From: Streptomyces sp. JJ38
GTDB taxonomy: Bacteria > Actinomycetota > Actinomycetes > Streptomycetales > Streptomycetaceae
NCBI RefSeq assembly: GCF_019303475.1
Contig: NZ_JABLSI010000008.1
Coordinates: 1-64,000 of the forward strand
Direction: 5' to 3'
DNA length: 64,000 bases
This document shows, in pieces, positions 1 through 64,000 of the stretch. Each line of letters starts with the position of its first letter. The stretch's first letter is position 1. Below the pieces are notes generated by a model. The model saw only the letters and a list, made by a program, of their open reading frames with translations. It was not told the origin of the DNA and made no database searches. The position numbers and the translations under genes were made by a program.

Positions 1-290
1 TCCGCGGGGGCCGGGACGGGGCGCGGCCGGGCCATCGCGGGCAGCAGCCCGGCCCGGCGCCGGACCGTCTCGCGCGCGGCCAGGGCCAGCAGCGCCTTCG
101 GCGAGCCGCCCGGCGGCGTACGCCGCTCCGCGCCCAGCAGCGCCGCCGTCACCAACTCCTGCCAGGCCACCGCGCCGGGTTCCTCGTCCGACGCCGGGGC
201 CTTGCCCGCCCCCGCCCCCGCCACCGGCTCACGGCCGCCCGCCCGTGCCCGCGCTTCCTTCGCTTCCGTCGTCGTCTCCGTGATCGTCAC
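1..290 (-). CDS. DUF5691 family protein (5' part only)
   Basis: Only the first 96 or so codons lie in the window; the gene runs off the left edge. Translation from the GTG at 290 gives a Gly/Ala-rich start and then [18 protein letters not shown], the recognisable N-terminal signature of DUF5691 proteins. The GTG overlaps the TGA of the upstream SWIM gene by 4 bp, so the two are probably translationally coupled. DUF5691 genes are usually found beside SWIM, MoxR-AAA and VWA genes, as here. The molecular function is unknown. The family call rests on recognition of the motif and the gene context. Confidence 0.8.
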   Translation of the reverse strand, partial: MTITETTTEAKEARARAGGREPVAGAGAGKAPASDEEPGAVAWQELVTAALLGAERRTPPGGSPKALLALAARETVRRRAGLLPAMARPRPVPAPA

Positions 291-1645
291 AGCGACACCG
301 CCTCCCCCTCGGACCAGACCGTGTGCGGCGTGAAGCCCCGATGCCCGCACGCCCCGAAGACCGTGACCGGGCCGCCGCCCGATATCGCGGCCAGCTTCCA
401 CAGCGCCGACCGGCTCAACGGCGTCAGCGGCAGCGCCGCCCCGCCGACCTCGTCGGCCAGCTGCCAGCGCTCGTCGTCCGCCCCAGGCGTCGGCACGACG
501 TCCGCCAGCACGACCGGCCAGGACTCCAGCCACGGATCGCCGCTCACCCGCTCCCCGTACGCGGCCAGCGCCCGGGCCACCCCCACCCCCGGGGGCACTC
601 CGCCGGGGCTCGACTCGCCCCGCCGCTCACCCAGCGCGGCACGCAGGGGCGCCTCCCCCGGGTGGAACGCCAACTCGGCCTCCACCACCCGGCCCACCGG
701 CAGCGTCAGCTCCGGAGCCCGCCCCGCCGCCCCGAACGACAGCAGCAGCGCCGATCTGCCGGAGCGCTCGCCCCGTAGCCAGAACCGGCGCACGGCGAGC
801 CGCCCGTCCTCGCCGTCCGACCGGCCGAGCACCAGCCAGCGGTCCGCCGTCACCGCGTCGGGCCGGGCGAACAGGGCCGCCGCCTCCGTCGTCAGCCCCA
901 GGTGCGTGCGCACGGTCGCCGCCAGCGGCTCGGGGAGCCCCTCGGTCCTCTCCAGCGCGAGCACGCCCCGGCACAGCAGGTGCAGCATCGCGCACTCGGC
1001 CAGCAGCCGGGCCGGCCAGCCCTGACCGGAGGCCGCGATCCCCGCCACGTCCCTGATCCGTGAGGCGAGCCCGGGCGCCTGGGCGTCCACCATGCGCGCC
1101 GCCATCTCGTCCCAGGGCGCGTAGCCCGCCTGATCCGCCCCCGCGATGCCGCCGTGCAGCAGGTCGGCGAGCCGCTGCTCAAGCTCCACGGCGCCGGTGG
1201 CGATGCGCTGTGCCCGACGCTCGGCCCGGCGCCGCGCCGCCTCCGGATCGGCCGGTTCCCCCCGACGGGCCCCGGCCCCCGCTCCCGCCCCCGCCGCCTG
1301 CCTCTCCCGGCGCTTCTCCAGCCAGCTCGCCGCCCACTCCGGCGCCTCGCCCGAGGGGACGGCGTCGGCCCCCTCGGCCCACCGGAGCAGCAGGCCCAGG
1401 GCGTGCTTGCAGGGGAACTTGCGGCTGGGGCAACTGCACGTGGACGCCGGGCCCGTGAGGTCCACCGCCGTCCGGTACGGCTTGCTGCCGCTGCCTTTGC
1501 ACAGCCCCCAGACCGCATCCCCGCCCGTACCCGCGTCCGACCACGGCCCGGCTGCCGCCAGCTTGCTTCCGGCCTTGCGCGACGCCGCGTCAGGAGCCAG
1601 CGTCAGCACCTGTTCCGCACTCCAGCGGAGCTGCTGTCCCGTCAT
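287..1645 (-). CDS. SWIM zinc-finger protein
   Basis: About 452 residues from the ATG at 1645 (MTGQQLRWSA); an in-frame ATG 24 nt upstream gives an extra MPARTVAD that is less likely. The SWIM motif CxCx(n)CxH lies at residues 70-81 (CSCPSRKFPCKH) and is expected to bind zinc and contact nucleic acid or protein. A charged Arg/Ala-rich linker follows (about 115-150), then a long C-terminal region with no motif I recognise. It is transcribed divergently from the MoxR-AAA gene and overlaps the DUF5691 gene by 4 bp. E. coli YehQ is a SWIM protein in a comparable setting (yehLMPQ). Function unknown; probably part of the same complex or pathway as the AAA and VWA neighbours. Confidence 0.85.
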   Translation of the reverse strand: MTGQQLRWSAEQVLTLAPDAASRKAGSKLAAAGPWSDAGTGGDAVWGLCKGSGSKPYRTAVDLTGPASTCSCPSRKFPCKHALGLLLRWAEGADAVPSGEAPEWAASWLEKRRERQAAGAGAGAGARRGEPADPEAARRRAERRAQRIATGAVELEQRLADLLHGGIAGADQAGYAPWDEMAARMVDAQAPGLASRIRDVAGIAASGQGWPARLLAECAMLHLLCRGVLALERTEGLPEPLAATVRTHLGLTTEAAALFARPDAVTADRWLVLGRSDGEDGRLAVRRFWLRGERSGRSALLLSFGAAGRAPELTLPVGRVVEAELAFHPGEAPLRAALGERRGESSPGGVPPGVGVARALAAYGERVSGDPWLESWPVVLADVVPTPGADDERWQLADEVGGAALPLTPLSRSALWKLAAISGGGPVTVFGACGHRGFTPHTVWSEGEAVSL

Positions 1646-1809
1646 GTCAGCGACGGTACGAGCGGGCACTGACAGCGGCCGGGCGACGGGGCGTCAGGAT
1701 CTGGCCGTCAGCGGCGAGATGAGAGCGAAAGCGCTGGTCGGGAGCGTTGTCAGTGGCGGGGTGCAGGGTGGTTGGCACGACGGAGAGCACACCGCACCGA
1801 GGGGGATCC

Positions 1810-2958
1810 GTGACCGCCACCGACACCGCTTCCCGGCCCGCCACCGACACCGGCTCCCGGCCCGGGTCCCAGGCCGATCCCGCCGTCCTCCGCCCGCACG
1901 CCGAGGACGCGTTCGCCGCCGAGTTGGCCGCCCTCGCCGCCGCCGACGACCGGCCCCGGCCCGAGCGCTGGCGCCTCTCACCGTGGGCCGTCGCCACCTA
2001 TCTCCTGGGCGGCACCCTGGCCGACGGCACGGTGATCTCACCCAAGTACGTCGGGCCCCGCCGCATCGTGGAGGTGGCCGTCACCACCCTGGCCACGGAC
2101 CGCGCCCTCCTCCTGCTCGGCGTGCCCGGCACCGCCAAGACGTGGGTCTCCGAGCACCTGGCCGCCGCCGTCAGCGGTGACTCGACCCTGCTCGTGCAGG
2201 GCACCGCGGGCACGGCCGAGGAGGCGATCCGCTACGGGTGGAACTACGCGCAGCTCCTGGCCCACGGCCCCAGCCGGGACGCCCTGGTGCCCAGCCCGGT
2301 GATGCGGGCGATGGCCGAGGGCATGACGGCCCGGGTCGAGGAGCTGACCCGCATCCCGGCCGACGTGCAGGACAGCCTGATCACCGTGCTCTCGGAGAAG
2401 ACGCTGCCCATCCCGGAGCTGGGGGAGGAGGTGCAGGCGGTGCGCGGCTTCAACCTCATCGCCACGGCCAACGACCGGGACCGCGGCGTGAACGAGCTCT
2501 CCAGCGCCCTGCGCCGCCGCTTCAACACCGTCGTCCTGCCGCTGCCCGAGGGCGTGGACGCGGAGGTGGACATCGTGTCGCGCCGGGTCGAGCAGCTGGG
2601 CCGCTCGCTGGACCTGCCCGCCGAGCCGGACGGCGTGGACGAGATCCGTCGCGTCGTGACCGTCTTCCGGGAGCTGCGCCAGGGCATCACCGAGGACGGC
2701 CGCACGAAGGTCAAGTCGCCCTCGGGCACGCTCTCGACGGCCGAGGCGATCTCCGTCGTCACCGGCGGTCTGGCCCTCTCCGCGCACTTCGGGGACGGCG
2801 TGCTGCGCCCGGCCGACGTGGCCGCCGGGATACTCGGCGCCGTCGTGCGCGACCCGGCCGGCGACCGCACGGTCTGGCAGGAGTACCTCGAGACCGTGGT
2901 GCGCGAGCGGGAGGGCTGGAAGGACTTCTACCGCGCCTGCCGCGAGGTGAGCGCGTGA
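1810..2958 (+). CDS. MoxR-type AAA+ ATPase
   Basis: 382 residues from the GTG at 1810, chosen because a GAGGGGGATCC ribosome-binding stretch sits just before it. An open frame extends 21 codons further upstream without a good RBS. The Walker A motif is GVPGTAKT (about 104-111). The sensor segment is ATAND (about 218-222), followed by the arginine-rich RRRFN segment (235-239). These are typical of MoxR-type AAA+ proteins, which act as chaperone-like remodelers with VWA partners. It is first in an operon with DUF5682 (4-bp GTGA overlap) and VWA genes. E. coli YehL is the closest context analogue I can name. The substrate is unknown. Confidence 0.9.
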   Translation: MTATDTASRPATDTGSRPGSQADPAVLRPHAEDAFAAELAALAAADDRPRPERWRLSPWAVATYLLGGTLADGTVISPKYVGPRRIVEVAVTTLATDRALLLLGVPGTAKTWVSEHLAAAVSGDSTLLVQGTAGTAEEAIRYGWNYAQLLAHGPSRDALVPSPVMRAMAEGMTARVEELTRIPADVQDSLITVLSEKTLPIPELGEEVQAVRGFNLIATANDRDRGVNELSSALRRRFNTVVLPLPEGVDAEVDIVSRRVEQLGRSLDLPAEPDGVDEIRRVVTVFRELRQGITEDGRTKVKSPSGTLSTAEAISVVTGGLALSAHFGDGVLRPADVAAGILGAVVRDPAGDRTVWQEYLETVVREREGWKDFYRACREVSA

Positions 2959-5351
2959 CGGCCGCCGAGGTCCGCGTCGAGCCGTCCACCCCGCTCCTGC
3001 TCGGCATCCGGCATCACGGGCCCGGTTCGGCCCGGGCCGTCCGCGCCGCGCTGGACGCCCGCCGGCCGCGCGTCGTCCTGATCGAGGGCCCGCCCGAGGC
3101 GGACGCCGTCGTCCACCTCGCGGCCGACGCGGGCATGCGGCCGCCCGTCGCGCTCCTGGCCCACGCCGTGGACGACCCGGGCCGGGCCGCGTTCTGGCCC
3201 ATGGCCGCCTTCTCACCGGAGTGGGTCGCCCTGCGCTGGGCGCAGGAGCACGGCGTCCCGGTGCGGTTCATCGACCTCCCCGCGGCCCACTCCCTCGCGC
3301 TCGGCGGGGCCGAGCCGGGCGACCTGCCCGCGGAGCAGCCGCCGACGGAGGCAGCGCCGACGGAGGCACCGCCCGGCGGGGGCCCGGGAGCCGAGGAGGC
3401 CGGGCACGCCGCCCTGCGGCTCGATCCGCTCGCCGTGCTCGCCGAGACGGCCGGGTACGACGACCCCGAGCGCTGGTGGGAGGACGTCGTGGAACACCGC
3501 TCGCCCGGGCCCGGTGCCACCGTTTCCCGGCCGGCCGCCGACCCGGCCGCCGCCTTCGCCGCCGTCGGCGAGGCCATGGCCGCCCTGCGCGCCGCCCACG
3601 GCACCGGGGGCGACGAGCGGGACGCCGTCCGGGAGGCCCACATGCGGCTGCGGCTGCGCGAGGCGGTCCGCGCGTTCGGTGCCGGGGCGGTGGCCGTCGT
3701 CTGCGGCGCCTGGCACGTGCCCGCGCTCGCCGAACGCCGTCCCGTCACCGGGGACCGCGCGTTGCTCAAGGGGCTGCCCAAGGTCAAGGCCGAGATCACC
3801 TGGGTGCCGTGGACCAACCGGCGGCTGTCCCGGGCCACGGGGTACGGCGCGGGCATCACCTCGCCCGGCTGGTACGGGCACCTGTTCACCGCGCCCGACC
3901 GGCCGGTGGAGCGCTGGCTCACCCGGGTGGCCGGGCTCCTGCGGGACGAGGACGTGCCGGTGTCCTCCGCCCATGTGATCGAGGCCGTCCGGCTGGCCGA
4001 GACGCTGGCCACCGTGCGCGGGCGGCCCCTCGCCGGGCTGACGGAAACGGTGGACGCCGTCCGTGCGGTGATGTGCGAGGGCTCGGAGATCCCCCTCGAA
4101 CTCATCCGGGAGCGGCTCATCGTCGGCGGTGACCTCGGTGAGGTGCCCGCGAGCGCGCCCGCGGTCCCGCTCCAGCGGGACCTGAGCCGGCTTCAGCGTT
4201 CCCTGCGGCTCCGCCCCGAGGCGCGGGAGCGCCTCCTCGAACTCGACCTGCGCGAGCAGAACGGAGCGGCCCGCAGCCGCCTGCTGCACCGGCTCCGGCT
4301 GCTGGGGATCGGCTGGGGCGAGCCCGCCGCCGGGCGGGGCGGCAGCACCGGCACCTTCAAGGAGCACTGGCGGTTGTGCTGGGAGCCGGAGCTGTCGGTG
4401 AGGGTGGCCGAGGCGGGGGTGTGGGGCACCACGGTGGAGTCCGCCGCGACGGCCCTGGCCGAGAGCCGGGCCGCCGAGGCACCGGGGCTGCCGGAGGTGA
4501 CCTCCCTCGCTGAGCGGTGCCTCCTCGCCGGGCTCGGCACGGCGCTGCCCACGGTCATGCGGGTCCTGTCGGACCGCGCGGCCCTCGACGCCGACGTCGG
4601 CCGGCTCGCCGAGGCGCTGCCGGCGCTGGTCCGCGCGGCCCGCTACGGCGACGTGCGCGGCACCGACGCGGCCGCGCTGCACGAGGTGGCGGAGGGGCTC
4701 GCCGAGCGGGTGCGCGTGGGGCTTCCCCCGGCGTGTGCCGGGCTGGACGCGGACGGCGCCGAGGCCCTGCGCACCCAACTCGACGCCGCGCACCGCGCCG
4801 TGGCCCTGCTCGACGCCCCCGGCCTGCGGGAGCGTTGGCGGAGCATGCTGCGTACCCTCGCGCGGCGGGACGGGGTGGCGGGCCTGCTGCGCGGGCGCTG
4901 CGCCCGGCTCCTGGTGGACGAGGGCGCGCTCGACGCGGCCGAGGCCGCCCGGCACATGGGTTTGGCGCTCTCCCCCGGCACGGGGTCCGTGGAGGCGGCG
5001 GCCTGGCTGGAGGGGTTCCTCTCCGGGGGCGGGCTGCTCCTGGTGCACGACGAACGCCTGCTCTCTTTGGTGGACGGCTGGCTGGCCCGGGTGCCCGGGC
5101 GGGAGTTCACCGACGTCCTGCCGCTCCTGCGCAGGACGTTCTCCTCCTACGAGCCCGGGGTGCGCCGCACCCTGGGCGAGCTGGCCCGCCGCGGTACGGG
5201 GGGCCGCGGCGGCCCGGCGCACTCCGGGGCCGGCGACCCGGGCTTCGGCCCGGGGCTGGAGGCGGGCCGGGCGGACGCCGTGCTGCCCACGCTCGCGCTG
5301 CTGCTGGGGGAGCACACGCGGAACGACGAGACGGTGGGGGTGGCGAGTTGA
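2955..5351 (+). CDS. DUF5682 family protein
   Basis: 798 residues from a GTG overlapping the AAA stop. The N-terminus (LLLGIRHHGPGSARAV) and the EGPPEAD segment shortly after are characteristic of DUF5682. The protein is large, soluble-looking and Ala/Leu/Arg rich with no transmembrane segment or known catalytic motif. It lies between the MoxR ATPase and the VWA protein, overlapping both by 4 bp, so all three are probably made in fixed ratio and work together. E. coli YehM occupies the same position in yehLMPQ. I can assign no biochemical activity. Confidence 0.85.
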   Translation: MTAAEVRVEPSTPLLLGIRHHGPGSARAVRAALDARRPRVVLIEGPPEADAVVHLAADAGMRPPVALLAHAVDDPGRAAFWPMAAFSPEWVALRWAQEHGVPVRFIDLPAAHSLALGGAEPGDLPAEQPPTEAAPTEAPPGGGPGAEEAGHAALRLDPLAVLAETAGYDDPERWWEDVVEHRSPGPGATVSRPAADPAAAFAAVGEAMAALRAAHGTGGDERDAVREAHMRLRLREAVRAFGAGAVAVVCGAWHVPALAERRPVTGDRALLKGLPKVKAEITWVPWTNRRLSRATGYGAGITSPGWYGHLFTAPDRPVERWLTRVAGLLRDEDVPVSSAHVIEAVRLAETLATVRGRPLAGLTETVDAVRAVMCEGSEIPLELIRERLIVGGDLGEVPASAPAVPLQRDLSRLQRSLRLRPEARERLLELDLREQNGAARSRLLHRLRLLGIGWGEPAAGRGGSTGTFKEHWRLCWEPELSVRVAEAGVWGTTVESAATALAESRAAEAPGLPEVTSLAERCLLAGLGTALPTVMRVLSDRAALDADVGRLAEALPALVRAARYGDVRGTDAAALHEVAEGLAERVRVGLPPACAGLDADGAEALRTQLDAAHRAVALLDAPGLRERWRSMLRTLARRDGVAGLLRGRCARLLVDEGALDAAEAARHMGLALSPGTGSVEAAAWLEGFLSGGGLLLVHDERLLSLVDGWLARVPGREFTDVLPLLRRTFSSYEPGVRRTLGELARRGTGGRGGPAHSGAGDPGFGPGLEAGRADAVLPTLALLLGEHTRNDETVGVAS

Positions 5352-6604
5352 GCACGGCGAAGACGCCGGGAACGGCGGCGCGGACGGAACCGGCGGCGCC
5401 GGAGGGTGCGGCACCGGAAGCTGCGGCACCGGAGTCGGGCGCCCCGGCGGACGAGCGGCTGCGCCGGTGGCGCCTGGTCCTCGGCGGCGCGGGGGAGGCC
5501 GAGGGCACCGGCCACGAGTTGAGCGGCCAGGACGCCGCGATGGACCGCACGCTCGCCGCCGTCTACGGGGCGGGCGGTGGTGCGACGGGCACCGGTGCCG
5601 CGGCGGGCGGTGCCCGTGGGGCGGGGCTGGGCGGCTCGGCGCCGCGGGTCGCCCGCTGGCTCGGCGACATCCGCACGTACTTCCCCAGCTCGGTCGTGCA
5701 GGTCATGCAGCGGGACGCGATCGAGCGGCTCGGGCTCGCCGCGATGCTGGTGGAGCCGGAGATGCTGGAGGCCGTCGAGCCCGACGTCCACCTCGTCGGC
5801 ACCCTGCTCTCGCTGAACCAGGCCCTGCCCGAGACGAGCCGGGAGACGGCCCGGGCCGTCGTCCGGAAGGTCGTCGCCGAGCTGGAGCGCCGTCTGGCCA
5901 CGCGCACCCGCGCCACGCTGACCGGGGCGCTGGACCGTTCCGCGAGGATCAGCCGCCCCCGCCACCGGGACGTCGACTGGAACGCCACCATCCGCGCCAA
6001 CCTGCGGAACTACCTGCCCGAGCACCGCACCGTCGTCCCCGAGCGGCTCGTCGGGTACGGGCGGGCCGCCCAGGCCGTGAAGAAGGACGTCATCCTCGCC
6101 ATCGACCAGTCCGGTTCGATGGCCTCCTCGGTGGTCTACGCGTCCGTGTTCGGCGCCGTGCTGGCCTCGCTGCGGTCCCTGGACACCCGGCTCGTGGTCT
6201 TCGACACCTCGGTGGTGGATCTCACGGACGAGCTCGACGACCCGGTGGACGTCCTCTTCGGCACCCAGCTCGGTGGTGGCACGGACATCAACCGGGCGCT
6301 GGCCTACTGCCAGACGAAGATCACCCGACCGGGGGAGACGATCCTCGTCCTCATCAGTGACCTGTTCGAGGGAGGCATACGTGACGAGATGCTGCGCCGC
6401 GTCGCCGCGATGAAGGCCGCCGGGGTGCAGTGCGTCGCGCTTCTCGCCCTCTCCGACGAGGGGGCGCCCGCGTACGACCGCGCGCACGCGGCGGCGCTGG
6501 CGGAGCTGGGCGTGCCCGCGTTCGCCTGCACGCCGGACCACTTCCCCGAGGTCATGGCCGCGGCCATCCGCAAGGACCCGCTCCCGGTGCCGGACCCGGC
6601 GTAG
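5348..6604 (+). CDS. VWA domain protein partnered with the MoxR ATPase
   Basis: 418 residues if started at the TTG that overlaps the DUF5682 stop (TTGA); no better start is evident nearby. The N-terminal 100 residues are Gly/Ala/Pro rich. A conserved helical segment follows (about 100-245), and then a von Willebrand A domain with an intact MIDAS motif DQSGS at 253-257, a downstream GGGTDINRAL Thr loop and an Asp (ISD) strand. VWA-MIDAS proteins commonly bind targets for MoxR ATPases. It closes the AAA-DUF5682-VWA operon. E. coli YehP is a VWA protein in the equivalent set. Confidence 0.88.
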   Translation: MSTAKTPGTAARTEPAAPEGAAPEAAAPESGAPADERLRRWRLVLGGAGEAEGTGHELSGQDAAMDRTLAAVYGAGGGATGTGAAAGGARGAGLGGSAPRVARWLGDIRTYFPSSVVQVMQRDAIERLGLAAMLVEPEMLEAVEPDVHLVGTLLSLNQALPETSRETARAVVRKVVAELERRLATRTRATLTGALDRSARISRPRHRDVDWNATIRANLRNYLPEHRTVVPERLVGYGRAAQAVKKDVILAIDQSGSMASSVVYASVFGAVLASLRSLDTRLVVFDTSVVDLTDELDDPVDVLFGTQLGGGTDINRALAYCQTKITRPGETILVLISDLFEGGIRDEMLRRVAAMKAAGVQCVALLALSDEGAPAYDRAHAAALAELGVPAFACTPDHFPEVMAAAIRKDPLPVPDPA

Positions 6605-6804
6605 CCGCCGGGAGCCTCCACGACACACACCGGGCCGCCCGGGCTGTGACCCGTCTCACCGCGCCGGTGTGACGTGCGATTTAGGAAGCGCAAGTGGACA
6701 CGGCTACCCTGCGAGACGGACATGCCGCGTACCCCGCCCACGCGGCCACGCGGCACGCCCACGCTGACAACGAACCGCGATAACTGATTAAGGGACGGAC
6801 GCGC

Positions 6805-7977
6805 GTGGACCTGTTCGAGTACCAGGCGAGGGACCTCTTCGCCAAGCATGACGTACCGGTGCTGGCCGGTGAAGTCATCGACACGCCTGAGGCGGCGCGC
6901 GAGGTGGCCGAGCGACTCGGCGGTCGCGCGGTCGTCAAGGCACAGGTGAAGACCGGTGGCCGCGGCAAGGCCGGTGGCGTCAAGCTGGCCGCCGACCCGG
7001 CGGACGCCGTGGAGAAGGCCAACCAGATCCTGGGCATGGACATCAAGGGCCACACGGTCCACAAGGTGATGCTGGCCCAGACCGCGGACATCGCGGAGGA
7101 GTACTACGTCTCCTTCCTGCTGGACCGCACCAACCGCACCTTCCTCGCCATGGCCTCCGTCGAGGGCGGCGTGGACATCGAGGAGGTCGCCGCCACCAAG
7201 CCCGAGGCCCTGGCCAAGATCCCCGTCGACGCGATCGACGGTGTGAGCGAGGCGAAGGCCCGTGAGATCGCCGAGGCGGCCAAGTTCCCGGCCGAGCTCG
7301 TCGACCAGGTCGCGGTCGTGCTCCAGCGGCTGTGGGACGTCTTCATCAAGGAGGACGCCCTCCTTGTCGAGGTGAACCCCCTGGTCAAGACCGCCGACGG
7401 CAAGGTCATCGCGCTGGACGGCAAGGTGTCGCTGGACGCCAACGCCGAGTTCCGCCAGCCCGACCACGCCGCCCTGGAGGACAAGGCTGCGGCTAACCCG
7501 CTCGAAGCCGCCGCCAAGGCCAAGGGCCTCAACTACGTCAAGCTCGAGGGCCAGGTCGGCATCATCGGCAACGGCGCCGGTCTCGTCATGAGCACCCTCG
7601 ACGTCGTCGCCTACGCCGGCGAGAAGCACTCCGGCGTCAAGCCGGCCAACTTCCTCGACATCGGTGGCGGTGCCTCCGCCGAGGTCATGGCCAACGGCCT
7701 GGAGATCATCCTGGGCGACCCGGACGTCAAGTCCGTCTTCGTCAACGTCTTCGGCGGCATCACCGCCTGCGACGCCGTCGCGAACGGCATCGTGCAGGCC
7801 CTGGAGCTGCTCAAGTCCAAGGGCGAGGACGTCACCAAGCCGCTCGTCGTGCGGCTGGACGGCAACAACGCCGAGGTCGGTCGCAAGATCCTGACCGACG
7901 CCAACCACCCGCTGGTGGAGCAGGTCGACACCATGGACGGTGCCGCCGACCGCGCCGCCGAGCTGGCCGCGAAGTAA
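6805..7977 (+). CDS. sucC: Succinyl-CoA synthetase beta subunit (ADP-forming type)
   Basis: 390 residues from GTG at 6805, preceded by AAGGGACGG. The enzyme interconverts succinyl-CoA and succinate with nucleotide phosphorylation in the TCA cycle, as an alpha-beta complex with SucD. The N-terminus [19 protein letters not shown], the [13 protein letters not shown]-grasp loop and the C-terminal [21 protein letters not shown] and VRLDGNNAE segments are all typical, and the length is normal. sucD follows 41 bp downstream, so the two form an operon. The 200 bp upstream contain no gene and should hold the promoter, but I cannot point to clear -35/-10 boxes. Confidence 0.98.
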
Positions 7978-8018
7978 TCCGGGCCCCAGGACTCAAAGGA
8001 CACGAGGACAACCGAACC

Positions 8019-8903
8019 ATGGCTATCTTCCTCACCAAGGAAAGCAAGGTCATCGTCCAGGGGATGACCGGCTCCGAGGGCCAGAAGCACACCAAGCGCA
8101 TGCTGGCCTCGGGCACCAACATCGTCGGCGGTGTCAACCCGCGCAAGGCGGGCACCAGCGTCGACTTCGACGGGAGCGAGATCCCGGTCTTCGGCACGGT
8201 CAAGGAGGCTATGGAGGCCACCGGTGCCGACGTGACCGTCATCTTCGTCCCGGAGAAGTTCACCAAGAGCGCCGTCGTCGAGGCCATCGACGCCGAGATC
8301 CCGCTCGCCGTGGTGATCACCGAGGGCATCGCGGTGCACGACACGGCCGCCTTCTGGGCCCACGCGGGCAAGAAGGGCAACAAGACCCGCATCATCGGCC
8401 CGAACTGCCCGGGCCTGATCACGCCGGGTCAGTCCAACGCGGGCATCATCCCGGCCGACATCACCAAGCCGGGCCGCATCGGCCTGGTCTCGAAGTCCGG
8501 CACGCTGACGTACCAGATGATGTACGAGCTGCGGGACATCGGCTTCTCCACCTGCGTCGGCATCGGCGGTGACCCGATCATCGGCACCACCCACATCGAC
8601 GCCCTCAAGGCGTTCGAGGCCGACCCGGACACCGACCTCATCGTCATGATCGGTGAGATCGGCGGCGACGCCGAAGAGCGTGCGGCCGACTTCATCAAGG
8701 CCAACGTCTCCAAGCCGGTCGTCGGCTACGTCGCGGGCTTCACCGCGCCCGAGGGCAAGACCATGGGCCACGCCGGCGCCATCGTCTCCGGCTCCTCCGG
8801 CACCGCCCAGGCGAAGAAGGAGGCCCTCGAGGCCGCCGGTGTGAAGGTCGGCAAGACCCCGTCGGAGACCGCGCGGCTCGCCCGCGAGATCCTCGGCGGC
8901 TGA
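8019..8903 (+). CDS. sucD: Succinyl-CoA synthetase alpha subunit
   Basis: 294 residues from ATG. This subunit carries the CoA-binding Rossmann domain ([15 protein letters not shown] near the N-terminus) and the phosphohistidine loop. The active-site His lies in the GHAGAIVSG segment near the C-terminus. It forms the catalytic complex with SucC encoded just upstream. Length and motifs are standard, and a strong hairpin follows the stop codon. Confidence 0.98.
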
Positions 8904-8928
8904 CACGCTGGGCGACACGTCGCCTGAA

Positions 8929-8970
8929 CGGGTCCGGGCCCGCCCCCGCACGGGGGTGGGCCCGGACCCG
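8929..8970. terminator. Bidirectional hairpin after sucD
   Basis: Arms 8929-8948 and 8951-8970 are complementary over 20 positions with a single G-T mismatch and a 2-nt centre. It lies 25 bp after the sucD stop and 21 bp from the convergent stop of the next gene, so it can terminate both transcripts. Confidence 0.85.
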
Positions 8971-8991
8971 TGCGTATGCCCGCCGGACGGG

Positions 8992-10071
8992 TCATTCCGC
9001 CAGTTGCCGCAGGGCGGTCGGCAGGCTCGTGGGCAGCAGCTTGTCGCTCTCGGCCGTCGCCACACCCACCGAGGTGGCGGTGACGACGAGGGCCGTCAGC
9101 ACGCAGGCCGCCGCGGTGCGGCCGAAGGTGAGCCGGTCGCTGGACCTGCGGATGTCGCGGGCCGGCGGACTGTGCACGGGCTGGGCGGCCGCCAGCCGGT
9201 GCAGCAGCCGGGAGACGAGCGGTCCGCGCGCCTCGGCGTCGACCGCCGCCAGCTCCGGCAGCCGCGCGGACAGCGCCTCCCGCGCGTGCCGCAGCCGGCT
9301 CGCCGTGGCCGGGGTGCTCGCCTCCGTCTCGGCCGCAGTCTCGGCGAGGCCGAGCCCGACGCCGTCGTGGAGCAGCAGCACCCGGCGGTACACGGTGGGC
9401 AGGGAGAGCAGCGCCTCCAGGATCACCCGGTCCTCCGGCAGCCCCGGGTAGGCCTCCTCCGCGCCCAGCCTCGGCCGCAGCCAGTGCCAGGGGGAGAGGG
9501 CCTGCTCGTGGGCGGCGGCCCGCACCCAACCGGCCGGATCCCGGTCGACGGCGACTTCGGGCCACCGTTCCCAGGCGGCGTGGAAGGCACGCCCGACGGC
9601 CCACCTGGCGAGCCTGCGCCGCCCGGTGAGGAGGTACGTCTGCCGGGTGAGGGCGCGGACGTGCCGTTCGTAGAGGGCCTCGAACGCCGCCCGCGCGTCG
9701 GAGCCGTGCCCGTCATCGCGCCCGGAGTCGCGCGCCGGGTGAGCATCGGCCTCGGGAACGGTGTCGGCAGCCGGGGCCTCGGCGGCCGGCGGGGGCTCGG
9801 CCGCGCCTCCGGACGTCCCAAGCTCCCCGGCCTCGGGGGCCTCGGACACCTTCCCCGAGGGCTCCCTCGGCTCGGGCTCCGTCGGCTCGGGCTCCGTCGG
9901 CCCGGGCTCCGTCGGCCCGGGCTCGACCGTCGTGCGGCCGGAGGCGGTCGTCGCGCCCCGCTCGTGGCGCTGCGCGGGCGGCCGGGCCCCCCGCTTGCGG
10001 GCGCGCGCAGCCGCCCGGCGGCGCTGCCGCGCCAACTGCTGGCCGGCCCGGTCTCGCTGCGGTGCGCTCAT
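8992..10071 (-). CDS. Sigma-70-like (ECF-type) protein with C-terminal membrane segment
   Basis: 359 residues from ATG at 10071. The first 30 residues are Arg/Ala rich. Residues 50-70 form a short tandem PGPTE/PEPTE repeat, followed by a disordered acidic region. Residues about 128-190 (FEALYERHVRALTRQTYLLTG and the following helix) resemble sigma region 2. Residues about 217-265 (LEALLSLPTVYRRVLLLHDG, then a helix-turn-helix-like segment) resemble region 4. A single hydrophobic segment (about 318-340) near the C-terminus suggests membrane anchoring, which is unusual for a sigma factor. Divergent from the PerM-like gene. Whether it still initiates transcription is not evident; the region 2 promoter-melting residues look weak. 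Confidence 0.65.
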   Translation of the reverse strand: MSAPQRDRAGQQLARQRRRAAARARKRGARPPAQRHERGATTASGRTTVEPGPTEPGPTEPEPTEPEPREPSGKVSEAPEAGELGTSGGAAEPPPAAEAPAADTVPEADAHPARDSGRDDGHGSDARAAFEALYERHVRALTRQTYLLTGRRRLARWAVGRAFHAAWERWPEVAVDRDPAGWVRAAAHEQALSPWHWLRPRLGAEEAYPGLPEDRVILEALLSLPTVYRRVLLLHDGVGLGLAETAAETEASTPATASRLRHAREALSARLPELAAVDAEARGPLVSRLLHRLAAAQPVHSPPARDIRRSSDRLTFGRTAAACVLTALVVTATSVGVATAESDKLLPTSLPTALRQLAE

Positions 10072-10178
10072 GCGCCCTGCCCACCCTCTGTGACGACGTA
10101 CATACCGTCATAGTGGGCGACACCACGAACTTTCGCCTGCTACCCGGGCGAAACGGGTGTTGTTGGGAGCATGGCCGC

Positions 10179-11780
10179 GTGAGCCGAATGACGCAACAGG
10201 ACGTCGGCCGTGCGGCCGGGCCGGGGGCGGGGCGAGTCCTCGAGGGGGCGCTCGCCGCCGCCTTCGGGCTGGTGGCCGTCGCCATGCCGGCGCTGCTTCT
10301 GTGGATCCTCTCCCCGTACCCGGACGACGGCCCGTACGGCGCGCTGCGGGTCGCCGCCGCGCTGTGGCTGCTGGCCCACGGCGCGGATCTGGTCCGCACG
10401 GACACGCTCAGTGGGGCCGCGGCACCCCTGGGGGTGACGCCCATGCTGCTCACCGCGTTGCCGGTGTTCCTGCTCTACCGCGTGGTCAGGGCCACCGGGG
10501 GCGCGGACCGGCGGTCCCTCGGCCTCGTGTGCGCCGGCTACCTCGCCGTCGGTGCCGGGGCCGCGTGGTTCACCCGGGGCGGCTCCCTGTCCGTCGAGCC
10601 GCTCAGCGCCGCCCTGTACGTGCCGCTGCTCACCCTGGCCACGCTGGCCGCGGGCAGCTGGGTGGCGCGTGGGCGGCCGACGTTGCACCCGCCGGGCTGG
10701 ACGGGGCTCGGCGAGCGCCCGCACGGCCCGTGCCCCGGTGCGGCGCTGCGGGCCGCGGCGGTCGGCGTCGCGGCGCTGTGCGGGGGCGGGGCCCTGCTCG
10801 CCGCCGGTGCCCTCGTCGCGCGCGGCGGTGCGGTCCAGGACGGGTTCGCCCGGCTGGCCGATGGTTGGTCGGGGCAGGTCGCGGTGCTGCTGTTGTGCCT
10901 CGTCCTGGTGCCCAACGCCGCGGTGTGGGGCGCGGCCTACGGGCTCGGCCCCGGCTTCACGCTCGGCGCCGGCAGTGTGGCGGGCCCGGTGCTGACGACG
11001 GCCCCGCCCGGCCTGCCGCCGTTTCCTCTGCTCGCGGCCGTCCCCGGGGAGGGACACGGCGGCCCGCTGCTCTGGGTGGCGGCCGGTGCGGTGCCGCTCG
11101 CGGCGGGTTGGGGGGCGGGGTGGTGCGTCGGTCGGGCGGGGGTGCCCGTGCCGGGTACCCGGCACGGCGCCGCGACGGGCCCGGGGACGGCCGCCACCGC
11201 GGCGCTGGGCGCCCTCGGCTGCGGGCTCGCGGTCGCGGCCCTCGCCGCGTTCTCCGGGGGGCCGCTGGGCCGGGAGGCCCTGGCCGCCGTCGGCCCGACG
11301 TGGTGGCAGGCGGGCGGGGCGGCCCTGGCCTGGACGGCGCTCGTGTCGGTCCCGGCCGCGCTGCTGGTGCGGTGGTGGCGACTGCGCGACCCGCATCCGC
11401 TGCTGGCGGCCGCGCTGCTGTGGCGGCGGGGCGTCACCTGGTGCGCGTCGCTGCGTCCGGCCCCGCCTCAGGAGGCCCGCGGCGAGAGCGAGTGGCACTC
11501 GGGCGGCTCGCGGCACAGCCGCTGGGCCGCGCTGAAGGAGGCGTCCGGCGGGTTGATGCCCGACTTCGAGTCCCGCTGGCGGCCGGAGCCGCCGCCCGTT
11601 CCGCCCCAGCCGACCTCGCCGCCCACCGCGGGTCCACCGGCCGCGGGTCCACCGGGCACGCCGCCGTCGTCCACGCCGCCGGCCGCGGCGGCCCCGCTGA
11701 CCTCGCCGCCGAGGCCGAAGACCCGTCCCAAGCTCCCCCTGCGCCCCACGCCGGGCCCCGGCCGTCACCGCCGCACGTGA
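10179..11780 (+). CDS. DUF6350 / PerM-like polytopic membrane protein
   Basis: About 533 residues from GTG at 10179, which has a GGGAGC ribosome-binding stretch; the ATG at 10188 is an alternative. Many hydrophobic segments span residues 20-440, followed by a cytoplasmic Pro/Thr-rich tail. DUF6350 proteins lie immediately upstream of purN in many actinobacteria. In Mycobacterium the equivalent gene, perM (Rv0955), also sits between sucCD and purNH and is linked to cell division. The assignment combines the membrane profile with this synteny; no catalytic motif is visible. Confidence 0.75.
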   Translation: MSRMTQQDVGRAAGPGAGRVLEGALAAAFGLVAVAMPALLLWILSPYPDDGPYGALRVAAALWLLAHGADLVRTDTLSGAAAPLGVTPMLLTALPVFLLYRVVRATGGADRRSLGLVCAGYLAVGAGAAWFTRGGSLSVEPLSAALYVPLLTLATLAAGSWVARGRPTLHPPGWTGLGERPHGPCPGAALRAAAVGVAALCGGGALLAAGALVARGGAVQDGFARLADGWSGQVAVLLLCLVLVPNAAVWGAAYGLGPGFTLGAGSVAGPVLTTAPPGLPPFPLLAAVPGEGHGGPLLWVAAGAVPLAAGWGAGWCVGRAGVPVPGTRHGAATGPGTAATAALGALGCGLAVAALAAFSGGPLGREALAAVGPTWWQAGGAALAWTALVSVPAALLVRWWRLRDPHPLLAAALLWRRGVTWCASLRPAPPQEARGESEWHSGGSRHSRWAALKEASGGLMPDFESRWRPEPPPVPPQPTSPPTAGPPAAGPPGTPPSSTPPAAAAPLTSPPRPKTRPKLPLRPTPGPGRHRRT

Positions 11781-11808
11781 GCACGGCCCCCCCGGGGCCT
11801 GTGGTGAG

Positions 11809-12648
11809 TCAGCGGGTGATGTCGAGGAGGTTGTTGTCGCGGAAGGGCTCCGGGAGGAGGTCCTCGCACTGCTCGCGGGCCGCCGTGGTGAGGGCGTCGT
11901 CCACGCAGTCGTAGTAGTCCTTGTTGACGAGCTGGAACGTGTAGGTCCCGGCGACGATGAGGAGGGCCAGCCCGGAGAGGACGACGCCGGGGACGGCGGC
12001 ACGGGTCAGAGCGCGACGGCCGGCCTGCTCGTCGTCGGCGGGGTTGGCCGCCGAGCCGCCCAGGTCGGCGACGGCGGTGCGCTGCCCGTCCTCCGTGCGC
12101 TTGACGCCGGGGGCGCCGCGCAGGGCGCTGATGCCCCAGTGCAGGCCGAGGGCGCCGAGCAGCAGGCCGAGGGGCAGGAGGCCGAAGGCCGCGAGGAAGA
12201 GGCCCCACATGCCGGAGAGCAGCGCGTACCGGGCGTGCCGCTGGGCGGGGTCGCGCGGGTCCCAGCGCAGGGGCGGACGTCCGCCCGGGCCCTCGGGGCC
12301 GGAGCCCTGGGGGCCGTTGCCGCCCTGGCCGCCGAAGCCGCCGCTCTGGCGGCCGGGCTGGCGGCTGCTCCACTGGCTGCCCCACTTGCGGCGGGCGGAC
12401 TCGTCCTCGCCGTTCCCGTCCTGGCCCTCGGAGCCGGACCCGGAGCCGGACCCGGAGCCCGAGCCGGAGCCGGAGCCGTTGTCGGAGCCCGGGCCAGAGC
12501 CGGACGGCGGGTTCTGCGGGTAGCGGGGACGCCAGGGCTGGTCGGGCGCGCCCTCGGGCGGGGGCGCGAAGGGGTTGTCCTCCTGCTCGGGCCCGCTGGG
12601 CTGCCCGGCCCGTCCGGAGTCGCGGAAGGCGCGGCGTCGCTCCGTCAT
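11809..12648 (-). CDS. Membrane protein with disordered Gly-Ser N-terminus
   Basis: 279 residues from ATG at 12648. The N-terminal 125 residues are low complexity, including a perfect run of GS dipeptides (about 60-73) and Gly/Gln-rich stretches. Two hydrophobic segments follow (about 148-175, LFLAAFGLLPLGLLLGALGL, and about 218-240). The C-terminal extracytoplasmic tail has two Cys that could pair. It is convergent with the PerM-like gene with only 28 bp between stops. Similar proteins occur beside perM in other actinobacteria, but I recognise no function. Confidence 0.7.
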   Translation of the reverse strand: MTERRRAFRDSGRAGQPSGPEQEDNPFAPPPEGAPDQPWRPRYPQNPPSGSGPGSDNGSGSGSGSGSGSGSGSEGQDGNGEDESARRKWGSQWSSRQPGRQSGGFGGQGGNGPQGSGPEGPGGRPPLRWDPRDPAQRHARYALLSGMWGLFLAAFGLLPLGLLLGALGLHWGISALRGAPGVKRTEDGQRTAVADLGGSAANPADDEQAGRRALTRAAVPGVVLSGLALLIVAGTYTFQLVNKDYYDCVDDALTTAAREQCEDLLPEPFRDNNLLDITR

Positions 12649-12933
12649 GTCGTGTGTGTCTTCCCCTTCGTCCGTCCGCTGCGCCGCCCGTCGGCCAGGC
12701 GGAGGTTACGGAACCGTATGCCAGACGCTACCCGCTGCCCGCCACCCGGTCCCGTGGGGGTGGGGGAGCGGTGCCGGTATCGTTGCTGCCGGTCGGCCGC
12801 TTCGTAGGGTTCCCCGGATTCCTCCGCCTCCGTCGTTCGTCCGATCGCACCAATGTCTTCGCCGGCCGAGAGTGCGGCCGAGACCGTGGACCGAACAAAC
12901 AGACCGAGAAGTAGACCGAGAAAGAGCCTCGTC

Positions 12934-13575
12934 GTGGCTGCTGCTGTGTCCCCTGCCCGGCTTGTGGTGCTCGTATCCGGTTCCGGTACGAACCTGCAGG
13001 CACTCCTGGACGCCGTGGAGCGGCTCGGACCCGAGGCGTACGGCGCCGAGATCGTGGCCGTCGGCGCGGACCGCGGCGGCATCGCGGGGCTGGAGCGCGC
13101 CGAGCGGGCGGGGTTGCCGACCTTCGTCTGCCGGGTGAAGGACTACGCGACGCGGGCCGAGTGGGACGCGGCGCTGGCCGAGGCGACCGCCGCCTTCGAG
13201 CCCGACCTCGTCGTCTCCGCGGGCTTCATGCGCATCGTGGGCAAGGAGTTCCTGGCCCGCTTCGGGGGCCGGTTCGTCAACACGCACCCGGCCCTGCTGC
13301 CCAGCTTTCCCGGCGCCCACGGCGTGCGCGACGCGCTCGCGTACGGCGTGAAGGTGACCGGGTGCACGGTCCACTTCGTCGACGACGGCGTCGACACCGG
13401 CCCGATCATCGCCCAGGGCGTGGTCGAGGTCCGGGACGAGGACTATGCCGACGACGGTGCCGCTCTGCATGAGCGGATCAAGGAAATCGAGCGACGCCTG
13501 CTCGTTGACGTCGTGGGACGCCTCGCCCGCGACGGCTACAGCATTGAGGGACGAAAGGTACGGATTCCGGCATGA
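12934..13575 (+). CDS. purN: Phosphoribosylglycinamide formyltransferase
   Basis: 213 residues from GTG at 12934, preceded by GAAAGAG. A frame open 27 codons further upstream encodes an Arg/Pro-rich stretch unlike the family. The enzyme transfers the formyl group from N10-formyl-THF to GAR in purine synthesis. Visible motifs are [15 protein letters not shown] (phosphate-binding loop), the catalytic region [13 protein letters not shown] and the [14 protein letters not shown] signature. Its stop overlaps the purH start (ATGA), as expected for a coupled pair. Confidence 0.96.
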
Positions 13576-15161
13576 CTGCCGAAGGTACGAAGCGGCCGAT
13601 CCGCCGCGCGCTGGTCAGCGTCTACGACAAGACGGGTCTGGAGGAGCTGGCACGCGGGCTGCACGCGGCCGGCGTACAGCTCGTGTCCACCGGTTCGACG
13701 GCGGCGCGCATCGCCGACGCCGGGGTGCCGGTCACGAAGGTCGAGGAGCTGACCGGCTTCCCCGAGTGCCTGGACGGGCGGGTCAAGACGCTGCACCCCC
13801 GGGTGCACGCGGGCATCCTGGCCGACCGGCGGCTGGAGAGCCACCGCGAGCAGCTCGTCGAACTGGGTGTGGAGCCCTTCGACCTGGTCGTGGTGAACCT
13901 CTACCCGTTCCGGGAGACGGTCGCCTCGGGCGCGTCCGACGACGACTGCGTCGAGAAGATCGACATCGGCGGCCCGTCCATGGTGCGCGCCGCGGCGAAG
14001 AACCACCCCTCGGTCGCCGTCGTCGTGAACCCGGAGCGGTACGGGGACGTGCTGAAGGCCGCCGCGGACGGCGGCTTCGGGCTGGCCGAGCGCAAGCGGC
14101 TGGCCGCCGAGGCCTTCGCCCACACCGCGTCCTACGACGTCGCGGTGGCGAGCTGGTTCGCCGGTGACTACACCGCCGACGACGTGGCCGAGGCCGAGGC
14201 CGAGGGCGAGGGCGAGCGGTTCCCCGCGTTCCTGGGCTCGGCGCACGAGCGCGTCCGCGTGCTGCGCTACGGCGAGAACCCGCACCAGGGCGCCGCGCTG
14301 TACACCGACGGCTCGGGCGGGCTGGCCGCCGCCGAGCAGCTCCACGGCAAGGAGATGTCGTACAACAACTACGTGGACACCGAGGCCGCCCGCCGGGCCG
14401 CCCACGACCACGCCGAGCCCTGCGTGGCCATCATCAAGCACGCCAACCCGTGCGGCATCGCCGTCGGCGCGGACGTCGCCGAGGCGCACCGCAAGGCGCA
14501 CGCCTGCGACCCGCTGTCGGCCTTCGGCGGCGTCATCGCCGTCAACCGCCCGGTGTCGGTGGCGATGGCCGAGCAGGTCGCGGAGATCTTCACCGAGGTC
14601 GTCGTCGCGCCGGAGTACGAGGAGGGCGCGGTGGAGGTGCTGACGCGGAAGAAGAACATCCGTGTGCTGCGCTGCCCGGACGCCCCGGCCGCCCGCACCG
14701 AGCTGCGGCCGATCGAGGGCGGCGCGCTCCTGCAGGCCAAGGACCGGCTCCAGGCGGACGGCGACGACCCCGCGGGCTGGACGCTGGCCACCGGTGAGGC
14801 GCTGGGCGAGGCGGAGCTGGCCGAGCTGGCCTTCGCCTGGCGGGCCTGCCGCGCGGTGAAGTCGAACGCGATCCTGCTGGCCAAGGACGGCGCCACGGTC
14901 GGCGTCGGCATGGGCCAGGTCAACCGGGTGGACTCGGCCCGGCTCGCCGTCCAGCGGGCGGGCGAGGAGCGGGCGGCCGGTTCCTACGCGGCCTCCGACG
15001 CCTTCTTCCCGTTCCCCGACGGGCTGGAGGTGCTGACGGCCGCCGGTGTCAGGGCCGTCGTCCAGCCGGGCGGCTCCGTGCGGGACGAGGCGGTCATCGA
15101 GGCGGCCCGGGCGGCCGGGGTGACGATGTACCTCACCGGCACCCGCCACTTCTTCCACTGA
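13572..15161 (+). CDS. purH: Bifunctional AICAR transformylase / IMP cyclohydrolase
   Basis: 529 residues from ATG overlapping purN by 4 bp. It catalyses the last two steps of IMP synthesis. The N-terminal IMP cyclohydrolase domain (about 1-200) begins [17 protein letters not shown] and contains [10 protein letters not shown]. The C-terminal transformylase domain shows [21 protein letters not shown] and [11 protein letters not shown]. Length is standard. Formate units come from the folate pool that the folD gene further right also feeds. Confidence 0.98.
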
Positions 15162-15168
15162 GGCGCGT

Positions 15169-15238
15169 CCGGCGGCCGCGGCCGCCGGGCACCGAGGCGA
15201 GCCGTCGCGGGCCCGCGGCCGTCAGGCCGTGGGCCCGC
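15169..15238. terminator. Paired hairpins between purH and the YihY gene
   Basis: A perfect 20-bp palindrome occupies 15169-15188. A second hairpin has arms 15207-15220 and 15225-15238 with loop GTCA and one mismatch. A 15-bp direct repeat (15209-15223 and 15231-15245) is partly built from the same bases. The pair sits between convergent genes and probably terminates both. Confidence 0.75.
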
Positions 15239-15299
15239 GGCCGTCGCCGGGCGTCTGACGGGCCCCGTGTGGCTGACGGGTCCGGCGCGGGCGCGCGCG

Positions 15300-16223
15300 T
15301 CAGGCCGTCCGCTCCTCGGCCGTCGCCGCCCGGCTCTCCTCGTCGTCCCCGCCCGGTTCCGCGGGCGCGTCGTCGCCGTCGCCGTCCGCGGCCGTCCAGG
15401 CCGCGCAGAACAACAGCAGCTTGGCCATCAGGTTGATCCACACCAGCAGGGCGATCGGCACGCCGAAGGCGCCGTACATGTTCTTGGCCGCCACGCCCTT
15501 CAGATAGCCGCCGAGCAGCAGCTTGAGCAGCTCGAAGCCGACGGCGCCCAGCAGGGCGGCGGTGACCAGCGGGCGGCGGGCCGGGCGCACCCCCGGGACG
15601 CGGGTCAGCAGGTAGCAGAGCAGCAGGACGTCGACGCCGATCGCCGCGAGGACGGGGACGGTGCGCAGCAGCCAGCCCACCGGCCCGCCGCGGTCGACGT
15701 CGAGTGCGTCCGCCGCCCAGTCGACCGCCCCGACGGCGAACGCGGAGCCCGCCAGCGACAGCACCACGACGCCGCCCAGCCCGGCGAGCATCGCCAGGTC
15801 CTTCAGCTTCGCCCGGACGGGGTTGACCTCCTCGTCCGGCAGCAGCCAGACCTCGCGCAGGCACTCGCGCAGCGATCCCACCCAGCCGAGCCCGGTGAAC
15901 AGCAGCAGGGCGCCGGCGACGAGGCCGACGGTGGCGGCGTTGTCGACGAAGGACTGGATGCCGATCTGGTCCGAGATGCCGGGCACCTGGTCGGCCAGCC
16001 ACTCCTGGGCGGTGTCGATCTGCTCCTGGCTGAGGAACGCGGCGGCGATCGCGGCCCCGAGGGCGATCATCGGGAACAGGGCCAGAAAGCTGATGAAGGT
16101 GATCGCGGCGGCGAGCCGCGTCCAGTGCGTCGTCTCCAGGCGCTCGTAGGTGTGCCACAGGTGGGTGCGCATCAGCCGCTGGACGAGGGGACCGATGACG
16201 GGCAGTCGGCTCAGCCAATCCAT
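15300..16223 (-). CDS. YihY/BrkB family inner-membrane protein
   Basis: 307 residues from ATG at 16223 ([11 protein letters not shown]); a TTG one codon upstream is possible. The conserved N-terminal segment [19 protein letters not shown] and about six hydrophobic helices match the YihY/virulence-factor BrkB family. The family was once called ribonuclease BN, wrongly. The C-terminal tail is acidic and low in complexity. No substrate is established; a transport or envelope role is usually assumed. Confidence 0.9.
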
Positions 16224-16360
16224 CAACCCGTTCTACCCCGGGAACGTTTCCGCGCACCTCGCGACAGGCGGGGAGGCGGGGACGGGCCGGAGGCTACGGA
16301 CGGGCCGGAGACCGCGGGACGGCCGGGGAACCGGCGGCGCACAGGGCGGCGGCCCCTGCG

Positions 16361-16948
16361 CTAGGGCGCCGGGGCCGCCGGACGTGACATCCCCTGGTGG
16401 GGGACGGAGGGCAGGGGCGGTCTGCCGGGGAAGCGGAACTCCCGGACCAGCCGCCACACGCCGTCGTCCACGCCCTGCTCGTAGAGTGCGAAGCCGGTGA
16501 TCAGCCAGGCGGCCTCGAAGTCGGCCAGCTCCTCCTGCGCGCGGTCCATCGCGGCCTCGTCGATGCCGTGCGCGATGGTCACGTGCGGGTGGTACGGGAA
16601 GTTCAGCTCGCGGGCGAGCGGCCCCTCGGGGGCGCGTACCCGCTCCTGGAGGCCCGCGCAGGACGCCGCGCCCTCGGTCAGCCGGACGAAGACGACGGGG
16701 GAGAGGGGCCGGAAGGTGTCCGTGCCGGACAGCTTCAGCGGAAAGGGCTGCCCGGCGGCGGCGACGGAGGCGAGGTGGCCCTCGATGACCGGGCGGTCGG
16801 CCGCCTCGACCTCCGTGGGTGGCAGCAGGGTGATGTGGGTGGGGATGCTGTGGGCCGCGTGGTCCCCGAAGCCGGCGCGCCGCTGCTGGAGCATGCTGCC
16901 GTACGGCTCCGGGACCGCGATCGATACGCCGACCGTGACGGTCCCCAC
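16361..16948 (-). CDS. 2'-5' RNA ligase family (2H phosphoesterase)
   Basis: 195 residues from GTG at 16948, chosen because AGGAGGGAGACGAC precedes it. The two catalytic HxT motifs are present: H38-I-T and H122-V-T, spaced as in 2H phosphoesterases. Such enzymes hydrolyse 2',3'-cyclic or 2'-5' phosphate linkages in RNA or nucleotides. It lies about 100 bp downstream of trpS on the same strand and may share its transcript. Physiological substrate unknown. Confidence 0.88.
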   Translation of the reverse strand: MGTVTVGVSIAVPEPYGSMLQQRRAGFGDHAAHSIPTHITLLPPTEVEAADRPVIEGHLASVAAAGQPFPLKLSGTDTFRPLSPVVFVRLTEGAASCAGLQERVRAPEGPLARELNFPYHPHVTIAHGIDEAAMDRAQEELADFEAAWLITGFALYEQGVDDGVWRLVREFRFPGRPPLPSVPHQGMSRPAAPAP

Positions 16949-17051
16949 GTCGTCTCCCTCCTGCTGTCGCCGTGGCCCGGCGCCCTGCGACCCGCTGTCC
17001 GGTTTCAGGGCTTCCGCGCCGCTTGGGCTTCTCGTCGCTCTTCCGGGCTTC

Positions 17052-19466
<2,415 letters not shown>

Positions 19467-19843
19467 CCCGGCGCTTGGGAGGTCTGAGCTGAGGCGCAGG
19501 GCTGGCGGGCGCAGCCCCCGGCCCCTGGCTCGGTCTGGGCGGAGGGTGCCCCTTCCCGCGCGTGGCCGGGTGCGCGTTCGCTCTGGCCGTTCGCGCGGTT
19601 CCCCGCGCCCCTGCGGGCGCCCCGCCGTCACCAGTGGCGGCGGGGCGGCTACCAGCCGTCGCCGGGCCCGCCGGTCGGCGGTCGGTTACCCGCCGGTCGG
19701 CGGGGAAACCCGGGCGATGGGCGGATTGCGCCCCTCCGCCACATCTGCCAGCGTTCCCAGCGTGGTGTCGACGGCGGCCAGGCCGTCGGCCCCGGGTGCC
19801 GTCGCGGCGGCACTCCGCACAGCACGGGGGAAGAGCAGGAACG
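19467..19843. other. Gene-free stretch between rocD and the LuxR-type regulator
   Basis: 377 bp with no credible gene. It contains the Streptomyces intergenic element GGTTCCCCGCGCCCCT (from 19598) and two hairpins listed separately. The right half (about 19700-19840) should hold the promoter of the LuxR-type gene. I see no convincing -35/-10 pair. Confidence 0.6.
19605..19646. terminator. Double hairpin inside a common Streptomyces intergenic element
   Basis: Stem 1: arms 19605-19610 and 19615-19620, loop CTGC. Stem 2: arms 19619-19627 and 19638-19646, perfectly complementary. The preceding GGTTCCCCGCGCCCC block is a motif seen many times in Streptomyces genomes after genes. Probably terminates rocD. 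Confidence 0.6.
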
Positions 19844-20470
19844 GTGACAGTTCAACGCACGACAGCGATCACCACGATCGGCCTCGCCATCGACAGCGGA
19901 CCGGTGCGGCGCAGGCTCCAGCGGTTGTTCACCGGAGTGGGGTGGCGCACGCTGGAGCCCCAGGCTCCCGGGGACGTACCGCGGTGCGACGTCCTCGTGA
20001 CGGACATGCACCGGCTGGAGGACGTCCGCACGGCCCTTCCCACGCTCGCCCTCGTCTCCGGCACGGGGGCCGTCGGGCTGGGGGCGACCTCCGCCGACCT
20101 GCGGGCCATCGTCGACCGCGACGACCTCGACGGCGCGTTCCTCACCGCCGTGCAGGAGATCCTGGCCGGGCACGGCTGGGTCTCGCCCACCCTCATCCCG
20201 CCGCTGCTGCGCAGCCTGCACCGCCCCTGGCCACCCGCCGGGCGTGGGGCCGACTCCGCGCCGGTGCGGCTCGCGGGGCTCACGGCGCGGGAGAACGAGG
20301 TCGTGGCGCTGGTGGCCCGCGGCATGAGCAACGGCGAGATCGCCGCCGAGCTGCACGTCGCGGAGAGCACCGTGAAGTTCCACATGTCCAACATCCTCCA
20401 GAAGACGGGCCTGCGGGACCGCAGTCAGCTCGCGGCGCGGCTGCCCGGGCCGCTCGCCTGGTCCGCCTGA
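19844..20470 (+). CDS. LuxR/NarL-family transcriptional regulator
   Basis: 208 residues from GTG at 19844 (AGCAGGA upstream). The C-terminal helix-turn-helix (143-200: LTARENEVVALVARGMSNG, then STVKFHMSNILQKTGL) is a clear LuxR-type DNA-binding domain. The N-terminal 120 residues resemble a receiver but lack a convincing phosphoacceptor pocket, so control by phosphorylation is doubtful. It lies at the edge of the RiPP cluster and is the only obvious regulator in it, so it is a candidate pathway regulator. Its 3' end overlaps the convergent rfbB gene by 46 bp. Confidence 0.85.
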   Translation: MTVQRTTAITTIGLAIDSGPVRRRLQRLFTGVGWRTLEPQAPGDVPRCDVLVTDMHRLEDVRTALPTLALVSGTGAVGLGATSADLRAIVDRDDLDGAFLTAVQEILAGHGWVSPTLIPPLLRSLHRPWPPAGRGADSAPVRLAGLTARENEVVALVARGMSNGEIAAELHVAESTVKFHMSNILQKTGLRDRSQLAARLPGPLAWSA

Positions 20471-21456
20471 CCCTCACCGTCGTCCGGCCCGCGGCCGCGC
20501 CACCAATCCGGGTTGTCCCGGTACCAGGCGACGGTCGCGGCCAGGCCGTCGGCGAACTCGCGCCGGGGCCGGTAGCCGAGCTCCTCGCGGGCCCTGGTCC
20601 AGTCGACCGAGTAACGCAGGTCGTGGCCCTTGCGGTCGGGGACGTGGCGCACCCGGCTCCAGTCCGCGCCGCACGCCTCCAGCAGCAGCCCGGTGAGCTG
20701 CCGGTTGGTCAGCTCGTGGCCGCCGCCGAGGTGGTAGACGCGGCCCGCCCGGCCCCGGCGCCGGACGAGCTCGACGCCGTGGCAGTGGTCGTCGACGTGC
20801 AGCCAGTCGCGGCTGTTGCGCCCGTCCCCGTACAGCGGCACGGTCCGGCCGTCGAGCAGGTTGGTGACGAAGCGCGGGATGACCTTCTCCGGGTGCTGGT
20901 GCGGCCCGTAGTTGTTGGAGCAGCGGCTGACGCGCACGTCCAGCCCGTGGGTGCGGTGGTAGGACAGGGCCAGCAGATCGGCCGAGGCCTTGGACGCCGC
21001 GTAGGGCGAGGACGGCGCGAGCGGCTGGTCCTCGGTCCAGGAGCCGGTGGCGACGGAACCGTAGACCTCGTCGGTGGACACCTGGACGAAGAGCTCCGCC
21101 CGGTGCCGGAGGGCCGCGTCCAGCAGGGTGTGGGTGCCCAGGACGTTGGTGCGCACGAAGGCGTCGGCGCCGGCGATGGACCGGTCGACGTGGGACTCCG
21201 CGGCGAAGTGCACGACCTGCGGGTGTCCGGCCAGCAGGGCGTCGACCAGCGCGGCGTCGCAGACGTCCCCGCGCACGAAGGTGAACCGGGGGTCGTCCCG
21301 GACGGCGTCGAGGTTGCGGAGGTCGCCGGCGTAGGTGAGTTTGTCGAGCACGGTGACGGCGAGCGGCGCGGCGGGGTCGGCCAGCAGGCCGCGCACGTAC
21401 GCGGAGCCGATGAACCCGGCGCCGCCGGTGACGAGGAGACGCTGGGGGCGGGTCAC
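20425..21456 (-). CDS. rfbB: dTDP-glucose 4,6-dehydratase
   Basis: 343 residues from GTG overlapping the rfbA stop (GTGA). Converts dTDP-glucose to dTDP-4-keto-6-deoxyglucose, the entry to deoxysugars. Motifs: LLVTGGAGFIGSAYVRGLL (NAD-binding), HFAAESHVDRSI, VSTDEVYGS and the catalytic YAASKASAD (YxxxK). Length matches the short-chain dehydrogenase-type RfbB/StrE enzymes of antibiotic clusters. It supplies the substrate for the EvaA-type dehydratase encoded in the divergent sugar operon. Confidence 0.95.
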   Translation of the reverse strand: MTRPQRLLVTGGAGFIGSAYVRGLLADPAAPLAVTVLDKLTYAGDLRNLDAVRDDPRFTFVRGDVCDAALVDALLAGHPQVVHFAAESHVDRSIAGADAFVRTNVLGTHTLLDAALRHRAELFVQVSTDEVYGSVATGSWTEDQPLAPSSPYAASKASADLLALSYHRTHGLDVRVSRCSNNYGPHQHPEKVIPRFVTNLLDGRTVPLYGDGRNSRDWLHVDDHCHGVELVRRRGRAGRVYHLGGGHELTNRQLTGLLLEACGADWSRVRHVPDRKGHDLRYSVDWTRAREELGYRPRREFADGLAATVAWYRDNPDWWRGRGPDDGEGQADQASGPGSRAAS

Positions 21457-22520
21457 GAGCGGATCTCCACGGTGCTGTGGTCGCCGATGACGAGGCGGTG
21501 GGCGGCGGGCGCGGCCGGTGCGGGGGTGACGACGGCCTCCCGGCCGATCATCGAGCCCTCGACGCGGCGGACGCCGTCGATGCGGGCACCCTCCAGGACG
21601 ATGGAGTCCGCGATCTCGCTGTCGGCGATGTGGACGCCCCGTGCGATGGAGCTGTAGGGCCCGACCTGGGAGCGGGTGACGACGGCGCCCGCGGCGATGG
21701 CGGCCGGGCCGACCACGCGGGACCCGATGACGCGGGCACCCGGTTCCAGCACGACCGGCCCGACGAGCTCGGACCCGGCGTCCACGAAGCCCTCGACGCG
21801 GTGGGCGGTTCTGTCCAGCACGGAGCGGTTGACCTCCAGGATGTCCGCCACGTTCCCGGTGTCCTTCCAGTAGCCGGTGATCCGGGTGGAGCGGACGTCG
21901 TGCCCGCTGTCCACGAGCCACTGGATGGCGTCGGTGATCTCCAGCTCGCCGCGGGCCGAGGGCCGGATGGCGCGGACGGCGGCGTGCACGGCCGGGGTGA
22001 AGAGGTAGATGCCCACGAGCGCCAGGTCCGTCCTGGGGGCGCGTGGCTTCTCCTCCAGGGCGAGTACCCGCCCCCGCCCGTCGGTCTCGACCACGCCGAA
22101 GGCGCTCGGGTCGGGGACGCGGGTCAGCAGGATGCGGGCGTCGGGGCGCTCGGCGCGGAAGTCCTCGACGAGCGGGGTGATGCCGCCGAGTACGAAGTTG
22201 TCGCCGAGGAACATGACGAAGTCCTCGTCGCCGAGCCAGTCCCGGGCGATGAGCACCGCGTGGGCGAGGCCGAGGGGCGCTTCCTGCGGGAGGTAGGTGA
22301 CGTCGAGGCCGAAGGCGGAGCCGTCGCCGACGGCCGCCCGGATCTCGGGGGCCGAGTCGCCCACGATGACGCCGACCTCGGTGATGCCCGCCTCCGCGAT
22401 GGACTCCAGGCCGTAGTAGAGCACCGGCTTGTTGGCCACGGGAACGAGCTGCTTGGCGGAGGTGTGGGTGAGCGGACGCAGCCGGGTGCCCTTGCCTCCG
22501 GCCAGAACGAGGGCCTTCAC
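21453..22520 (-). CDS. rfbA: Glucose-1-phosphate thymidylyltransferase (StrD-type, long form)
   Basis: 355 residues from GTG at 22520, with GAGAGGAG upstream. Makes dTDP-glucose from glucose-1-phosphate and dTTP. N-terminal nucleotidyltransferase signature ALVLAGGKGTRLRPLTHTSA, then FLGDNFVLGG and the EKPRAP segment. The C-terminal 100 residues form a left-handed beta-helix pattern (GARVIGSRVVGPAAIAAGAV), as in StrD-type enzymes of secondary metabolism rather than the shorter RmlA. It follows the YcaO gene by 40 bp on the same strand. Confidence 0.93.
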   Translation of the reverse strand: MKALVLAGGKGTRLRPLTHTSAKQLVPVANKPVLYYGLESIAEAGITEVGVIVGDSAPEIRAAVGDGSAFGLDVTYLPQEAPLGLAHAVLIARDWLGDEDFVMFLGDNFVLGGITPLVEDFRAERPDARILLTRVPDPSAFGVVETDGRGRVLALEEKPRAPRTDLALVGIYLFTPAVHAAVRAIRPSARGELEITDAIQWLVDSGHDVRSTRITGYWKDTGNVADILEVNRSVLDRTAHRVEGFVDAGSELVGPVVLEPGARVIGSRVVGPAAIAAGAVVTRSQVGPYSSIARGVHIADSEIADSIVLEGARIDGVRRVEGSMIGREAVVTPAPAAPAAHRLVIGDHSTVEIRS

Positions 22521-22560
22521 GCGGGTACTCCTCTCGGGCGTGCTGCCGGTGCCGGGGCGG

Positions 22561-23901
22561 TCATGGCAGCGGGTGGGGTCGCCAGGCGAACCGGGACGCG
22601 GCCAGCGCGCCGAGACCGGTGCGTGCCGGGGCCGTCGTCAGGCGCCGGGCGTGCCAGGTGAAGGGGTGGTCCTCCCGGAGCCGCAGCGCCTGGTACCCGG
22701 CGGGCACGACCTTGACGGCGCACCAGCCCATCCTCCGCAGCGGCCCGGGCAGGCGGTACGTCAGGTCGACGAGGAGCGGGTCGGCGCCGTCGGCGACCAG
22801 CAGCCGCACCAGCTCGTCCGTGGACACCGGCGGCGCGGTGCGCGGCGGCCGCTCGGCGGCGAAGGAGTCGACCCACTCGCGCACCCGGGCGTGCCCCTGG
22901 GCGGAGGCGACGTACCGCAGCCGGTCGTCGTCGTCCCGGATGGGCAGGCCGGTGACGTCCTCGGCGCGCTGCTCCTCGGACCAGGAGTTCAGCACCACCG
23001 AGCGCACCTGGAGGGCCTCCTGTAGTGCGCCCAGCATGCTCCAGGCCGCCTGGTCGTCGTCGGCGGTCGCGTTGCAGCCGACCGTGGCCAGCGGCACCGG
23101 GCGCCGCTCGTCCAGCACGATCCCGACCGTGCACACGACGCCGGGCAGCCCGGTCGGCAGCTCGGCCAGGACGGGCGTCAGCCCGGCCCGCTCCACCTTG
23201 CCCCACAGCGCCCGCAGCTCGCGCAGCCGCGCCCCGGCCCGGGGGCCCGCCGTTCCGGGGCGTGCCGTGCCGGGGCGTGCCGTGCCGGGGCCGGCCGGGC
23301 CCGGGAACCGCAGGCGGTGGGGGCGCAGCCGGGCCTCCCACGCGGTGAGGAAGGCGTCCCGCTCGACGGTCTCCAGCAGCGCGGCACGCAGGGCGTCCCC
23401 GGGGCTGCCTCCGGAGGCGGCCCCGGAGGGGGTGGGGTCGAAGTGCGCGGCCTGGGGCGAGGGGTCGGGGTAGTCCACGAGTGGGGCGGGGACGTGGACG
23501 TCCGTGCCGTCGCGCAGTCGCCGGGCCGGGTACCAGGTGAGGGGCAGGGAGCGGGCCTCAGGAGCGCCGAGCGCGAGCCCGGGGTCGGCGAAGTCCGGTG
23601 CTCGGGTGCCCAGTTCCGCGGCGGTGGCCGCGGTCACGGCGCCGGGCGGCGGGCCGCCCTCGGGGAACAGGGCGTACCGCTCCACGGCTTCGCCGACGCC
23701 CCGCACGAGGGTGTTGCTCCGGGAGTGGCCGTAGGCACCGACGACTCGCGGGGTGAGGGTGTGCCCGGCGCGCTCGGCGGCCGTGGAGCGGAGCCGGACG
23801 AGGCAGCGCCAGAGCAGGTCGTCGGGGGGTGCGGGAGGGCGGGCCTCGCTGCGTTCGGCGAGCCCGTTGGCGGGGTCGAGGGTGGCCTGGAAGTCGATCA
23901 C
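22561..23901 (-). CDS. YcaO-family RiPP enzyme with PxPxP C-terminus
   Basis: 446 residues from GTG overlapping the LanKC stop. YcaO proteins activate peptide backbone amides with ATP to form azolines, thioamides or amidines. Nucleotide-site features: GEAVERYAL (70-78) and ALLETVERDAF (174-184). A second conserved block spans 275-300. The protein ends PHPLP (442-446), matching the PxPxP tail of azoline-forming cyclodehydratase YcaOs. No ThiF-like/E1 partner, TfuA or flavin dehydrogenase of the SagB type is encoded in the cluster. Neither precursor has Cys, so only Ser/Thr or backbone chemistry is possible. A short repeated PGTAR segment (205-218) is probably a linker. Confidence 0.85.
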   Translation of the reverse strand: MIDFQATLDPANGLAERSEARPPAPPDDLLWRCLVRLRSTAAERAGHTLTPRVVGAYGHSRSNTLVRGVGEAVERYALFPEGGPPPGAVTAATAAELGTRAPDFADPGLALGAPEARSLPLTWYPARRLRDGTDVHVPAPLVDYPDPSPQAAHFDPTPSGAASGGSPGDALRAALLETVERDAFLTAWEARLRPHRLRFPGPAGPGTARPGTARPGTAGPRAGARLRELRALWGKVERAGLTPVLAELPTGLPGVVCTVGIVLDERRPVPLATVGCNATADDDQAAWSMLGALQEALQVRSVVLNSWSEEQRAEDVTGLPIRDDDDRLRYVASAQGHARVREWVDSFAAERPPRTAPPVSTDELVRLLVADGADPLLVDLTYRLPGPLRRMGWCAVKVVPAGYQALRLREDHPFTWHARRLTTAPARTGLGALAASRFAWRPHPLP

Positions 23902-26504
23902 GCGACGTCTCCGGGGGAGCCGGCGCCGTCCGGGCGGGGCGCGGGGGAGAAGAAGGGCAGCGAGGCGGGCGTGTCGGAGAGCACCGCGCCGAGAGCGAGC
24001 AGGACGCCCGCGCCGCCGGTGGCGAGGTCGGTGGAGATCCGCAGGGAGTCATGCCCGAGGACGCCGACGCGCTCGGGTCCGGCGTCGGCGTCGTCCCCGT
24101 CCGGGGCGAGCCGGACGACCTGGAGCGCGTGGTCCCGGACGTGCCGCAGGGCGCTCGGAGCGGGGCGGCCGTCCGCCGACGGCCCGGTGAGGTGGTGCAG
24201 GGCCAGCAGGGTGCCGGAGCGGCCGTGGAACAGCCCGGCCTGGGGCAGGTACTGGCGGGCGGCGCTCGCGGCGACGGCGTCGCGGGCGCGGGCCAGCCCG
24301 GCGTCGGGGCGGTGCCGCAGGAGGTCGTGCAGCACCATGCCGGTGCCCGCGCAGCCCATGCCGAGCAGCGGCATGCGGCCCGGGGCGTCGGCGGGGAACT
24401 CCTCGCCCGTCCAGCCCAGGGCCGCGAGGTCGGCGCGGGCGGCCGTCACGGCGTCGTCGAGCAGGGCGGAGTCGCCGGTCTCCTCGAAGAGCCGCAGCAG
24501 GAACAGCGCGCCGCCCGAGGGCCCGCGCAGCAGCCCGAAGCGGGAGGCGTCGCCGGGCTCGCCGGGGGCGGTGTCGCGGACGCGGTCGGCCAGCCGCCGG
24601 GCACGGGCGAGCAGGAGGTCGTCGCCGGTGCGGCGGGCGAAGTGCAGGAGAGTGAGGCCGATGCCGGACAGCCCGCTCATGAGGGAGACGCCCAGGCCCT
24701 CGGCGGCCTCGCCGTCCAGGTGGGGGAGCAGGGCGGCGGCCTCCCGCGGCCGGCCGAGCCGGTCGAGGGCATAGGCGATGCCGGCGAGGCCGTGAAAGAA
24801 GTCCGGCCGGGGGTCGGACAGTTGGCGGGTGTCGCGCACGAGCCGGTCGATGTGCTGTCCGGGCACGGGGACGCCGGACTCGGCCAGCGCCCACAGCACG
24901 CCCGCGGTGCCGTGCGCGAACGCGGTGGTGCCCTCGGGGGTGAGGAACTGGTCGGGGTCGCCGGGGAAGAGCCGGTCGTCCCGCCCGGTCTCGGCGCACT
25001 CCAGGATGCCCTGGCCGAGGGCGGCGGCCAGTTCCGGCCAGGCGGCCCGCATCTCGGCCGCTTCGCCGGAGGGCCACGGGGTGGGCGTCTGGTGCTCCGT
25101 CAGCCCGAGGTCGGCGCGTACCCGGTGGGCGAAGTCCTCGGGCACCGGGAAGCGCGCGGTGACGGCGGCGATGAGGTCCTCCGTCTTCCGCGGCCCCCAC
25201 GGCAGCAGGCTCGTCAGGGCGTTGAAGACGGCGAGGCGCAGGCAGCCGAGGGCGTAGCGGTCGATGGCGAAACCGGTGACGCCGTCGGGGGCGGTGAACC
25301 CCGCGGCGCCCATCGTCTGCCGCTCGGCCTCCTCGACGGGGGCGGCGGCCTCGAAGTCGATGAAGCCGACGCCGCCGTCGGGGCGGACGAGGATGTTGGA
25401 GGGGTGCAGGTCGCCGAAGACGATGCCGCGGGCGTGGAGGCTGTCCACGCCGCGCTCGACGCCGTCGAGGATGCCGAGGGCCCAGTCTGCGTAGTCGGCG
25501 AAGTCCTGTGGGTCCTCGCTGCCGCGGGCCAGCGGGTTGCGCTGGATCATCTCCCGGCCCAGCGGCTCGCCCTCGATGAACTCCCTCACCAGGAACCAGT
25601 GTTCGCGACCCTTGCGGAAGTCGTACAGCGCGGGCACGACCTCGGTGTCGGCGAGCTTCTCCAGCGCCAGGCGCTCCCGCTCCTGCCGGTACACGGCGTC
25701 CCTGCCGTCGACGAGTCCGGCGTGCGGCCGGGCCTCGCGCAGCAGCACCGGCGTACCGGTGCGGGTGTCCTCGCCCCGGTAGACGCCACCGCCGTTGGAG
25801 AAGTGCAGGGCGCCGGTGACGCGGTAGGGGAAGTCGTGCAGGGTGCCGGCGTTGCGGGCGGCGAGGGCCTCGGTGAGGCAGTCGGGGAGGGGTGCCCACG
25901 AGGGCGGCCGGAAGCCGGGGCCGCGGTGGTCGGGGACGAGGTTGCCGTCCGGGTCCTCGACGCAGTGCACCGGGGTGCCGGAGGGGCCGCGCACGGTGCG
26001 CAGCACGAAGCCGCCGTACCGCACGTACAGGGGGCCCGAGCGCCAGCGCAGGTCGCTGAGGATGTAGGGCCCCTCCCGGCCGTCGAGCAGCTCGCCGAGC
26101 TCGTGCAGCACCCGCTCCAGACGGGCCTCGTCGGTCGGGTAGACGGTGATGAACTTGCCGCTCGCGCTCCGGTCGCCGTACTTGCCGTTGCGCTGCTCCA
26201 GGACGGCCAGGCCGCGGATGAACTTGAAGGTGAGGCCGTGTTCGAGGCAGTAGGCGGAGGCGATGCCGAGGATCTCCTCGGCGTTCTCCAGGGTCGCCGA
26301 CACATGGATCTTCCAGCCCTGCGGCGGCAGTTCGACGTCCGGCGGGTTGACACCGATCCACTCGGCGTCCCGCTGCATGCTCCAGCCCGCGGGCAGGTCG
26401 GCGTCGGCGAGGGCGAAGTTGCCCTCGTCCGGGCTGATGCGGGCGGGCACGTCGAAGAAGGGGCTGCCGGGCGGGCAGAAGTGCAGGTGGCGGCCGAGGT
26501 CCAT
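23898..26504 (-). CDS. Class III-type lanthipeptide synthetase (LanKC)
   Basis: 868 residues from ATG at 26504 (AGGGAAACC upstream). Domain order: N-terminal phospho-Ser/Thr lyase-like region (about 1-210), Ser/Thr kinase (about 225-480) and LanC-like cyclase (about 520-850). The kinase has catalytic loop GDLHPSN (364-370) and DFE (383-385). The cyclase keeps the Gly-rich repeats (HGTAG 531, FHGLAG 570). It has Cys at the first zinc position (GMGCAG, C718) and a His (H760), but Phe759 stands where class I, II and IV cyclases have the second Cys of the CHG motif. This fits class III. It should phosphorylate and eliminate Ser/Thr to give Dha/Dhb. No Cys-containing precursor is seen, so lanthionine formation is doubtful. 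Confidence 0.92.
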   Translation of the reverse strand: MDLGRHLHFCPPGSPFFDVPARISPDEGNFALADADLPAGWSMQRDAEWIGVNPPDVELPPQGWKIHVSATLENAEEILGIASAYCLEHGLTFKFIRGLAVLEQRNGKYGDRSASGKFITVYPTDEARLERVLHELGELLDGREGPYILSDLRWRSGPLYVRYGGFVLRTVRGPSGTPVHCVEDPDGNLVPDHRGPGFRPPSWAPLPDCLTEALAARNAGTLHDFPYRVTGALHFSNGGGVYRGEDTRTGTPVLLREARPHAGLVDGRDAVYRQERERLALEKLADTEVVPALYDFRKGREHWFLVREFIEGEPLGREMIQRNPLARGSEDPQDFADYADWALGILDGVERGVDSLHARGIVFGDLHPSNILVRPDGGVGFIDFEAAAPVEEAERQTMGAAGFTAPDGVTGFAIDRYALGCLRLAVFNALTSLLPWGPRKTEDLIAAVTARFPVPEDFAHRVRADLGLTEHQTPTPWPSGEAAEMRAAWPELAAALGQGILECAETGRDDRLFPGDPDQFLTPEGTTAFAHGTAGVLWALAESGVPVPGQHIDRLVRDTRQLSDPRPDFFHGLAGIAYALDRLGRPREAAALLPHLDGEAAEGLGVSLMSGLSGIGLTLLHFARRTGDDLLLARARRLADRVRDTAPGEPGDASRFGLLRGPSGGALFLLRLFEETGDSALLDDAVTAARADLAALGWTGEEFPADAPGRMPLLGMGCAGTGMVLHDLLRHRPDAGLARARDAVAASAARQYLPQAGLFHGRSGTLLALHHLTGPSADGRPAPSALRHVRDHALQVVRLAPDGDDADAGPERVGVLGHDSLRISTDLATGGAGVLLALGAVLSDTPASLPFFSPAPRPDGAGSPGDVA

Positions 26505-26590
26505 GTGCGGTTTCCCTGGGTGTGGCGTGCGGGTCTGTGAGGTGCCGGGGCGGGGCGGTGTCGTGGGCCGGGGAGGCGTCGGTGGCGGGG

Positions 26591-28324
26591 TCAGCGGAGG
26601 GCGGGGGCGATGTAGGTGAGGTACATCCACGCGGCCAGCGGGCGTTCGCCGGCCTCGATCGTGGCCATGCCGGTGTGCTCCTTCGGCGGTTCGCCGGTGG
26701 TCAGCGGGAAGCTCTCGACCGGCATCGGCAGATCCTCGACGTCGCGCACGGGCATGAACGCCGAGAAGGGCGCCGTGGTCTTCTCCGGGGTGGCGGAGGC
26801 GACGGTCGCGGTGCCGACGTCGCCGCGCAGGATGACGCCGAGCCGCTGGAGTCGCACCGTGGAGCCCTCGTGCACGGCGGACAGGTCGCTGGACTCGGAG
26901 AGCACCAGCGACACCGTGCCGCCCTCGGTGACGAACCCGCCGACGACGGTGTACGGCACCTTGACGAAGGCCAGGGCCGCCGTCACGGCGGCGAGGGCGA
27001 GTCCGCAGGCCGCGGCGATCCGGGCGCGGCTCGCTCCGGCCTTGCGCCCCTCGCGGACGAGTCGCCGCGCGGACAGGAAGGCCCGGTAGAGCAGGAAGGA
27101 GAGCGCGCCGACGACGAGGAGCCCGCCCACGGCGCCGAGGGCCTGGAGGACGTCCGCCCACAGCGTGGCGGCCACGCCCACCAGGTAGAGCGGGAACACC
27201 ATGCAGGCCAGCCCGAAGGGCACGGCCCAGCCAAACTGCGGCAGCCCGCGCGGGTACCGGCCGCCGAAGAGCACCCTGGCCACCGCGCGGCGGGCGTCGG
27301 TCATGGCCCGGTCCCGCAGGTGCGAGACGTCCAGATGGCTCATCAGGGCGAGGTAGCCGTCGAGCTTCACGAACGGCACGAAGTTGAAGAAGCTGGTGAC
27401 GAAGGTGGAGACGGCGAACACGACCATGCCGTCGTAGAGCGTCGAGGGGCCGTTCACCCGGCCGTACACCAGGGCGGCCAGCGCTACCGAGCCGCCGATC
27501 ACCGTCTGGGTGACGATGCCCGCGAGGGCGATCCTCGTGCGCTGTTCCTTGTGCGGCAGTCGCCAGCTGTCGGAGACGTCGCAGAAGAACGCCGGCGACA
27601 TGTAGAAGAGCATGAAGCCGATGCGGTTCGGGCGGCCGCCGTAGTAGGTCAGCGTCGCACCGTGCCCGAGCTCGTGCAGCAGGGTCGCGAACGCCGTCGC
27701 CACCACGAGACCGAGGATGATCGCCAGCGGCATGGGCTGCCCCAGCGCCCGCTCCAGCGCGGGCCCCTGGAGGCTCAGCGAGAACAGCCCGCCGAGGACG
27801 AGGAGGGCCGCGAGGACGCCGAAGACCGGCCGGGCGACGGCGCGGATCAGCGGCTCCAGCGCGTCCATGAGCCGCTGCGGCCGGAGCAGGGTGAACTGCA
27901 CGGTGAACGGCGGAACGAACTTGACGAGCTCGCGGCGGCGCCGGTGCCGCCCGGGCCGCACGCTGCCGTCGTCGAGCAGGCCCATGGCGTACAGCCGCCC
28001 CACGGCGGTGGCCACGGCCTGCTCCGTCCACGGCGGGCCGAGGGCCTCCACGAGCCGGGCGTGGTCGCGGACGCCGTCCATGGCCAGCAGCAGCCTGGCC
28101 ATGTCGGCGCCGACGCGGATGTACTGGTCACCGGAGCGCACGATCCACGGGGCGCCCTCGTCCAGCGGCTCGTGTACGGAGACCCGGCGAGCGGTGCGCG
28201 GGTAGGCGAAGCGTTCGGCGGCCCGCTCGGGCGGCACCTCCCGCTCCTTGCCCGCGTCGCCGCGTCGCAGGGTGCCGCCGAGGCGGGACGCGAGGCCCGT
28301 GGGGCGTTGTCCGGTGAGGGTCAT
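26591..28324 (-). CDS. Site-2-type intramembrane metalloprotease, probable leader peptidase
   Basis: 577 residues from ATG overlapping the permease stop by 4 bp. An N-terminal PqqD-like winged-helix region (about 55-120: VRSGDQYIRVGADMARLLLA and following) could bind the leader. Multiple membrane helices surround the zinc motif HELGH (217-221) and the second S2P motif NFVPFVKLDG (314-323). The C-terminal soluble domain resembles a periplasmic adaptor. Intramembrane metalloproteases of this layout are part of daptide gene sets, where they are proposed to remove the leader. The position beside the ABC transporter supports coupled cleavage and export. Confidence 0.85.
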   Translation of the reverse strand: MTLTGQRPTGLASRLGGTLRRGDAGKEREVPPERAAERFAYPRTARRVSVHEPLDEGAPWIVRSGDQYIRVGADMARLLLAMDGVRDHARLVEALGPPWTEQAVATAVGRLYAMGLLDDGSVRPGRHRRRRELVKFVPPFTVQFTLLRPQRLMDALEPLIRAVARPVFGVLAALLVLGGLFSLSLQGPALERALGQPMPLAIILGLVVATAFATLLHELGHGATLTYYGGRPNRIGFMLFYMSPAFFCDVSDSWRLPHKEQRTRIALAGIVTQTVIGGSVALAALVYGRVNGPSTLYDGMVVFAVSTFVTSFFNFVPFVKLDGYLALMSHLDVSHLRDRAMTDARRAVARVLFGGRYPRGLPQFGWAVPFGLACMVFPLYLVGVAATLWADVLQALGAVGGLLVVGALSFLLYRAFLSARRLVREGRKAGASRARIAAACGLALAAVTAALAFVKVPYTVVGGFVTEGGTVSLVLSESSDLSAVHEGSTVRLQRLGVILRGDVGTATVASATPEKTTAPFSAFMPVRDVEDLPMPVESFPLTTGEPPKEHTGMATIEAGERPLAAWMYLTYIAPALR

Positions 28325-29064
28325 GCGATGTCCCGGCTGACCAGACGTCGGCGGGCGAGGAAACCGGCCAGGGCGAGCCAGCCGCCGATCACCGCGAGGG
28401 CGAAGGGCACCGGGAGGGCGTCCTCCTTGCCGTCCAGGTAGACGGAGCCCATCGCGACCTGCATGGTGAAGCGGCCCACCTCGGGCAGCAGCAGGAAGAG
28501 CGTCTCGTCCACGAACAGGGTCAGGACGAGAGCGATGGCCACGGTGGCGGCCTGGTTGCGGATGAGCCAGCCGAGCATGACGCCCCAGGGCGCGGCCAGG
28601 ACGACGACGGTGGCGACGCCGAGCAGCGTGCGGGACGCCTCCCCGCTCCACACCACGTCGAAGCCGAACAGGCCCGCGAACGCGTACGCCGAGGCCGGGG
28701 CCAGCGCCGCGGCGACCAGGGCGAACAGCGCCCCCATCGCGGTGCCGACGGCCGCCTTGGCCGTGAACAGCCGGGTCCGGCCGCCGCACAGCAGCGCCGA
28801 GCGGTTGACGGCCCCCGAGCCGTACTCGCGGCTGACGAACACGGCGCCGAACAGCAGCGAGCCGAGCAACGCGGAGAACCAGGCGCGCACCATCTCGGCC
28901 GTCACGGCGGCGGCGTCGGTGACGCCCTCGTCGAGCTGCTGGTCACCGACGGCGGCGGCGCCGCTGCTGCCCAGCAGGCCCATGAAGAGCGCGACGACGG
29001 CCATGATCCACCAGGTGCGCCCACTCCAGGCCTTGAGCCATTCGGCCTTCAGCAGATCACGCAT
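28321..29064 (-). CDS. ABC transporter permease (ABC-2 type)
   Basis: 247 residues from ATG. About six hydrophobic helices, starting with LLKAEWLKAWSGRTWWIMAV, a pattern of ABC-2 permeases; SREYGSGAVNRSALL is a typical conserved loop. It overlaps the ATPase gene by 8 bp upstream and the protease gene by 4 bp downstream. Likely exports, or gives immunity to, the mature peptide. Confidence 0.88.
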   Translation of the reverse strand: MRDLLKAEWLKAWSGRTWWIMAVVALFMGLLGSSGAAAVGDQQLDEGVTDAAAVTAEMVRAWFSALLGSLLFGAVFVSREYGSGAVNRSALLCGGRTRLFTAKAAVGTAMGALFALVAAALAPASAYAFAGLFGFDVVWSGEASRTLLGVATVVVLAAPWGVMLGWLIRNQAATVAIALVLTLFVDETLFLLLPEVGRFTMQVAMGSVYLDGKEDALPVPFALAVIGGWLALAGFLARRRLVSRDIA

Positions 29065-29827
29065 GGTCCCGACCTCCGGTGGGTGCGGCGGTCCGCGGGG
29101 CGGCGGGGTGCCTGCCCCCGTCGGTGCCCGCCAGTTCGAAGAAGCGGTCCTCCAGCGAGCCCCCGCCCGCCGGGACGAGCTGGGCGATCGGCCCGCTGTA
29201 GCGCAGGGTGCGCTGGATGATGACGACGTCGTCGACGGTCTGCTGCACCTCGGACAGGATGTGGCTGGAGAGCAGCACGGTGCGCCCCTCGTCGGCGAAG
29301 CGGCGCAGGAAGTGCCGCAGCCAGCGGATGCCGTCGGGGTCGAGCCCGTTCGTGGGCTCGTCGAGCACCAGCAGCTCCGGGTCGGCCAGCAGCGCGGCGG
29401 CCAGGGCGTGCCGCTGCTTCATGCCGGTCGAGTAGCCCTTGATCCGGCGGTCGGCGCCGTGCCCGAGGTCCACCAGCTCGATGACCTCGTCCACCCGGGA
29501 GGCGGGCAGGCCGAGCATCTTCGCCCACACCTGGAGGTCCCGGCGCCCGGTGGTCCCGGGGATGGGGGAGACGCCGTCCATGCTGACGCCCACCCGGTGG
29601 GCCGCGCGCCGCAGTTCCGCGTAGGGGCGCCCGAAGACGGTGGCCGTGCCGGCGGTGGGCCGGGTGAGGCCCAGCAGCATGCGCAGCGAGGTCGTCTTGC
29701 CCGCGCCGTTGCGGCCCAAAAGGCCCACGATCCGGCCGGGGTGCACGTCGAACGACACGTCCTCGACCGCGGTGAGTTCGCCGAACCGCTTGGTCAGTCC
29801 GCGAAAGCTCGCTACCGGCGTGCTCAT
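29057..29827 (-). CDS. ABC transporter ATP-binding protein
   Basis: 256 residues from ATG at 29827. Walker A GRNGAGKTT, signature YSTGMKQR (diverged from LSGGQ) and Walker B LLVLDEPTNGLDP are intact; the H-loop is in LLSSHIL. It belongs to the DrrA/NatA-like group that partners with ABC-2 permeases. Its start overlaps the stop of the small membrane protein gene (ATGA). Confidence 0.93.
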   Translation of the reverse strand: MSTPVASFRGLTKRFGELTAVEDVSFDVHPGRIVGLLGRNGAGKTTSLRMLLGLTRPTAGTATVFGRPYAELRRAAHRVGVSMDGVSPIPGTTGRRDLQVWAKMLGLPASRVDEVIELVDLGHGADRRIKGYSTGMKQRHALAAALLADPELLVLDEPTNGLDPDGIRWLRHFLRRFADEGRTVLLSSHILSEVQQTVDDVVIIQRTLRYSGPIAQLVPAGGGSLEDRFFELAGTDGGRHPAAPRTAAPTGGRDHA

Positions 29828-30021
29828 GACCGCCCCGAACGCCGGTTGTTCGCGTTGATCGAGTAGGCGCACAGGACGAGGAAGGCGCCGGAGACACCGA
29901 TCAGGATCCACTGCGCGGTACCGCCCACGGCCGCGCTCACGGGCATCAGCAGGGCCGCGATGCCCAGCAGGATGTAGGTGCTGGTCTTGGTGGACAGGGG
30001 TCCGCCCTGGGGCTGTGGCAT
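29824..30021 (-). CDS. Small two-helix membrane protein of the RiPP cluster
   Basis: 65 residues: short polar N-terminus, two hydrophobic segments (about 15-34 and 38-56) and a basic tail NNRRSGRS. It overlaps the ATPase gene by 4 bp and follows precursor 1. Possible roles are transporter subunit or self-immunity peptide; the sequence does not decide between them. Confidence 0.75.
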   Translation of the reverse strand: MPQPQGGPLSTKTSTYILLGIAALLMPVSAAVGGTAQWILIGVSGAFLVLCAYSINANNRRSGRS

Positions 30022-30074
30022 GGCTTGCTCTCCGTTGGCTTGCAGACCGTGGGGGGATGGTGCGGGAGACCGGT

Positions 30075-30108
30075 GGGTGCGGGCCGGCCGCGTGGCCGAC
30101 CCGCACCC
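30075..30108 (-). terminator. Hairpin just downstream of precursor 1
   Basis: Arms 30075-30089 and 30094-30108 (15 bp, one G-T wobble), loop GCGT, starting 7 nt after the precursor 1 stop on the minus strand. It may terminate partially or stabilise the precursor mRNA so that precursor is made in excess over the enzymes downstream. Confidence 0.75.
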
Positions 30109-30115
30109 GGCCTCG

Positions 30116-30286
30116 TCAGGTCGTGGCGGTGACGCTGAGCGCGCTCACGGCCAGGCTGAAGGTCAGGCCGTCCTTGAAGCCGCTGTAGAAGCCCGGGGCC
30201 TCCATGGCCTCCAGCTCCTGCATCCCCAGCTCCAGCTCGGCAAGACCGTTATCCTTGACGATGGAATCGAAGGTGTTGTCCTGCAT
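30116..30286 (-). CDS. Daptide-like RiPP precursor peptide 1
   Basis: 56 residues from ATG at 30286, with AAGGTGGTGAG upstream. The leader includes ELELGMQELEAMEAPG (17-32), nearly identical to the block in precursor 2. The predicted core begins about residue 33 (FYSGFKDGL) and is hydrophobic and Ser/Thr rich, ending SVTATT with C-terminal Thr56. A C-terminal Thr is the residue modified in daptides. There is no Cys. Core Ser/Thr are possible LanKC targets. The cleavage site after EAPG is inferred from where the two sequences diverge. Confidence 0.88.
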   Translation of the reverse strand: MQDNTFDSIVKDNGLAELELGMQELEAMEAPGFYSGFKDGLTFSLAVSALSVTATT

Positions 30287-30381
30287 TGTTTTTCTCACCA
30301 CCTTTCCTGGAATTCGTGGCGTTTCATGGGTTTCCTGGCATGGCGGACGGGAGAGGCGGCGGGTCTCACCGCATCCCGCGT

Positions 30382-30421
30382 ACGGCGCCCCGGCGTGCGG
30401 CACAGGCACCCGGGGCGCCGT
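30382..30421 (-). terminator. Hairpin just downstream of precursor 2
   Basis: Outer stem: arms 30382-30393 and 30410-30421, 12 bp perfect. Inner stem: 30395-30398 with 30406-30409, one bulged base between. It begins 5 nt after the precursor 2 stop on the minus strand and separates the two precursor genes. Confidence 0.78.
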
Positions 30422-30426
30422 CCGTG

Positions 30427-30615
30427 TCAGGTGATCGCGGCGCCGGAGACAGCGAGGTAGACGCTGCCGTAGCCGATGGCGCTGGTCACGGCGGTACCCG
30501 TGCCGAAGCCGGCCCACGTGGCCCAACCCGGTGCCTCCATGGCCTCCAGCTCCTGCATGCCCAGCTCCAGGCCGGGCATCTCCTCGGCCGCGAGGGTGTT
30601 GAACGTGGCCTCCAT
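30427..30615 (-). CDS. Daptide-like RiPP precursor peptide 2
   Basis: 62 residues from ATG at 30615, chosen because AAGGAGGG lies 5-12 nt upstream; an in-frame ATG six codons earlier would put that RBS inside the gene. The leader carries LELGMQELEAMEAPG (16-30), shared with precursor 1. The predicted core (31-62) starts WATWAGFGTG and ends SGAAIT, again with C-terminal Thr and no Cys. Two Trp (31, 34), two Tyr and many Ser/Thr are candidate sites for glycosylation or dehydration. The enzyme genes start 54 bp upstream. Confidence 0.88.
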   Translation of the reverse strand: MEATFNTLAAEEMPGLELGMQELEAMEAPGWATWAGFGTGTAVTSAIGYGSVYLAVSGAAIT

Positions 30616-30669
30616 GTTTCCCTCCTTCATCATGTGCGGATTTCCTTATCGGTCCCCCGTGCGCACCGC

Positions 30670-31956
30670 TCAGGCGGCGCGCACGGAAGTCTGCGGTGCC
30701 GCCCCCGGCCCGGCGGGGGCGGTGTCGGGGGCCGCTCCGGCGGTGGCCGCGCCCTCGGGGGCGACGGCGGCGGACAGCACCCGGCGGACGGAGCCCGCCG
30801 GGACGCCGCGCAGCATCGGCAGCCCCGCGCCCCAGGCGCGCTGGGTGCGGCGGACGACGTCGTCGATCCGGGCGGGGTCCGCGGTGAGCCGCCGCCCGAT
30901 GCCCCAGGCGTCGATCAGGGCCGCGACGCCGTCCGCCGGGTCCGCGGGCCACCGGGGGGAGCCGGCGGCGCGGACGGTCTCCCAGACGCGGGCCAGCCGG
31001 CGGGCCGAGCCCCAGGCGGCGCCCGGGTCCTCCGTCACCGCCCGCCACAGCGGGGGCAGCAGCGCGGCGACGGCCGTCATCTTGCGCACGCCCAGCGTCC
31101 AGGACAGCTCGTTGGCCAGGAACCAGCCCTTGGCCCCGTAGCGCTCGCGCCCGACGGCGGCCCACGGGCCGTGGGTGAGCCCGCTGACCTTCGCGATCTC
31201 GGCGCGCAGGACGTCGTCCCCGACGACGGCGTGCGCCCCGAGCGTCCCCCGGGCCCGCGCGAGCTGCTCCCCGAGGACGGTGAGCCGTGCGACGAGCGCC
31301 TCGGTCAGGGCGTCCTCGGTCGGCTGGTCGTGTGCGGCGCCCGCGTAGAGGCTGCTCGCGCGGAACAGTGCCTCCAGGACGCCCTCGGCGAGCAGTTCGC
31401 CGGGCAGCGTCGCGGTGGCCGCCGGGTCGACGAGCGCCACGTCGGGTCGCAGCCCGTCGCCCAGCACCAGCCGTCGCCCGTCGCCGTGCTCGACGCAGGC
31501 GGCGGCGCTCAGCTCGGCCCCGGTGCCGACGGTCGTCGGCACGGCGACGAGCGGCAGCGCGCGGGCTCCCCCGGAGGGCAGCACGACGAGCCCGGCCCGC
31601 TGGGGATGCCCCAGCCGCGCGGTGTTCCGGCCGTCCCCCCGGACGGCGACCGCCAGCTTGGCCTGGTCGATGACGGTACCGCCCCCGACGGCGACGAGCA
31701 GCTCGGTGCCGTCGGCGGCGAGCCGCCCGGCGAGCCCCTCCACCCGCGCGACCGTGCCCGGCGCGGTGACCGGTACCAGGGTGGCCTCGGCGCCCGCCGA
31801 GCGCAGCAGCGACAGCAGCCGGGTGGTCAGCGGGCCGCGGGCGAGCGCCGGGTCGGCCAGGACCGTCACCCGCCGCTCGGGCCGGGTGGCCAGCCAGTCG
31901 CCGAACCCCTCGACGCCCAGCAGTACCAGGGTCGGGCAGTGCCAGCCGAGGCTCAT
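30670..31956 (-). CDS. Diverged iron-type alcohol dehydrogenase (daptide MpaC-like)
   Basis: 428 residues from ATG overlapping the aminotransferase stop (ATGA). The fold is that of group III alcohol dehydrogenases: GGGTVID (91-97) and VPTTVGTGAELS (139-150) match the nucleotide-site motifs. Aligning by eye with FucO, the metal ligands Asp196, His200, His263 and His277 correspond to E195, R199, H262 and K276, so the iron site looks largely lost. In daptide pathways a protein of this family acts in oxidative conversion of the C-terminal Thr before transamination. The 3' end is Ala/Pro rich. Confidence 0.8.
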   Translation of the reverse strand: MSLGWHCPTLVLLGVEGFGDWLATRPERRVTVLADPALARGPLTTRLLSLLRSAGAEATLVPVTAPGTVARVEGLAGRLAADGTELLVAVGGGTVIDQAKLAVAVRGDGRNTARLGHPQRAGLVVLPSGGARALPLVAVPTTVGTGAELSAAACVEHGDGRRLVLGDGLRPDVALVDPAATATLPGELLAEGVLEALFRASSLYAGAAHDQPTEDALTEALVARLTVLGEQLARARGTLGAHAVVGDDVLRAEIAKVSGLTHGPWAAVGRERYGAKGWFLANELSWTLGVRKMTAVAALLPPLWRAVTEDPGAAWGSARRLARVWETVRAAGSPRWPADPADGVAALIDAWGIGRRLTADPARIDDVVRRTQRAWGAGLPMLRGVPAGSVRRVLSAAVAPEGAATAGAAPDTAPAGPGAAPQTSVRAA

Positions 31957-33224
31957 CCGGCCACCCCCGTTCCGGCGACCGCCGCCGTGTGGGCGTCCAG
32001 ACCCGCGCGCACACGGTCCAGCAGCTCCGTCAGCTCGGCGTCGGTGTAGGTCAGGGCGGGGATCAACTGCACGCCGCCGGGCCCGGGGTGGGTCACGGCC
32101 CCGGCGTCCCGGACGGCGGCGACCACGGCCGCCACCTCCGAGCCCGGCAGGGGGCCGCCGTCCCGGCCGGCCAGCTTCAGCGCGCGGAAGCAGCCCCGGC
32201 CCTCCGTGCCCAGCACCCTCGGGTGCTCCCGCACGAGTTCGGCCAGCTTCCCGTCGAGCTTCCGTGACAGGGCGCGGGACCGGCCGACGGCGTCCAGCCG
32301 GTCCATCTCCTCCAGCGTGGCCAGGATGGCGGCGCAGGTCGAGGGCGTGCCCGCCTGCGTCTCGCCGTGGGCCAGGACTACACCGGGCCGGTCGAACGAC
32401 CGGGCCAGCTCGGCGGAGACGACCACGGCGGCCGCCGCCATCGTGCCGTTGGTCAGCCCCTTGGAGGTCACCAGCACGTCCGGCTGCGAGGGCCACTCCT
32501 GCGAGGCGAAGAACGGGCCGGTGCGGCCGAAGCCGGTGGCCACCTCGTCGGCGACCAGCAGGAACCCGTACCGCTCCCGCAGCCCCAGCAACCGCCCGAG
32601 GTAGTGCGGGCTCAGCGGGACGGCCCCGCTGCCGCGCACCGGCTCGACGACGACGGCCGCGACCCGCCCGCCCTGCCGCTCCAGCAGCTCCGCCAGCTCG
32701 GCGGGGTCGTCTCCGGACACATGGCGCACCAGCCGCTGGTCGACCCCGTAGAGCTGCTGCCCCAGGTCCTCACCGGTGAGACCGAAGCTGCCGAACGTCA
32801 GCCCGTGGTAGCTGCCGCGCAGGCCGACGACGACCTTGCGGCCCGAGTCGCCGCGCAGCGCGTGGTGCAGCCGGGCGAGCTTCATCACCAGGTCGTTGGC
32901 CGCCCCGCCGGAGGTGGAGAACAGCACCCGCCGGTAGTGCGGTCCGCAGACGTCGACGAGGGCCTGGGCAGCGCGCCGCGCGTAGGCGTTCTCGTACCGG
33001 AAGACGCTGAGGTACGAGGCGTCCCGCAGGGAGGTCGCGACGGCCTCGGCGATCGCCTCGTTGCCGTAGCCGAGGTTGGCGTTCCACAGGCCGCTCGTGC
33101 CGCAGAGCAGCTCACGGCCGTCGGCCAGCCGCACGCGCACGCCCTTGGCGGACACCGTGCACAGGCCGTCGTCGCCCTGCCGGGACGGCTCCAGCAGGGA
33201 GGGCCACAGCGCCTGACGCGTCAT
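31953..33224 (-). CDS. Class III PLP aminotransferase (daptide MpaD-like)
   Basis: 423 residues from ATG overlapping the methyltransferase stop. Motifs: DEVATGFGRTG (226-236) and TSKGLTNG with the PLP Lys255. Members of this group add an amino group to ketones. In daptides the aminotransferase converts the C-terminal ketone left after oxidation and decarboxylation of Thr to a primary amine. It lies between the dehydrogenase and methyltransferase genes in a fully overlapping run, the same trio as in daptide clusters. An alternative role in aminosugar formation is unlikely because an EvaB-type enzyme is encoded elsewhere. Confidence 0.85.
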   Translation of the reverse strand: MTRQALWPSLLEPSRQGDDGLCTVSAKGVRVRLADGRELLCGTSGLWNANLGYGNEAIAEAVATSLRDASYLSVFRYENAYARRAAQALVDVCGPHYRRVLFSTSGGAANDLVMKLARLHHALRGDSGRKVVVGLRGSYHGLTFGSFGLTGEDLGQQLYGVDQRLVRHVSGDDPAELAELLERQGGRVAAVVVEPVRGSGAVPLSPHYLGRLLGLRERYGFLLVADEVATGFGRTGPFFASQEWPSQPDVLVTSKGLTNGTMAAAAVVVSAELARSFDRPGVVLAHGETQAGTPSTCAAILATLEEMDRLDAVGRSRALSRKLDGKLAELVREHPRVLGTEGRGCFRALKLAGRDGGPLPGSEVAAVVAAVRDAGAVTHPGPGGVQLIPALTYTDAELTELLDRVRAGLDAHTAAVAGTGVAG

Positions 33225-34087
33225 CGGGGTCCCTCCGTCGCTTCGGCCGCTTCGGTCGCTCGCGTCGTTTCGGTCGCCGCGGTGGCTTCGAGCAGCACGT
33301 CGTGATGCCGGCTCCCGGCCGCCGAGAGGGTCTGGGCGCCGCGGACCGTGAATCCGGCCGCGGTCAGCTCGGCGGTGAGCGCGGCGACGGGCAGCACCGT
33401 GACGCGGGAGACGCAGACCGGGACCGGTCCCGTGCCCGAGACGTCGGCCGGGCGCAGGGTCACGGTGCGCACGCCGCGGCCCGGCTCCCACAGCTCGTGG
33501 AGCACGTACTCCCGGCCGCTCGCCCCGGTGAGGGGCTGCCGCACCTCCGTCGGATCCTCCCCGGCGTCCGCCACCTCGACGGTGGACAGCGCGAACGTCC
33601 CGCCCGGCGCGAGGTGTTCCCGCACGCAGCGGTAGAGCCCGGCCCGCCCGGCGGCGTCGAGCAGCGACACGGACGTCGTGCCGAGCACCACGGCGGCGAA
33701 GCGGTGCCCGAGGGCGAAGTCGCTCATGTCGCCGGGCACCGGGCGGCAGTTGCGGCGCATCCGCTCGGGTGCCTCCGCGAGCCGGGCGACGAGCCGCTCC
33801 AGCATGGCCGGGGCCAGCTCCAGCGCGGTCACCTCCCGGCCCGCGGCCAGCAGCGGGAAGGTCAGCCTGCCGGTTCCGGCGGCCAGTTCCAGCACCGGGC
33901 CGCGGGTACGGCGGACCAGGCCGAGCAGTTCGCGCACCTCGAAGGAGTCCCGGCGGCTGAGGTCGTCGTAGAGCGGGGCGCCGGTCTCGTCGTAGACCCC
34001 GCAGACCCGCGCCCGCTCGCCCAGCGCGGCGAGTTCCTCGCCCGCGGCGCCGGGGACGTCGGCGAGGGTGAGCGGCGGGGCGGTCAT
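33221..34087 (-). CDS. SAM-dependent methyltransferase (daptide MpaM-like)
   Basis: 288 residues from ATG overlapping the upstream stop by 4 bp. SAM-binding motif I is VLELAAGTGRLTFPLL, followed by the acidic residue of motif II in VTALELAP. Predicted to N,N-dimethylate the new C-terminal amine of the peptide, by analogy with daptides. It could instead N-methylate the aminosugar; position among the peptide-tailoring genes favours the first. The C-terminus is an Ala/Thr/Glu repeat-like tail (ATETTRATEAAEATEG). Confidence 0.82.
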   Translation of the reverse strand: MTAPPLTLADVPGAAGEELAALGERARVCGVYDETGAPLYDDLSRRDSFEVRELLGLVRRTRGPVLELAAGTGRLTFPLLAAGREVTALELAPAMLERLVARLAEAPERMRRNCRPVPGDMSDFALGHRFAAVVLGTTSVSLLDAAGRAGLYRCVREHLAPGGTFALSTVEVADAGEDPTEVRQPLTGASGREYVLHELWEPGRGVRTVTLRPADVSGTGPVPVCVSRVTVLPVAALTAELTAAGFTVRGAQTLSAAGSRHHDVLLEATAATETTRATEAAEATEGPR

Positions 34088-35178
34088 CGCGCGGCCTCCG
34101 TACGGCCCGTCAGGGGCACCCCGGCGCGCTCGAAGAACGCGGTGACCTTGGCCAGCGCGGCAGCGTCCACCCGCTCGGCGGCGGTCTCCGCGTCACCGCA
34201 GGCCAGGACCGTCTCGGCGATGCGGGCGGCGTCCGTCCCGATCTGGAAGAAGCGGCCGGTCGGCGTGGAGTGGACGTAGGCGCCCTGCTCGTTCCACAGC
34301 AGCAGCGGCAGCTCGGTGCCGTGCGCGTCGGCGGCCTCGGCCACCGGCTCGGCCGTCTCCGACAGCCGGCCGCCGAAGCCGGAGACGCGCAGGTGGGACA
34401 CGTCCCGGGCGCGCAGCTCGCGTAGCGCGTCCAGCGCCGCCAGATACCGGCCCAGCCAGGGGCGTTCGGCCAGGGACGCGCAGCGCTCGGCCTCCGGCAC
34501 GGTGGCCCCCAGCCCGACGGCGCAGGGGTGCGCGCTGTCCTTGTTGACCCTCTCCCAGACGCCGAGGAGGTCGGCGAAGGCGTCCCCGGCCGAGCCGAGG
34601 GCCGCCCCGCCGGGCGCGGTCGAGACGGTGCCGTCGGCGTCGGCGTACAGCCGTGTCGCCGGGCCGTCGGCGGCTGGGGACGCGCCCAGTGAGGGCAGGT
34701 CGGCGAGCCGGATGACGGGGTCGGTGGCGAAGGCCGGGAACACGCCCTCGGCGCGGGCCCGGTCGGCGTCCGCGAGGTAGGCGGCGAAGTCGGAGCCGTC
34801 GAAGACGCGGATCAGGGTGGGCCCGATCACGGACATGAACTGGCTGGCGGAGTACTCCTGCGTCTGGAGGAAGAAGGAGTCGCCGATGGACAGTTCGTCT
34901 CCGGGCTGGGCGGCCGAGCCCTCGTAGCCGACGACGACCGGCGAACCGGGCTCCGGGCCCTCGAGCGGGGAGGACGCCACGCCGGGGGCGAGCACGAGGG
35001 AGTGGGGTCCGGCCAGGTCGCCGCCGAGGACGGCGGGGAGCAGGCCCGCGTCCTCCAGAACGACGGTCAGGGCGCCGGGACGGGCCGCCGGCTCGGCGTC
35101 GGCGGCCTGCCGGTGGCGGGTGCCGGTGCCCCAGGACACGAGGTGCCGCTTCGCCAGGCTCGTGTGGTGGTCCACCAT
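34084..35178 (-). CDS. Putative RiPP recognition protein (daptide MpaB-like)
   Basis: 364 residues from ATG at 35178 (GGGAGAGC upstream). I see no standard catalytic motif. The start MVDHHTSLAKRHLVSWGTGT and the overall size fit proteins annotated as daptide recognition proteins. It heads the overlapping run RRE-methyltransferase-aminotransferase-dehydrogenase, and its stop overlaps the methyltransferase start. The assignment rests mainly on position and recall of daptide gene sets. A structure prediction showing a winged-helix RRE fold would confirm it. Confidence 0.6.
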   Translation of the reverse strand: MVDHHTSLAKRHLVSWGTGTRHRQAADAEPAARPGALTVVLEDAGLLPAVLGGDLAGPHSLVLAPGVASSPLEGPEPGSPVVVGYEGSAAQPGDELSIGDSFFLQTQEYSASQFMSVIGPTLIRVFDGSDFAAYLADADRARAEGVFPAFATDPVIRLADLPSLGASPAADGPATRLYADADGTVSTAPGGAALGSAGDAFADLLGVWERVNKDSAHPCAVGLGATVPEAERCASLAERPWLGRYLAALDALRELRARDVSHLRVSGFGGRLSETAEPVAEAADAHGTELPLLLWNEQGAYVHSTPTGRFFQIGTDAARIAETVLACGDAETAAERVDAAALAKVTAFFERAGVPLTGRTEAAR

Positions 35179-35307
35179 GTCCGCTCTCCCTTGGGTGTGC
35201 TGGTCGTGCTCGGTGTGCTGGTGGGCTCGGTGTGCCCTGGTGTGTCCGGGGGTGAGGGGCCCGGCGCCGGGCCGTCCCGCTGACGGGCCCGCGCGCTTCG
35301 GTGGGTG

Positions 35308-35343
35308 CCGTCCCGGGCCGGGGGTCTCACCGGCCCGGGACGG
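35308..35343 (-). terminator. Hairpin between the LLM and recognition-protein genes
   Basis: Arms 35308-35321 and 35330-35343 are perfectly complementary (14 bp) with an 8-nt loop. A separate 16-bp palindrome lies at 35258-35273. They sit in the 217-bp gap downstream of the LLM gene on the minus strand, so the daptide-type genes may have their own promoter at about 35180-35255. Confidence 0.7.
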
Positions 35344-35395
35344 CGGTCGGGGGCCGGGCCCGTCTCGTCCCCCTGGCAAGGTGGTCGGGGGCGTC

Positions 35396-36394
35396 TCAGA
35401 CCGGCGCGAGGGCCGTCAGCAGCGTCTTCAGGTCCTCCAGGGCCGCTTTCGGGCCCTCGCGTTGACACAGACCGGTGAGGTTGAGGACGACCTCGTCGAC
35501 CCCGGCGGCGTGGTACTCGGCGATGCGCGAGCGCAGTTCGTCGAGGTCCCCGTAGAGGAACGCTCCGCCCTCGACGATGCGCTTGGCGTTCAGCCGCGCG
35601 TCGTCGGTGTCCGCCTCGATCCCGGCGCGGCGCAGCATGTCGAGGTAGTGGGGCGCCGCGAGGTGCGCGGCGTTGCTCGCGAGGGCCAGCTCGGCGGCGT
35701 CCCGCCCGGGCCGGTGCAGCGCGAGGGGCACCATGGCCGTCAGGTGCGGCACCGGCCGGTCCGCCTTCCGGGCCCCCTCCTCCAGCGCGGGCCGCAGCGT
35801 GCCGCGGACGTAGGAGGCGGGGGTGAGCCAGGTGACGGCGGCGTCCGCGACCTCCCCGGCCAGCCGGGCCATGCCCGGGCGCAGCACCCCGAGCCCGATG
35901 CCCACCTGCGGGGAGGGGGCCGGGGGCAGGGCGCCGTGGCAGGAGAAGTAGCGGCCCCGCACGTCGACGGTCTCGCCCGCGAGCAGCCCGCGCACGATGG
36001 TGACGTACTCGCGGGAGGCGGTCAGAGGGCTCGCGTAGGGGGCACCGAGCAGGCTGGTCTGGAAGGACGCGCCGCCGGGTCCGAAGGCGGTGAGCACGGA
36101 CCGGCCCGTCGTCAGGGCCAGCGAGCGCGCCTGCTGGGCGGCCTCGAAGGGGTGCCGCAGCGGCATGAGCGTGACGCCGACGCCGGTGGGGACGCGGAAG
36201 CCGGTACCGGCCGCGGCGGCGAAGCCCTGGAACGGCTCCACCATCATGGCCTGGCCCTGCCACAGCCGTACCGCCGGAGTCCAGTCCACCAGCGCCGCGA
36301 ACGGCAGCAGTTGCTCCGGCCGGCGCGGCAGGAACGGCACCAGCACCGAGAGGGCGGTCTCGGCGCCCCCGGGCTCTCTCCGGCTCGATCTCAC
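35396..36394 (-). CDS. LLM-class (luciferase-like) flavin/F420 oxidoreductase
   Basis: 332 residues from GTG at 36394, preceded by GAGGAGAG. TIM-barrel features of the bacterial luciferase family: VPTGVGVTLMPLRHPFEAAQ, the VGIGLGVLRPGMARLAGEVAD strand-loop and AGVDEVVLNLTG near the end. Such enzymes use FMNH2 or F420 for monooxygenation, reduction or dehydrogenation. It is the first gene on the minus-strand side of the divergent promoter region, separated from the daptide set by a hairpin. Its substrate may be the peptide (for example Dha/Dhb reduction or side-chain oxidation) or a sugar intermediate. Confidence 0.85.
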   Translation of the reverse strand: MRSSRREPGGAETALSVLVPFLPRRPEQLLPFAALVDWTPAVRLWQGQAMMVEPFQGFAAAAGTGFRVPTGVGVTLMPLRHPFEAAQQARSLALTTGRSVLTAFGPGGASFQTSLLGAPYASPLTASREYVTIVRGLLAGETVDVRGRYFSCHGALPPAPSPQVGIGLGVLRPGMARLAGEVADAAVTWLTPASYVRGTLRPALEEGARKADRPVPHLTAMVPLALHRPGRDAAELALASNAAHLAAPHYLDMLRRAGIEADTDDARLNAKRIVEGGAFLYGDLDELRSRIAEYHAAGVDEVVLNLTGLCQREGPKAALEDLKTLLTALAPV

Positions 36395-37021
36395 AGTTCT
36401 CTCCTCGGTCCGTTCACGCCGCGCGTGCGGCGGTGCCGGACGTGATTCCCCCGTGGCCCAGGCGGTGGTCGACGTCGCCGACGGAAAAACGTCGGGAACG
36501 CTTACCCTTTCGGGCCATCGTTCATGTTCTGGCGGGTCTTGAGCAGGGCGTTCTCCAGGCTCGGGAAAACCGGCCCGTCCGCGCCCTGTCCGCCGGACGG
36601 AGATGACGATAGCAGCGGCCGGGCGGCCGGTGCTCCCGCCTCAGGACGAGTATCTCCCCCTCCCTGAGTAGAGGATCCGGAGCTTCCGCTTGCGCCCGTG
36701 AGGATGCCCGTTGCACCATCGCAGCGCAGCCGCCCACCCGCCGACGGTTCGGTGACGGTCCGGTGATCAACGCTGGTCACAGCGGTGCGGGCGGCGCAGA
36801 CGGCCGAGGTCGGCACGGTGCTCACGGGCCCGCCGGAGCAAGCCGGAGCAGGGCCGGAGCGGAAGCCCGGCACCGGGTACGGGCCGGCGCGCGGCCGGCC
36901 GTGGAGGGGACGGCCGGCCCGGCCCGCCCCCTTTCCGTCCCCGGCATTCCACCGGTGTCCAACCTGGTTCACCTTTCCCGAAGACGGCGGTGTTTCGACC
37001 GGCGGGAACGAAAGGAAAAAG
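36395..37021. other. Divergent control region between the peptide and sugar operons
   Basis: 627 bp between the LLM GTG (minus) and the glycosyltransferase ATG (plus). Open frames here have no convincing start or RBS. GC drops near 36480-36540 and 36640-36680, as expected for promoters. A candidate regulator site at 36640-36668 is listed separately. Confidence 0.6.
36640..36668. promoter_or_regulatory. Inverted repeat CTCAGG/CCTGAG in the divergent control region
   Basis: CTCAGG at 36640-36645 and CCTGAG at 36663-36668 form an inverted repeat, and GAGTA occurs twice within 36648-36670. LuxR/NarL-type regulators bind dyads of this size, and the cluster encodes one such regulator at 19844. The site is central between the two operons. 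The link is inference only. Confidence 0.4.
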
Positions 37022-38068
37022 ATGCCCCGCGTCTCGGTCATCTGCCCGACCTACAATCGCGGCCGGGAACTGCTGCACACCCTGAATTCCGTCCGGGCCC
37101 AGACGTTCCCGGACTGGGAACTCATCGTCGTCTCGGACGCCAGTGACGACGACACCGACGACGTCGCCGCCGAAGTGGCGGCGGAGGACCGGCGGGTGCG
37201 GCTCCTGCGCACCGAGCGCTTCGGCTTCCCGGCCGGGCCGGTGAACGTCGCCCTGCGCGGCATCGGCGGCGAGTACGTCGCCTACCTCGACCACGACGAC
37301 CTGTGGGAGCCCGAGCACCTTGCCACCCTCGTCGCCGTGCTGGACGAGGGCGCCGACTGGGTCGCCGCCCGCTCCCGCAAGGCGGACGCCCGCGGCCGGG
37401 TCACCGAGACCCTCGACCCCCTCACGCTGTGCTGGCACCCCGAGATCCAGCTCATGAACCCGCTGTTCGAGAACTCCTGCGCTCTGCACCGCAGCGAACT
37501 CGCCGAAGTCGTCGGCGGCTGGCGGGAGTCCGGCGTCGGGCTGGAGGACTGGGACCTGTGGCTGCGGCTCACCGACGCCGGGGCCCGCTGCACCACGCTG
37601 CTCGACCGCACCGTCACCCTCCTGCACGACCCGGGCACGCGGCAGCACAGCCTGCCCTGCGCCCACGAGCACGAGATCGCCCGGCTGCCCGACCCGCGCG
37701 CCGCCCGCGCCGCCTACCGCGCCCTCACCCACCCGCGGCACTTCGAGGCGGGGTACGAGGCGGCCACCGCCGACCTCCTGCGCTGGTACGGCGGCCTGGC
37801 CGAACGCGGCGAACTCGTCTTCCCACGCGGCTGGGAGGGCGGCGCCGAGGCGCTGCCGGAGGCCGTGCGGCGGCACGTCCGGGCCGTCGCGCCGGTGTGG
37901 AGCAACCTCATCATCGAGCCCAAGGACGACCACGTGGCGCTGAGCATGGTCCTCAGCACGATGACCGCCGAGCACGCGCGCCGCTACACCGACTACTTCC
38001 GCTCCACCATGCACAGCCAGATGGAGTTCTACGAGGCCGTGCTGCCGCCCGGGAGCGTCGTCCGGTGA
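37022..38068 (+). CDS. Family 2 glycosyltransferase
   Basis: 348 residues from ATG at 37022 (AAAGGAAAAAG upstream). A GT-A fold inverting transferase: N-terminal VSVICPTYNRGRELL, the metal-binding DHDD in AYLDHDDLWEPEH, and the acceptor-side EDWDLWLRL. Clusters making vancosamine-type sugars usually use GT1 (GtfA-like) enzymes, so a GT2 family enzyme is unusual. It heads the sugar operon and overlaps the EvaA-type gene by 4 bp, so the natural inference is that it moves the aminodeoxysugar to the peptide. Confidence 0.9.
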   Translation: MPRVSVICPTYNRGRELLHTLNSVRAQTFPDWELIVVSDASDDDTDDVAAEVAAEDRRVRLLRTERFGFPAGPVNVALRGIGGEYVAYLDHDDLWEPEHLATLVAVLDEGADWVAARSRKADARGRVTETLDPLTLCWHPEIQLMNPLFENSCALHRSELAEVVGGWRESGVGLEDWDLWLRLTDAGARCTTLLDRTVTLLHDPGTRQHSLPCAHEHEIARLPDPRAARAAYRALTHPRHFEAGYEAATADLLRWYGGLAERGELVFPRGWEGGAEALPEAVRRHVRAVAPVWSNLIIEPKDDHVALSMVLSTMTAEHARRYTDYFRSTMHSQMEFYEAVLPPGSVVR

Positions 38069-39480
38069 GCGGCGAGCGCGAGGCTGCCGGGGCGCGCTCC
38101 ACGGCGCGCTCCACGGCGCGCTCCGGGGCGTGCGAGGCGGCGGGGGCGCGCGGGTCGGCCGCCGTGCCCCCTCAGCTGCGGCGGCTGCTGGACGAGGCGA
38201 CGGCCCGGACGTACACCCGCGCCGAACGCGTCCCACTGGCCGAACTGGACTCCTGGTACACCGACCCGGCCACCGGCACGCTGCGGCACACGAGCGGCGG
38301 ATTCTTCAGCGTGCGCGGCGTCCGCGTCCACCGGCCCGGCCACCCCGTGCCCGACTGGGACCAGCCCATCATCGACCAGCCGGAGACCGGCGTCCTCGGC
38401 CTCCTCGTCGGCGACCTCGGGGGCGTGCGGCACTGCCTCGTGCAGCTCAAGGCCGAACCCGGCAACCACAACGGCATCCAGATCTCCCCGACGGTGCAGG
38501 CCACCCGCAGCAACTACCTCGGACTGCACGGCGGCCGCCGCGTCCCCTACCTGGAGCACTTCACCACCCGCGGGCGGCACCGGGTGCTGGCGGACGTGCG
38601 CCAGTCCGAACAGGGCGCCTGGTTCCTGCGCAAGCGCAACCGCAACCTCGTCCTCGACGCCGGCGACACCGCCGAGGACATCCCCGTCCTGGACCACTTC
38701 ACCTGGCTGCCGCTGGCCACCCTCCACGCCCTCCTGGCCGTCGACGACCTCGTCAATATGGACACCCGCTCGGTGCTGGCCTGCCTGCCCCCGCCCCCCG
38801 GCCCGCCCGCCGTGCCCGCTCCCGCCCTGCACTCCGAGACCGAGGTGCTGAGCTGGATCACCGACCAGCGCACGGCCGCGGACCTGCGCGTCACCCCGGC
38901 CCCGCTGCACGACCTCGCCCGCTGGCACCGCGACGCCGACGGCATCCGGCACGACAGCGGCAACTTCTTCGAGGTCATCGGCGTCCGGGTCACGGCCCAC
39001 GGCCGGGAGGTCGCGGGCTGGTGCCAGCCGATGCTGGCCCCCGTCGGCACCGGGCTCGTCGCCCTGCTGACCACCCGGGTCGACGGCGTGCCGCACGTGC
39101 TGCTGGAGCTGCGCCCCGAACCCGGCTCCGCCGACGTCGCCGAACTCGCCCCCACCGTGCGCTGCCTGCCGCGCAACTACACCGCCCTGCCCGCCGAGGC
39201 CCGGCCGCCCTTCCTCGACCACGTCCTCGCCGCCGACCCCACCCGCGTCGTCTTCGACAGCGTGCAGTCCGAGGAGGGCGGACGCTTCCACCACGCCCGC
39301 ACCCGGCACCTGATCGTGGAGAGCGAGCCGCTGCCCGAGCCGCCCGGCCACCGCTGGCTCAGCCTGCCCCAGCTCACCGAACTCCTGCGGCACAGCCACT
39401 ACGTGACCATGGAGACCCGCAGCCTCCTGGCGTGCCTGCGCTCCCTGCCCGAGTACGGCACCCCGGGAGGTGCGGCATGA
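38065..39480 (+). CDS. NDP-hexose 2,3-dehydratase (EvaA type)
   Basis: 471 residues from GTG overlapping the glycosyltransferase stop. Two homologous halves are visible. Each contains a W/S-Y-T-D or W-H-R-D opening, an EVxGVRV or SVRGVRVH strand, a VQLKAEPG or LELRPEPG core and a SEQGAWF or [10 protein letters not shown] segment. This tandem architecture is the hallmark of the 2,3-dehydratases (EvaA, TylCVI) that remove O2 from dTDP-4-keto-6-deoxyglucose. The first 35 residues are a low-complexity Ala/Arg/Ser stretch including repeated STARS. Confidence 0.9.
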
Positions 39481-40430
39481 CGCCCCCGCTCGTCGCCGTC
39501 CTCGGTGCCGGCGGGCTGCTGGGCTCCGCCGTCACCGCACTGCTGGCCCGCCGCCCCGGCCGGGTCCGCGCCGTCGCCCGCCGCCCCGTCGCCGTGCCGC
39601 CCGGCGCCCCCGGCCTCGCCGACGTCGAGACCCTCACCGCCGACCTGACGGAACCCGGCGCCCTGCGCGCCGCCCTCACCGGCGCCGACGCCGTCGTCTA
39701 CCTCCTCACCCACCGCACGGCCGAGGGCAGTTGGCGCGTCGACCCGCACGACGCCCACGCCCGCCACGTCAACCTCGGCCTGCTCGCCGACACGCTCAGC
39801 GCGCCCCGCTGCGGCGCACCCCGCCGCACCGTCGTCTTCGCCTCCTCCCTCGGCGCGCGGCCCGACGGCACCGCGTACGAGCGCTACAAGCTCGCCGCCG
39901 AGGACGCCCTGCTCCGCGCCTCCGGGGAAGGCATCGTCTCCGGCGTCCCGGTACGTCTGCCCACCGTCTTCGGCCCGCCCGCCGCGCCCTCCGCCGTCGA
40001 CCACGGCGTCGTCAGCGCCATGGCCCGCCGCGCCCTGGCCGGGAAACCGCTCACCCTGTGGCACGACGGCACCGTCCGCCGCGACTTCCTCTACGCCGAG
40101 GACGCGGCCCGGGCCCTCGTCGCCGCCCTCGACCACGCCCCCCGGCTCGCCGGCCGGGCCTGGCCCGTCGGCAGCGGCACCCCCACCGAGGTCGGCGCCG
40201 TCTTCGCCACCGTCGCCGACCTCGTCGCCCGCCACACCGGCACCGCGCCCGTCCCCGTCCACACCGCCGCCCCCGCCGACCCGGCGGCGGCCGACCTCCG
40301 CGACGTCACCGCGCCCGACCCGCGGTTCCGCACCATCACCGGCTGGCGCCCGCGCGTCCCGCTGCACACCGCGCTGGAGCAGACGGTCGCCGCCCTCGCC
40401 GCACCGCACCACGAGAGGACACCGCAGTGA
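39477..40430 (+). CDS. NDP-hexose 4-ketoreductase (EvaE type)
   Basis: 317 residues from ATG overlapping the previous stop. An extended short-chain dehydrogenase: [10 protein letters not shown] nucleotide loop, VVFASSLGA strand and catalytic YERYK. It reduces C4 of the sugar at the end of the pathway. C4 stereochemistry (vancosamine versus epivancosamine) cannot be read from sequence by eye. Confidence 0.85.
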
Positions 40431-41536
40431 CGATCCGCGTCTGGAGCTACCTGGAGGAGTACGGCGAGGAGCGCGAGGATCTCCTCGACGCCGTGCGGAC
40501 CGTCTTCGCCTCGGGACAGCTCGTCCTCGGCGCCAGCGTGCGCGGCTTCGAGGAGGAGTTCGCCGCCTACCACGGACTCGCCCACTGCGTCGGCGTCGAC
40601 AACGGCACCAACGCCGTCAAGCTCGCCCTCCAGGCCCTCGGCGTCGGCCCCGGCGACGAGGTGATCACCGTCTCCAACACGGCCGCGCCCACCGTCCTGG
40701 CCATCGACGCCGTCGGCGCCACCCCCGTCTTCGTCGACGTCCGCGCCGAGGACCACCTCATGGACGTCGAACAGGCCGCCGCCGCCGTCACCGACCGCAC
40801 CCGCGCACTCCTCCCCGTCCACCTCTACGGCCAGTGCGTCGACATGGCACCCCTGCGCGAACTCGCCGACCGGCACGGCCTCGCCCTCGTCGAGGACTGC
40901 GCCCAGGCCCACGGCGCCCGCCACCACGGCCGCCTCGCCGGCACCCTCGGGGACGCCGCCGCGTTCTCCTTCTACCCGACCAAGGTGCTCGGCGCCTACG
41001 GCGACGGCGGCGCCGTCGTCACCAGTGCCCCCGGCACCGATGCCGCGCTCCGCCGCCTGCGGTACTACGGCATGGAGGAGCGCTACTACGTCGTCCGGAC
41101 CCCCGGCCACAACAGCCGCCTCGACGAGGTGCAGGCCGAGATCCTGCGCCGCAAGCTCACCCGGCTCGACGCCTACACCGCCGCCCGCCGCGCCGTCGCC
41201 GACCGCTACGCCGAGGCCCTGGCCGACACACCGCTCGTCCTGCCCCGCACCGCACCGGGCAACGAACACGTCTACTACGTCTACGTCGTCCGCCACCCGC
41301 GCCGCGACGCCATCCTCGCCGCCCTCCGCCGCCGGGGCATCGAGCTCAACATCAGCTACCCCTGGCCCGTCCACACCATGACCGGCTTCGCCCACCTCGG
41401 CTACCGCGAGGGCTCCCTGCCCGTCACCGAGGCCCTGGCCAAGGAGATCTTCTCCCTGCCCATGTACCCGGCCCTGCCCCGCGCCGTGCAGGACGAGGTC
41501 ATCGGCGCCCTCCGCGACGTCCTGGCGGACCTGTGA
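40427..41536 (+). CDS. NDP-sugar aminotransferase, DegT/DnrJ/StrS family (EvaB type)
   Basis: 369 residues from GTG overlapping the previous stop. The PLP Lys is K186 in [15 protein letters not shown], with D157 in [10 protein letters not shown]. In this pathway it adds the 3-amino group. N-terminus and length match 3-aminotransferases of 2,6-dideoxysugars. It is distinct from the class III aminotransferase of the peptide operon. Confidence 0.9.
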
Positions 41537-42117
41537 GGAGCCGTCCGCTGGCCGTCGCCGGGGCGCTGGAGTTCACCCCCGAGGTGTTCCCCGACGACCG
41601 CGGGCGCTTCACCTCGACGTTCCAGGGCGAGCCCTTCGCCGCCGCCCACGGGGCACCGCTGTTCGCCGTCGCCCAGGCCAGCTACAGCACCTCCCGGCGC
41701 GACGTCCTGCGCGGCGTCCACTACAACGCCCGGTTCCCCGGCGTCGCCAAGTACGTCACCTGCCCGGCCGGTTCCGCCCTCGACTTCCTCGTCGACCTGC
41801 GCCTCGGCTCGCCCACCTTCGGCCGCCACGACGTCGTACGCCTCGACGCCGAGCACGCCCGCGCCCTCTACGTCCCGCCCGGCGTCGGGCACGCCTTCCT
41901 CGCCGAGACCGACGGCACCGTCATGGCCTACCTGCTCTCCGCGCCCTACGACCCGACGGACGAGCTGGCCCTCTCGCCTTTCGACCCGGCCCTCGGACTG
42001 CCGCTGCCTTCCGGCCCGCGGCCCGTCCTCTCGCCCCGGGACCGCGCCGCCCGCACCCTCGCCGAGGCCCGCGCCGCCGACGCCCTGCCCACCTACCAGC
42101 CGCACCACGGGAGCTGA
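41533..42117 (+). CDS. NDP-hexose 5-epimerase (EvaD/RmlC type)
   Basis: 194 residues from GTG overlapping the previous stop. A cupin epimerase: RGVHY with catalytic H63, [25 protein letters not shown] and Y133 in AYLLSAPY, corresponding to the EvaD His/Tyr pair. Epimerisation at C5 gives the L-sugar. Two nt separate it from the methyltransferase gene. Confidence 0.9.
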
Positions 42118-42119
42118 CC

Positions 42120-43355
42120 ATGACGTCCACCACCGCCCCTGCCTGCCGCGTCTGCGGCGCATCCCTGCGGGAGTTCCTCGACCTCGGACGCCAGCCCCTC
42201 TCCGACGCCTTCCTCACCCCCGACGCCGACCCGAGCGAGGAGTTCTTCTTCCACCTTGCCGTCGGCCACTGCACCGGCTGCACCATGGTCCAGCTCATGG
42301 AGGAGGTCCCGCGCGAGAAGATGTTCCGCGAGGACTACCCGTACCACTCCTCGGGTTCCTCCGTGATGCGCGCCCACTTCACGGCCACCGCCCGCGGCCT
42401 GCTCGACCGGGAACTGACGGGCGAGGACCCCTTCCTCGTCGAACTCGGCTGCAACGACGGCGTCATGCTCGACACCGTGCGCCAGGCCGGCGTGCGCCAC
42501 CTCGGCGTCGACCCCTCGGCCGGGGTCGGCGACGTCGCCCGCGCCAAGGGCGTCCGCGTGCGCACCGCGTTCTTCGAGGAGGCGACGGCACGCGAGATCG
42601 CCGCCGAGGACGGCCGCGCCGACGTCGTCTACGCGGCCAACACCCTGTGCCACATCCCCTACCTGGACTCCGTTTTCCGCGGCCTGGACGCCGTCCTCGC
42701 CCCCGGCGGCGTCTTCGTCTTCGAGGACCCCTACCTCGGCGACATCGTCGAGCGCACCTCCTACGACCAGATCTACGACGAGCACTTCTACCTCTTCACC
42801 GCCCGCTCCGTCGCCGCCCTCGCCGAGCGCTTCGGCTTCGAGCTGGTCGACGTCGAGCGGCTCCCCGTCCACGGCGGCGAGGTCCGCTACACCCTCGCCC
42901 GCGCCGGCGCCCGCACCCCCGCCCCCGCCGTGGCCGCGCTCCTGGCCGAGGAGGCCGAACGCGGGCTGGCGGAGCCGGAGACCTTGGACGCCTTCGCCAC
43001 CCGGGTAGCCCGCAGCCGCGAGGACCTCCTGGCGCTCCTGACCCGTCTGCGCGACGAGGGCCGCACCGTCGTCGCCTACGGCGCCACCGCCAAGAGCGCC
43101 ACCGTCGCCAACTACTGCGGCATCGGCCCGGACCTGGTCTCCTTCGTCTGCGACACCACCCCGGCCAAGCAGGGCAGGCTCACCCCCGGCGCCCACCTCC
43201 CCGTCCGCCCGGCCACCGCCTTCGCCGAGCCCCATCCGGACTACGCACTCCTGTTCGCCTGGAACCACGCCGAGGAGATCATGGCCAAGGAGCCCGCCTT
43301 CACCGCCTCCGGCGGCCACTGGATCACCTACGTCCCCGAGGTCCGCGTGCTGTGA
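42120..43355 (+). CDS. NDP-hexose 3-C-methyltransferase (EvaC/TylCIII type)
   Basis: 411 residues from ATG. The N-terminal zinc-binding module has C9, C12, C51 and C54; the SAM loop is FLVELGCNDGVMLD; the active-site segment YDQIYDEHFYLFT and C-terminal GATAKSATVANYCGI are typical of sugar 3-C-methyltransferases. It puts the branch methyl on C3, giving the vancosamine skeleton. Last gene of the sugar operon; about 200 bp without a gene follow before the tRNA terminator. Confidence 0.92.
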   Translation: MTSTTAPACRVCGASLREFLDLGRQPLSDAFLTPDADPSEEFFFHLAVGHCTGCTMVQLMEEVPREKMFREDYPYHSSGSSVMRAHFTATARGLLDRELTGEDPFLVELGCNDGVMLDTVRQAGVRHLGVDPSAGVGDVARAKGVRVRTAFFEEATAREIAAEDGRADVVYAANTLCHIPYLDSVFRGLDAVLAPGGVFVFEDPYLGDIVERTSYDQIYDEHFYLFTARSVAALAERFGFELVDVERLPVHGGEVRYTLARAGARTPAPAVAALLAEEAERGLAEPETLDAFATRVARSREDLLALLTRLRDEGRTVVAYGATAKSATVANYCGIGPDLVSFVCDTTPAKQGRLTPGAHLPVRPATAFAEPHPDYALLFAWNHAEEIMAKEPAFTASGGHWITYVPEVRVL

Positions 43356-43555
43356 CCCGGCCTCGCGGCCAGCAGCCTGGCCCTCGGGGAGGGACGGCTG
43401 GGACACTGCACGGTGCGGCTCACGGGCATGGGGACATCGTCTTCGCGGGCGGCGAGGAAGCCTCGAACCTCGAAACCGGCACGCACTTCGCCGTCACCGG
43501 CGGCGGCACGGCCCCGGATTCCGGGGCGTCCAGCCCGACGAGGGGACGAAAGAAC

Positions 43556-43583
43556 ACGGCCCGGCGCTCAAGCGCCGGGCCGT
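43556..43583 (-). terminator. Terminator of the initiator tRNA gene
   Basis: Arms 43556-43567 and 43572-43583, 12 bp perfect, loop TCAA. On the minus strand it is followed by a T-rich run (GTTCTTTCGT), so it has the form of an intrinsic terminator just after the tRNA. Confidence 0.85.
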
Positions 43584-43585
43584 CC

Positions 43586-43662
43586 TGGTAGCGGGGACAG
43601 GATTTGAACCTGCGACCTCTGGGTTATGAGCCCAGCGAGCTACCGAGCTGCTCCACCCCGCG
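43586..43662 (-). tRNA. Initiator tRNA-Met (CAT anticodon)
   Basis: 77 nt including an encoded CCA. The acceptor stem starts CGCGGGG and its 1-72 position is mismatched. The anticodon stem has three consecutive G-C pairs next to loop CTCATAA. Both are identity features of initiator tRNA. The T arm contains GGTTCAAATCC. It stands alone at the junction of the RiPP cluster and the accessory island. Confidence 0.95.
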
Positions 43663-43769
43663 TCGGTGAACACCACCCTACGCCATGTTCGGATGGTCGC
43701 TTCACCTGGGCCGAGCGCCACAGGGCAGAACAGCGCGGGCTCTTTCGGCACCGGCCCGCAGCCGGCCGT

Positions 43770-44885
43770 TCAACCCGTGGGCAGGGGCCAGCTCGGGCCC
43801 TCCGGTGCGTCGAGCCAGACCCGCTGCTCGCTGGGGGTGAGGACGAGCCCGTAGCGATCGTGTTCGGGGGCTCCAGCCCGTTCGTAGAGGTCGTGTGCTT
43901 CCTCGAGAGCTGTCCAGAGGCCGCGGGGTCCCGCCTGCGTCACTCGGCCGTCCTCATCGATGCCGGCGATCGAGCCGTCGGCTGCCCAGCAGCGAGCACT
44001 CGTCGGAACGCCCCGGGCGTCCGTGCTGGGGTACTGCCACGTCAGGCCGGGTTCGACGAGGCTGGCCAGGAAACGGAACCTTACGTCCGCGAGTGCGCTC
44101 GCCGGTAGCCTGCCGACGCGCGGTTCGGCGTCGTCGAGCGCGGCGAGGTTGCCGTGCGGCGTACCACAGCCGTCACCGGCACGCAGCGGCATGAACCAGG
44201 CAGGGCCGATGAAGCGGCCTTGCGCCTTCCCGGTTCCGGTCTTGCGGACGCGTGCGAGGCCGGTTCCGACGGGGGCGACCAGGAGCCCGTCGCCGGCGAG
44301 CTGTTCGAGCCAGGCCGATGGAACGCTACCGACGCGGCACGTGGCGATGATGCGGTCATAGGGGCCACCTTCGGGGTGGCCGAGGGCGCCGTCGCCCGTC
44401 ACCACCCTGGGCCGGTACCCGGCTGTACTCAGGCGAGCGCTTGCGGCCTCGGTCAGCTCGGGCAGCACATCGACGGTGGTCACGCGGTCATTGCCCAAGC
44501 GGTGTGCGAGCAAGGCCGCGTTGTAGCCGGTACCGGTGCCGACTTCCAGCATGGTCGTGGTGTCGGTGACGTCGAGCGCGTGCAGCATGGAGGCCATGAG
44601 CGAGGGCTGTGAGCTGGACGACGTCGCGACGCCCCGGGTTCGGTGAGTGACGAGCGCCTTGTCGTCGTAGACCTGGGCGAGCCACTGCTCGCGCTGCTCG
44701 GGGACGTCGTGGGCAATCCGGTCGCCACCCGGAGCATAGAAGTAGGGGACGAACACATGACGCGGAACGCGCTCGAAGGCCGCGCGCCATGCGGGGTCGG
44801 GCAGTTCGCCCGCCTCAGCGAGCCGCTGGGCGAGCTGGGCGCGTAGCGTGGCGGTCCGCTGTTCGAGACCGGGGGCGGAGGTCAT
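43770..44885 (-). CDS. Protein-L-isoaspartate O-methyltransferase-like enzyme
   Basis: 371 residues from ATG at 44885; GTG at 44888 is equally plausible behind GGAGAAGG. The fold is PIMT-like: VPRHVFVP, the SSSSQPSLMASMLHAL segment, SAM loop MLEVGTGTGYNAALLAHRLG, and DRIIATCRVGSVPSAWLEQL. Longer PIMT-like enzymes of this kind occur as peptide-modifying methyltransferases in actinobacterial RiPP systems (FxLD, ATP-grasp). No precursor or ATP-grasp gene is visible here. It shares strand with the XRE/TPR regulator about 100 bp upstream. Confidence 0.85.
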   Translation of the reverse strand: MTSAPGLEQRTATLRAQLAQRLAEAGELPDPAWRAAFERVPRHVFVPYFYAPGGDRIAHDVPEQREQWLAQVYDDKALVTHRTRGVATSSSSQPSLMASMLHALDVTDTTTMLEVGTGTGYNAALLAHRLGNDRVTTVDVLPELTEAASARLSTAGYRPRVVTGDGALGHPEGGPYDRIIATCRVGSVPSAWLEQLAGDGLLVAPVGTGLARVRKTGTGKAQGRFIGPAWFMPLRAGDGCGTPHGNLAALDDAEPRVGRLPASALADVRFRFLASLVEPGLTWQYPSTDARGVPTSARCWAADGSIAGIDEDGRVTQAGPRGLWTALEEAHDLYERAGAPEHDRYGLVLTPSEQRVWLDAPEGPSWPLPTG

Positions 44886-44989
44886 CACGTGGTGCCCTTC
44901 TCCAGGAGATCGGCGATGGTGTGATGCGCTCGGCACAAAGAGCAGGTCAGTGCTTTTATGCCGATCCCCTCAGGGTGACCTCAACGGAA

Positions 44990-46372
44990 TCACGAGACGC
45001 TAGGTGAGCCAGCTCGGTGGGGATGCACGGACGGTGGCGTGACTTGCCGGGCGCGCTCATAGAGTTCGCGGGCAGTAGGGTTCTTGGCGTGAGGTCGCAG
45101 GAGTCGGAACATTTCACGCATTCGCTGGTCGGCTCGACCAGACTGCACTAGGGGGTAATCGTCTAGCGCACTGTGCCAGGTTGTACATGCCGCCTCCAGG
45201 TGCCCGATAGCGAGTTGGCGCTCTGCGAGGAGCGTGCGTTCCTTTACTCGCGTGCGCCGGTACACATCGTATCGCAACCTATCGGATTCTTGCATAGCGG
45301 CAACTGCGCCGTTCATGTCGCCCATTTCAAAGCGGACCTGACTTGTGTGATAGTTCAATGCTGCCGGATCGTAGGAGCCGAATGCTTTCTCTCTTGATTC
45401 AGCTTTGTCCATTGCCATCTCAGCCTCACGTAGGAAGGAAAGCGCCTTGGATCGTTCGCCGATCTGGGCCGCTGAATGTGCTTGCTGTCCCGCTAGGAAT
45501 GCGCGCATACGTGGCCCTGCTTGCGGTGATGCTGCCGCCGCTGCGTCGGCCAGTCTCATCGCGTGCTTTCCATGGCCAAGGTCAACGGCTTGCACGCTCA
45601 TTCCACGCAGAGTTGTGCAGTACGTGAGATGGTCTTCTGAGGCGCCAGCTAGCTCTAGTGCCTTCAAGTAATACTGCTGAGCGAGCCCGTGAACCCCCTC
45701 ATCCACTGCCATGTATCCAGTGAGATAGCACAAGTCGGATGCTGCGGACATCATGGCTTTACGGATTGCGTCCGGGGCATCGGCTCGCAAGTACGGTGCA
45801 ACCGTATTGATGAGGAATGCGGCAGCCATCGGCCGGGCGTGGCGCCCGCCGAACTGGTCATCGAGTTCGGAAATACGTTCCGTCATGGCGATGACCGTTT
45901 CAACGTCAGACATTCCTATGCGTTGAATCGCGCCTGTCTGTACGGCTTCCATCCGGCCTACCACGTCCGGCCAATTCGGAACGGTGACGGCGACAGAGAA
46001 CAGCCCGGCGCTGAGCACGCTTCGGCGGGACGGGTCCATGTCTTGCCTCCCGAGATCGATGATCCCGTCAACCGTACTTGCGTCCGGTGAGGCGTCCGCA
46101 GGGTACGGCGCCGGAAAACCTGCCTCGGCAAGGGTGACTGGCCGCTGGAGTCGGCGCGAGAGGGCTTCCACGATCAACGGGCGGGTCGACTGTTTCGGCA
46201 TGTGCCCCTTGAGCCACTGGTGAACGGAGGGTTCACGGTACTTGAGCGGAGTGCCGCGTTCCGTTCCGATGCGGTTGACGTCTTGCACGAACTGTCGGAG
46301 CGTCAGCCCAGTCGCACGGTACAGGCGCTCAAGATCGGTGTTCGGCTCTGGTGCCCCCACGTGCGTCAACAC
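44990..46372 (-). CDS. XRE-type helix-turn-helix / TPR transcriptional regulator
   Basis: 460 residues from GTG at 46372 (GTG at 46360 is an alternative). N-terminal helix-turn-helix (about 14-60: LTLRQFVQDVNRIG, then PSVHQWLKGHMPK). A middle RRSVL segment follows, and then repeated helical units of TPR type to the C-terminus. GC here is clearly below the window average, with many A/T third positions (45150-45900), a sign of acquired DNA. Divergent from the small-gene/radical SAM operon and likely its regulator. Confidence 0.85.
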   Translation of the reverse strand: MLTHVGAPEPNTDLERLYRATGLTLRQFVQDVNRIGTERGTPLKYREPSVHQWLKGHMPKQSTRPLIVEALSRRLQRPVTLAEAGFPAPYPADASPDASTVDGIIDLGRQDMDPSRRSVLSAGLFSVAVTVPNWPDVVGRMEAVQTGAIQRIGMSDVETVIAMTERISELDDQFGGRHARPMAAAFLINTVAPYLRADAPDAIRKAMMSAASDLCYLTGYMAVDEGVHGLAQQYYLKALELAGASEDHLTYCTTLRGMSVQAVDLGHGKHAMRLADAAAAASPQAGPRMRAFLAGQQAHSAAQIGERSKALSFLREAEMAMDKAESREKAFGSYDPAALNYHTSQVRFEMGDMNGAVAAMQESDRLRYDVYRRTRVKERTLLAERQLAIGHLEAACTTWHSALDDYPLVQSGRADQRMREMFRLLRPHAKNPTARELYERARQVTPPSVHPHRAGSPSVS

Positions 46373-46387
46373 CCTGTGCTGACAAGC

Positions 46388-46404
46388 CTCTTAAAGCTCT
46401 TAAA
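46388..46404. promoter_or_regulatory. Direct repeat CTCTTAAA x2, probable regulator site
   Basis: CTCTTAAA occurs at 46388-46395 and 46397-46404 in an otherwise GC-rich divergent intergenic region, 16 bp upstream of the regulator start. A tandem 8-mer with 9-bp period in this position suggests an operator for the adjacent XRE/TPR protein. Confidence 0.55.
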
Positions 46405-46488
46405 TCTTCCTGCCCTCTCCACCGTAGCGCCATACGTGACCAGCCGGTTGCCTAGAGCGAGGAAGGGTCATCGGATGCGGAGGTAGAC

Positions 46489-46728
46489 GTGAGCGGCCCT
46501 GAGAGCCAGCGAGAGACCCCGGCGGCGCCGGACGTAGGAGACACGGCCCTTGACGCCCGTACGGGTCGCGTGGGTCGCGTTATGGGGCACGTCGGCCCCT
46601 ATGTGCAGCTCCGCCCGCTGAATGGCGGTTGCGAGTGGGACGCGCGGCCGGAAGACCTCAGCTCCGCCCACCAGTCGGACGCGCTGAGCCCCGACGTAGC
46701 GGCGGTCAACGCGAGGAGCCGTCGGTGA
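46489..46728 (+). CDS. Small conserved Streptomyces protein
   Basis: 79 residues from GTG at 46489, preceded by GGAGGTAGAC. The core VGDTALDARTGRVGRVMGHV, then YVQLRP and WDARPEDL, is a recurrent pattern in short Streptomyces proteins encoded beside XRE regulators, with an SH3-like look. Its TGA overlaps the start of the next gene. Function unknown. Confidence 0.75.
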   Translation: MSGPESQRETPAAPDVGDTALDARTGRVGRVMGHVGPYVQLRPLNGGCEWDARPEDLSSAHQSDALSPDVAAVNARSRR

Positions 46729-46961
46729 GCCGTTCCATCTCCCGGTTTCATGACTGGACGGTCAGCCCGGACATGGAGCCCGACCGAGAGCCGGATCAGT
46801 ACGCCGCACAGTGCGCCGTGTGCGAGGAACGATCGGCCGACGTGGACACTCCCGAGAAGGCGCGAGAGTGGATCTTTGCCCACGCTGGCAAGAATCCGTC
46901 CCACCACACCTACCGGGGAATCTCCGTTCATCCCCTGCGCGCATGGAGGGAGAAGGTGTGA
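46725..46961 (+). CDS. Small CxxC protein (DUF7848-like)
   Basis: 78 residues from GTG overlapping the previous stop (GTGA). Contains AAQCAVCEERS, a single CxxC that could bind metal, and a C-terminal PSHHTYRGISVHPLRAWRE. Such proteins are frequent in Streptomyces accessory loci. Function unknown. Confidence 0.75.
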   Translation: MSRSISRFHDWTVSPDMEPDREPDQYAAQCAVCEERSADVDTPEKAREWIFAHAGKNPSHHTYRGISVHPLRAWREKV

Positions 46962-47083
46962 TTCCGCGAAGCATTCGCCGCGCTGGATACGCCATCGGCC
47001 GATTCGCCGGGCCGCTACTCATCTTCTCCCACGGCGTAGCTTTCGGATTCCTCTTGGCCGCTTTGCTCCTCATGCTCCCCTGA
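46958..47083 (+). CDS. 41-residue single-pass membrane peptide
   Basis: GTG at 46958 overlaps the previous stop. A basic N-terminus (IPRSIRRAGYAIGRFAG) precedes one hydrophobic helix to the C-terminus. The third tight overlap in a row and the frame-specific hydrophobicity support a real gene. Function unknown. Confidence 0.6.
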   Translation: MIPRSIRRAGYAIGRFAGPLLIFSHGVAFGFLLAALLLMLP

Positions 47084-47214
47084 ACTCCGCCCCTTGCCGT
47101 GACACCCCGGTAGGGGGCGGGCGCCACTCCCGTTCCGGCCGCCCGCTTGGTGAGGACGGTCGGGCCGGAACGGGCCACCCGATCAGGAAAGCTCAGCGAG
47201 AAAGGAAACGTGAC

Positions 47215-48085
47215 GTGACAATCACCGAAGTATCGCCAATGGGGCACGCCGGGGAGAACACCATGTTCCTTTGGCTGGACCTGACGCGGAAATGTCAGCT
47301 CGAATGCTCCCACTGCTACAACGCATCGGGGCCCGACAGAACACACGGAACCATGACACGCGACGACTGGTTCAACGCCATCGATCAGGCAACAGCAAAG
47401 GGAATCGCGGGAATTCAGCTCATTGGTGGAGAACCCATGATGCGCCCCGATGCGCTGGAAATCGCCAGCCACGCACTGAACCTCGGAATCCGCGTGGAGG
47501 TGTACAGCAACCTCGTACACGTCACGCCGGAATGGTGGGACCTGTTGAAGCGCGAAGGCGCTTCCCTCGCCACGTCGTACTACTCGGCATCGGCCGAGAA
47601 TCACAACGCCATGACCCGGCGCCCCAGCCACGGCCGGACACGCGCGAACATCGAAAAGGCCGTAACGCTCGGTATCGCGCTGCGTGTCGGCATCGTCAGC
47701 AACGATCAGGAAAACGCCCAAGCGGCCGAGCGGGAAATCCGGGCGCTCGGAGTAACCAGGGTCGGGGTAGATCATGTACGACCCTTTGGCCGTGCGGCAA
47801 CCGACCAGCCGTCCGGCACGGGCGGACTGTGCGGACACTGCGGAGACGGCCGGGCAGCGATCGGCCCCGATGGGAGCGTGTCACCGTGCGTCTTTCTCCG
47901 GCTGGTTGAACGTCGGGAACGTCCACACGACGCCGCTAGCCGACATCCTGACCGGCCGCGCGATGGCCGACGCAACCGCTACCATCCGCAGCACGCGCCG
48001 GGAAGGCGCTTGCGACCCCGGGTGCGGACCCAACGAGGAATGCACTCCGGGCTACCCGCCGTCCGACTGTCAGCCAAGGAACTGA
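47215..48085 (+). pseudogene. Radical SAM/SPASM protein with a 1-nt frameshift
   Basis: Starts at GTG 47215 (AAAGGAAACGTGAC upstream). The radical SAM motif is CxxxCxxC at 27-34 (CQLECSHC), with GGEP at 71-74. After codon 226 (ending 47892) the frame is lost: one extra T in the run 47893-47895. Past it, the other frame continues FSGWLNVGNVHTTPL, then CDPGCGPNEECTPGYPPSDC and a stop at 48083, completing a SPASM-like Cys-rich tail of a 289-residue protein. The break may be a sequencing error, a true mutation or a slippage site. Substrate peptide unknown. Confidence 0.8.
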
Positions 48086-48093
48086 GAGAAGCC

Positions 48094-48897
48094 ATGGCAC
48101 GCGAACTACCCGGCGAAGATTTCTGGGCACTCATCCAGCCCCATACGGGATACCTGTCCGGGGCCGAACCGACAGTTCGCGGATTCGGGTCAGACCTCAC
48201 AGCAATGGTGGACTGTGAGAATGGCCCTTACTTCGTCAAGGCAATGAGAAACCGAGAGGGGGGGCGACGTGACTCAATCATCAGAGAGAAGCTGATTAAC
48301 GCCGCAGTGCGCCCTCTTTCTCCGGCTCTCGCTTGGACGGCAGAAGATGAGAGTTGGATCGTTCTGGGGTTCACGGTCGTAGATGGGCGGCGCTCGGATT
48401 TCTCGCCGGAAACGGCTGACCTTCCCATCGTCACTCAGCTAATCGAGCGAATCGGGAACGTTTCTCTTCCCGAGATCGCCCGCGAATGGCATGAGCAGCG
48501 CTGGGACAGGTTCACCGAATCCCCCGAAGAGGCGCAGTTGTTCCGTGGTGACGCGCTGATTCATGGGGATATCAATCCGAGTAACCTCCTGATCGGCAAT
48601 GGTGAAAGCTGGGTTGTCGATTGGTCGTGGCCTACGCGAGGCGCTGGTTTCATCGACCCTGCCTGTCTGGTGGTCCAGCTCGTGTCAGCCGGACACAGTG
48701 CGGAATCGGCCGAAGAATGGGCGTCGCAGTGCAAGGGTTGGCAAGAAACTGACCCGAAAGCAATCGACGCTTTCGCCGCTGCCACCGTACGTATGTGGCG
48801 CACTTTCGTAGAGCGCAAACCTGAAGCCGAGTGGTGCACAGCTATGCGAGACGCTGCCCAAGCGTGGGCCGATCACAGATCGGTTCGGGTGGACTGA
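48094..48897 (+). CDS. Aminoglycoside-phosphotransferase-family kinase
   Basis: 267 residues from ATG at 48094 (GAGAGAAG upstream, 8 nt after the radical SAM stop). Kinase-like fold with catalytic HGDINPSN (157-164) and metal-binding VVDWSWP (174-180), as in choline/APH-type kinases. Without the radical SAM frameshift the two genes would be separate and coupled. The substrate is not evident; pairing with a radical SAM enzyme suggests a small modified metabolite or peptide. Confidence 0.82.
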   Translation: MARELPGEDFWALIQPHTGYLSGAEPTVRGFGSDLTAMVDCENGPYFVKAMRNREGGRRDSIIREKLINAAVRPLSPALAWTAEDESWIVLGFTVVDGRRSDFSPETADLPIVTQLIERIGNVSLPEIAREWHEQRWDRFTESPEEAQLFRGDALIHGDINPSNLLIGNGESWVVDWSWPTRGAGFIDPACLVVQLVSAGHSAESAEEWASQCKGWQETDPKAIDAFAAATVRMWRTFVERKPEAEWCTAMRDAAQAWADHRSVRVD

Positions 48898-49035
48898 GTC
48901 GAAGTTGCGCAGCTTCCGGGAGGTGGCCGGGCGGTACGCGACTCGAAACGTCCGGCGGGTCCTGTTCTCTTCCTGCCCGCCGAGCGCTGGGTGTCCTTCG
49001 CCGAGGCTGTTCGCAACGGCGAGTTCAACATCTGA
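48898..49035 (+). pseudogene. DUF397 gene remnant (3' end)
   Basis: 45 codons directly after the kinase stop, in the same frame: VEVAQLPGGGRAVRDSKRP, then GPVLFLPAERW and FAEAVRNGEFNI with a stop. This is the C-terminal half of DUF397, which normally pairs with XRE regulators in Streptomyces. No start or N-terminal half is present, so it is a fragment left by rearrangement. Confidence 0.75.
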
Positions 49036-49227
49036 GCAAGGGCCGTGACGGCGCCACCTGTGCGGCGACTTTCGGCTGGCAGGGGGCGCTGTCGGGTCCT
49101 GATGCGTGGCGACTGCCACTGGTTCGCGCAGGCCGGGTTTCGCTTGACGCCCTGGCTGTTTTCCGGGCCGTCCTGCTCGTTAAGGTCTCGGGGCTGGCGG
49201 AGAGTTGCCAATCAGTCGCAGGGAACA
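49036..49227. other. Gene-free stretch at the edge of the accessory island
   Basis: About 190 bp. I see no gene, repeat or att-like copy of the tRNA end here. Confidence 0.5.
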
Positions 49228-49266
49228 CGACGAGGGGCCCCACGGCGTAGCCGTGGGGCCCCTCGT
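49228..49266. terminator. Strong terminator of the betaine operon
   Basis: Arms 49228-49244 and 49250-49266 are a perfect 17-bp stem with loop CGTAG, 25 bp after the stop of the binding-protein gene on the minus strand. Confidence 0.9.
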
Positions 49267-49291
49267 CAGCGGACGTCGGAACGTCAGGGGG

Positions 49292-50260
49292 TCAGCTCTT
49301 GGGGAGCCACTTCTTCCAGACGTCCTCGTTGTCGGCGACCCACTCGGCGGCGGCGTCCTCCTCGGACATGCCCTCACCGGCGATCATGCGGGCGACCTCG
49401 TTCTGGTCCTCGGTCTTCCACTCGAAGTTCTTGAGGAACTCCGCGGCGTCACCGCCGTTCTCGGCGAAGTCGGCGTTGAAGTACTTCTGCAGCATCTGGG
49501 TGGGGTAGCCGCACTCGGTCTTCTCGGCCGGCTCGTTGCAGCCCTCGGTGTACTCCGGCAGCTTCACCTCGACCATCTCGATCTCGGCGTTCATCCACTG
49601 CGGGTCCCACCAGTAGGTGAGGAAGGGCTCCTTGGCCTTGTACAGCCGCTCCATGTCCTTGAGCTGGGCGGCCTCGCTGCCCGTCTCCAGGATGTCGTAG
49701 TTCAGGCCGTGGTTCTTGATCAGGTGCTTGTCGTAGGAGGTGTACGACGGGGCGGCACCGATGAACTGGCCCTTGTCGCCGGACTCGGAGGTCTTGAAGT
49801 CGTCGACGAAGTCGTTCAGGTTCTTGTAGTCCAGCACCTCGGGGTTCTCGTCCGCGAAGTACTTGGGCACGAACCAGCCGATGTGGCCCTCGACGCCCAG
49901 GCCGCCGCCGGCGACGACGGTGCCCTTCTCCTCGACGTACTGCCGCTCCTTCTCCGGAACGCCGCCCCAGTCCTCCAGGATGGCGTCGGCCTTGCCGCTG
50001 TCCAGGGCGTCGAAGGCGACCGGCTCGTCCATCTGCCGGAGCGTGACGTCGACGCCCAGCTCCTCCTCGAGGACGTGCTTGGCGACGGCGGCGTTGGCCT
50101 GTGCGCCGACCCAGGACGGGACGGCGATGGTGACCTCGGTGGCGCCGCCACCGCTGGAGGAGCCGGTGTCGGTGTCGGTCTCGGCGGCGCAGGCGCTCAC
50201 GGCGAGGCCCATGACGCCGACGGCGGCGATCAGGGAGGTGCGGATCGGTGCTCTGCTCAT
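49292..50260 (-). CDS. Glycine betaine/choline ABC substrate-binding lipoprotein
   Basis: 322 residues from ATG at 50260. A signal peptide ends in lipobox VSAC (Cys24), so it is a membrane-anchored lipoprotein. The mature protein follows the OpuAC/ProX pattern, starting TIAVPSWVGAQANAAVAKHV, with several Trp (WGG, YWWDPQW) that could form the aromatic cage for quaternary amines. Last gene of an operon with permease, ATPase and choline-oxidising enzymes. Confidence 0.93.
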   Translation of the reverse strand: MSRAPIRTSLIAAVGVMGLAVSACAAETDTDTGSSSGGGATEVTIAVPSWVGAQANAAVAKHVLEEELGVDVTLRQMDEPVAFDALDSGKADAILEDWGGVPEKERQYVEEKGTVVAGGGLGVEGHIGWFVPKYFADENPEVLDYKNLNDFVDDFKTSESGDKGQFIGAAPSYTSYDKHLIKNHGLNYDILETGSEAAQLKDMERLYKAKEPFLTYWWDPQWMNAEIEMVEVKLPEYTEGCNEPAEKTECGYPTQMLQKYFNADFAENGGDAAEFLKNFEWKTEDQNEVARMIAGEGMSEEDAAAEWVADNEDVWKKWLPKS

Positions 50261-50359
50261 GGTGTGGCTACTTCCGTATCTCTCGGTTATCTGTTGGGGG
50301 TTGTGGCGGCGGCCGGTAGCGCTGCCGCCGGGGCTTGGGGGAGGGGCGCCAACGGGGCG

Positions 50360-52393
50360 TCAGCGCCCTTCCGCGCGGGCGGGCTGGGTGAGGCGGTCGA
50401 GCATCACGCCGAGGCAGACGATGGCCGCACCGGCCGGGAGGCCGAGGGCGAGGTCGGCCTTGGCCAGGCCCTTGATGACCTCGATGCCCAGGCCGCCGCC
50501 GCCGACCATGGCGGCGATGACGACCATGGACAGCACCAGCACCACGCCCTGGTTGACGGCGACGAGCAGGGCTCGTCGGGCCAGCGGCAGCTGGACCTGG
50601 AAGAGCTGCTGCTTGCTGGTGGCGCCCATCGACCGGGCGGCCTCGACGGCCGCGGGGTCGACCTGCTGGATGCCCTGGGCGGTGATCCGGATGACCGCGG
50701 GCAGGACGAAGACGACCGCCGCTGCGATACCGGCGACGCGCCCGCCGCCGAACAGGGCGATGACGGGGATCAGGTACACGAACTGCGGCATCGTCTGCAT
50801 GGCGTCGAGCAGCGGGCGCAGCCACCGCTCGACGACCGGCACCCGGGCCGCCAGGACGCCTACGGCGAAGCCCAGCACGAGGGTGAGGACCAGCGCCAGC
50901 AGCACCTGGGACAGCGTGTCCAGGGACGTCGTCCACAGGCCGAGGACGCCGATGAGGGCCAGGGACGCGGTCGCGGGGATCGCGGCGCGCCAGCGGCCGA
51001 CGGCCCAGCCGAGGGCGGCGACCAGGACGAGGAGGGCCCACCACGGGGTGGCGTTGAGCCCGGAGCGCAGGGGGTTGAGCACCCACTCGGCCACGCCTTC
51101 GGCCCACACGAGGGTGCCGCCGAAGAAGGGCACTCCGGAGCCGAGGGTCTCCTCGATCCAGTCGCTGGCGTCGTTGACGTAGGGGGTGATGCGGTACGTC
51201 CACTCGCGCGGCCACGTGTCCTCGCCGAGGTGCGGGCCGACGGCGGCCAGGACGGCGGTGAGGGCGCCCAGGCCCAGCCAGGACGGCCAGCCGCGCAGCC
51301 GTGCCGCACGGCCGGAGGAGGCCTCGTCGGCCTCCAGCCGGGCGCCCGCGGCGGCGGTGGTGCGGTCGAGCAGGACGGCGAGGAGCACGATGGCGATGCC
51401 CGCCGTCAGCGCCTGGCCGACGTTGACCTTGCCCAGGGCCCGGTAGATGACGTCGCCCAGGCCGCCGGAGCCGACGACGGAGGCCAGCACGACCATGGAG
51501 AGGCACATCATGATGGCCTGGTTGAGGCCGAGGAGCATCTCCTTGCGGGCGAGCGGCAGCCGGGCCGTCCACAGCCGCTGCCAGGGGCTGGCGCCGAGGG
51601 AGGCGGAGGCCTCCAGGGCGGCGGGGTTGGCGCCGCGCATGCCGAGGGAGGTGAGCCGGGCCATGGGCGGGGCGGCGTAGATGACGGTGGCGACGAGGGC
51701 CGAGGGGACGCCGATGCCGAACAGCAGGACGAACGGCAGCAGGTAGGCGAAGGCCGGCATGACCTGCATGAGGTCGAAGACGGGCCGCAGCGCCCGGTCG
51801 CAGCGGTCGGAGATTCCGGCGGCGACGCCGAGCAGCAGCCCGAGCAGGGCGGCGAGGGCGACGGCGACCGTCATCAGGGCCAGGGTCTCCATGGTGGGGC
51901 CCCACATGCCCAGGACGCCGCACACGACGAACACGCCGAGGGCGGTGGCCGCGGTCTTCAGGGCGCGGGGGCGCAGCCCGGCGCCGCCCGCGTACCAGGC
52001 GATGACGGTGCCGAGCACCGTCACGCCCACCCAGCCGAGGTTCTCGAAGAGCTGGGCGAGGGAGTCGACGGCCAGTTCGGCGTTGTTGCTGATGTGCAGC
52101 AGGAAGTAGAGGAAGAGCCAGTGGGAGTCGCGGTTCTCGACGAGCCAGTCGTTGAGGTCCTCCAGCGGCGTCCTGACGTCGATGGCGAAGTCGGAGGGCC
52201 AGGTGCCCGAGCCGGTCACGAACGCGCTGACGACGACGAGGACAGCCGCGAGGGTGACGAGCAGCGCCATGGGGCGGGCCGCGAGCCACGCGGCCACGCT
52301 CACCCGCTCGGGAGCGTCGTCGGCCTTGACGGGGGTGTCGGTGGGCGGCTCCGCGGGCCGCCCGTCTCTCTTCTCCAGTGTCGGGGCGCTCAT
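50360..52393 (-). CDS. Fused double permease of the betaine ABC transporter
   Basis: 677 residues from ATG overlapping the ATPase stop (ATGA). Two complete permease units in tandem, each with the EAA loop ([36 protein letters not shown]) and the [13 protein letters not shown] / [10 protein letters not shown] segments. OpuAB/ProW is normally a single unit that dimerises, so this is a fused dimer, a form found in actinobacteria. Confidence 0.92.
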
Positions 52394-53490
52394 ATGGCGG
52401 CCGCCTCGCGGTCGGTCGGCCGGCCGTCCGGCCCGGAGTCCAGTCCGGCGATGACGGACAGCAGCCGGGTGTGGCAGACGACGCCGAGGGTGCGGCCGTC
52501 CTCCGTGACGCGGACGTGTCCACCGTCGCGGGCGATGGGCCCGATGGCGTCGATGACGGGGGCCGTGCACGGCATGGCGGGGCCGGTGGTGGCCTCGTCG
52601 CCCTCTGCCGGACGCATGGCCCGGCGCAGGGTGATGACCTGCTCGCGGGGCACGTCGCGGACGAAGTCGCGCACGTAGTCGTCGGCGGGGGAGGCGACGA
52701 TCTCCTCGGGGGTGCCGAGCTGGACGACCTGGCCGTCGCGCATCAGGGCGATGCGGTCGCCCAGGCGCAGGGCCTCGGAGAGGTCGTGGGTGATGAAGAC
52801 CATGGTGCGGCCCTCCTCGCGGTGCAGGCGGATGACCTCCTCCTGCATGTCGCGGCGGATCAGCGGGTCCAGGGCGCTGAACGGCTCGTCGAAGAGCAGC
52901 ACCTCGGGGTCGGTGGCCAGGGCGCGGGCGAGGCCGACGCGCTGCTGCTGGCCGCCGGAGAGCTGGCCGGGCCGGCGGTCGCCGAGGCCGGTGAGGCCGA
53001 CCTTCTCCAGCATCTTCTGGGCCTGCTCGCGCCGTTCGGCCTTGCCCATGCCCTGGATCTCCAGGCCGTAGGCGATGTTGTCGAGCACGGTGCGGTGCGG
53101 CAGGAGCCCGAAGTGCTGGAAGACCATGGCGGCGCGGTGCCGGCGCAGTTCGCGCAGCCGAGCCTTGTCCATGGCGAGGACGTCCTCGCCGTCGATGCGC
53201 AGCGAGCCGCTGGTGGGCTCGATGAGCCGGGTCAGGCAGCGCACCAGCGTGGACTTGCCGGAGCCGGACAGACCCATGACGACGAAGACCTCGCCGGGGT
53301 GGACGTCGAAGGAGACGTCCCGGACGGCGGCGGTGCAACCGGTGCGCTCGGTGAGCTCGGCGGCGCTGAGCCCGCGGAGGCTCTCGTCGCCGGGCACCGC
53401 CTCGGCCTTGCGGCCGAAGACCTTCCAGAGATTGCGGACGGCGAACACCGGTTCGGTGGCCGCGTCCTGACCGTTGTCGATGGTGGTCAT
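52390..53490 (-). CDS. Glycine betaine/proline ABC ATPase (ProV/OpuAA type)
   Basis: 366 residues from ATG; its first base is the last base of the upstream stop (TGATG). Walker [10 protein letters not shown], signature LSGGQQQRV and Walker [14 protein letters not shown]. The N-terminal extension (about 20-55) and a C-terminal CBS-like remnant (about 290-345: [20 protein letters not shown]) fit the ProV/OpuAA group, which senses ionic strength through CBS domains. Confidence 0.93.
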
Positions 53491-55088
53491 CAGGCAACAC
53501 CTTCCGGTGTCGTGGGGGACGTCTGGACGGATTCGTTCTCGGCGTTCTCGGCCTTGAGCAGGTCGGCGGCCTTCTCGCCGACCATGAGGACGCCGAGCAT
53601 GGGGTTGACGGCGGGGATGGTGGGGAAGACGGAGGCGTCCGCGATCCGCAGCCCGCTCAGACCGCGCACCCGCAGCAGCGGGTCGACGACGGCGAGGGCG
53701 TCGTCGGGGGCGCCCATCCGGCAGGTGCCCGCCGGGTGGTACACGGTGTGCGCGACCTGCCGCGCGTACGCGCTGAGTTCCTCGTCGGAGGTGACCTCGG
53801 GGCCCGGGGCGACCTCGCGGCTCAGCCACTTCGCGAAGGGCTCGGTCTTCGCGATCTCCCGGGCGATCTTGATGCCGTCGACGAGGGTGCGGCCGTCGTA
53901 GTCGTCGACGTCGGTGAAGTACCGGAAGTCCAGCGCGGGCTTGACCTCGGGGTCGGCGCTGGTGAGGTAGAGCCGGCCGCGGCTGCGGGGCTTGGGGATG
54001 TTCGGCGTCATCGACACGCCGTGCTCGGGCCGTTCGTAGCCGATGCGCTCGGGGTTGTCGGTGAAGGGGATCTGGTAGAAGTGGAACATCAGATCCGGGC
54101 CCTCGGCCTCCGGATCGCGGCGCACGAACAGTCCGGCGTCGGAGTCCATCGCGGAGTTGTCCGGTATCGGCCCGTCGGTCTCCCAGACGATCACCGACTC
54201 GGGGTGGTCCAGCAGGTTCTCGCCCACGCCCGGCAGGTCGTGCACGACGGGGATGCCCAGCGCGTCCAGGTCGGCGGCGGGTCCGATGCCCGAGTGCAGC
54301 AGCAGGCGCGGCGTGTCCACGGCGCCCGCGCAGACGACGACCTCGCGGCGCGCCCGCAACAGGGTCTCGGTGCCGTCCTTGGCCCGCACGTGCACGCCGG
54401 TGGCCCGCCCGCCGTCCAGCTCCAGTCGGTACGCCCAGGTCTCCAGGAGCAGTTCGAGCTTCGGCCGGTCGCCCGCCGCCAGGTGCGGGTGGAGGTAGGC
54501 GACGGAGGCGGAGGAGCGCTTGTTGTCCTCCGGGTGGTAGGCGAGGTCGAAGAACCCGGCGCCCTCGTGGAAGGGGGCCTTGTTGAAGCCCTCGACGCGC
54601 GGCACGCCCGTCGCGGTGACGGCGGCCTCGACCCAGTCGCGGGCGATGGCGTTCCGGTCCTTCTCGTGCACCGGGACGATGTTGTTGCGCAGCTTCCCGA
54701 AGTACGGGTCCATCTCCCCGGCGTTCCAGCCGGTGGCCCCGGCCCGCTCCCACTCGTCCCAGTCGGAGGGCAGCGGCTTGAAGGAGATGAGGGTGTTGTG
54801 CGAGGAGCAGCCGCCCAGGACCTTCGCCCGGCTGTGCCGGATGTGACTGTTGCCGCGCGGCTGCACGGTCGTGGGGTAGTCGTAGTCGAGCTCGCCGCCG
54901 AGCAGGCCGAGCCAGCGCCGCAGGGTGAGCACCTCCGGCCGGTCGACGTCGGACGGTCCGCCCTCGATGACGGCCACGCTGACGTCCGGGTCCTCGGTGA
55001 GCCGGGAAGCGATGACCGAACCGGCCGTTCCGCCGCCGACGATCACGTAGTCGTAGACGGGCCCGGGGGCGGGGTCGTGGCTGCTCAT
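53490..55088 (-). CDS. betA: Choline dehydrogenase-like GMC oxidoreductase
   Basis: 532 residues from ATG at 55088 (AAGGAG upstream). FAD loop [19 protein letters not shown] signature [10 protein letters not shown], and the C-terminal catalytic HPAGTCRMG. Oxidises choline to betaine aldehyde. Its place between betaine aldehyde dehydrogenase and a betaine transporter makes choline the likely substrate. Confidence 0.88.
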
Positions 55089-55206
55089 GGGGGTGTCGTG
55101 CTCCTTGTGGTGGTACTCAGAAGAGGTGCTGAGACGGGGGGAGGGGGCGGTGCGCACGGTGGTGCGGCCGCCCCCGTGGGCCGGTGACGGCCCGGGGGCG
55201 GCGGCG

Positions 55207-56724
55207 TCAGCCACCGAACCAGCGGACGGGCGCGGGGCGCAGGTTCTCGTACACGTGCTTCGTCTCGCGGTACTCCGCCAGCCCGGCCGGGCCGAGCTCG
55301 CGGCCCACACCGGACTTGCCGAAGCCGCCCCACTCCGCCTGCGGCAGGTACGGGTGGTAGTCGTTGATCCACACCGTGCCGTGCCGCAGCCTCGCCGCGA
55401 CCCGGCGGGCCCGGGCCGTGTCGGCGGAGAAGACGGCGCCGGCGAGGCCGTACTCGGTGTCGTTGGCCAGCGCGACGGCCTCGTCCTCGGTGTGGAACGT
55501 CTCCACGGTCAGGATGGGGCCGAAGGTCTCCTCCCGGACGACGCTCATCTCGCCGTGGCAGTGGTCGAGCACGGTGGGCAGGTAGAAGTAGCCGCTCTCG
55601 GGCAGGACGTCGCTCGGCTCGGGGCGCGCGCCGCCGCAGCGCAGCGTGGCGCCGTCGGAGAGCGCGGCCGCGACGTAGGCCTCGGTCTTCTCCAGCTGCT
55701 GTCGGGAGACGAGCGCCCCGCACTCCACGCCCTTCTCGGTGCCGCGGCCCAGGCGTATCCGCTCGGCGCGGCGGGCCAGCTCGGCGACGAAGCGGTCCCG
55801 GACCGACTCCTCGACGATGAGCCGGGCCCCGGCCGAGCAGACCTGGCCGCTGTGGATGAAGGCGGCGTTGAGCGCCTGGTCGACGGCGGTGTCGAAGCCC
55901 TCGTCGGTGGCGCAGGCGTCGGCGAAGACGACGTTGGGGTTCTTGCCGCCCAGCTCCAGCGCGACCTTCTTCACGCTCGGCGCCGCGGCCTGGGCGACCT
56001 TGACACCGCTGGCCAGGCCGCCGGTGAAGGAGATCAGGTCCACGTCCGGGTGCTCGGCCAGCCGGGCGCCCACGGGAACACCGGCGCCGGTGACGACGTT
56101 GCCCACCCCGGCCGGCAGCCCGGCCTCGACGAGCAGCCGCATGAGGTGCCCGGTGGACAGCGGGGTCAGCTCGCTGGGCTTGATGACGAAGGTGTTGCCC
56201 GCGGCGAGCGCCGGGGCGATCTTCCAGCTCGCCTGGAGCAGGGGGTAGTTCCAGGGCGTGATCATGGCGCAGACGCCGACGGGCTCGTGCACGACGACGC
56301 TGTGCACGTCCGCGCTACCCGCGTCGACCACGCGCCCGCCGGACTCGTTCATGACGAGGTCGGCGAAGTACCGGAAGGCGGCCGTCACGTCGTCGACGTC
56401 GACCCGGCCCTCCTCCAGCGTCTTGCCGGTGTCCTGGGACTCGATGCGGGCGATCTCCTCGCGGTCCCGCTGGAGCAGGTCCGCGGTGCGCCGCAGGAGG
56501 CCGGCCCGCTCGGAGACCGGTGTCGTGGGCCACGGGCCGCTGTCGAAGGCGCGGCGAGCGGCCCGGACGGCCTCGTCGGCGTCGTCGGCCGTTCCCTCGG
56601 CGACCACGGCGAGCACACTGGCGTCGGCCGGGTCGACGATGTCCCGGGTGGCACCGGTCGTGGCGGCGCGCCACACACCGTCCACGTGGATCGTTGCCAT
56701 TCCCGGCGCGTCTTCTCGATGCAT
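55207..56724 (-). CDS. betB: Betaine aldehyde dehydrogenase
   Basis: 505 residues from ATG at 56724; ATG at 56700 (MATIHVDG) is an alternative. NAD-dependent aldehyde dehydrogenase fold: TPWNYPLLQASWKIAPALAA, LELGGKNPN with the catalytic Glu, and FIHSGQVCSAGARL with the catalytic Cys. Converts betaine aldehyde to the osmoprotectant glycine betaine. First gene of the operon, with a palindromic site 30 bp upstream. Confidence 0.9.
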   Translation of the reverse strand: MHREDAPGMATIHVDGVWRAATTGATRDIVDPADASVLAVVAEGTADDADEAVRAARRAFDSGPWPTTPVSERAGLLRRTADLLQRDREEIARIESQDTGKTLEEGRVDVDDVTAAFRYFADLVMNESGGRVVDAGSADVHSVVVHEPVGVCAMITPWNYPLLQASWKIAPALAAGNTFVIKPSELTPLSTGHLMRLLVEAGLPAGVGNVVTGAGVPVGARLAEHPDVDLISFTGGLASGVKVAQAAAPSVKKVALELGGKNPNVVFADACATDEGFDTAVDQALNAAFIHSGQVCSAGARLIVEESVRDRFVAELARRAERIRLGRGTEKGVECGALVSRQQLEKTEAYVAAALSDGATLRCGGARPEPSDVLPESGYFYLPTVLDHCHGEMSVVREETFGPILTVETFHTEDEAVALANDTEYGLAGAVFSADTARARRVAARLRHGTVWINDYHPYLPQAEWGGFGKSGVGRELGPAGLAEYRETKHVYENLRPAPVRWFGG

Positions 56725-56753
56725 TTCCTTGCTTCCTGCCCGTTTTGTACTAG

Positions 56754-56768
56754 GCCAGTCGCACTGGC
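56754..56768. promoter_or_regulatory. Palindrome GCCAGT-CGC-ACTGGC upstream of betB
   Basis: Perfect 6-bp arms with a 3-bp centre, 30 bp upstream of the betB start and next to an AT-rich TAGTACAAAA stretch on the minus strand that may be the -10 region. A likely operator for a regulator of choline oxidation. No such regulator gene is in the window. Confidence 0.55.
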
Positions 56769-56928
56769 ATCGGACACCCCTGCCCCGAACCACCGATCTC
56801 ATGCCGGTCGATGTGCGACAAGTGGCCTTCCTCACGCGGTGGCCCCCGGCACGCGGGTATTCCGGCGTCATACCCACCGGCTAGGTTGTCGCCTGGCACA
56901 ACTGAAATTTCGGGGAAGGTTCCTGCAC

Positions 56929-57657
56929 GTGCGCAACCAGCACAAGAAGTCCGCTCTCGCGGCCGCTGCCGTCCTGCTCGCCGTCACCGGCCTGAGCGCC
57001 TGCGGCAGCGAGGGCAACGGCCTGGCCGAGAAGTCCGGCAAGGAGGTCGTCGACGAGGCGGGCAAGGCGCTCAAGGACGCCAAGTCCGTCCGGATGAAGA
57101 TGGACACCTCCGAGGAGGGCGCCTTCTCCATCGACCTGGCCATGGACGGCGACGGCAACTGCGCCGGTGTCATCGACCAGGGCGAGGCGGGCAAGGTCGA
57201 GCTCATCAAGCAGGGTGAGAAGGTCTGGATGAAGCCGGACCAGAAGTTCTGGGAGACGCAGTCCGGTCCGGAGGGCGCGTCCACCTGGGAGCTCGTCAAG
57301 GGCAAGTACCTCTCCGGCACCACCGAGGACCCGATGATGGCCGGCATGGCCGGCACCTGTGACCTGAAGGCCATACAGGAGGACATCGGCTCCGACGACG
57401 AGGACGCCACGTGGTCCGACCCGAAGGAGGGCGAGGTCGAGGGCCAGAGCGTGGTGACCGTCGAGAGCACCAAGGACGGCGAGAAGACCACGCTGCACGT
57501 CGCCGCCGAGGGCACCGCCTACCCGGTGCAGTCGATCGGCGAGGAGAGCGGCACCCAGTCCAAGGTCGCCTTCTCCGAGTGGGACAAGCCCGTCGCGGAC
57601 GAGGTGCCCTCGGAGGAGGAGTCGCTCGACGTGGCCAAGCTGGAGCAGATGGGCTGA
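56929..57657 (+). CDS. LppX/LprG-like lipoprotein
   Basis: 242 residues from GTG at 56929 (GGGGAAGG upstream). Signal peptide with lipobox LSAC, so membrane anchored outside the cell. The mature protein is acidic, Lys/Glu/Asp rich with the VRMKMDTSEEG and TLHVAAEGTAYPVQ strands typical of LppX_LprAFG-type beta-sandwich lipoproteins, which carry hydrophobic ligands in mycobacteria. Monocistronic, convergent with mdh. Confidence 0.82.
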   Translation: MRNQHKKSALAAAAVLLAVTGLSACGSEGNGLAEKSGKEVVDEAGKALKDAKSVRMKMDTSEEGAFSIDLAMDGDGNCAGVIDQGEAGKVELIKQGEKVWMKPDQKFWETQSGPEGASTWELVKGKYLSGTTEDPMMAGMAGTCDLKAIQEDIGSDDEDATWSDPKEGEVEGQSVVTVESTKDGEKTTLHVAAEGTAYPVQSIGEESGTQSKVAFSEWDKPVADEVPSEEESLDVAKLEQMG

Positions 57658-57710
57658 CCCACGCCCGGGTCTGCCGTCCGAGGCGCCCCTCGGGGCGCGT
57701 CAGCAGCGCG

Positions 57711-57754
57711 ACGGCCCCTCGCCGTTCCGGAGTTTCCGGGAGGCGGGGGGCCGT
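57711..57754. terminator. Bidirectional terminator between the lipoprotein gene and mdh
   Basis: Arms 57711-57723 and 57742-57754 pair with one wobble; an inner CCGG/CCGG stem extends it. A smaller hairpin (57683-57688 with 57693-57698) precedes it. Confidence 0.75.
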
Positions 57755-57785
57755 TCCGCGTGGTGCGCCGACGCGCCGTGCGGGC

Positions 57786-58846
<1,061 letters not shown>

Positions 58847-59031
58847 CCTGCGTCAGGCTATCGCGCCCGCCCGCGGCGACACACGGTGGGCAGCCGCCCC
58901 GGCGGGAGGGGGACGCGGGGCGGCTGCCCAGGGCGCGGTGGGCGCCTGTGGGGGGTGACGGTCTTGTGCCCCGTCCGCGGTGTCCTATGCACGCCGTTTT
59001 CCACTCAGCGGAACATCCGGCCCCGACCCGC

Positions 59032-60135
59032 TCAGCGGAGCGTGCAGCCCTGCACGTCGCCCGCGCGCTCCACGCAGATCTGCACCGACTCCGGGTCCCC
59101 GGCCGCGACCATCATGGTGTAGCCCTCGGTGCTGTCACCGAGATCCTCCGCGGCCTCGTCGCCCCCGTCCGTCGTGATGGTGAGGGTGTCCCCGGGCCGG
59201 GCCGCGCCGATCCGCGCCCAGGCGGCCTCGCAGACCTCGCTGTAGCGCACCTCGACGTACGCGGTGCCGATCATCGCGTCGGACGTCGTCGCCGCGTACT
59301 GCCCGCCGCAGCCCATCAGTTCGGGGTCCTCGCCGGAGCAGTCCGCGCCGGTGCACTTGACGCCCTCGGGCAGGGCGGGCGCCGTCGGGCCGGGCGGCGG
59401 CGTGGGCTCGGCGGCGGCCTCGTCCCCACCGCCGGGCAGGCCCAGGAAGAAGAAGCCCCCGGCCACCACACCCAGCGCGCACAGCCCGCCCACGAGCAGC
59501 ATCGCCGCCCTGCGGCCCCCTGACGGGCGGTTCGCCTCCCGGGGCACCGGACGCGTGGCGGCGGTGGCGGGCTGTCCGGCCCACGGGGCGGGAGGCGGCC
59601 CGGACGCCGAGGCGGCGGGCCGGGGCGCGGCGGGACCCGGCTCCCGCGCCGGGAAGCCGTCCGGGGCTTCCGGCCTGGCTCCGCCGAAGGGCACCGGGCC
59701 GGGCGGCGGGGGCTCGGGGGGCGCCGGCCGGGCGGTGGCGCTCTTCTGCCGCTTGCGGCCCGCCGCCGCGGCCTTCGAGCCGGCGGCCTTGGCCTCGGCG
59801 GCCTCCAGTGCCTCCCGTGCCTGGGCTATGCGGATGGCCTCCATCGTCATGTCGTGCCGCATCTCGGCCCGGCTCCAGGCCCGTTCGGCCAGCTCCCACA
59901 GCGTGGCGAGGTGCCTCACGTCGGTGTCCGTGACCTCGGCCAGGGCCGAGATCGCGCCCTGCGGGGGCAACAGCCGACCGCCGAGGTAGCGCTCCCAGGA
60001 CGTCTTGCTGTACCCGGTCTTGTCCGCCAGCGAGGAGAGGCTCAGCCCGCTGCGGTCCACGAGTCGGCGCATCTGCTCGGCGAAGTCGCGAATCTCCGGG
60101 TCCAGTTCCTCCGGTAGCGGCTTCCAGCGCGGCAT
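59032..60135 (-). CDS. XRE helix-turn-helix membrane protein with DUF2690-like domain
   Basis: 367 residues from ATG at 60135 (GGGAGGG upstream). The helix-turn-helix lies at about 20-65 (LSLSSLADKTGYSKTSWERY). A coiled Ala/Lys/Glu segment, a long Pro/Ala-rich linker and one transmembrane helix (about 233-252) follow. The extracytoplasmic C-terminal domain has five Cys (CTGADCSGEDPELMGCGG and two later), matching DUF2690. It probably couples DNA binding inside to an outside signal. This type occurs between mdh and DUF3017/folD in Streptomyces. Confidence 0.85.
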   Translation of the reverse strand: MPRWKPLPEELDPEIRDFAEQMRRLVDRSGLSLSSLADKTGYSKTSWERYLGGRLLPPQGAISALAEVTDTDVRHLATLWELAERAWSRAEMRHDMTMEAIRIAQAREALEAAEAKAAGSKAAAAGRKRQKSATARPAPPEPPPPGPVPFGGARPEAPDGFPAREPGPAAPRPAASASGPPPAPWAGQPATAATRPVPREANRPSGGRRAAMLLVGGLCALGVVAGGFFFLGLPGGGDEAAAEPTPPPGPTAPALPEGVKCTGADCSGEDPELMGCGGQYAATTSDAMIGTAYVEVRYSEVCEAAWARIGAARPGDTLTITTDGGDEAAEDLGDSTEGYTMMVAAGDPESVQICVERAGDVQGCTLR

Positions 60136-60313
60136 GCCGATAACCCTCCCTCGTCCCCGGACGTGCTGTTGTCGAACCGCGTGCGTCGCCCCGTTGGCCA
60201 CTCGGCCGGGGCACGAACATCTGAACAGTGTGCCACCCGCCGGATTCGGACCGGTACGCCCGCACCGGTTCCACGCGCGGGAGGCCCGCGGCGGTTCCCG
60301 TCCGGCGATCCGG

Positions 60314-60733
60314 CTATCGGACGAGGTAGCGGATCAGGTCCTCCAGGAACGGAAGTTCCAGCCAGGGCCGCGGCTGCGCCATGAGGGCCAGGACGGTGAT
60401 GAGCCCGCCGAGCAGCCCGTACGTCAGCACGTCGGTGAAGCGGGAGCGGACCGCCAGCATGCCCACGTTCGGCATCAGCCAGCGCAGCAGGCTCCCGGCC
60501 AGCAGTGAGCCGCCGACGAGGAGGAGCCCCGCGCGCATCTCCGCGAGCACGATCAGCAGCCCGGCCACCGTTCCGGCCAGCACGGCCAGCAGCGGCCACT
60601 GCCGGTAGGGCGCGGGCGCGCCCCCCGGGGCCGCCCGGCCGCCGCCCTCGGGGCGGGCGGTGTCACGGGTGAACACCGGGAAGCGCCGGGAGCCGCGGCG
60701 CGGGGCCGCGGGGTTCGTGGGGTCCGCTCCCAT
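60314..60733 (-). CDS. DUF3017 membrane protein
   Basis: 139 residues from ATG at 60733. A disordered N-terminus (1-45) is followed by three hydrophobic segments, as in DUF3017 proteins, which are encoded directly after folD in Streptomyces. Only 3 bp separate it from the folD stop, so the two are cotranscribed. Function unknown. Confidence 0.85.
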   Translation of the reverse strand: MGADPTNPAAPRRGSRRFPVFTRDTARPEGGGRAAPGGAPAPYRQWPLLAVLAGTVAGLLIVLAEMRAGLLLVGGSLLAGSLLRWLMPNVGMLAVRSRFTDVLTYGLLGGLITVLALMAQPRPWLELPFLEDLIRYLVR

Positions 60734-60736
60734 GGC

Positions 60737-61591
60737 TCAGCCCGCGAGCCGCTCGGCGGCGTCCACGACGTTGGCCAGCAGCATCGCGCGCGTCATCGGG
60801 CCGACGCCGCCCGGGTTCGGGGAGAGCCATCCGGCCGTCTCGGCCACGCCGGGGTGGACGTCACCGGCGATCTTGCCGTTCTCGTCGCGGCTCACGCCGA
60901 CGTCGAGGACCGCGGCGCCGGGGCGGACGTCCTCGGGCTTGATCAGGTGCGGTACACCGGCGGCGGCCACCACGATGTCCGCGTTGCGCAGGTGCGCGGC
61001 CAAATCCCGGGTGCCGGTGTGGCACTGGGTCACGGTGGCGTTCTCGGAGCGGCGCGTCAGCAGCAGCGGCAGCGAGCGGCCCACCGTGATACCCCGGCCG
61101 ACGACGACGACCTCCGCGCCCTTGATCTCGACGTCGTGGCGGCGCAGCAGCTCGATGATGCCGTTGGGCGTGCACGGCAGGGGGGCCGGAACGCCCAGGA
61201 CGAGCCGGCCGAGGTTGACGGGGTGCAGCCCGTCGGCGTCCTTGTCCGGGTCCATGAGCTCCAGCACCCGGTTGGTGTCGATGCCCTTCGGCAGCGGGAG
61301 CTGCACGATGTAGCCGGTGCACTCCGGGGCCTCGTTCAGCTCGCGGACGACGGCCTCGATCTCCTCCTGCGTGGCCGTCGCCGGCAGCTCGCGCTGGATG
61401 GAGGCGATGCCCACCTCGGCGCAGTCGCGGTGCTTGCCCGCCACGTACTTGTGGCTGGCCGGGTCGTCGCCCACCAGCACGGTGCCGAGCCCGGGCCGGA
61501 CGCCCCTGGCTGCCAGGGCCTCGACCCGGGTGGCGATGTCGGACTTGATGGCGGCCGCGGTGGCCTTGCCGTCGAGAATCTGCGCGCTCAT
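60737..61591 (-). CDS. folD: Methylenetetrahydrofolate dehydrogenase / cyclohydrolase
   Basis: 284 residues from ATG at 61591. Interconverts 5,10-methylene-THF and 10-formyl-THF. Catalytic Lys in YVAGKHRDC, the signature [13 protein letters not shown], the [20 protein letters not shown] loop and the C-terminal [14 protein letters not shown]. It supplies formyl donors for PurN and PurH. Confidence 0.97.
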
Positions 61592-61869
61592 GCCCCCATC
61601 CTCCCGGATGGCGGGCCCCGGGCTCCAATCCGGCCCTGCCGGATAAGAGCTTCGTCACGGTCGGGCACCGTGGTGGGCACCGCGCTGGACACCTCATACG
61701 AAAGCACAAGATGATTGCGGCGTGCTGTGAGCCGACGAGGGGCGGCTGCGGGGGTCGGCACAGAGCAAGGGGAGGCCCCGTCTCGCCACTCGGAACCGGA
61801 CTCGCGGCCTGCCCGGTGTCCGTTCGCCGCGCACCGCAGACCGTCCGATCCCGTCAGAGGAAGACCGCC

Positions 61870-62445
61870 GTGAGCGACCCGAGTCAGCACAATCCCTACG
61901 GCCAGCCGCCCCCGTACGGCTACCCGCAGCCGCCGCAGCCCGGCCCGACGGGCCCCGGCTATCCGCAGTACCCCGGCGGTCCCGGCGGCATGATGCCGAT
62001 GCGCATGTCCATGCCGGGCCTGGTGGTCACCGCCCGCGTGCTGCTCTTCGTCGCCGGCGGCCTGTGGGCCCTCAGCATGGTGTTCGGCCTGATCATGATG
62101 CTCGCCGCCGCGGACATCGAGGACGACCCGGACTTCGTCGTGGCCGAATCCGACGTGGTCGTCTTCGGCGTCGTCGTCTTGCTCGTCGGAGTCGCGCTGG
62201 CCGCCCTGCACATCGTGTCCGCGTCGATGTTCGGCAAGGGCCGCACCGGTGTCCGGGTGATGGGCATCATCACCGCCTCCCTGAATCTGATCATCGGCGG
62301 GTTCAGCCTGATCGGCTCGCTCGCGCAGACGGGGGCGCCGGGCGGGATCCTCATCACCCTGTTGTGGGTGATCACGGCCCTGTTGACCGTGATCTTCCTC
62401 TCCCTCCGCCCGGCCGGTGAGTGGTTCAACCGGCCCCAGCACTGA
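61870..62445 (+). CDS. Small multi-pass membrane protein with Pro/Tyr-rich N-terminus
   Basis: 191 residues from GTG at 61870 (GAGGAAG upstream). The N-terminal 45 residues are Pro/Gly/Tyr repeats (PYGQPPPYGYPQPPQPG), common on actinobacterial membrane proteins. Four hydrophobic helices follow. No enzymatic motif. Convergent with the carboxypeptidase gene. Confidence 0.75.
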   Translation: MSDPSQHNPYGQPPPYGYPQPPQPGPTGPGYPQYPGGPGGMMPMRMSMPGLVVTARVLLFVAGGLWALSMVFGLIMMLAAADIEDDPDFVVAESDVVVFGVVVLLVGVALAALHIVSASMFGKGRTGVRVMGIITASLNLIIGGFSLIGSLAQTGAPGGILITLLWVITALLTVIFLSLRPAGEWFNRPQH

Positions 62446-62469
62446 GGAGCCCGGCCGGGCCCCGGCGGC

Positions 62470-63837
62470 TTACCGCCGGGGGCCCTGCCCGGCGCCCGGA
62501 GTCGGCCAGCGGCGGTGGACGAGCCACACCGTGACGGCGAGGACGCTGCCCGTCGCGCCCACCAGGCCGAGAGCGGTGCTCAGCCCCGAGGTGGAGGAGT
62601 GTCCGGCCGCCGCCCCGTCTCCGGCCGCCGCCGCGTCCGTCGGCTCGCCGTGCCCCGCCGGCTCCAGGCCGTCCGCCGCGGGCTGCCGCGCGCTGAGCGG
62701 CGGCACCAGCTCGCCGACCGGCTCCACCGCGTCCGCCGCGGCGAAGCCCCAGTCGAAGAGCATCGCCGTCTCCTCGTAGACGCGGTTGCGGCCCTCCTTC
62801 TGGTGATCGGGGTGCATGACGGTCACCAGCAGCGTCCGGTCGCCCCGCTCGGCGACGCCGGTGAAGGTGTAACCGGCATGGGTGGTGTAGCCGTTCTTCA
62901 CCCCGGCCAGGCCCTCGTACGGTTCCAGCGAACCGGCGCCGCGCAGCAGCCGGTTGGTGGTCTGGATCTGGTAGTGGGTCCGCTTGGGCCCGTCGGCCTT
63001 GCCGCCCTGCTCGCCGTCCTCGCCGTTCCCGCCGTCGTCGTCCTGCTCTTCCTCGTTCTCGCCGTCCTTCTTCTCGTCCTCGTCCTCGAAGGCACCGGGG
63101 AACGTGGCCGTCGTGGTCGCCGCGTAGGCCCGGAAGTCCGGCTTCTGCATGCCCGAGCGGGCGATCAGCGTCAGGTCGTAGGCGGAGGACGTCTGACCGT
63201 CCGCGTCGTAGCCGTCCGGGCTGACGACATGGGTGTCCTTCGCGCCCAACTCCGCGGCGCGCTCGTTCATCTCGCGCACCGTCTTCTCCAGCCCGCCGTT
63301 CATCGCTGCCAGCGTGTGCACGGCGTCGTTGCCCGACGCCAGGAAGACGCCGTTCCACAGGTCGTGGACGGTGTACGCGTGGTCCTCCTTCACCCCGACC
63401 GCGCTCGACCCCTCGCCCAGTTCCGCCAGGTCCTCAGGCCGGACGGTGTAGCTCGTCTCGGCCTCGAAGCCCGGCTTGCCTATGAGGGTGTCGGCGAACA
63501 GCATCTTGAGCGTCGACGCGGGGGCCAGCGGCCAGTGCGCGTTGTGCGCGGCCAGGACCTCACCGGTCTCGGCGTCGGCCACGATCCAGGCGCGGGCGGT
63601 CAACTTCTTCGGCAGCGCCGGCGCCTTCGCGCCGGGCTTCGGGTCGACCTGGGTGCCGGGGAGCCCGAGCCGTTCCCCGCCCACGGTGGACATGCGCTTC
63701 GGCGGTCTCGGCTTCTCCTCGTCGGCCACCGCGGAGGTGCCCGTGAGGAGGGCCGGAAGCAGGACGGCGGCAGCCACCGCGGAGCGTGCGGTGGAGCGAC
63801 GGGTGACGCGCCGAGCGGTATGAAGAATCCAGTCCAC
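62470..63837 (-). CDS. D-alanyl-D-alanine carboxypeptidase (DD-peptidase, PBP5-like)
   Basis: 455 residues from GTG at 63837. Signal peptide, then a class A DD-peptidase domain with SxxK in APASTLKMLF, SGN in LASGNDAVH and KNG (for KTG) in GVKNGYTTHAGY. It trims peptidoglycan stem peptides outside the cell. An acidic low-complexity insert (about 250-285, rich in Asp/Glu/Gly) interrupts the domain, and a C-terminal transmembrane helix (about 425-445) anchors it. Confidence 0.92.
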   Translation of the reverse strand: MDWILHTARRVTRRSTARSAVAAAVLLPALLTGTSAVADEEKPRPPKRMSTVGGERLGLPGTQVDPKPGAKAPALPKKLTARAWIVADAETGEVLAAHNAHWPLAPASTLKMLFADTLIGKPGFEAETSYTVRPEDLAELGEGSSAVGVKEDHAYTVHDLWNGVFLASGNDAVHTLAAMNGGLEKTVREMNERAAELGAKDTHVVSPDGYDADGQTSSAYDLTLIARSGMQKPDFRAYAATTTATFPGAFEDEDEKKDGENEEEQDDDGGNGEDGEQGGKADGPKRTHYQIQTTNRLLRGAGSLEPYEGLAGVKNGYTTHAGYTFTGVAERGDRTLLVTVMHPDHQKEGRNRVYEETAMLFDWGFAAADAVEPVGELVPPLSARQPAADGLEPAGHGEPTDAAAAGDGAAAGHSSTSGLSTALGLVGATGSVLAVTVWLVHRRWPTPGAGQGPRR

Positions 63838-63956
63838 GAGGGGAACGTACAGCGTGTGGGGGCTCCCTGTTAGCCCAGGGGCCGCACTTGGGTGACGTGC
63901 GCCGGACGCACCCGTTCGGGTGAGGTTCAGGGGTTTCGGATGTGGTTGAGGAGGCG

Positions 63957-64000
63957 TCAGGCCTGTCGGCTCGCCAGCTCGACGACGGTGATGTCCGGCT
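63957..64000 (-). CDS. Partial gene, C-terminal end only
   Basis: On the minus strand the last bases read PDITVVELASRQA and a TGA at 63957-63959. The good codon bias suggests the true 3' end of a gene that begins beyond the window. Too little is visible to name it. Confidence 0.4.
   Translation of the reverse strand, partial: PDITVVELASRQA

Follow-up and report, generated by a model that had tools for sequence, protein, structure and literature searches.

A conserved Streptomyces gene cluster joining daptide, LanKC/YcaO and amino-sugar genes, with a glycosylated daptide as predicted product

The window, a stretch of 64,000 nucleotides from Streptomyces sp. JJ38, carries between positions 19997 and 43355 a full daptide gene set together with LanKC, an LLM reductase, YcaO, rmlA-rmlB, and a divergent sugar operon with GT2 and homologues of EvaA, E, B, D, and C. 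Sequence comparisons support the view that these daptide, LanKC/YcaO, and sugar genes form one hybrid cluster, for which a single pathway to a glycosylated daptide is the simplest reading. We consider it fairly probable that the main product is a daptide with an L-epivancosamine-type sugar on tyrosine 20 of the A1 core.

Results

Gene content of the locus

The features are listed with their strand in brackets.

19997-20470 (+): LuxR-type regulator, GerE domain (PF00196); a homologue with 44-52% identity lies beside or inside 5/5 other Streptomyces eva clusters
20425-21456 (-): RmlB, dTDP-glucose 4,6-dehydratase (TIGR01181 407.5 bits, cut-off 365)
21453-22520 (-): RmlA (long type), glucose-1-phosphate thymidylyltransferase (TIGR01208 432 bits, cut-off 320)
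22561-23901 (-): YcaO (DapY-like), predicted C-terminal imidazoline former (PF02624; C-terminus PHPLP, i.e., PxPxP)
23898-26504 (-): LanKC, class III lanthionine synthetase, predicted Ser/Thr dehydratase here (NF038151 884 bits)
26591-28324 (-): DapP, S2P-type intramembrane leader protease (NF041824 479 bits)
28321-29064 (-): DapT2, ABC-2 permease (PF12730)
29057-29827 (-): DapT1, ABC ATPase (PF00005; nearest NCBIfam model the lantibiotic protection ATPase TIGR03740, below cut-off)
29824-30021 (-): 65-aa membrane ORF; homologues (55% and 46%) at the equivalent place in G566 and G412
30116-30286 (-): precursor A2, core GFYSGFKDGLTFSLAVSALSVTATT (NF041808 32.6 bits; Tyr3 codon 30185-30187)
30427-30615 (-): precursor A1, core GWATWAGFGTGTAVTSAIGYGSVYLAVSGAAIT (NF041808 33.5 bits; Tyr20 codon 30469-30471, C-terminal Thr codon 30430-30432)
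30670-31956 (-): DapC, Fe-ADH-family oxidative decarboxylase (NF041822 426 bits)
31953-33224 (-): DapD, class III aminotransferase (NF041821 628 bits)
33221-34087 (-): DapM, N-methyltransferase (NF041820 306 bits)
34084-35178 (-): DapB, RRE recognition protein, longer ORF to 35379 (NF041823 407 bits)
35396-36394 (-): DapJ, LLM-class (F420-type) reductase, predicted D-Ala maker (PF00296 100 bits)
36395-37021 (no strand): divergent intergenic region, presumed from the layout to hold the promoters of both operons
37022-38068 (+): GT2 glycosyltransferase, predicted Tyr O-glycosyltransferase (PF00535; structure model with pLDDT 95 and GT-A matches)
38164-39480 (+): EvaA-like NDP-hexose 2,3-dehydratase (PF03559 488 bits; PDB 4j7g EvaA 413 bits)
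39477-40430 (+): EvaE-like SDR, predicted 4-ketoreductase, the weakest assignment (PF01370; PDB matches weak, best 62 bits)
40427-41536 (+): EvaB-like sugar aminotransferase (PF01041 365 bits; PDB 2oga 311.5 bits)
41533-42117 (+): EvaD-like epimerase (PF00908; top PDB match 1ofn PCZA361.16, 220 bits)
42120-43355 (+): EvaC-like sugar C3-methyltransferase (PF08484; PDB 5t64 sugar 3-C-methyltransferase 662.5 bits, TcaB9 628)

DapB, DapM, DapD, DapC, DapP, and LanKC all exceeded the cut-offs of their NCBIfam equivalog models, and for the gene types named at this locus the match quality is far beyond chance. A DapB start at 35178 is more likely than one at 35379 because the NF041823 match begins at residue 76 of the longer ORF. 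Both precursors are short, share ELGMQELEAMEAPG, carry the leader motif ELEAMEAP (ELExMEAP type), end in Thr, and score above the NF041808 cut-off of 25 bits. The A1 core has tyrosines at positions 20 and 24; A2 has Tyr3 alone and none at position 20. The daptide operon ends with rmlAB, and GT2 and the Eva genes make up the divergent operon, for which domain searches returned the families GT2, 2,3-dehydratase, SDR, DegT aminotransferase, 3,5-epimerase, and C-methyltransferase. By its conserved neighborhood, the LuxR gene belongs to the cluster. The 65-aa membrane ORF is probably also a member; it had no clear match in the searched clusters other than G566 and G412.

A sequence-only reading of this DNA had named two small peptides with a common leader block and a Thr end; genes for a recognition protein, a methyltransferase, a class III aminotransferase, and an iron-ADH homologue; an S2P protease with an ABC transporter; LanKC and YcaO; rfbAB (here rmlAB); and a divergent operon of GT2 and five EvaA-E-type genes. 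The model and structure matches above bear out all of these, as well as its assignment of the first gene group to daptide biosynthesis, and the coordinates it gave were about right. It had also spoken of LLM flavin enzymes in the plural; the family is present, but with a single gene in the cluster.

Conservation of the combined cluster

Clusters were taken in through NF041823 alone, except for L002, L003, and the window, which came in via GT2. G564 was removed as it lies on the same contig as L003. The set also leaves out two class-sample matches and two of another order that scored under the NF041823 cut-off. A search extended to one more family added no clusters.

All six Streptomyces eva clusters (the window, L002, L003, G152, G566, and G412) contain the daptide genes, LanKC, LLM, YcaO, RmlA, RmlB, GT2, and EvaA, E, B, D, and C. 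The order of the shared genes is kept between the window and the five other species, whose proteins are 47-81% identical to those of the window (precursors and LuxR aside). By comparison, 11 window ORFs lying beyond the cluster were tested against the 21-34 kb examined of the five others, and none had a match there. In a seventh cluster, G1136 from another genus, the five Eva genes are all present along with GT2 (51%), but rearranged; YcaO and rmlAB were not found in the stretch examined.

The sequence-only reading had proposed one hybrid cluster, to be checked by searching other genomes for the same gene set and to be given up if the parts occurred separately. The search recovered the complete set as a block with conserved order in six Streptomyces species, in agreement with the proposal. 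The parts do also occur separately, as there are daptide clusters without sugar genes (daptide with LanKC and LLM; daptide with YcaO) and 61 of the 68 mapped clusters lack the complete Eva five; yet the entire block is kept in the six species, and its simplest reading is the glycosylated daptide pathway that had been predicted.

Two adjoining but independent pathways, one for a sugar-free daptide and one a sugar cassette for another scaffold, would fit the frequent absence of the Eva five and the commonness of EvaA homologues (11 of 21 genomes, that of the window included). We regard this as very unlikely: six species keep the block and a seventh cluster has it in another order, the sugar genes are split between the end of the daptide operon and the divergent operon, GT2 follows a residue of the precursor (see below), and a family search of the scanned genes from 19997 to 43355 turned up no other scaffold-making enzyme.

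LanKC, the LLM reductase, and YcaO

LanKC: Cys is absent from the cores of A1 and A2 and from the cores of 53/53 clusters; therefore no lanthionine can be expected, and this reading of LanKC was rejected. In the product of the sca daptide cluster, which encodes a LanKC/LanJC pair, five Ser residues had been converted to Ala, and D-Ala was detected (PMC10036551). By analogy, dehydrated residues are probably an intermediate only, so that the earlier proposal of a dehydrated product holds for the step and probably not for the end product.

DapJ: F420-dependent LLM subfamily models matched below cut-off. The protein is 52% identical to that of the LLM gene at locus L004 of S. cacaoi.

YcaO: A C-terminal PxPxP is stated for TfDapY and SaDapY, and two daptide YcaOs were shown to form imidazolines (PMC12338566). 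Among 84 protein-search matches, none of the YcaO relatives was listed under the organisms of these two enzymes. The family scan of the cluster genes showed no TOMM partner, neither an E1-like/ocin-ThiF protein nor an azoline dehydrogenase, and the daptide YcaO precedent is imidazoline; for these reasons the azole/thiazole reading was set aside as first choice. By this analogy, the most likely outcome is a C-terminal imidazoline in competition with the dimethyl amine; the suggestion of a perhaps heterocyclized product stands in this form.

Sugar pathway

The EvaA-E pathway of the chloroeremomycin type leads to dTDP-L-epivancosamine and serves non-ribosomal glycopeptides. The same five enzyme types are found in the window, where proteins directly match the solved EvaA and PCZA361.16; here, in contrast, the set adjoins genes for a ribosomal peptide. 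Pfam and PDB matches identify the 2,3-dehydratase, aminotransferase, C3-methyltransferase, and epimerase, and EvaE is an SDR by Pfam whose place is kept in the six Streptomyces clusters and whose identity was assigned mainly by position. A gene is thus predicted to be present for each step to a vancomycin-family amino sugar.

If the homology to eva genes is misleading, the sugar would be a different deoxysugar, such as vancosamine, an N-modified version, or one resembling rhamnose. EvaE, which sets C4, matches solved structures weakly. In several GT2 clusters that lack eva genes, the sugar genes looked for and found were RmlA, RmlB, and an epimerase, so kin of the window GT2 probably handle other sugars. 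Against this, the homologues of EvaA (413 bits), EvaD (220 bits), and EvaC (662 bits) hit solved enzymes of the corresponding steps, and DapM was the only N-methyltransferase gene seen in the scan of the cluster genes. We therefore hold a different sugar to be possible but unlikely, and keep to the L-epivancosamine type.

GT2 and the tyrosine acceptor

Among 60 clusters with precursors, core Tyr occurs in 27/27 with GT2 versus 4/33 without (Fisher 3.6e-13, uncorrected for ancestry); clusters with no recovered precursor (7 of the first 60 and 1 of 8 hold-out clusters) were left out of these counts. In all 27 GT2 clusters, Tyr lies at core position 20-25. Core Asp and Asn also associate with GT2, less strongly than Tyr; in the first 53 clusters the runner-up was Asp (2.9e-4). 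Seven of the eight later hold-out clusters, from an order of which G832 and G754 were already in the first set, had precursors, with Tyr in 3/3 with GT2 and in 1/4 without. Some clusters, G147, G377a, G238, and G452 among them, are truncated at a contig end or at the limit of the extracted 30-40 kb, which makes the absence of a glycosyltransferase there uncertain.

The one hold-out exception, G1063, is also one of the four Tyr clusters without GT2 and has an unrelated EryCIII-like glycosyltransferase which, with an EvaA homologue, adjoins DapM. A tblastn search of the mapped clusters for an EryCIII-like glycosyltransferase found one in G1063 only. The other three (G460, G645, and G537a) have core Tyr, yet visual inspection of the ORFs called around them showed no glycosyltransferase, and their genomes gave only distant GT2 matches elsewhere (28-43%, partial lengths). 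A close GT2 copy elsewhere was rejected for 12 genomes having a daptide cluster without GT2, including G460, G645, and G537: each of the 12 gave GT2-type matches, all of them distant (best 60 bits). The characterized mpa daptide 1 contains Tyr given as plain L-Tyr (PMC10036551). Conversely, GT2 clusters also hold Tyr-less precursors (e.g., G125a and G018).

On the DapD tree, a minimum of 6 changes is needed for GT2 and 4 for Tyr. Well-supported branches offer only 2 independent pairs, with a mean of 1.8 concordant and 0 opposite when the EryCIII-like enzyme is counted (mean 1.7 concordant for GT2 alone in 53 clusters). The GT2-Tyr counts are strong, yet for this reason not significant after allowing for shared ancestry.

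The window GT2 is 37-38% identical to two GT2s of S. cacaoi locus L004, which we took as the cacaoidin locus, and PDB matches of its structure model include dTDP- and TDP-rhamnose-bound GT-A enzymes. Together with Tyr20 in A1, this resembles cacaoidin, for whose GT2s Tyr glycosylation is itself a proposal (PMC8068269). The sugar could instead sit elsewhere on the daptide, with Ser, Thr, Trp (the NAI-112 case), Tyr3, and Tyr24 as candidate sites. Ser, Thr, and Trp are abundant in the cores, and each of the first 53 clusters has Thr and Trp in some core; A1 has its second Tyr and A2 only Tyr3, and solved GT2 relatives are named as enzymes with quite different acceptors. Because Tyr follows GT2 far more strongly than other residues do, and at a constrained position, we rate another site as unlikely, and Tyr20 of A1 remains the preferred acceptor.

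Proposed pathway

From the observed gene content, family membership, conservation, and glycosyltransferase-Tyr co-occurrence, we infer every chemical step in this organism as follows. DapB would bind the ELEAMEAP leader, and DapC, DapD, and DapM would convert the C-terminal Thr via aminoacetone and diaminopropane to the dimethyl amine Dmp. YcaO may intercept the monomethyl stage to give the C-terminal imidazoline, so two peptide ends are possible. LanKC would dehydrate core Ser (perhaps Thr), and DapJ would reduce the resulting double bonds to D-Ala (D-Abu). RmlA and RmlB would turn glucose-1-phosphate into dTDP-4-keto-6-deoxyglucose, from which EvaA would remove O2, EvaB aminate C3, EvaC methylate C3, EvaD epimerize C5, and EvaE reduce C4, ending at dTDP-L-epivancosamine or a vancosamine-type sugar with either C4 configuration. 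GT2 would transfer the sugar to the phenol of A1 Tyr20, and A2, with Tyr3 only, may remain unglycosylated. DapP would cleave after EAP, with export by DapT1/T2.

Discussion

LanKC, LLM, and YcaO within one daptide cluster are already described: the tfDap cluster of Thermobifida fusca likewise has DapBCDM, P, and T1T2 with LanKC (DapKC), LLM (DapJ), and YcaO (DapY), the last forming a C-terminal imidazoline, and the part of that report consulted names no sugar genes (PMC12338566), whereas the window adds rmlAB, GT2, and EvaA-E. The sca cluster of Streptomyces capuensis shares the daptide core and has a LanKC/LanJC pair; the text consulted mentions neither YcaO nor sugar genes for it (PMC10036551). 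Cacaoidin, a class V lanthipeptide, is similar in its GT2s, rml genes, F420H2-dependent oxidoreductase, and deoxysugars on O-glycosylated Tyr, but is a lanthidin with AviMeCys, and its sugars are rhamnose and 6-deoxygulose rather than an amino sugar (PMC8068269). A 2023 survey noted glycosyltransferases and nucleotidyltransferases in some daptide clusters, the text consulted naming no sugar, acceptor, or product (PMC10036551). The earlier reading knew of no described product that combines these features; of this combination, LanKC, LLM, and YcaO in a daptide cluster are not new. What is new is the sugar pathway in a daptide cluster and the forecast of its target Tyr; no amino-sugar daptide was found in the literature on daptides and amino sugars, covered mostly at title and abstract level, with few subscription journals and supplements excluded.

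Whether these clusters define a class of glycodaptides appears to us evenly balanced. Such a class would comprise ribosomal peptides with two amine ends, D-residues, and a vancomycin-family amino sugar on a fixed Tyr; a core Tyr near position 20 would have become the standard sugar handle through GT2 enzymes and, in one independent case, through an EryCIII-type enzyme, so that the precursor sequence alone would forecast glycosylation. Daptides with glycosyltransferases, only mentioned before in the text consulted (PMC10036551), gain in this cluster an example open to testing. If the reading is true, sugar chemistry of glycopeptide antibiotics would be joined to a genetically encoded peptide, and peptides for which membrane action is already assumed would gain a third positive charge. 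The GT2 family would then have a readable acceptor rule usable in peptide engineering: near core position 20, a Tyr preceded by a small residue and often followed by Ser or Gly.

Gene content of the cluster

The cluster at 19997-43355 consists of two divergent gene sets, with gene limits taken from a codon-usage caller and families from Pfam and NCBIfam.

Minus strand, in order: DapJ (the LLM-class enzyme), DapB, DapM, DapD, DapC, the precursor peptides A1 and A2, a 65-aa membrane ORF, ABC ATPase, ABC permease, DapP, LanKC, YcaO, RmlA, RmlB
29824-30021, minus strand: the 65-aa membrane ORF, flanked by A2 and the ABC ATPase
Plus strand, in order: the glycosyltransferase GT2, then EvaA-, EvaE-, EvaB-, EvaD- and EvaC-like genes

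DapB, DapM, DapD, DapC and DapP each pass the dedicated daptide equivalog cut-offs of NCBIfam, A1 and A2 are both above the cut-off of the daptide precursor model, and the DapB model has one match in the genome. In daptides, the C-terminal Thr is described as being decarboxylated by DapB and DapC, aminated by DapD and methylated by DapM (PMC10036551, PMC12338566). Homologues of the 65-aa ORF lie at the same place in two other daptide clusters, G566 (55%) and G412 (46%), with none clear elsewhere; an immunity or helper peptide is possible.

The sequence-only reading knew of no described product combining these features. This does not hold for the combination of LanKC, LLM enzyme, YcaO and daptide genes, because all of them occur together in the T. 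fusca daptide cluster (PMC12338566). It stands for the full sugar pathway, which is the novelty that remains. Glycosyltransferases and nucleotidyltransferases are mentioned for some daptide clusters in the 2023 survey (PMC10036551).

Beyond the cluster, the stretch 43770-48897 lies between tRNA-Met (43586-43662, minus strand) and a transporter gene, and GC drops to 0.59-0.66 from 45 kb on. It holds a methyltransferase with a PCMT domain, an ORF that resembles a regulator and has no Pfam match, and a radical SAM ORF. The C-terminal part of the latter seems to run on in another frame, ahead of a phosphotransferase-like part. The stretch may be a second small RiPP locus, or what is left of one.

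Sugar pathway

EvaA-like and EvaD-like: The former matches solved EvaA (413 bits) and the latter solved PCZA361.16 (220 bits), which we take to be EvaD of the chloroeremomycin cluster.

EvaC-like: The matches are to two sugar methyltransferases, 5t64, a "sugar 3-C-methyl transferase" (662 bits), and TcaB9 (628 bits).

EvaB-like and EvaE-like: EvaB-like matches the transaminase 2oga, presumably DesV (311 bits). Structure matches of EvaE-like are limited to distant SDRs.

With the order of steps taken from the published EvaA-E pathway, RmlA, RmlB and the Eva set are likely to convert glucose-1-phosphate to a dTDP-3-amino-3-methyl-2,3,6-trideoxy sugar.

Conservation of the cluster

The genome-contig scan for GT2 gave 71 loci, seven of which were mapped. 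Daptide and Eva genes are both present in L002 (Streptomyces sp. ISL-1) and L003 (Streptomyces sp. TSRI0107), L004 (S. cacaoi) has two GT2s and one LLM gene in a layout that fits the cacaoidin cluster (PMC8068269), and the daptide and Eva set was not seen in the remaining four. Matches to the DapB model were found in samples that overlap one another: 24 of 392 genomes (genus), 24 of 391 (order), 19 of 394 (class; 17 above the cut-off), 5 of 35 (one further family) and 12 of 345 (another order; 10 above the cut-off). In total, 68 distinct clusters were mapped, the window counted in and some of them fragmentary.

GT2 and all five Eva genes occur together in seven of the 68, namely the window, L002, L003, G152, G566, G412 and G1136. 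The first six have one common order of shared genes, the LuxR gene aside, and in all of them LanKC is followed by YcaO, RmlA and RmlB. The proposal of a single hybrid cluster is supported by this search: the full block occurs in six Streptomyces species, that of the window included, with the shared genes in one order. In G1136 (locus L288), from another genus, the five Eva genes lie at 11251-16411 behind LanKC of the daptide cluster in changed order, and YcaO, RmlA and RmlB had no match in the 30 kb of cluster DNA examined. Eleven window ORFs outside 19997-43355 had no match in the 21-34 kb examined of each of the other five Streptomyces eva clusters; the LuxR gene was matched in all five and the 65-aa ORF in two.

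In the GT2 tree, the six Streptomyces GT2s adjoining eva genes form one supported group together with some further database GT2s; the closest relative of the window GT2 is 97% identical ("unclassified Streptomyces"). P0039, a GT2 from "uncultured Actinomyces" with 45% identity that was found on 73 contigs, groups with the window GT2 in this tree. G152 and L002 carry an additional GT2 (46-48% identity) adjoining RmlA, an arrangement that hints at a possible second sugar or disaccharide in these two.

Core Tyr as the predicted sugar acceptor

The core was taken as the sequence after the xEAP-type motif of the leader. Among the first 53 clusters with precursors, core Tyr is present in 24/24 with GT2 versus 3/29 without (Fisher 4.2e-12); the next-best residue is Asp (2.9e-4). 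Among clusters without LanKC only, the counts are 4/4 and 1/4 (p 0.14). The hold-out comprised eight clusters of another order, one of which had no precursor, leaving seven: Tyr is found in 3/3 with GT2 and 1/4 without. That one is G1063 (L291), where DapM has beside it, at 14453-17341, an EvaA homologue and, in place of a GT2, an EryCIII-like glycosyltransferase; this glycosyltransferase was looked for only after G1063 had emerged as the exception. It had no tblastn match besides G1063 among the mapped clusters. G1063 is a case of independent recruitment of deoxysugar genes, in a daptide cluster of another order. Pooled, core Tyr is present in 27/27 clusters with GT2 and 4/33 without, or 28/28 and 3/32 if the EryCIII-like enzyme is counted too.

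Tyr occupies a core position between 20 and 25 in 27/27 GT2 clusters and exactly position 20 in 19 of the first 24. In the window, A1 has IGYGS at 20 plus Tyr24, and Tyr3 is the sole Tyr of A2, as in G566 and G412.

The Tyr rule is a good forecast of the sugar acceptor and not proof, for several reasons. The clusters are related and hence not independent, and with just two independent pairs on well-supported branches of the DapD tree (GT2 at least 6 changes, Tyr 4) an ancestry-aware test is without power. Three clusters (G460, G645 and G537a) keep core Tyr, yet no glycosyltransferase was recognised among their nearby called ORFs, and GT2 matches in these genomes are distant only. Moreover, mpa daptide 1 is reported with plain Tyr (PMC10036551).

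The GT2 model (pLDDT 95.4) consists of a GT-A part followed by a helical C-terminal part. Its best Foldseek matches are 9jma and 9jn3, and those that follow include dTDP-bound SpsA and TDP-rhamnose-bound RmlT. The region matched is mostly the GT-A part at the N-terminus, with a TM of about 0.5 when scaled to query length. Across the 52 sequences aligned, D92, D93 and D176 are fully conserved, and D90, H91 and E175 almost fully.

LanKC and YcaO

LanKC: Core Cys is absent from all 53 clusters, and LanKC therefore cannot form lanthionines here. It most likely acts as the dehydratase for DapJ. In the sca daptide, conversion of five Ser to Ala and detection of D-Ala are reported (PMC10036551).

YcaO: The T. 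fusca enzyme is described as closing a C-terminal imidazoline, and PxPxP is stated for TfDapY and SaDapY (PMC12338566). The window YcaO ends in PHPLP. Among the 21 YcaOs of the first cluster set, 15 have a PxPxP C-terminus, and every one of these comes from a cluster with LanKC. The clusters of the other six lack LanKC, and there the YcaO ends in PxPxI or PxPxV.

Taken as a whole, the window carries a conserved cluster that is predicted to encode a glycodaptide pathway.
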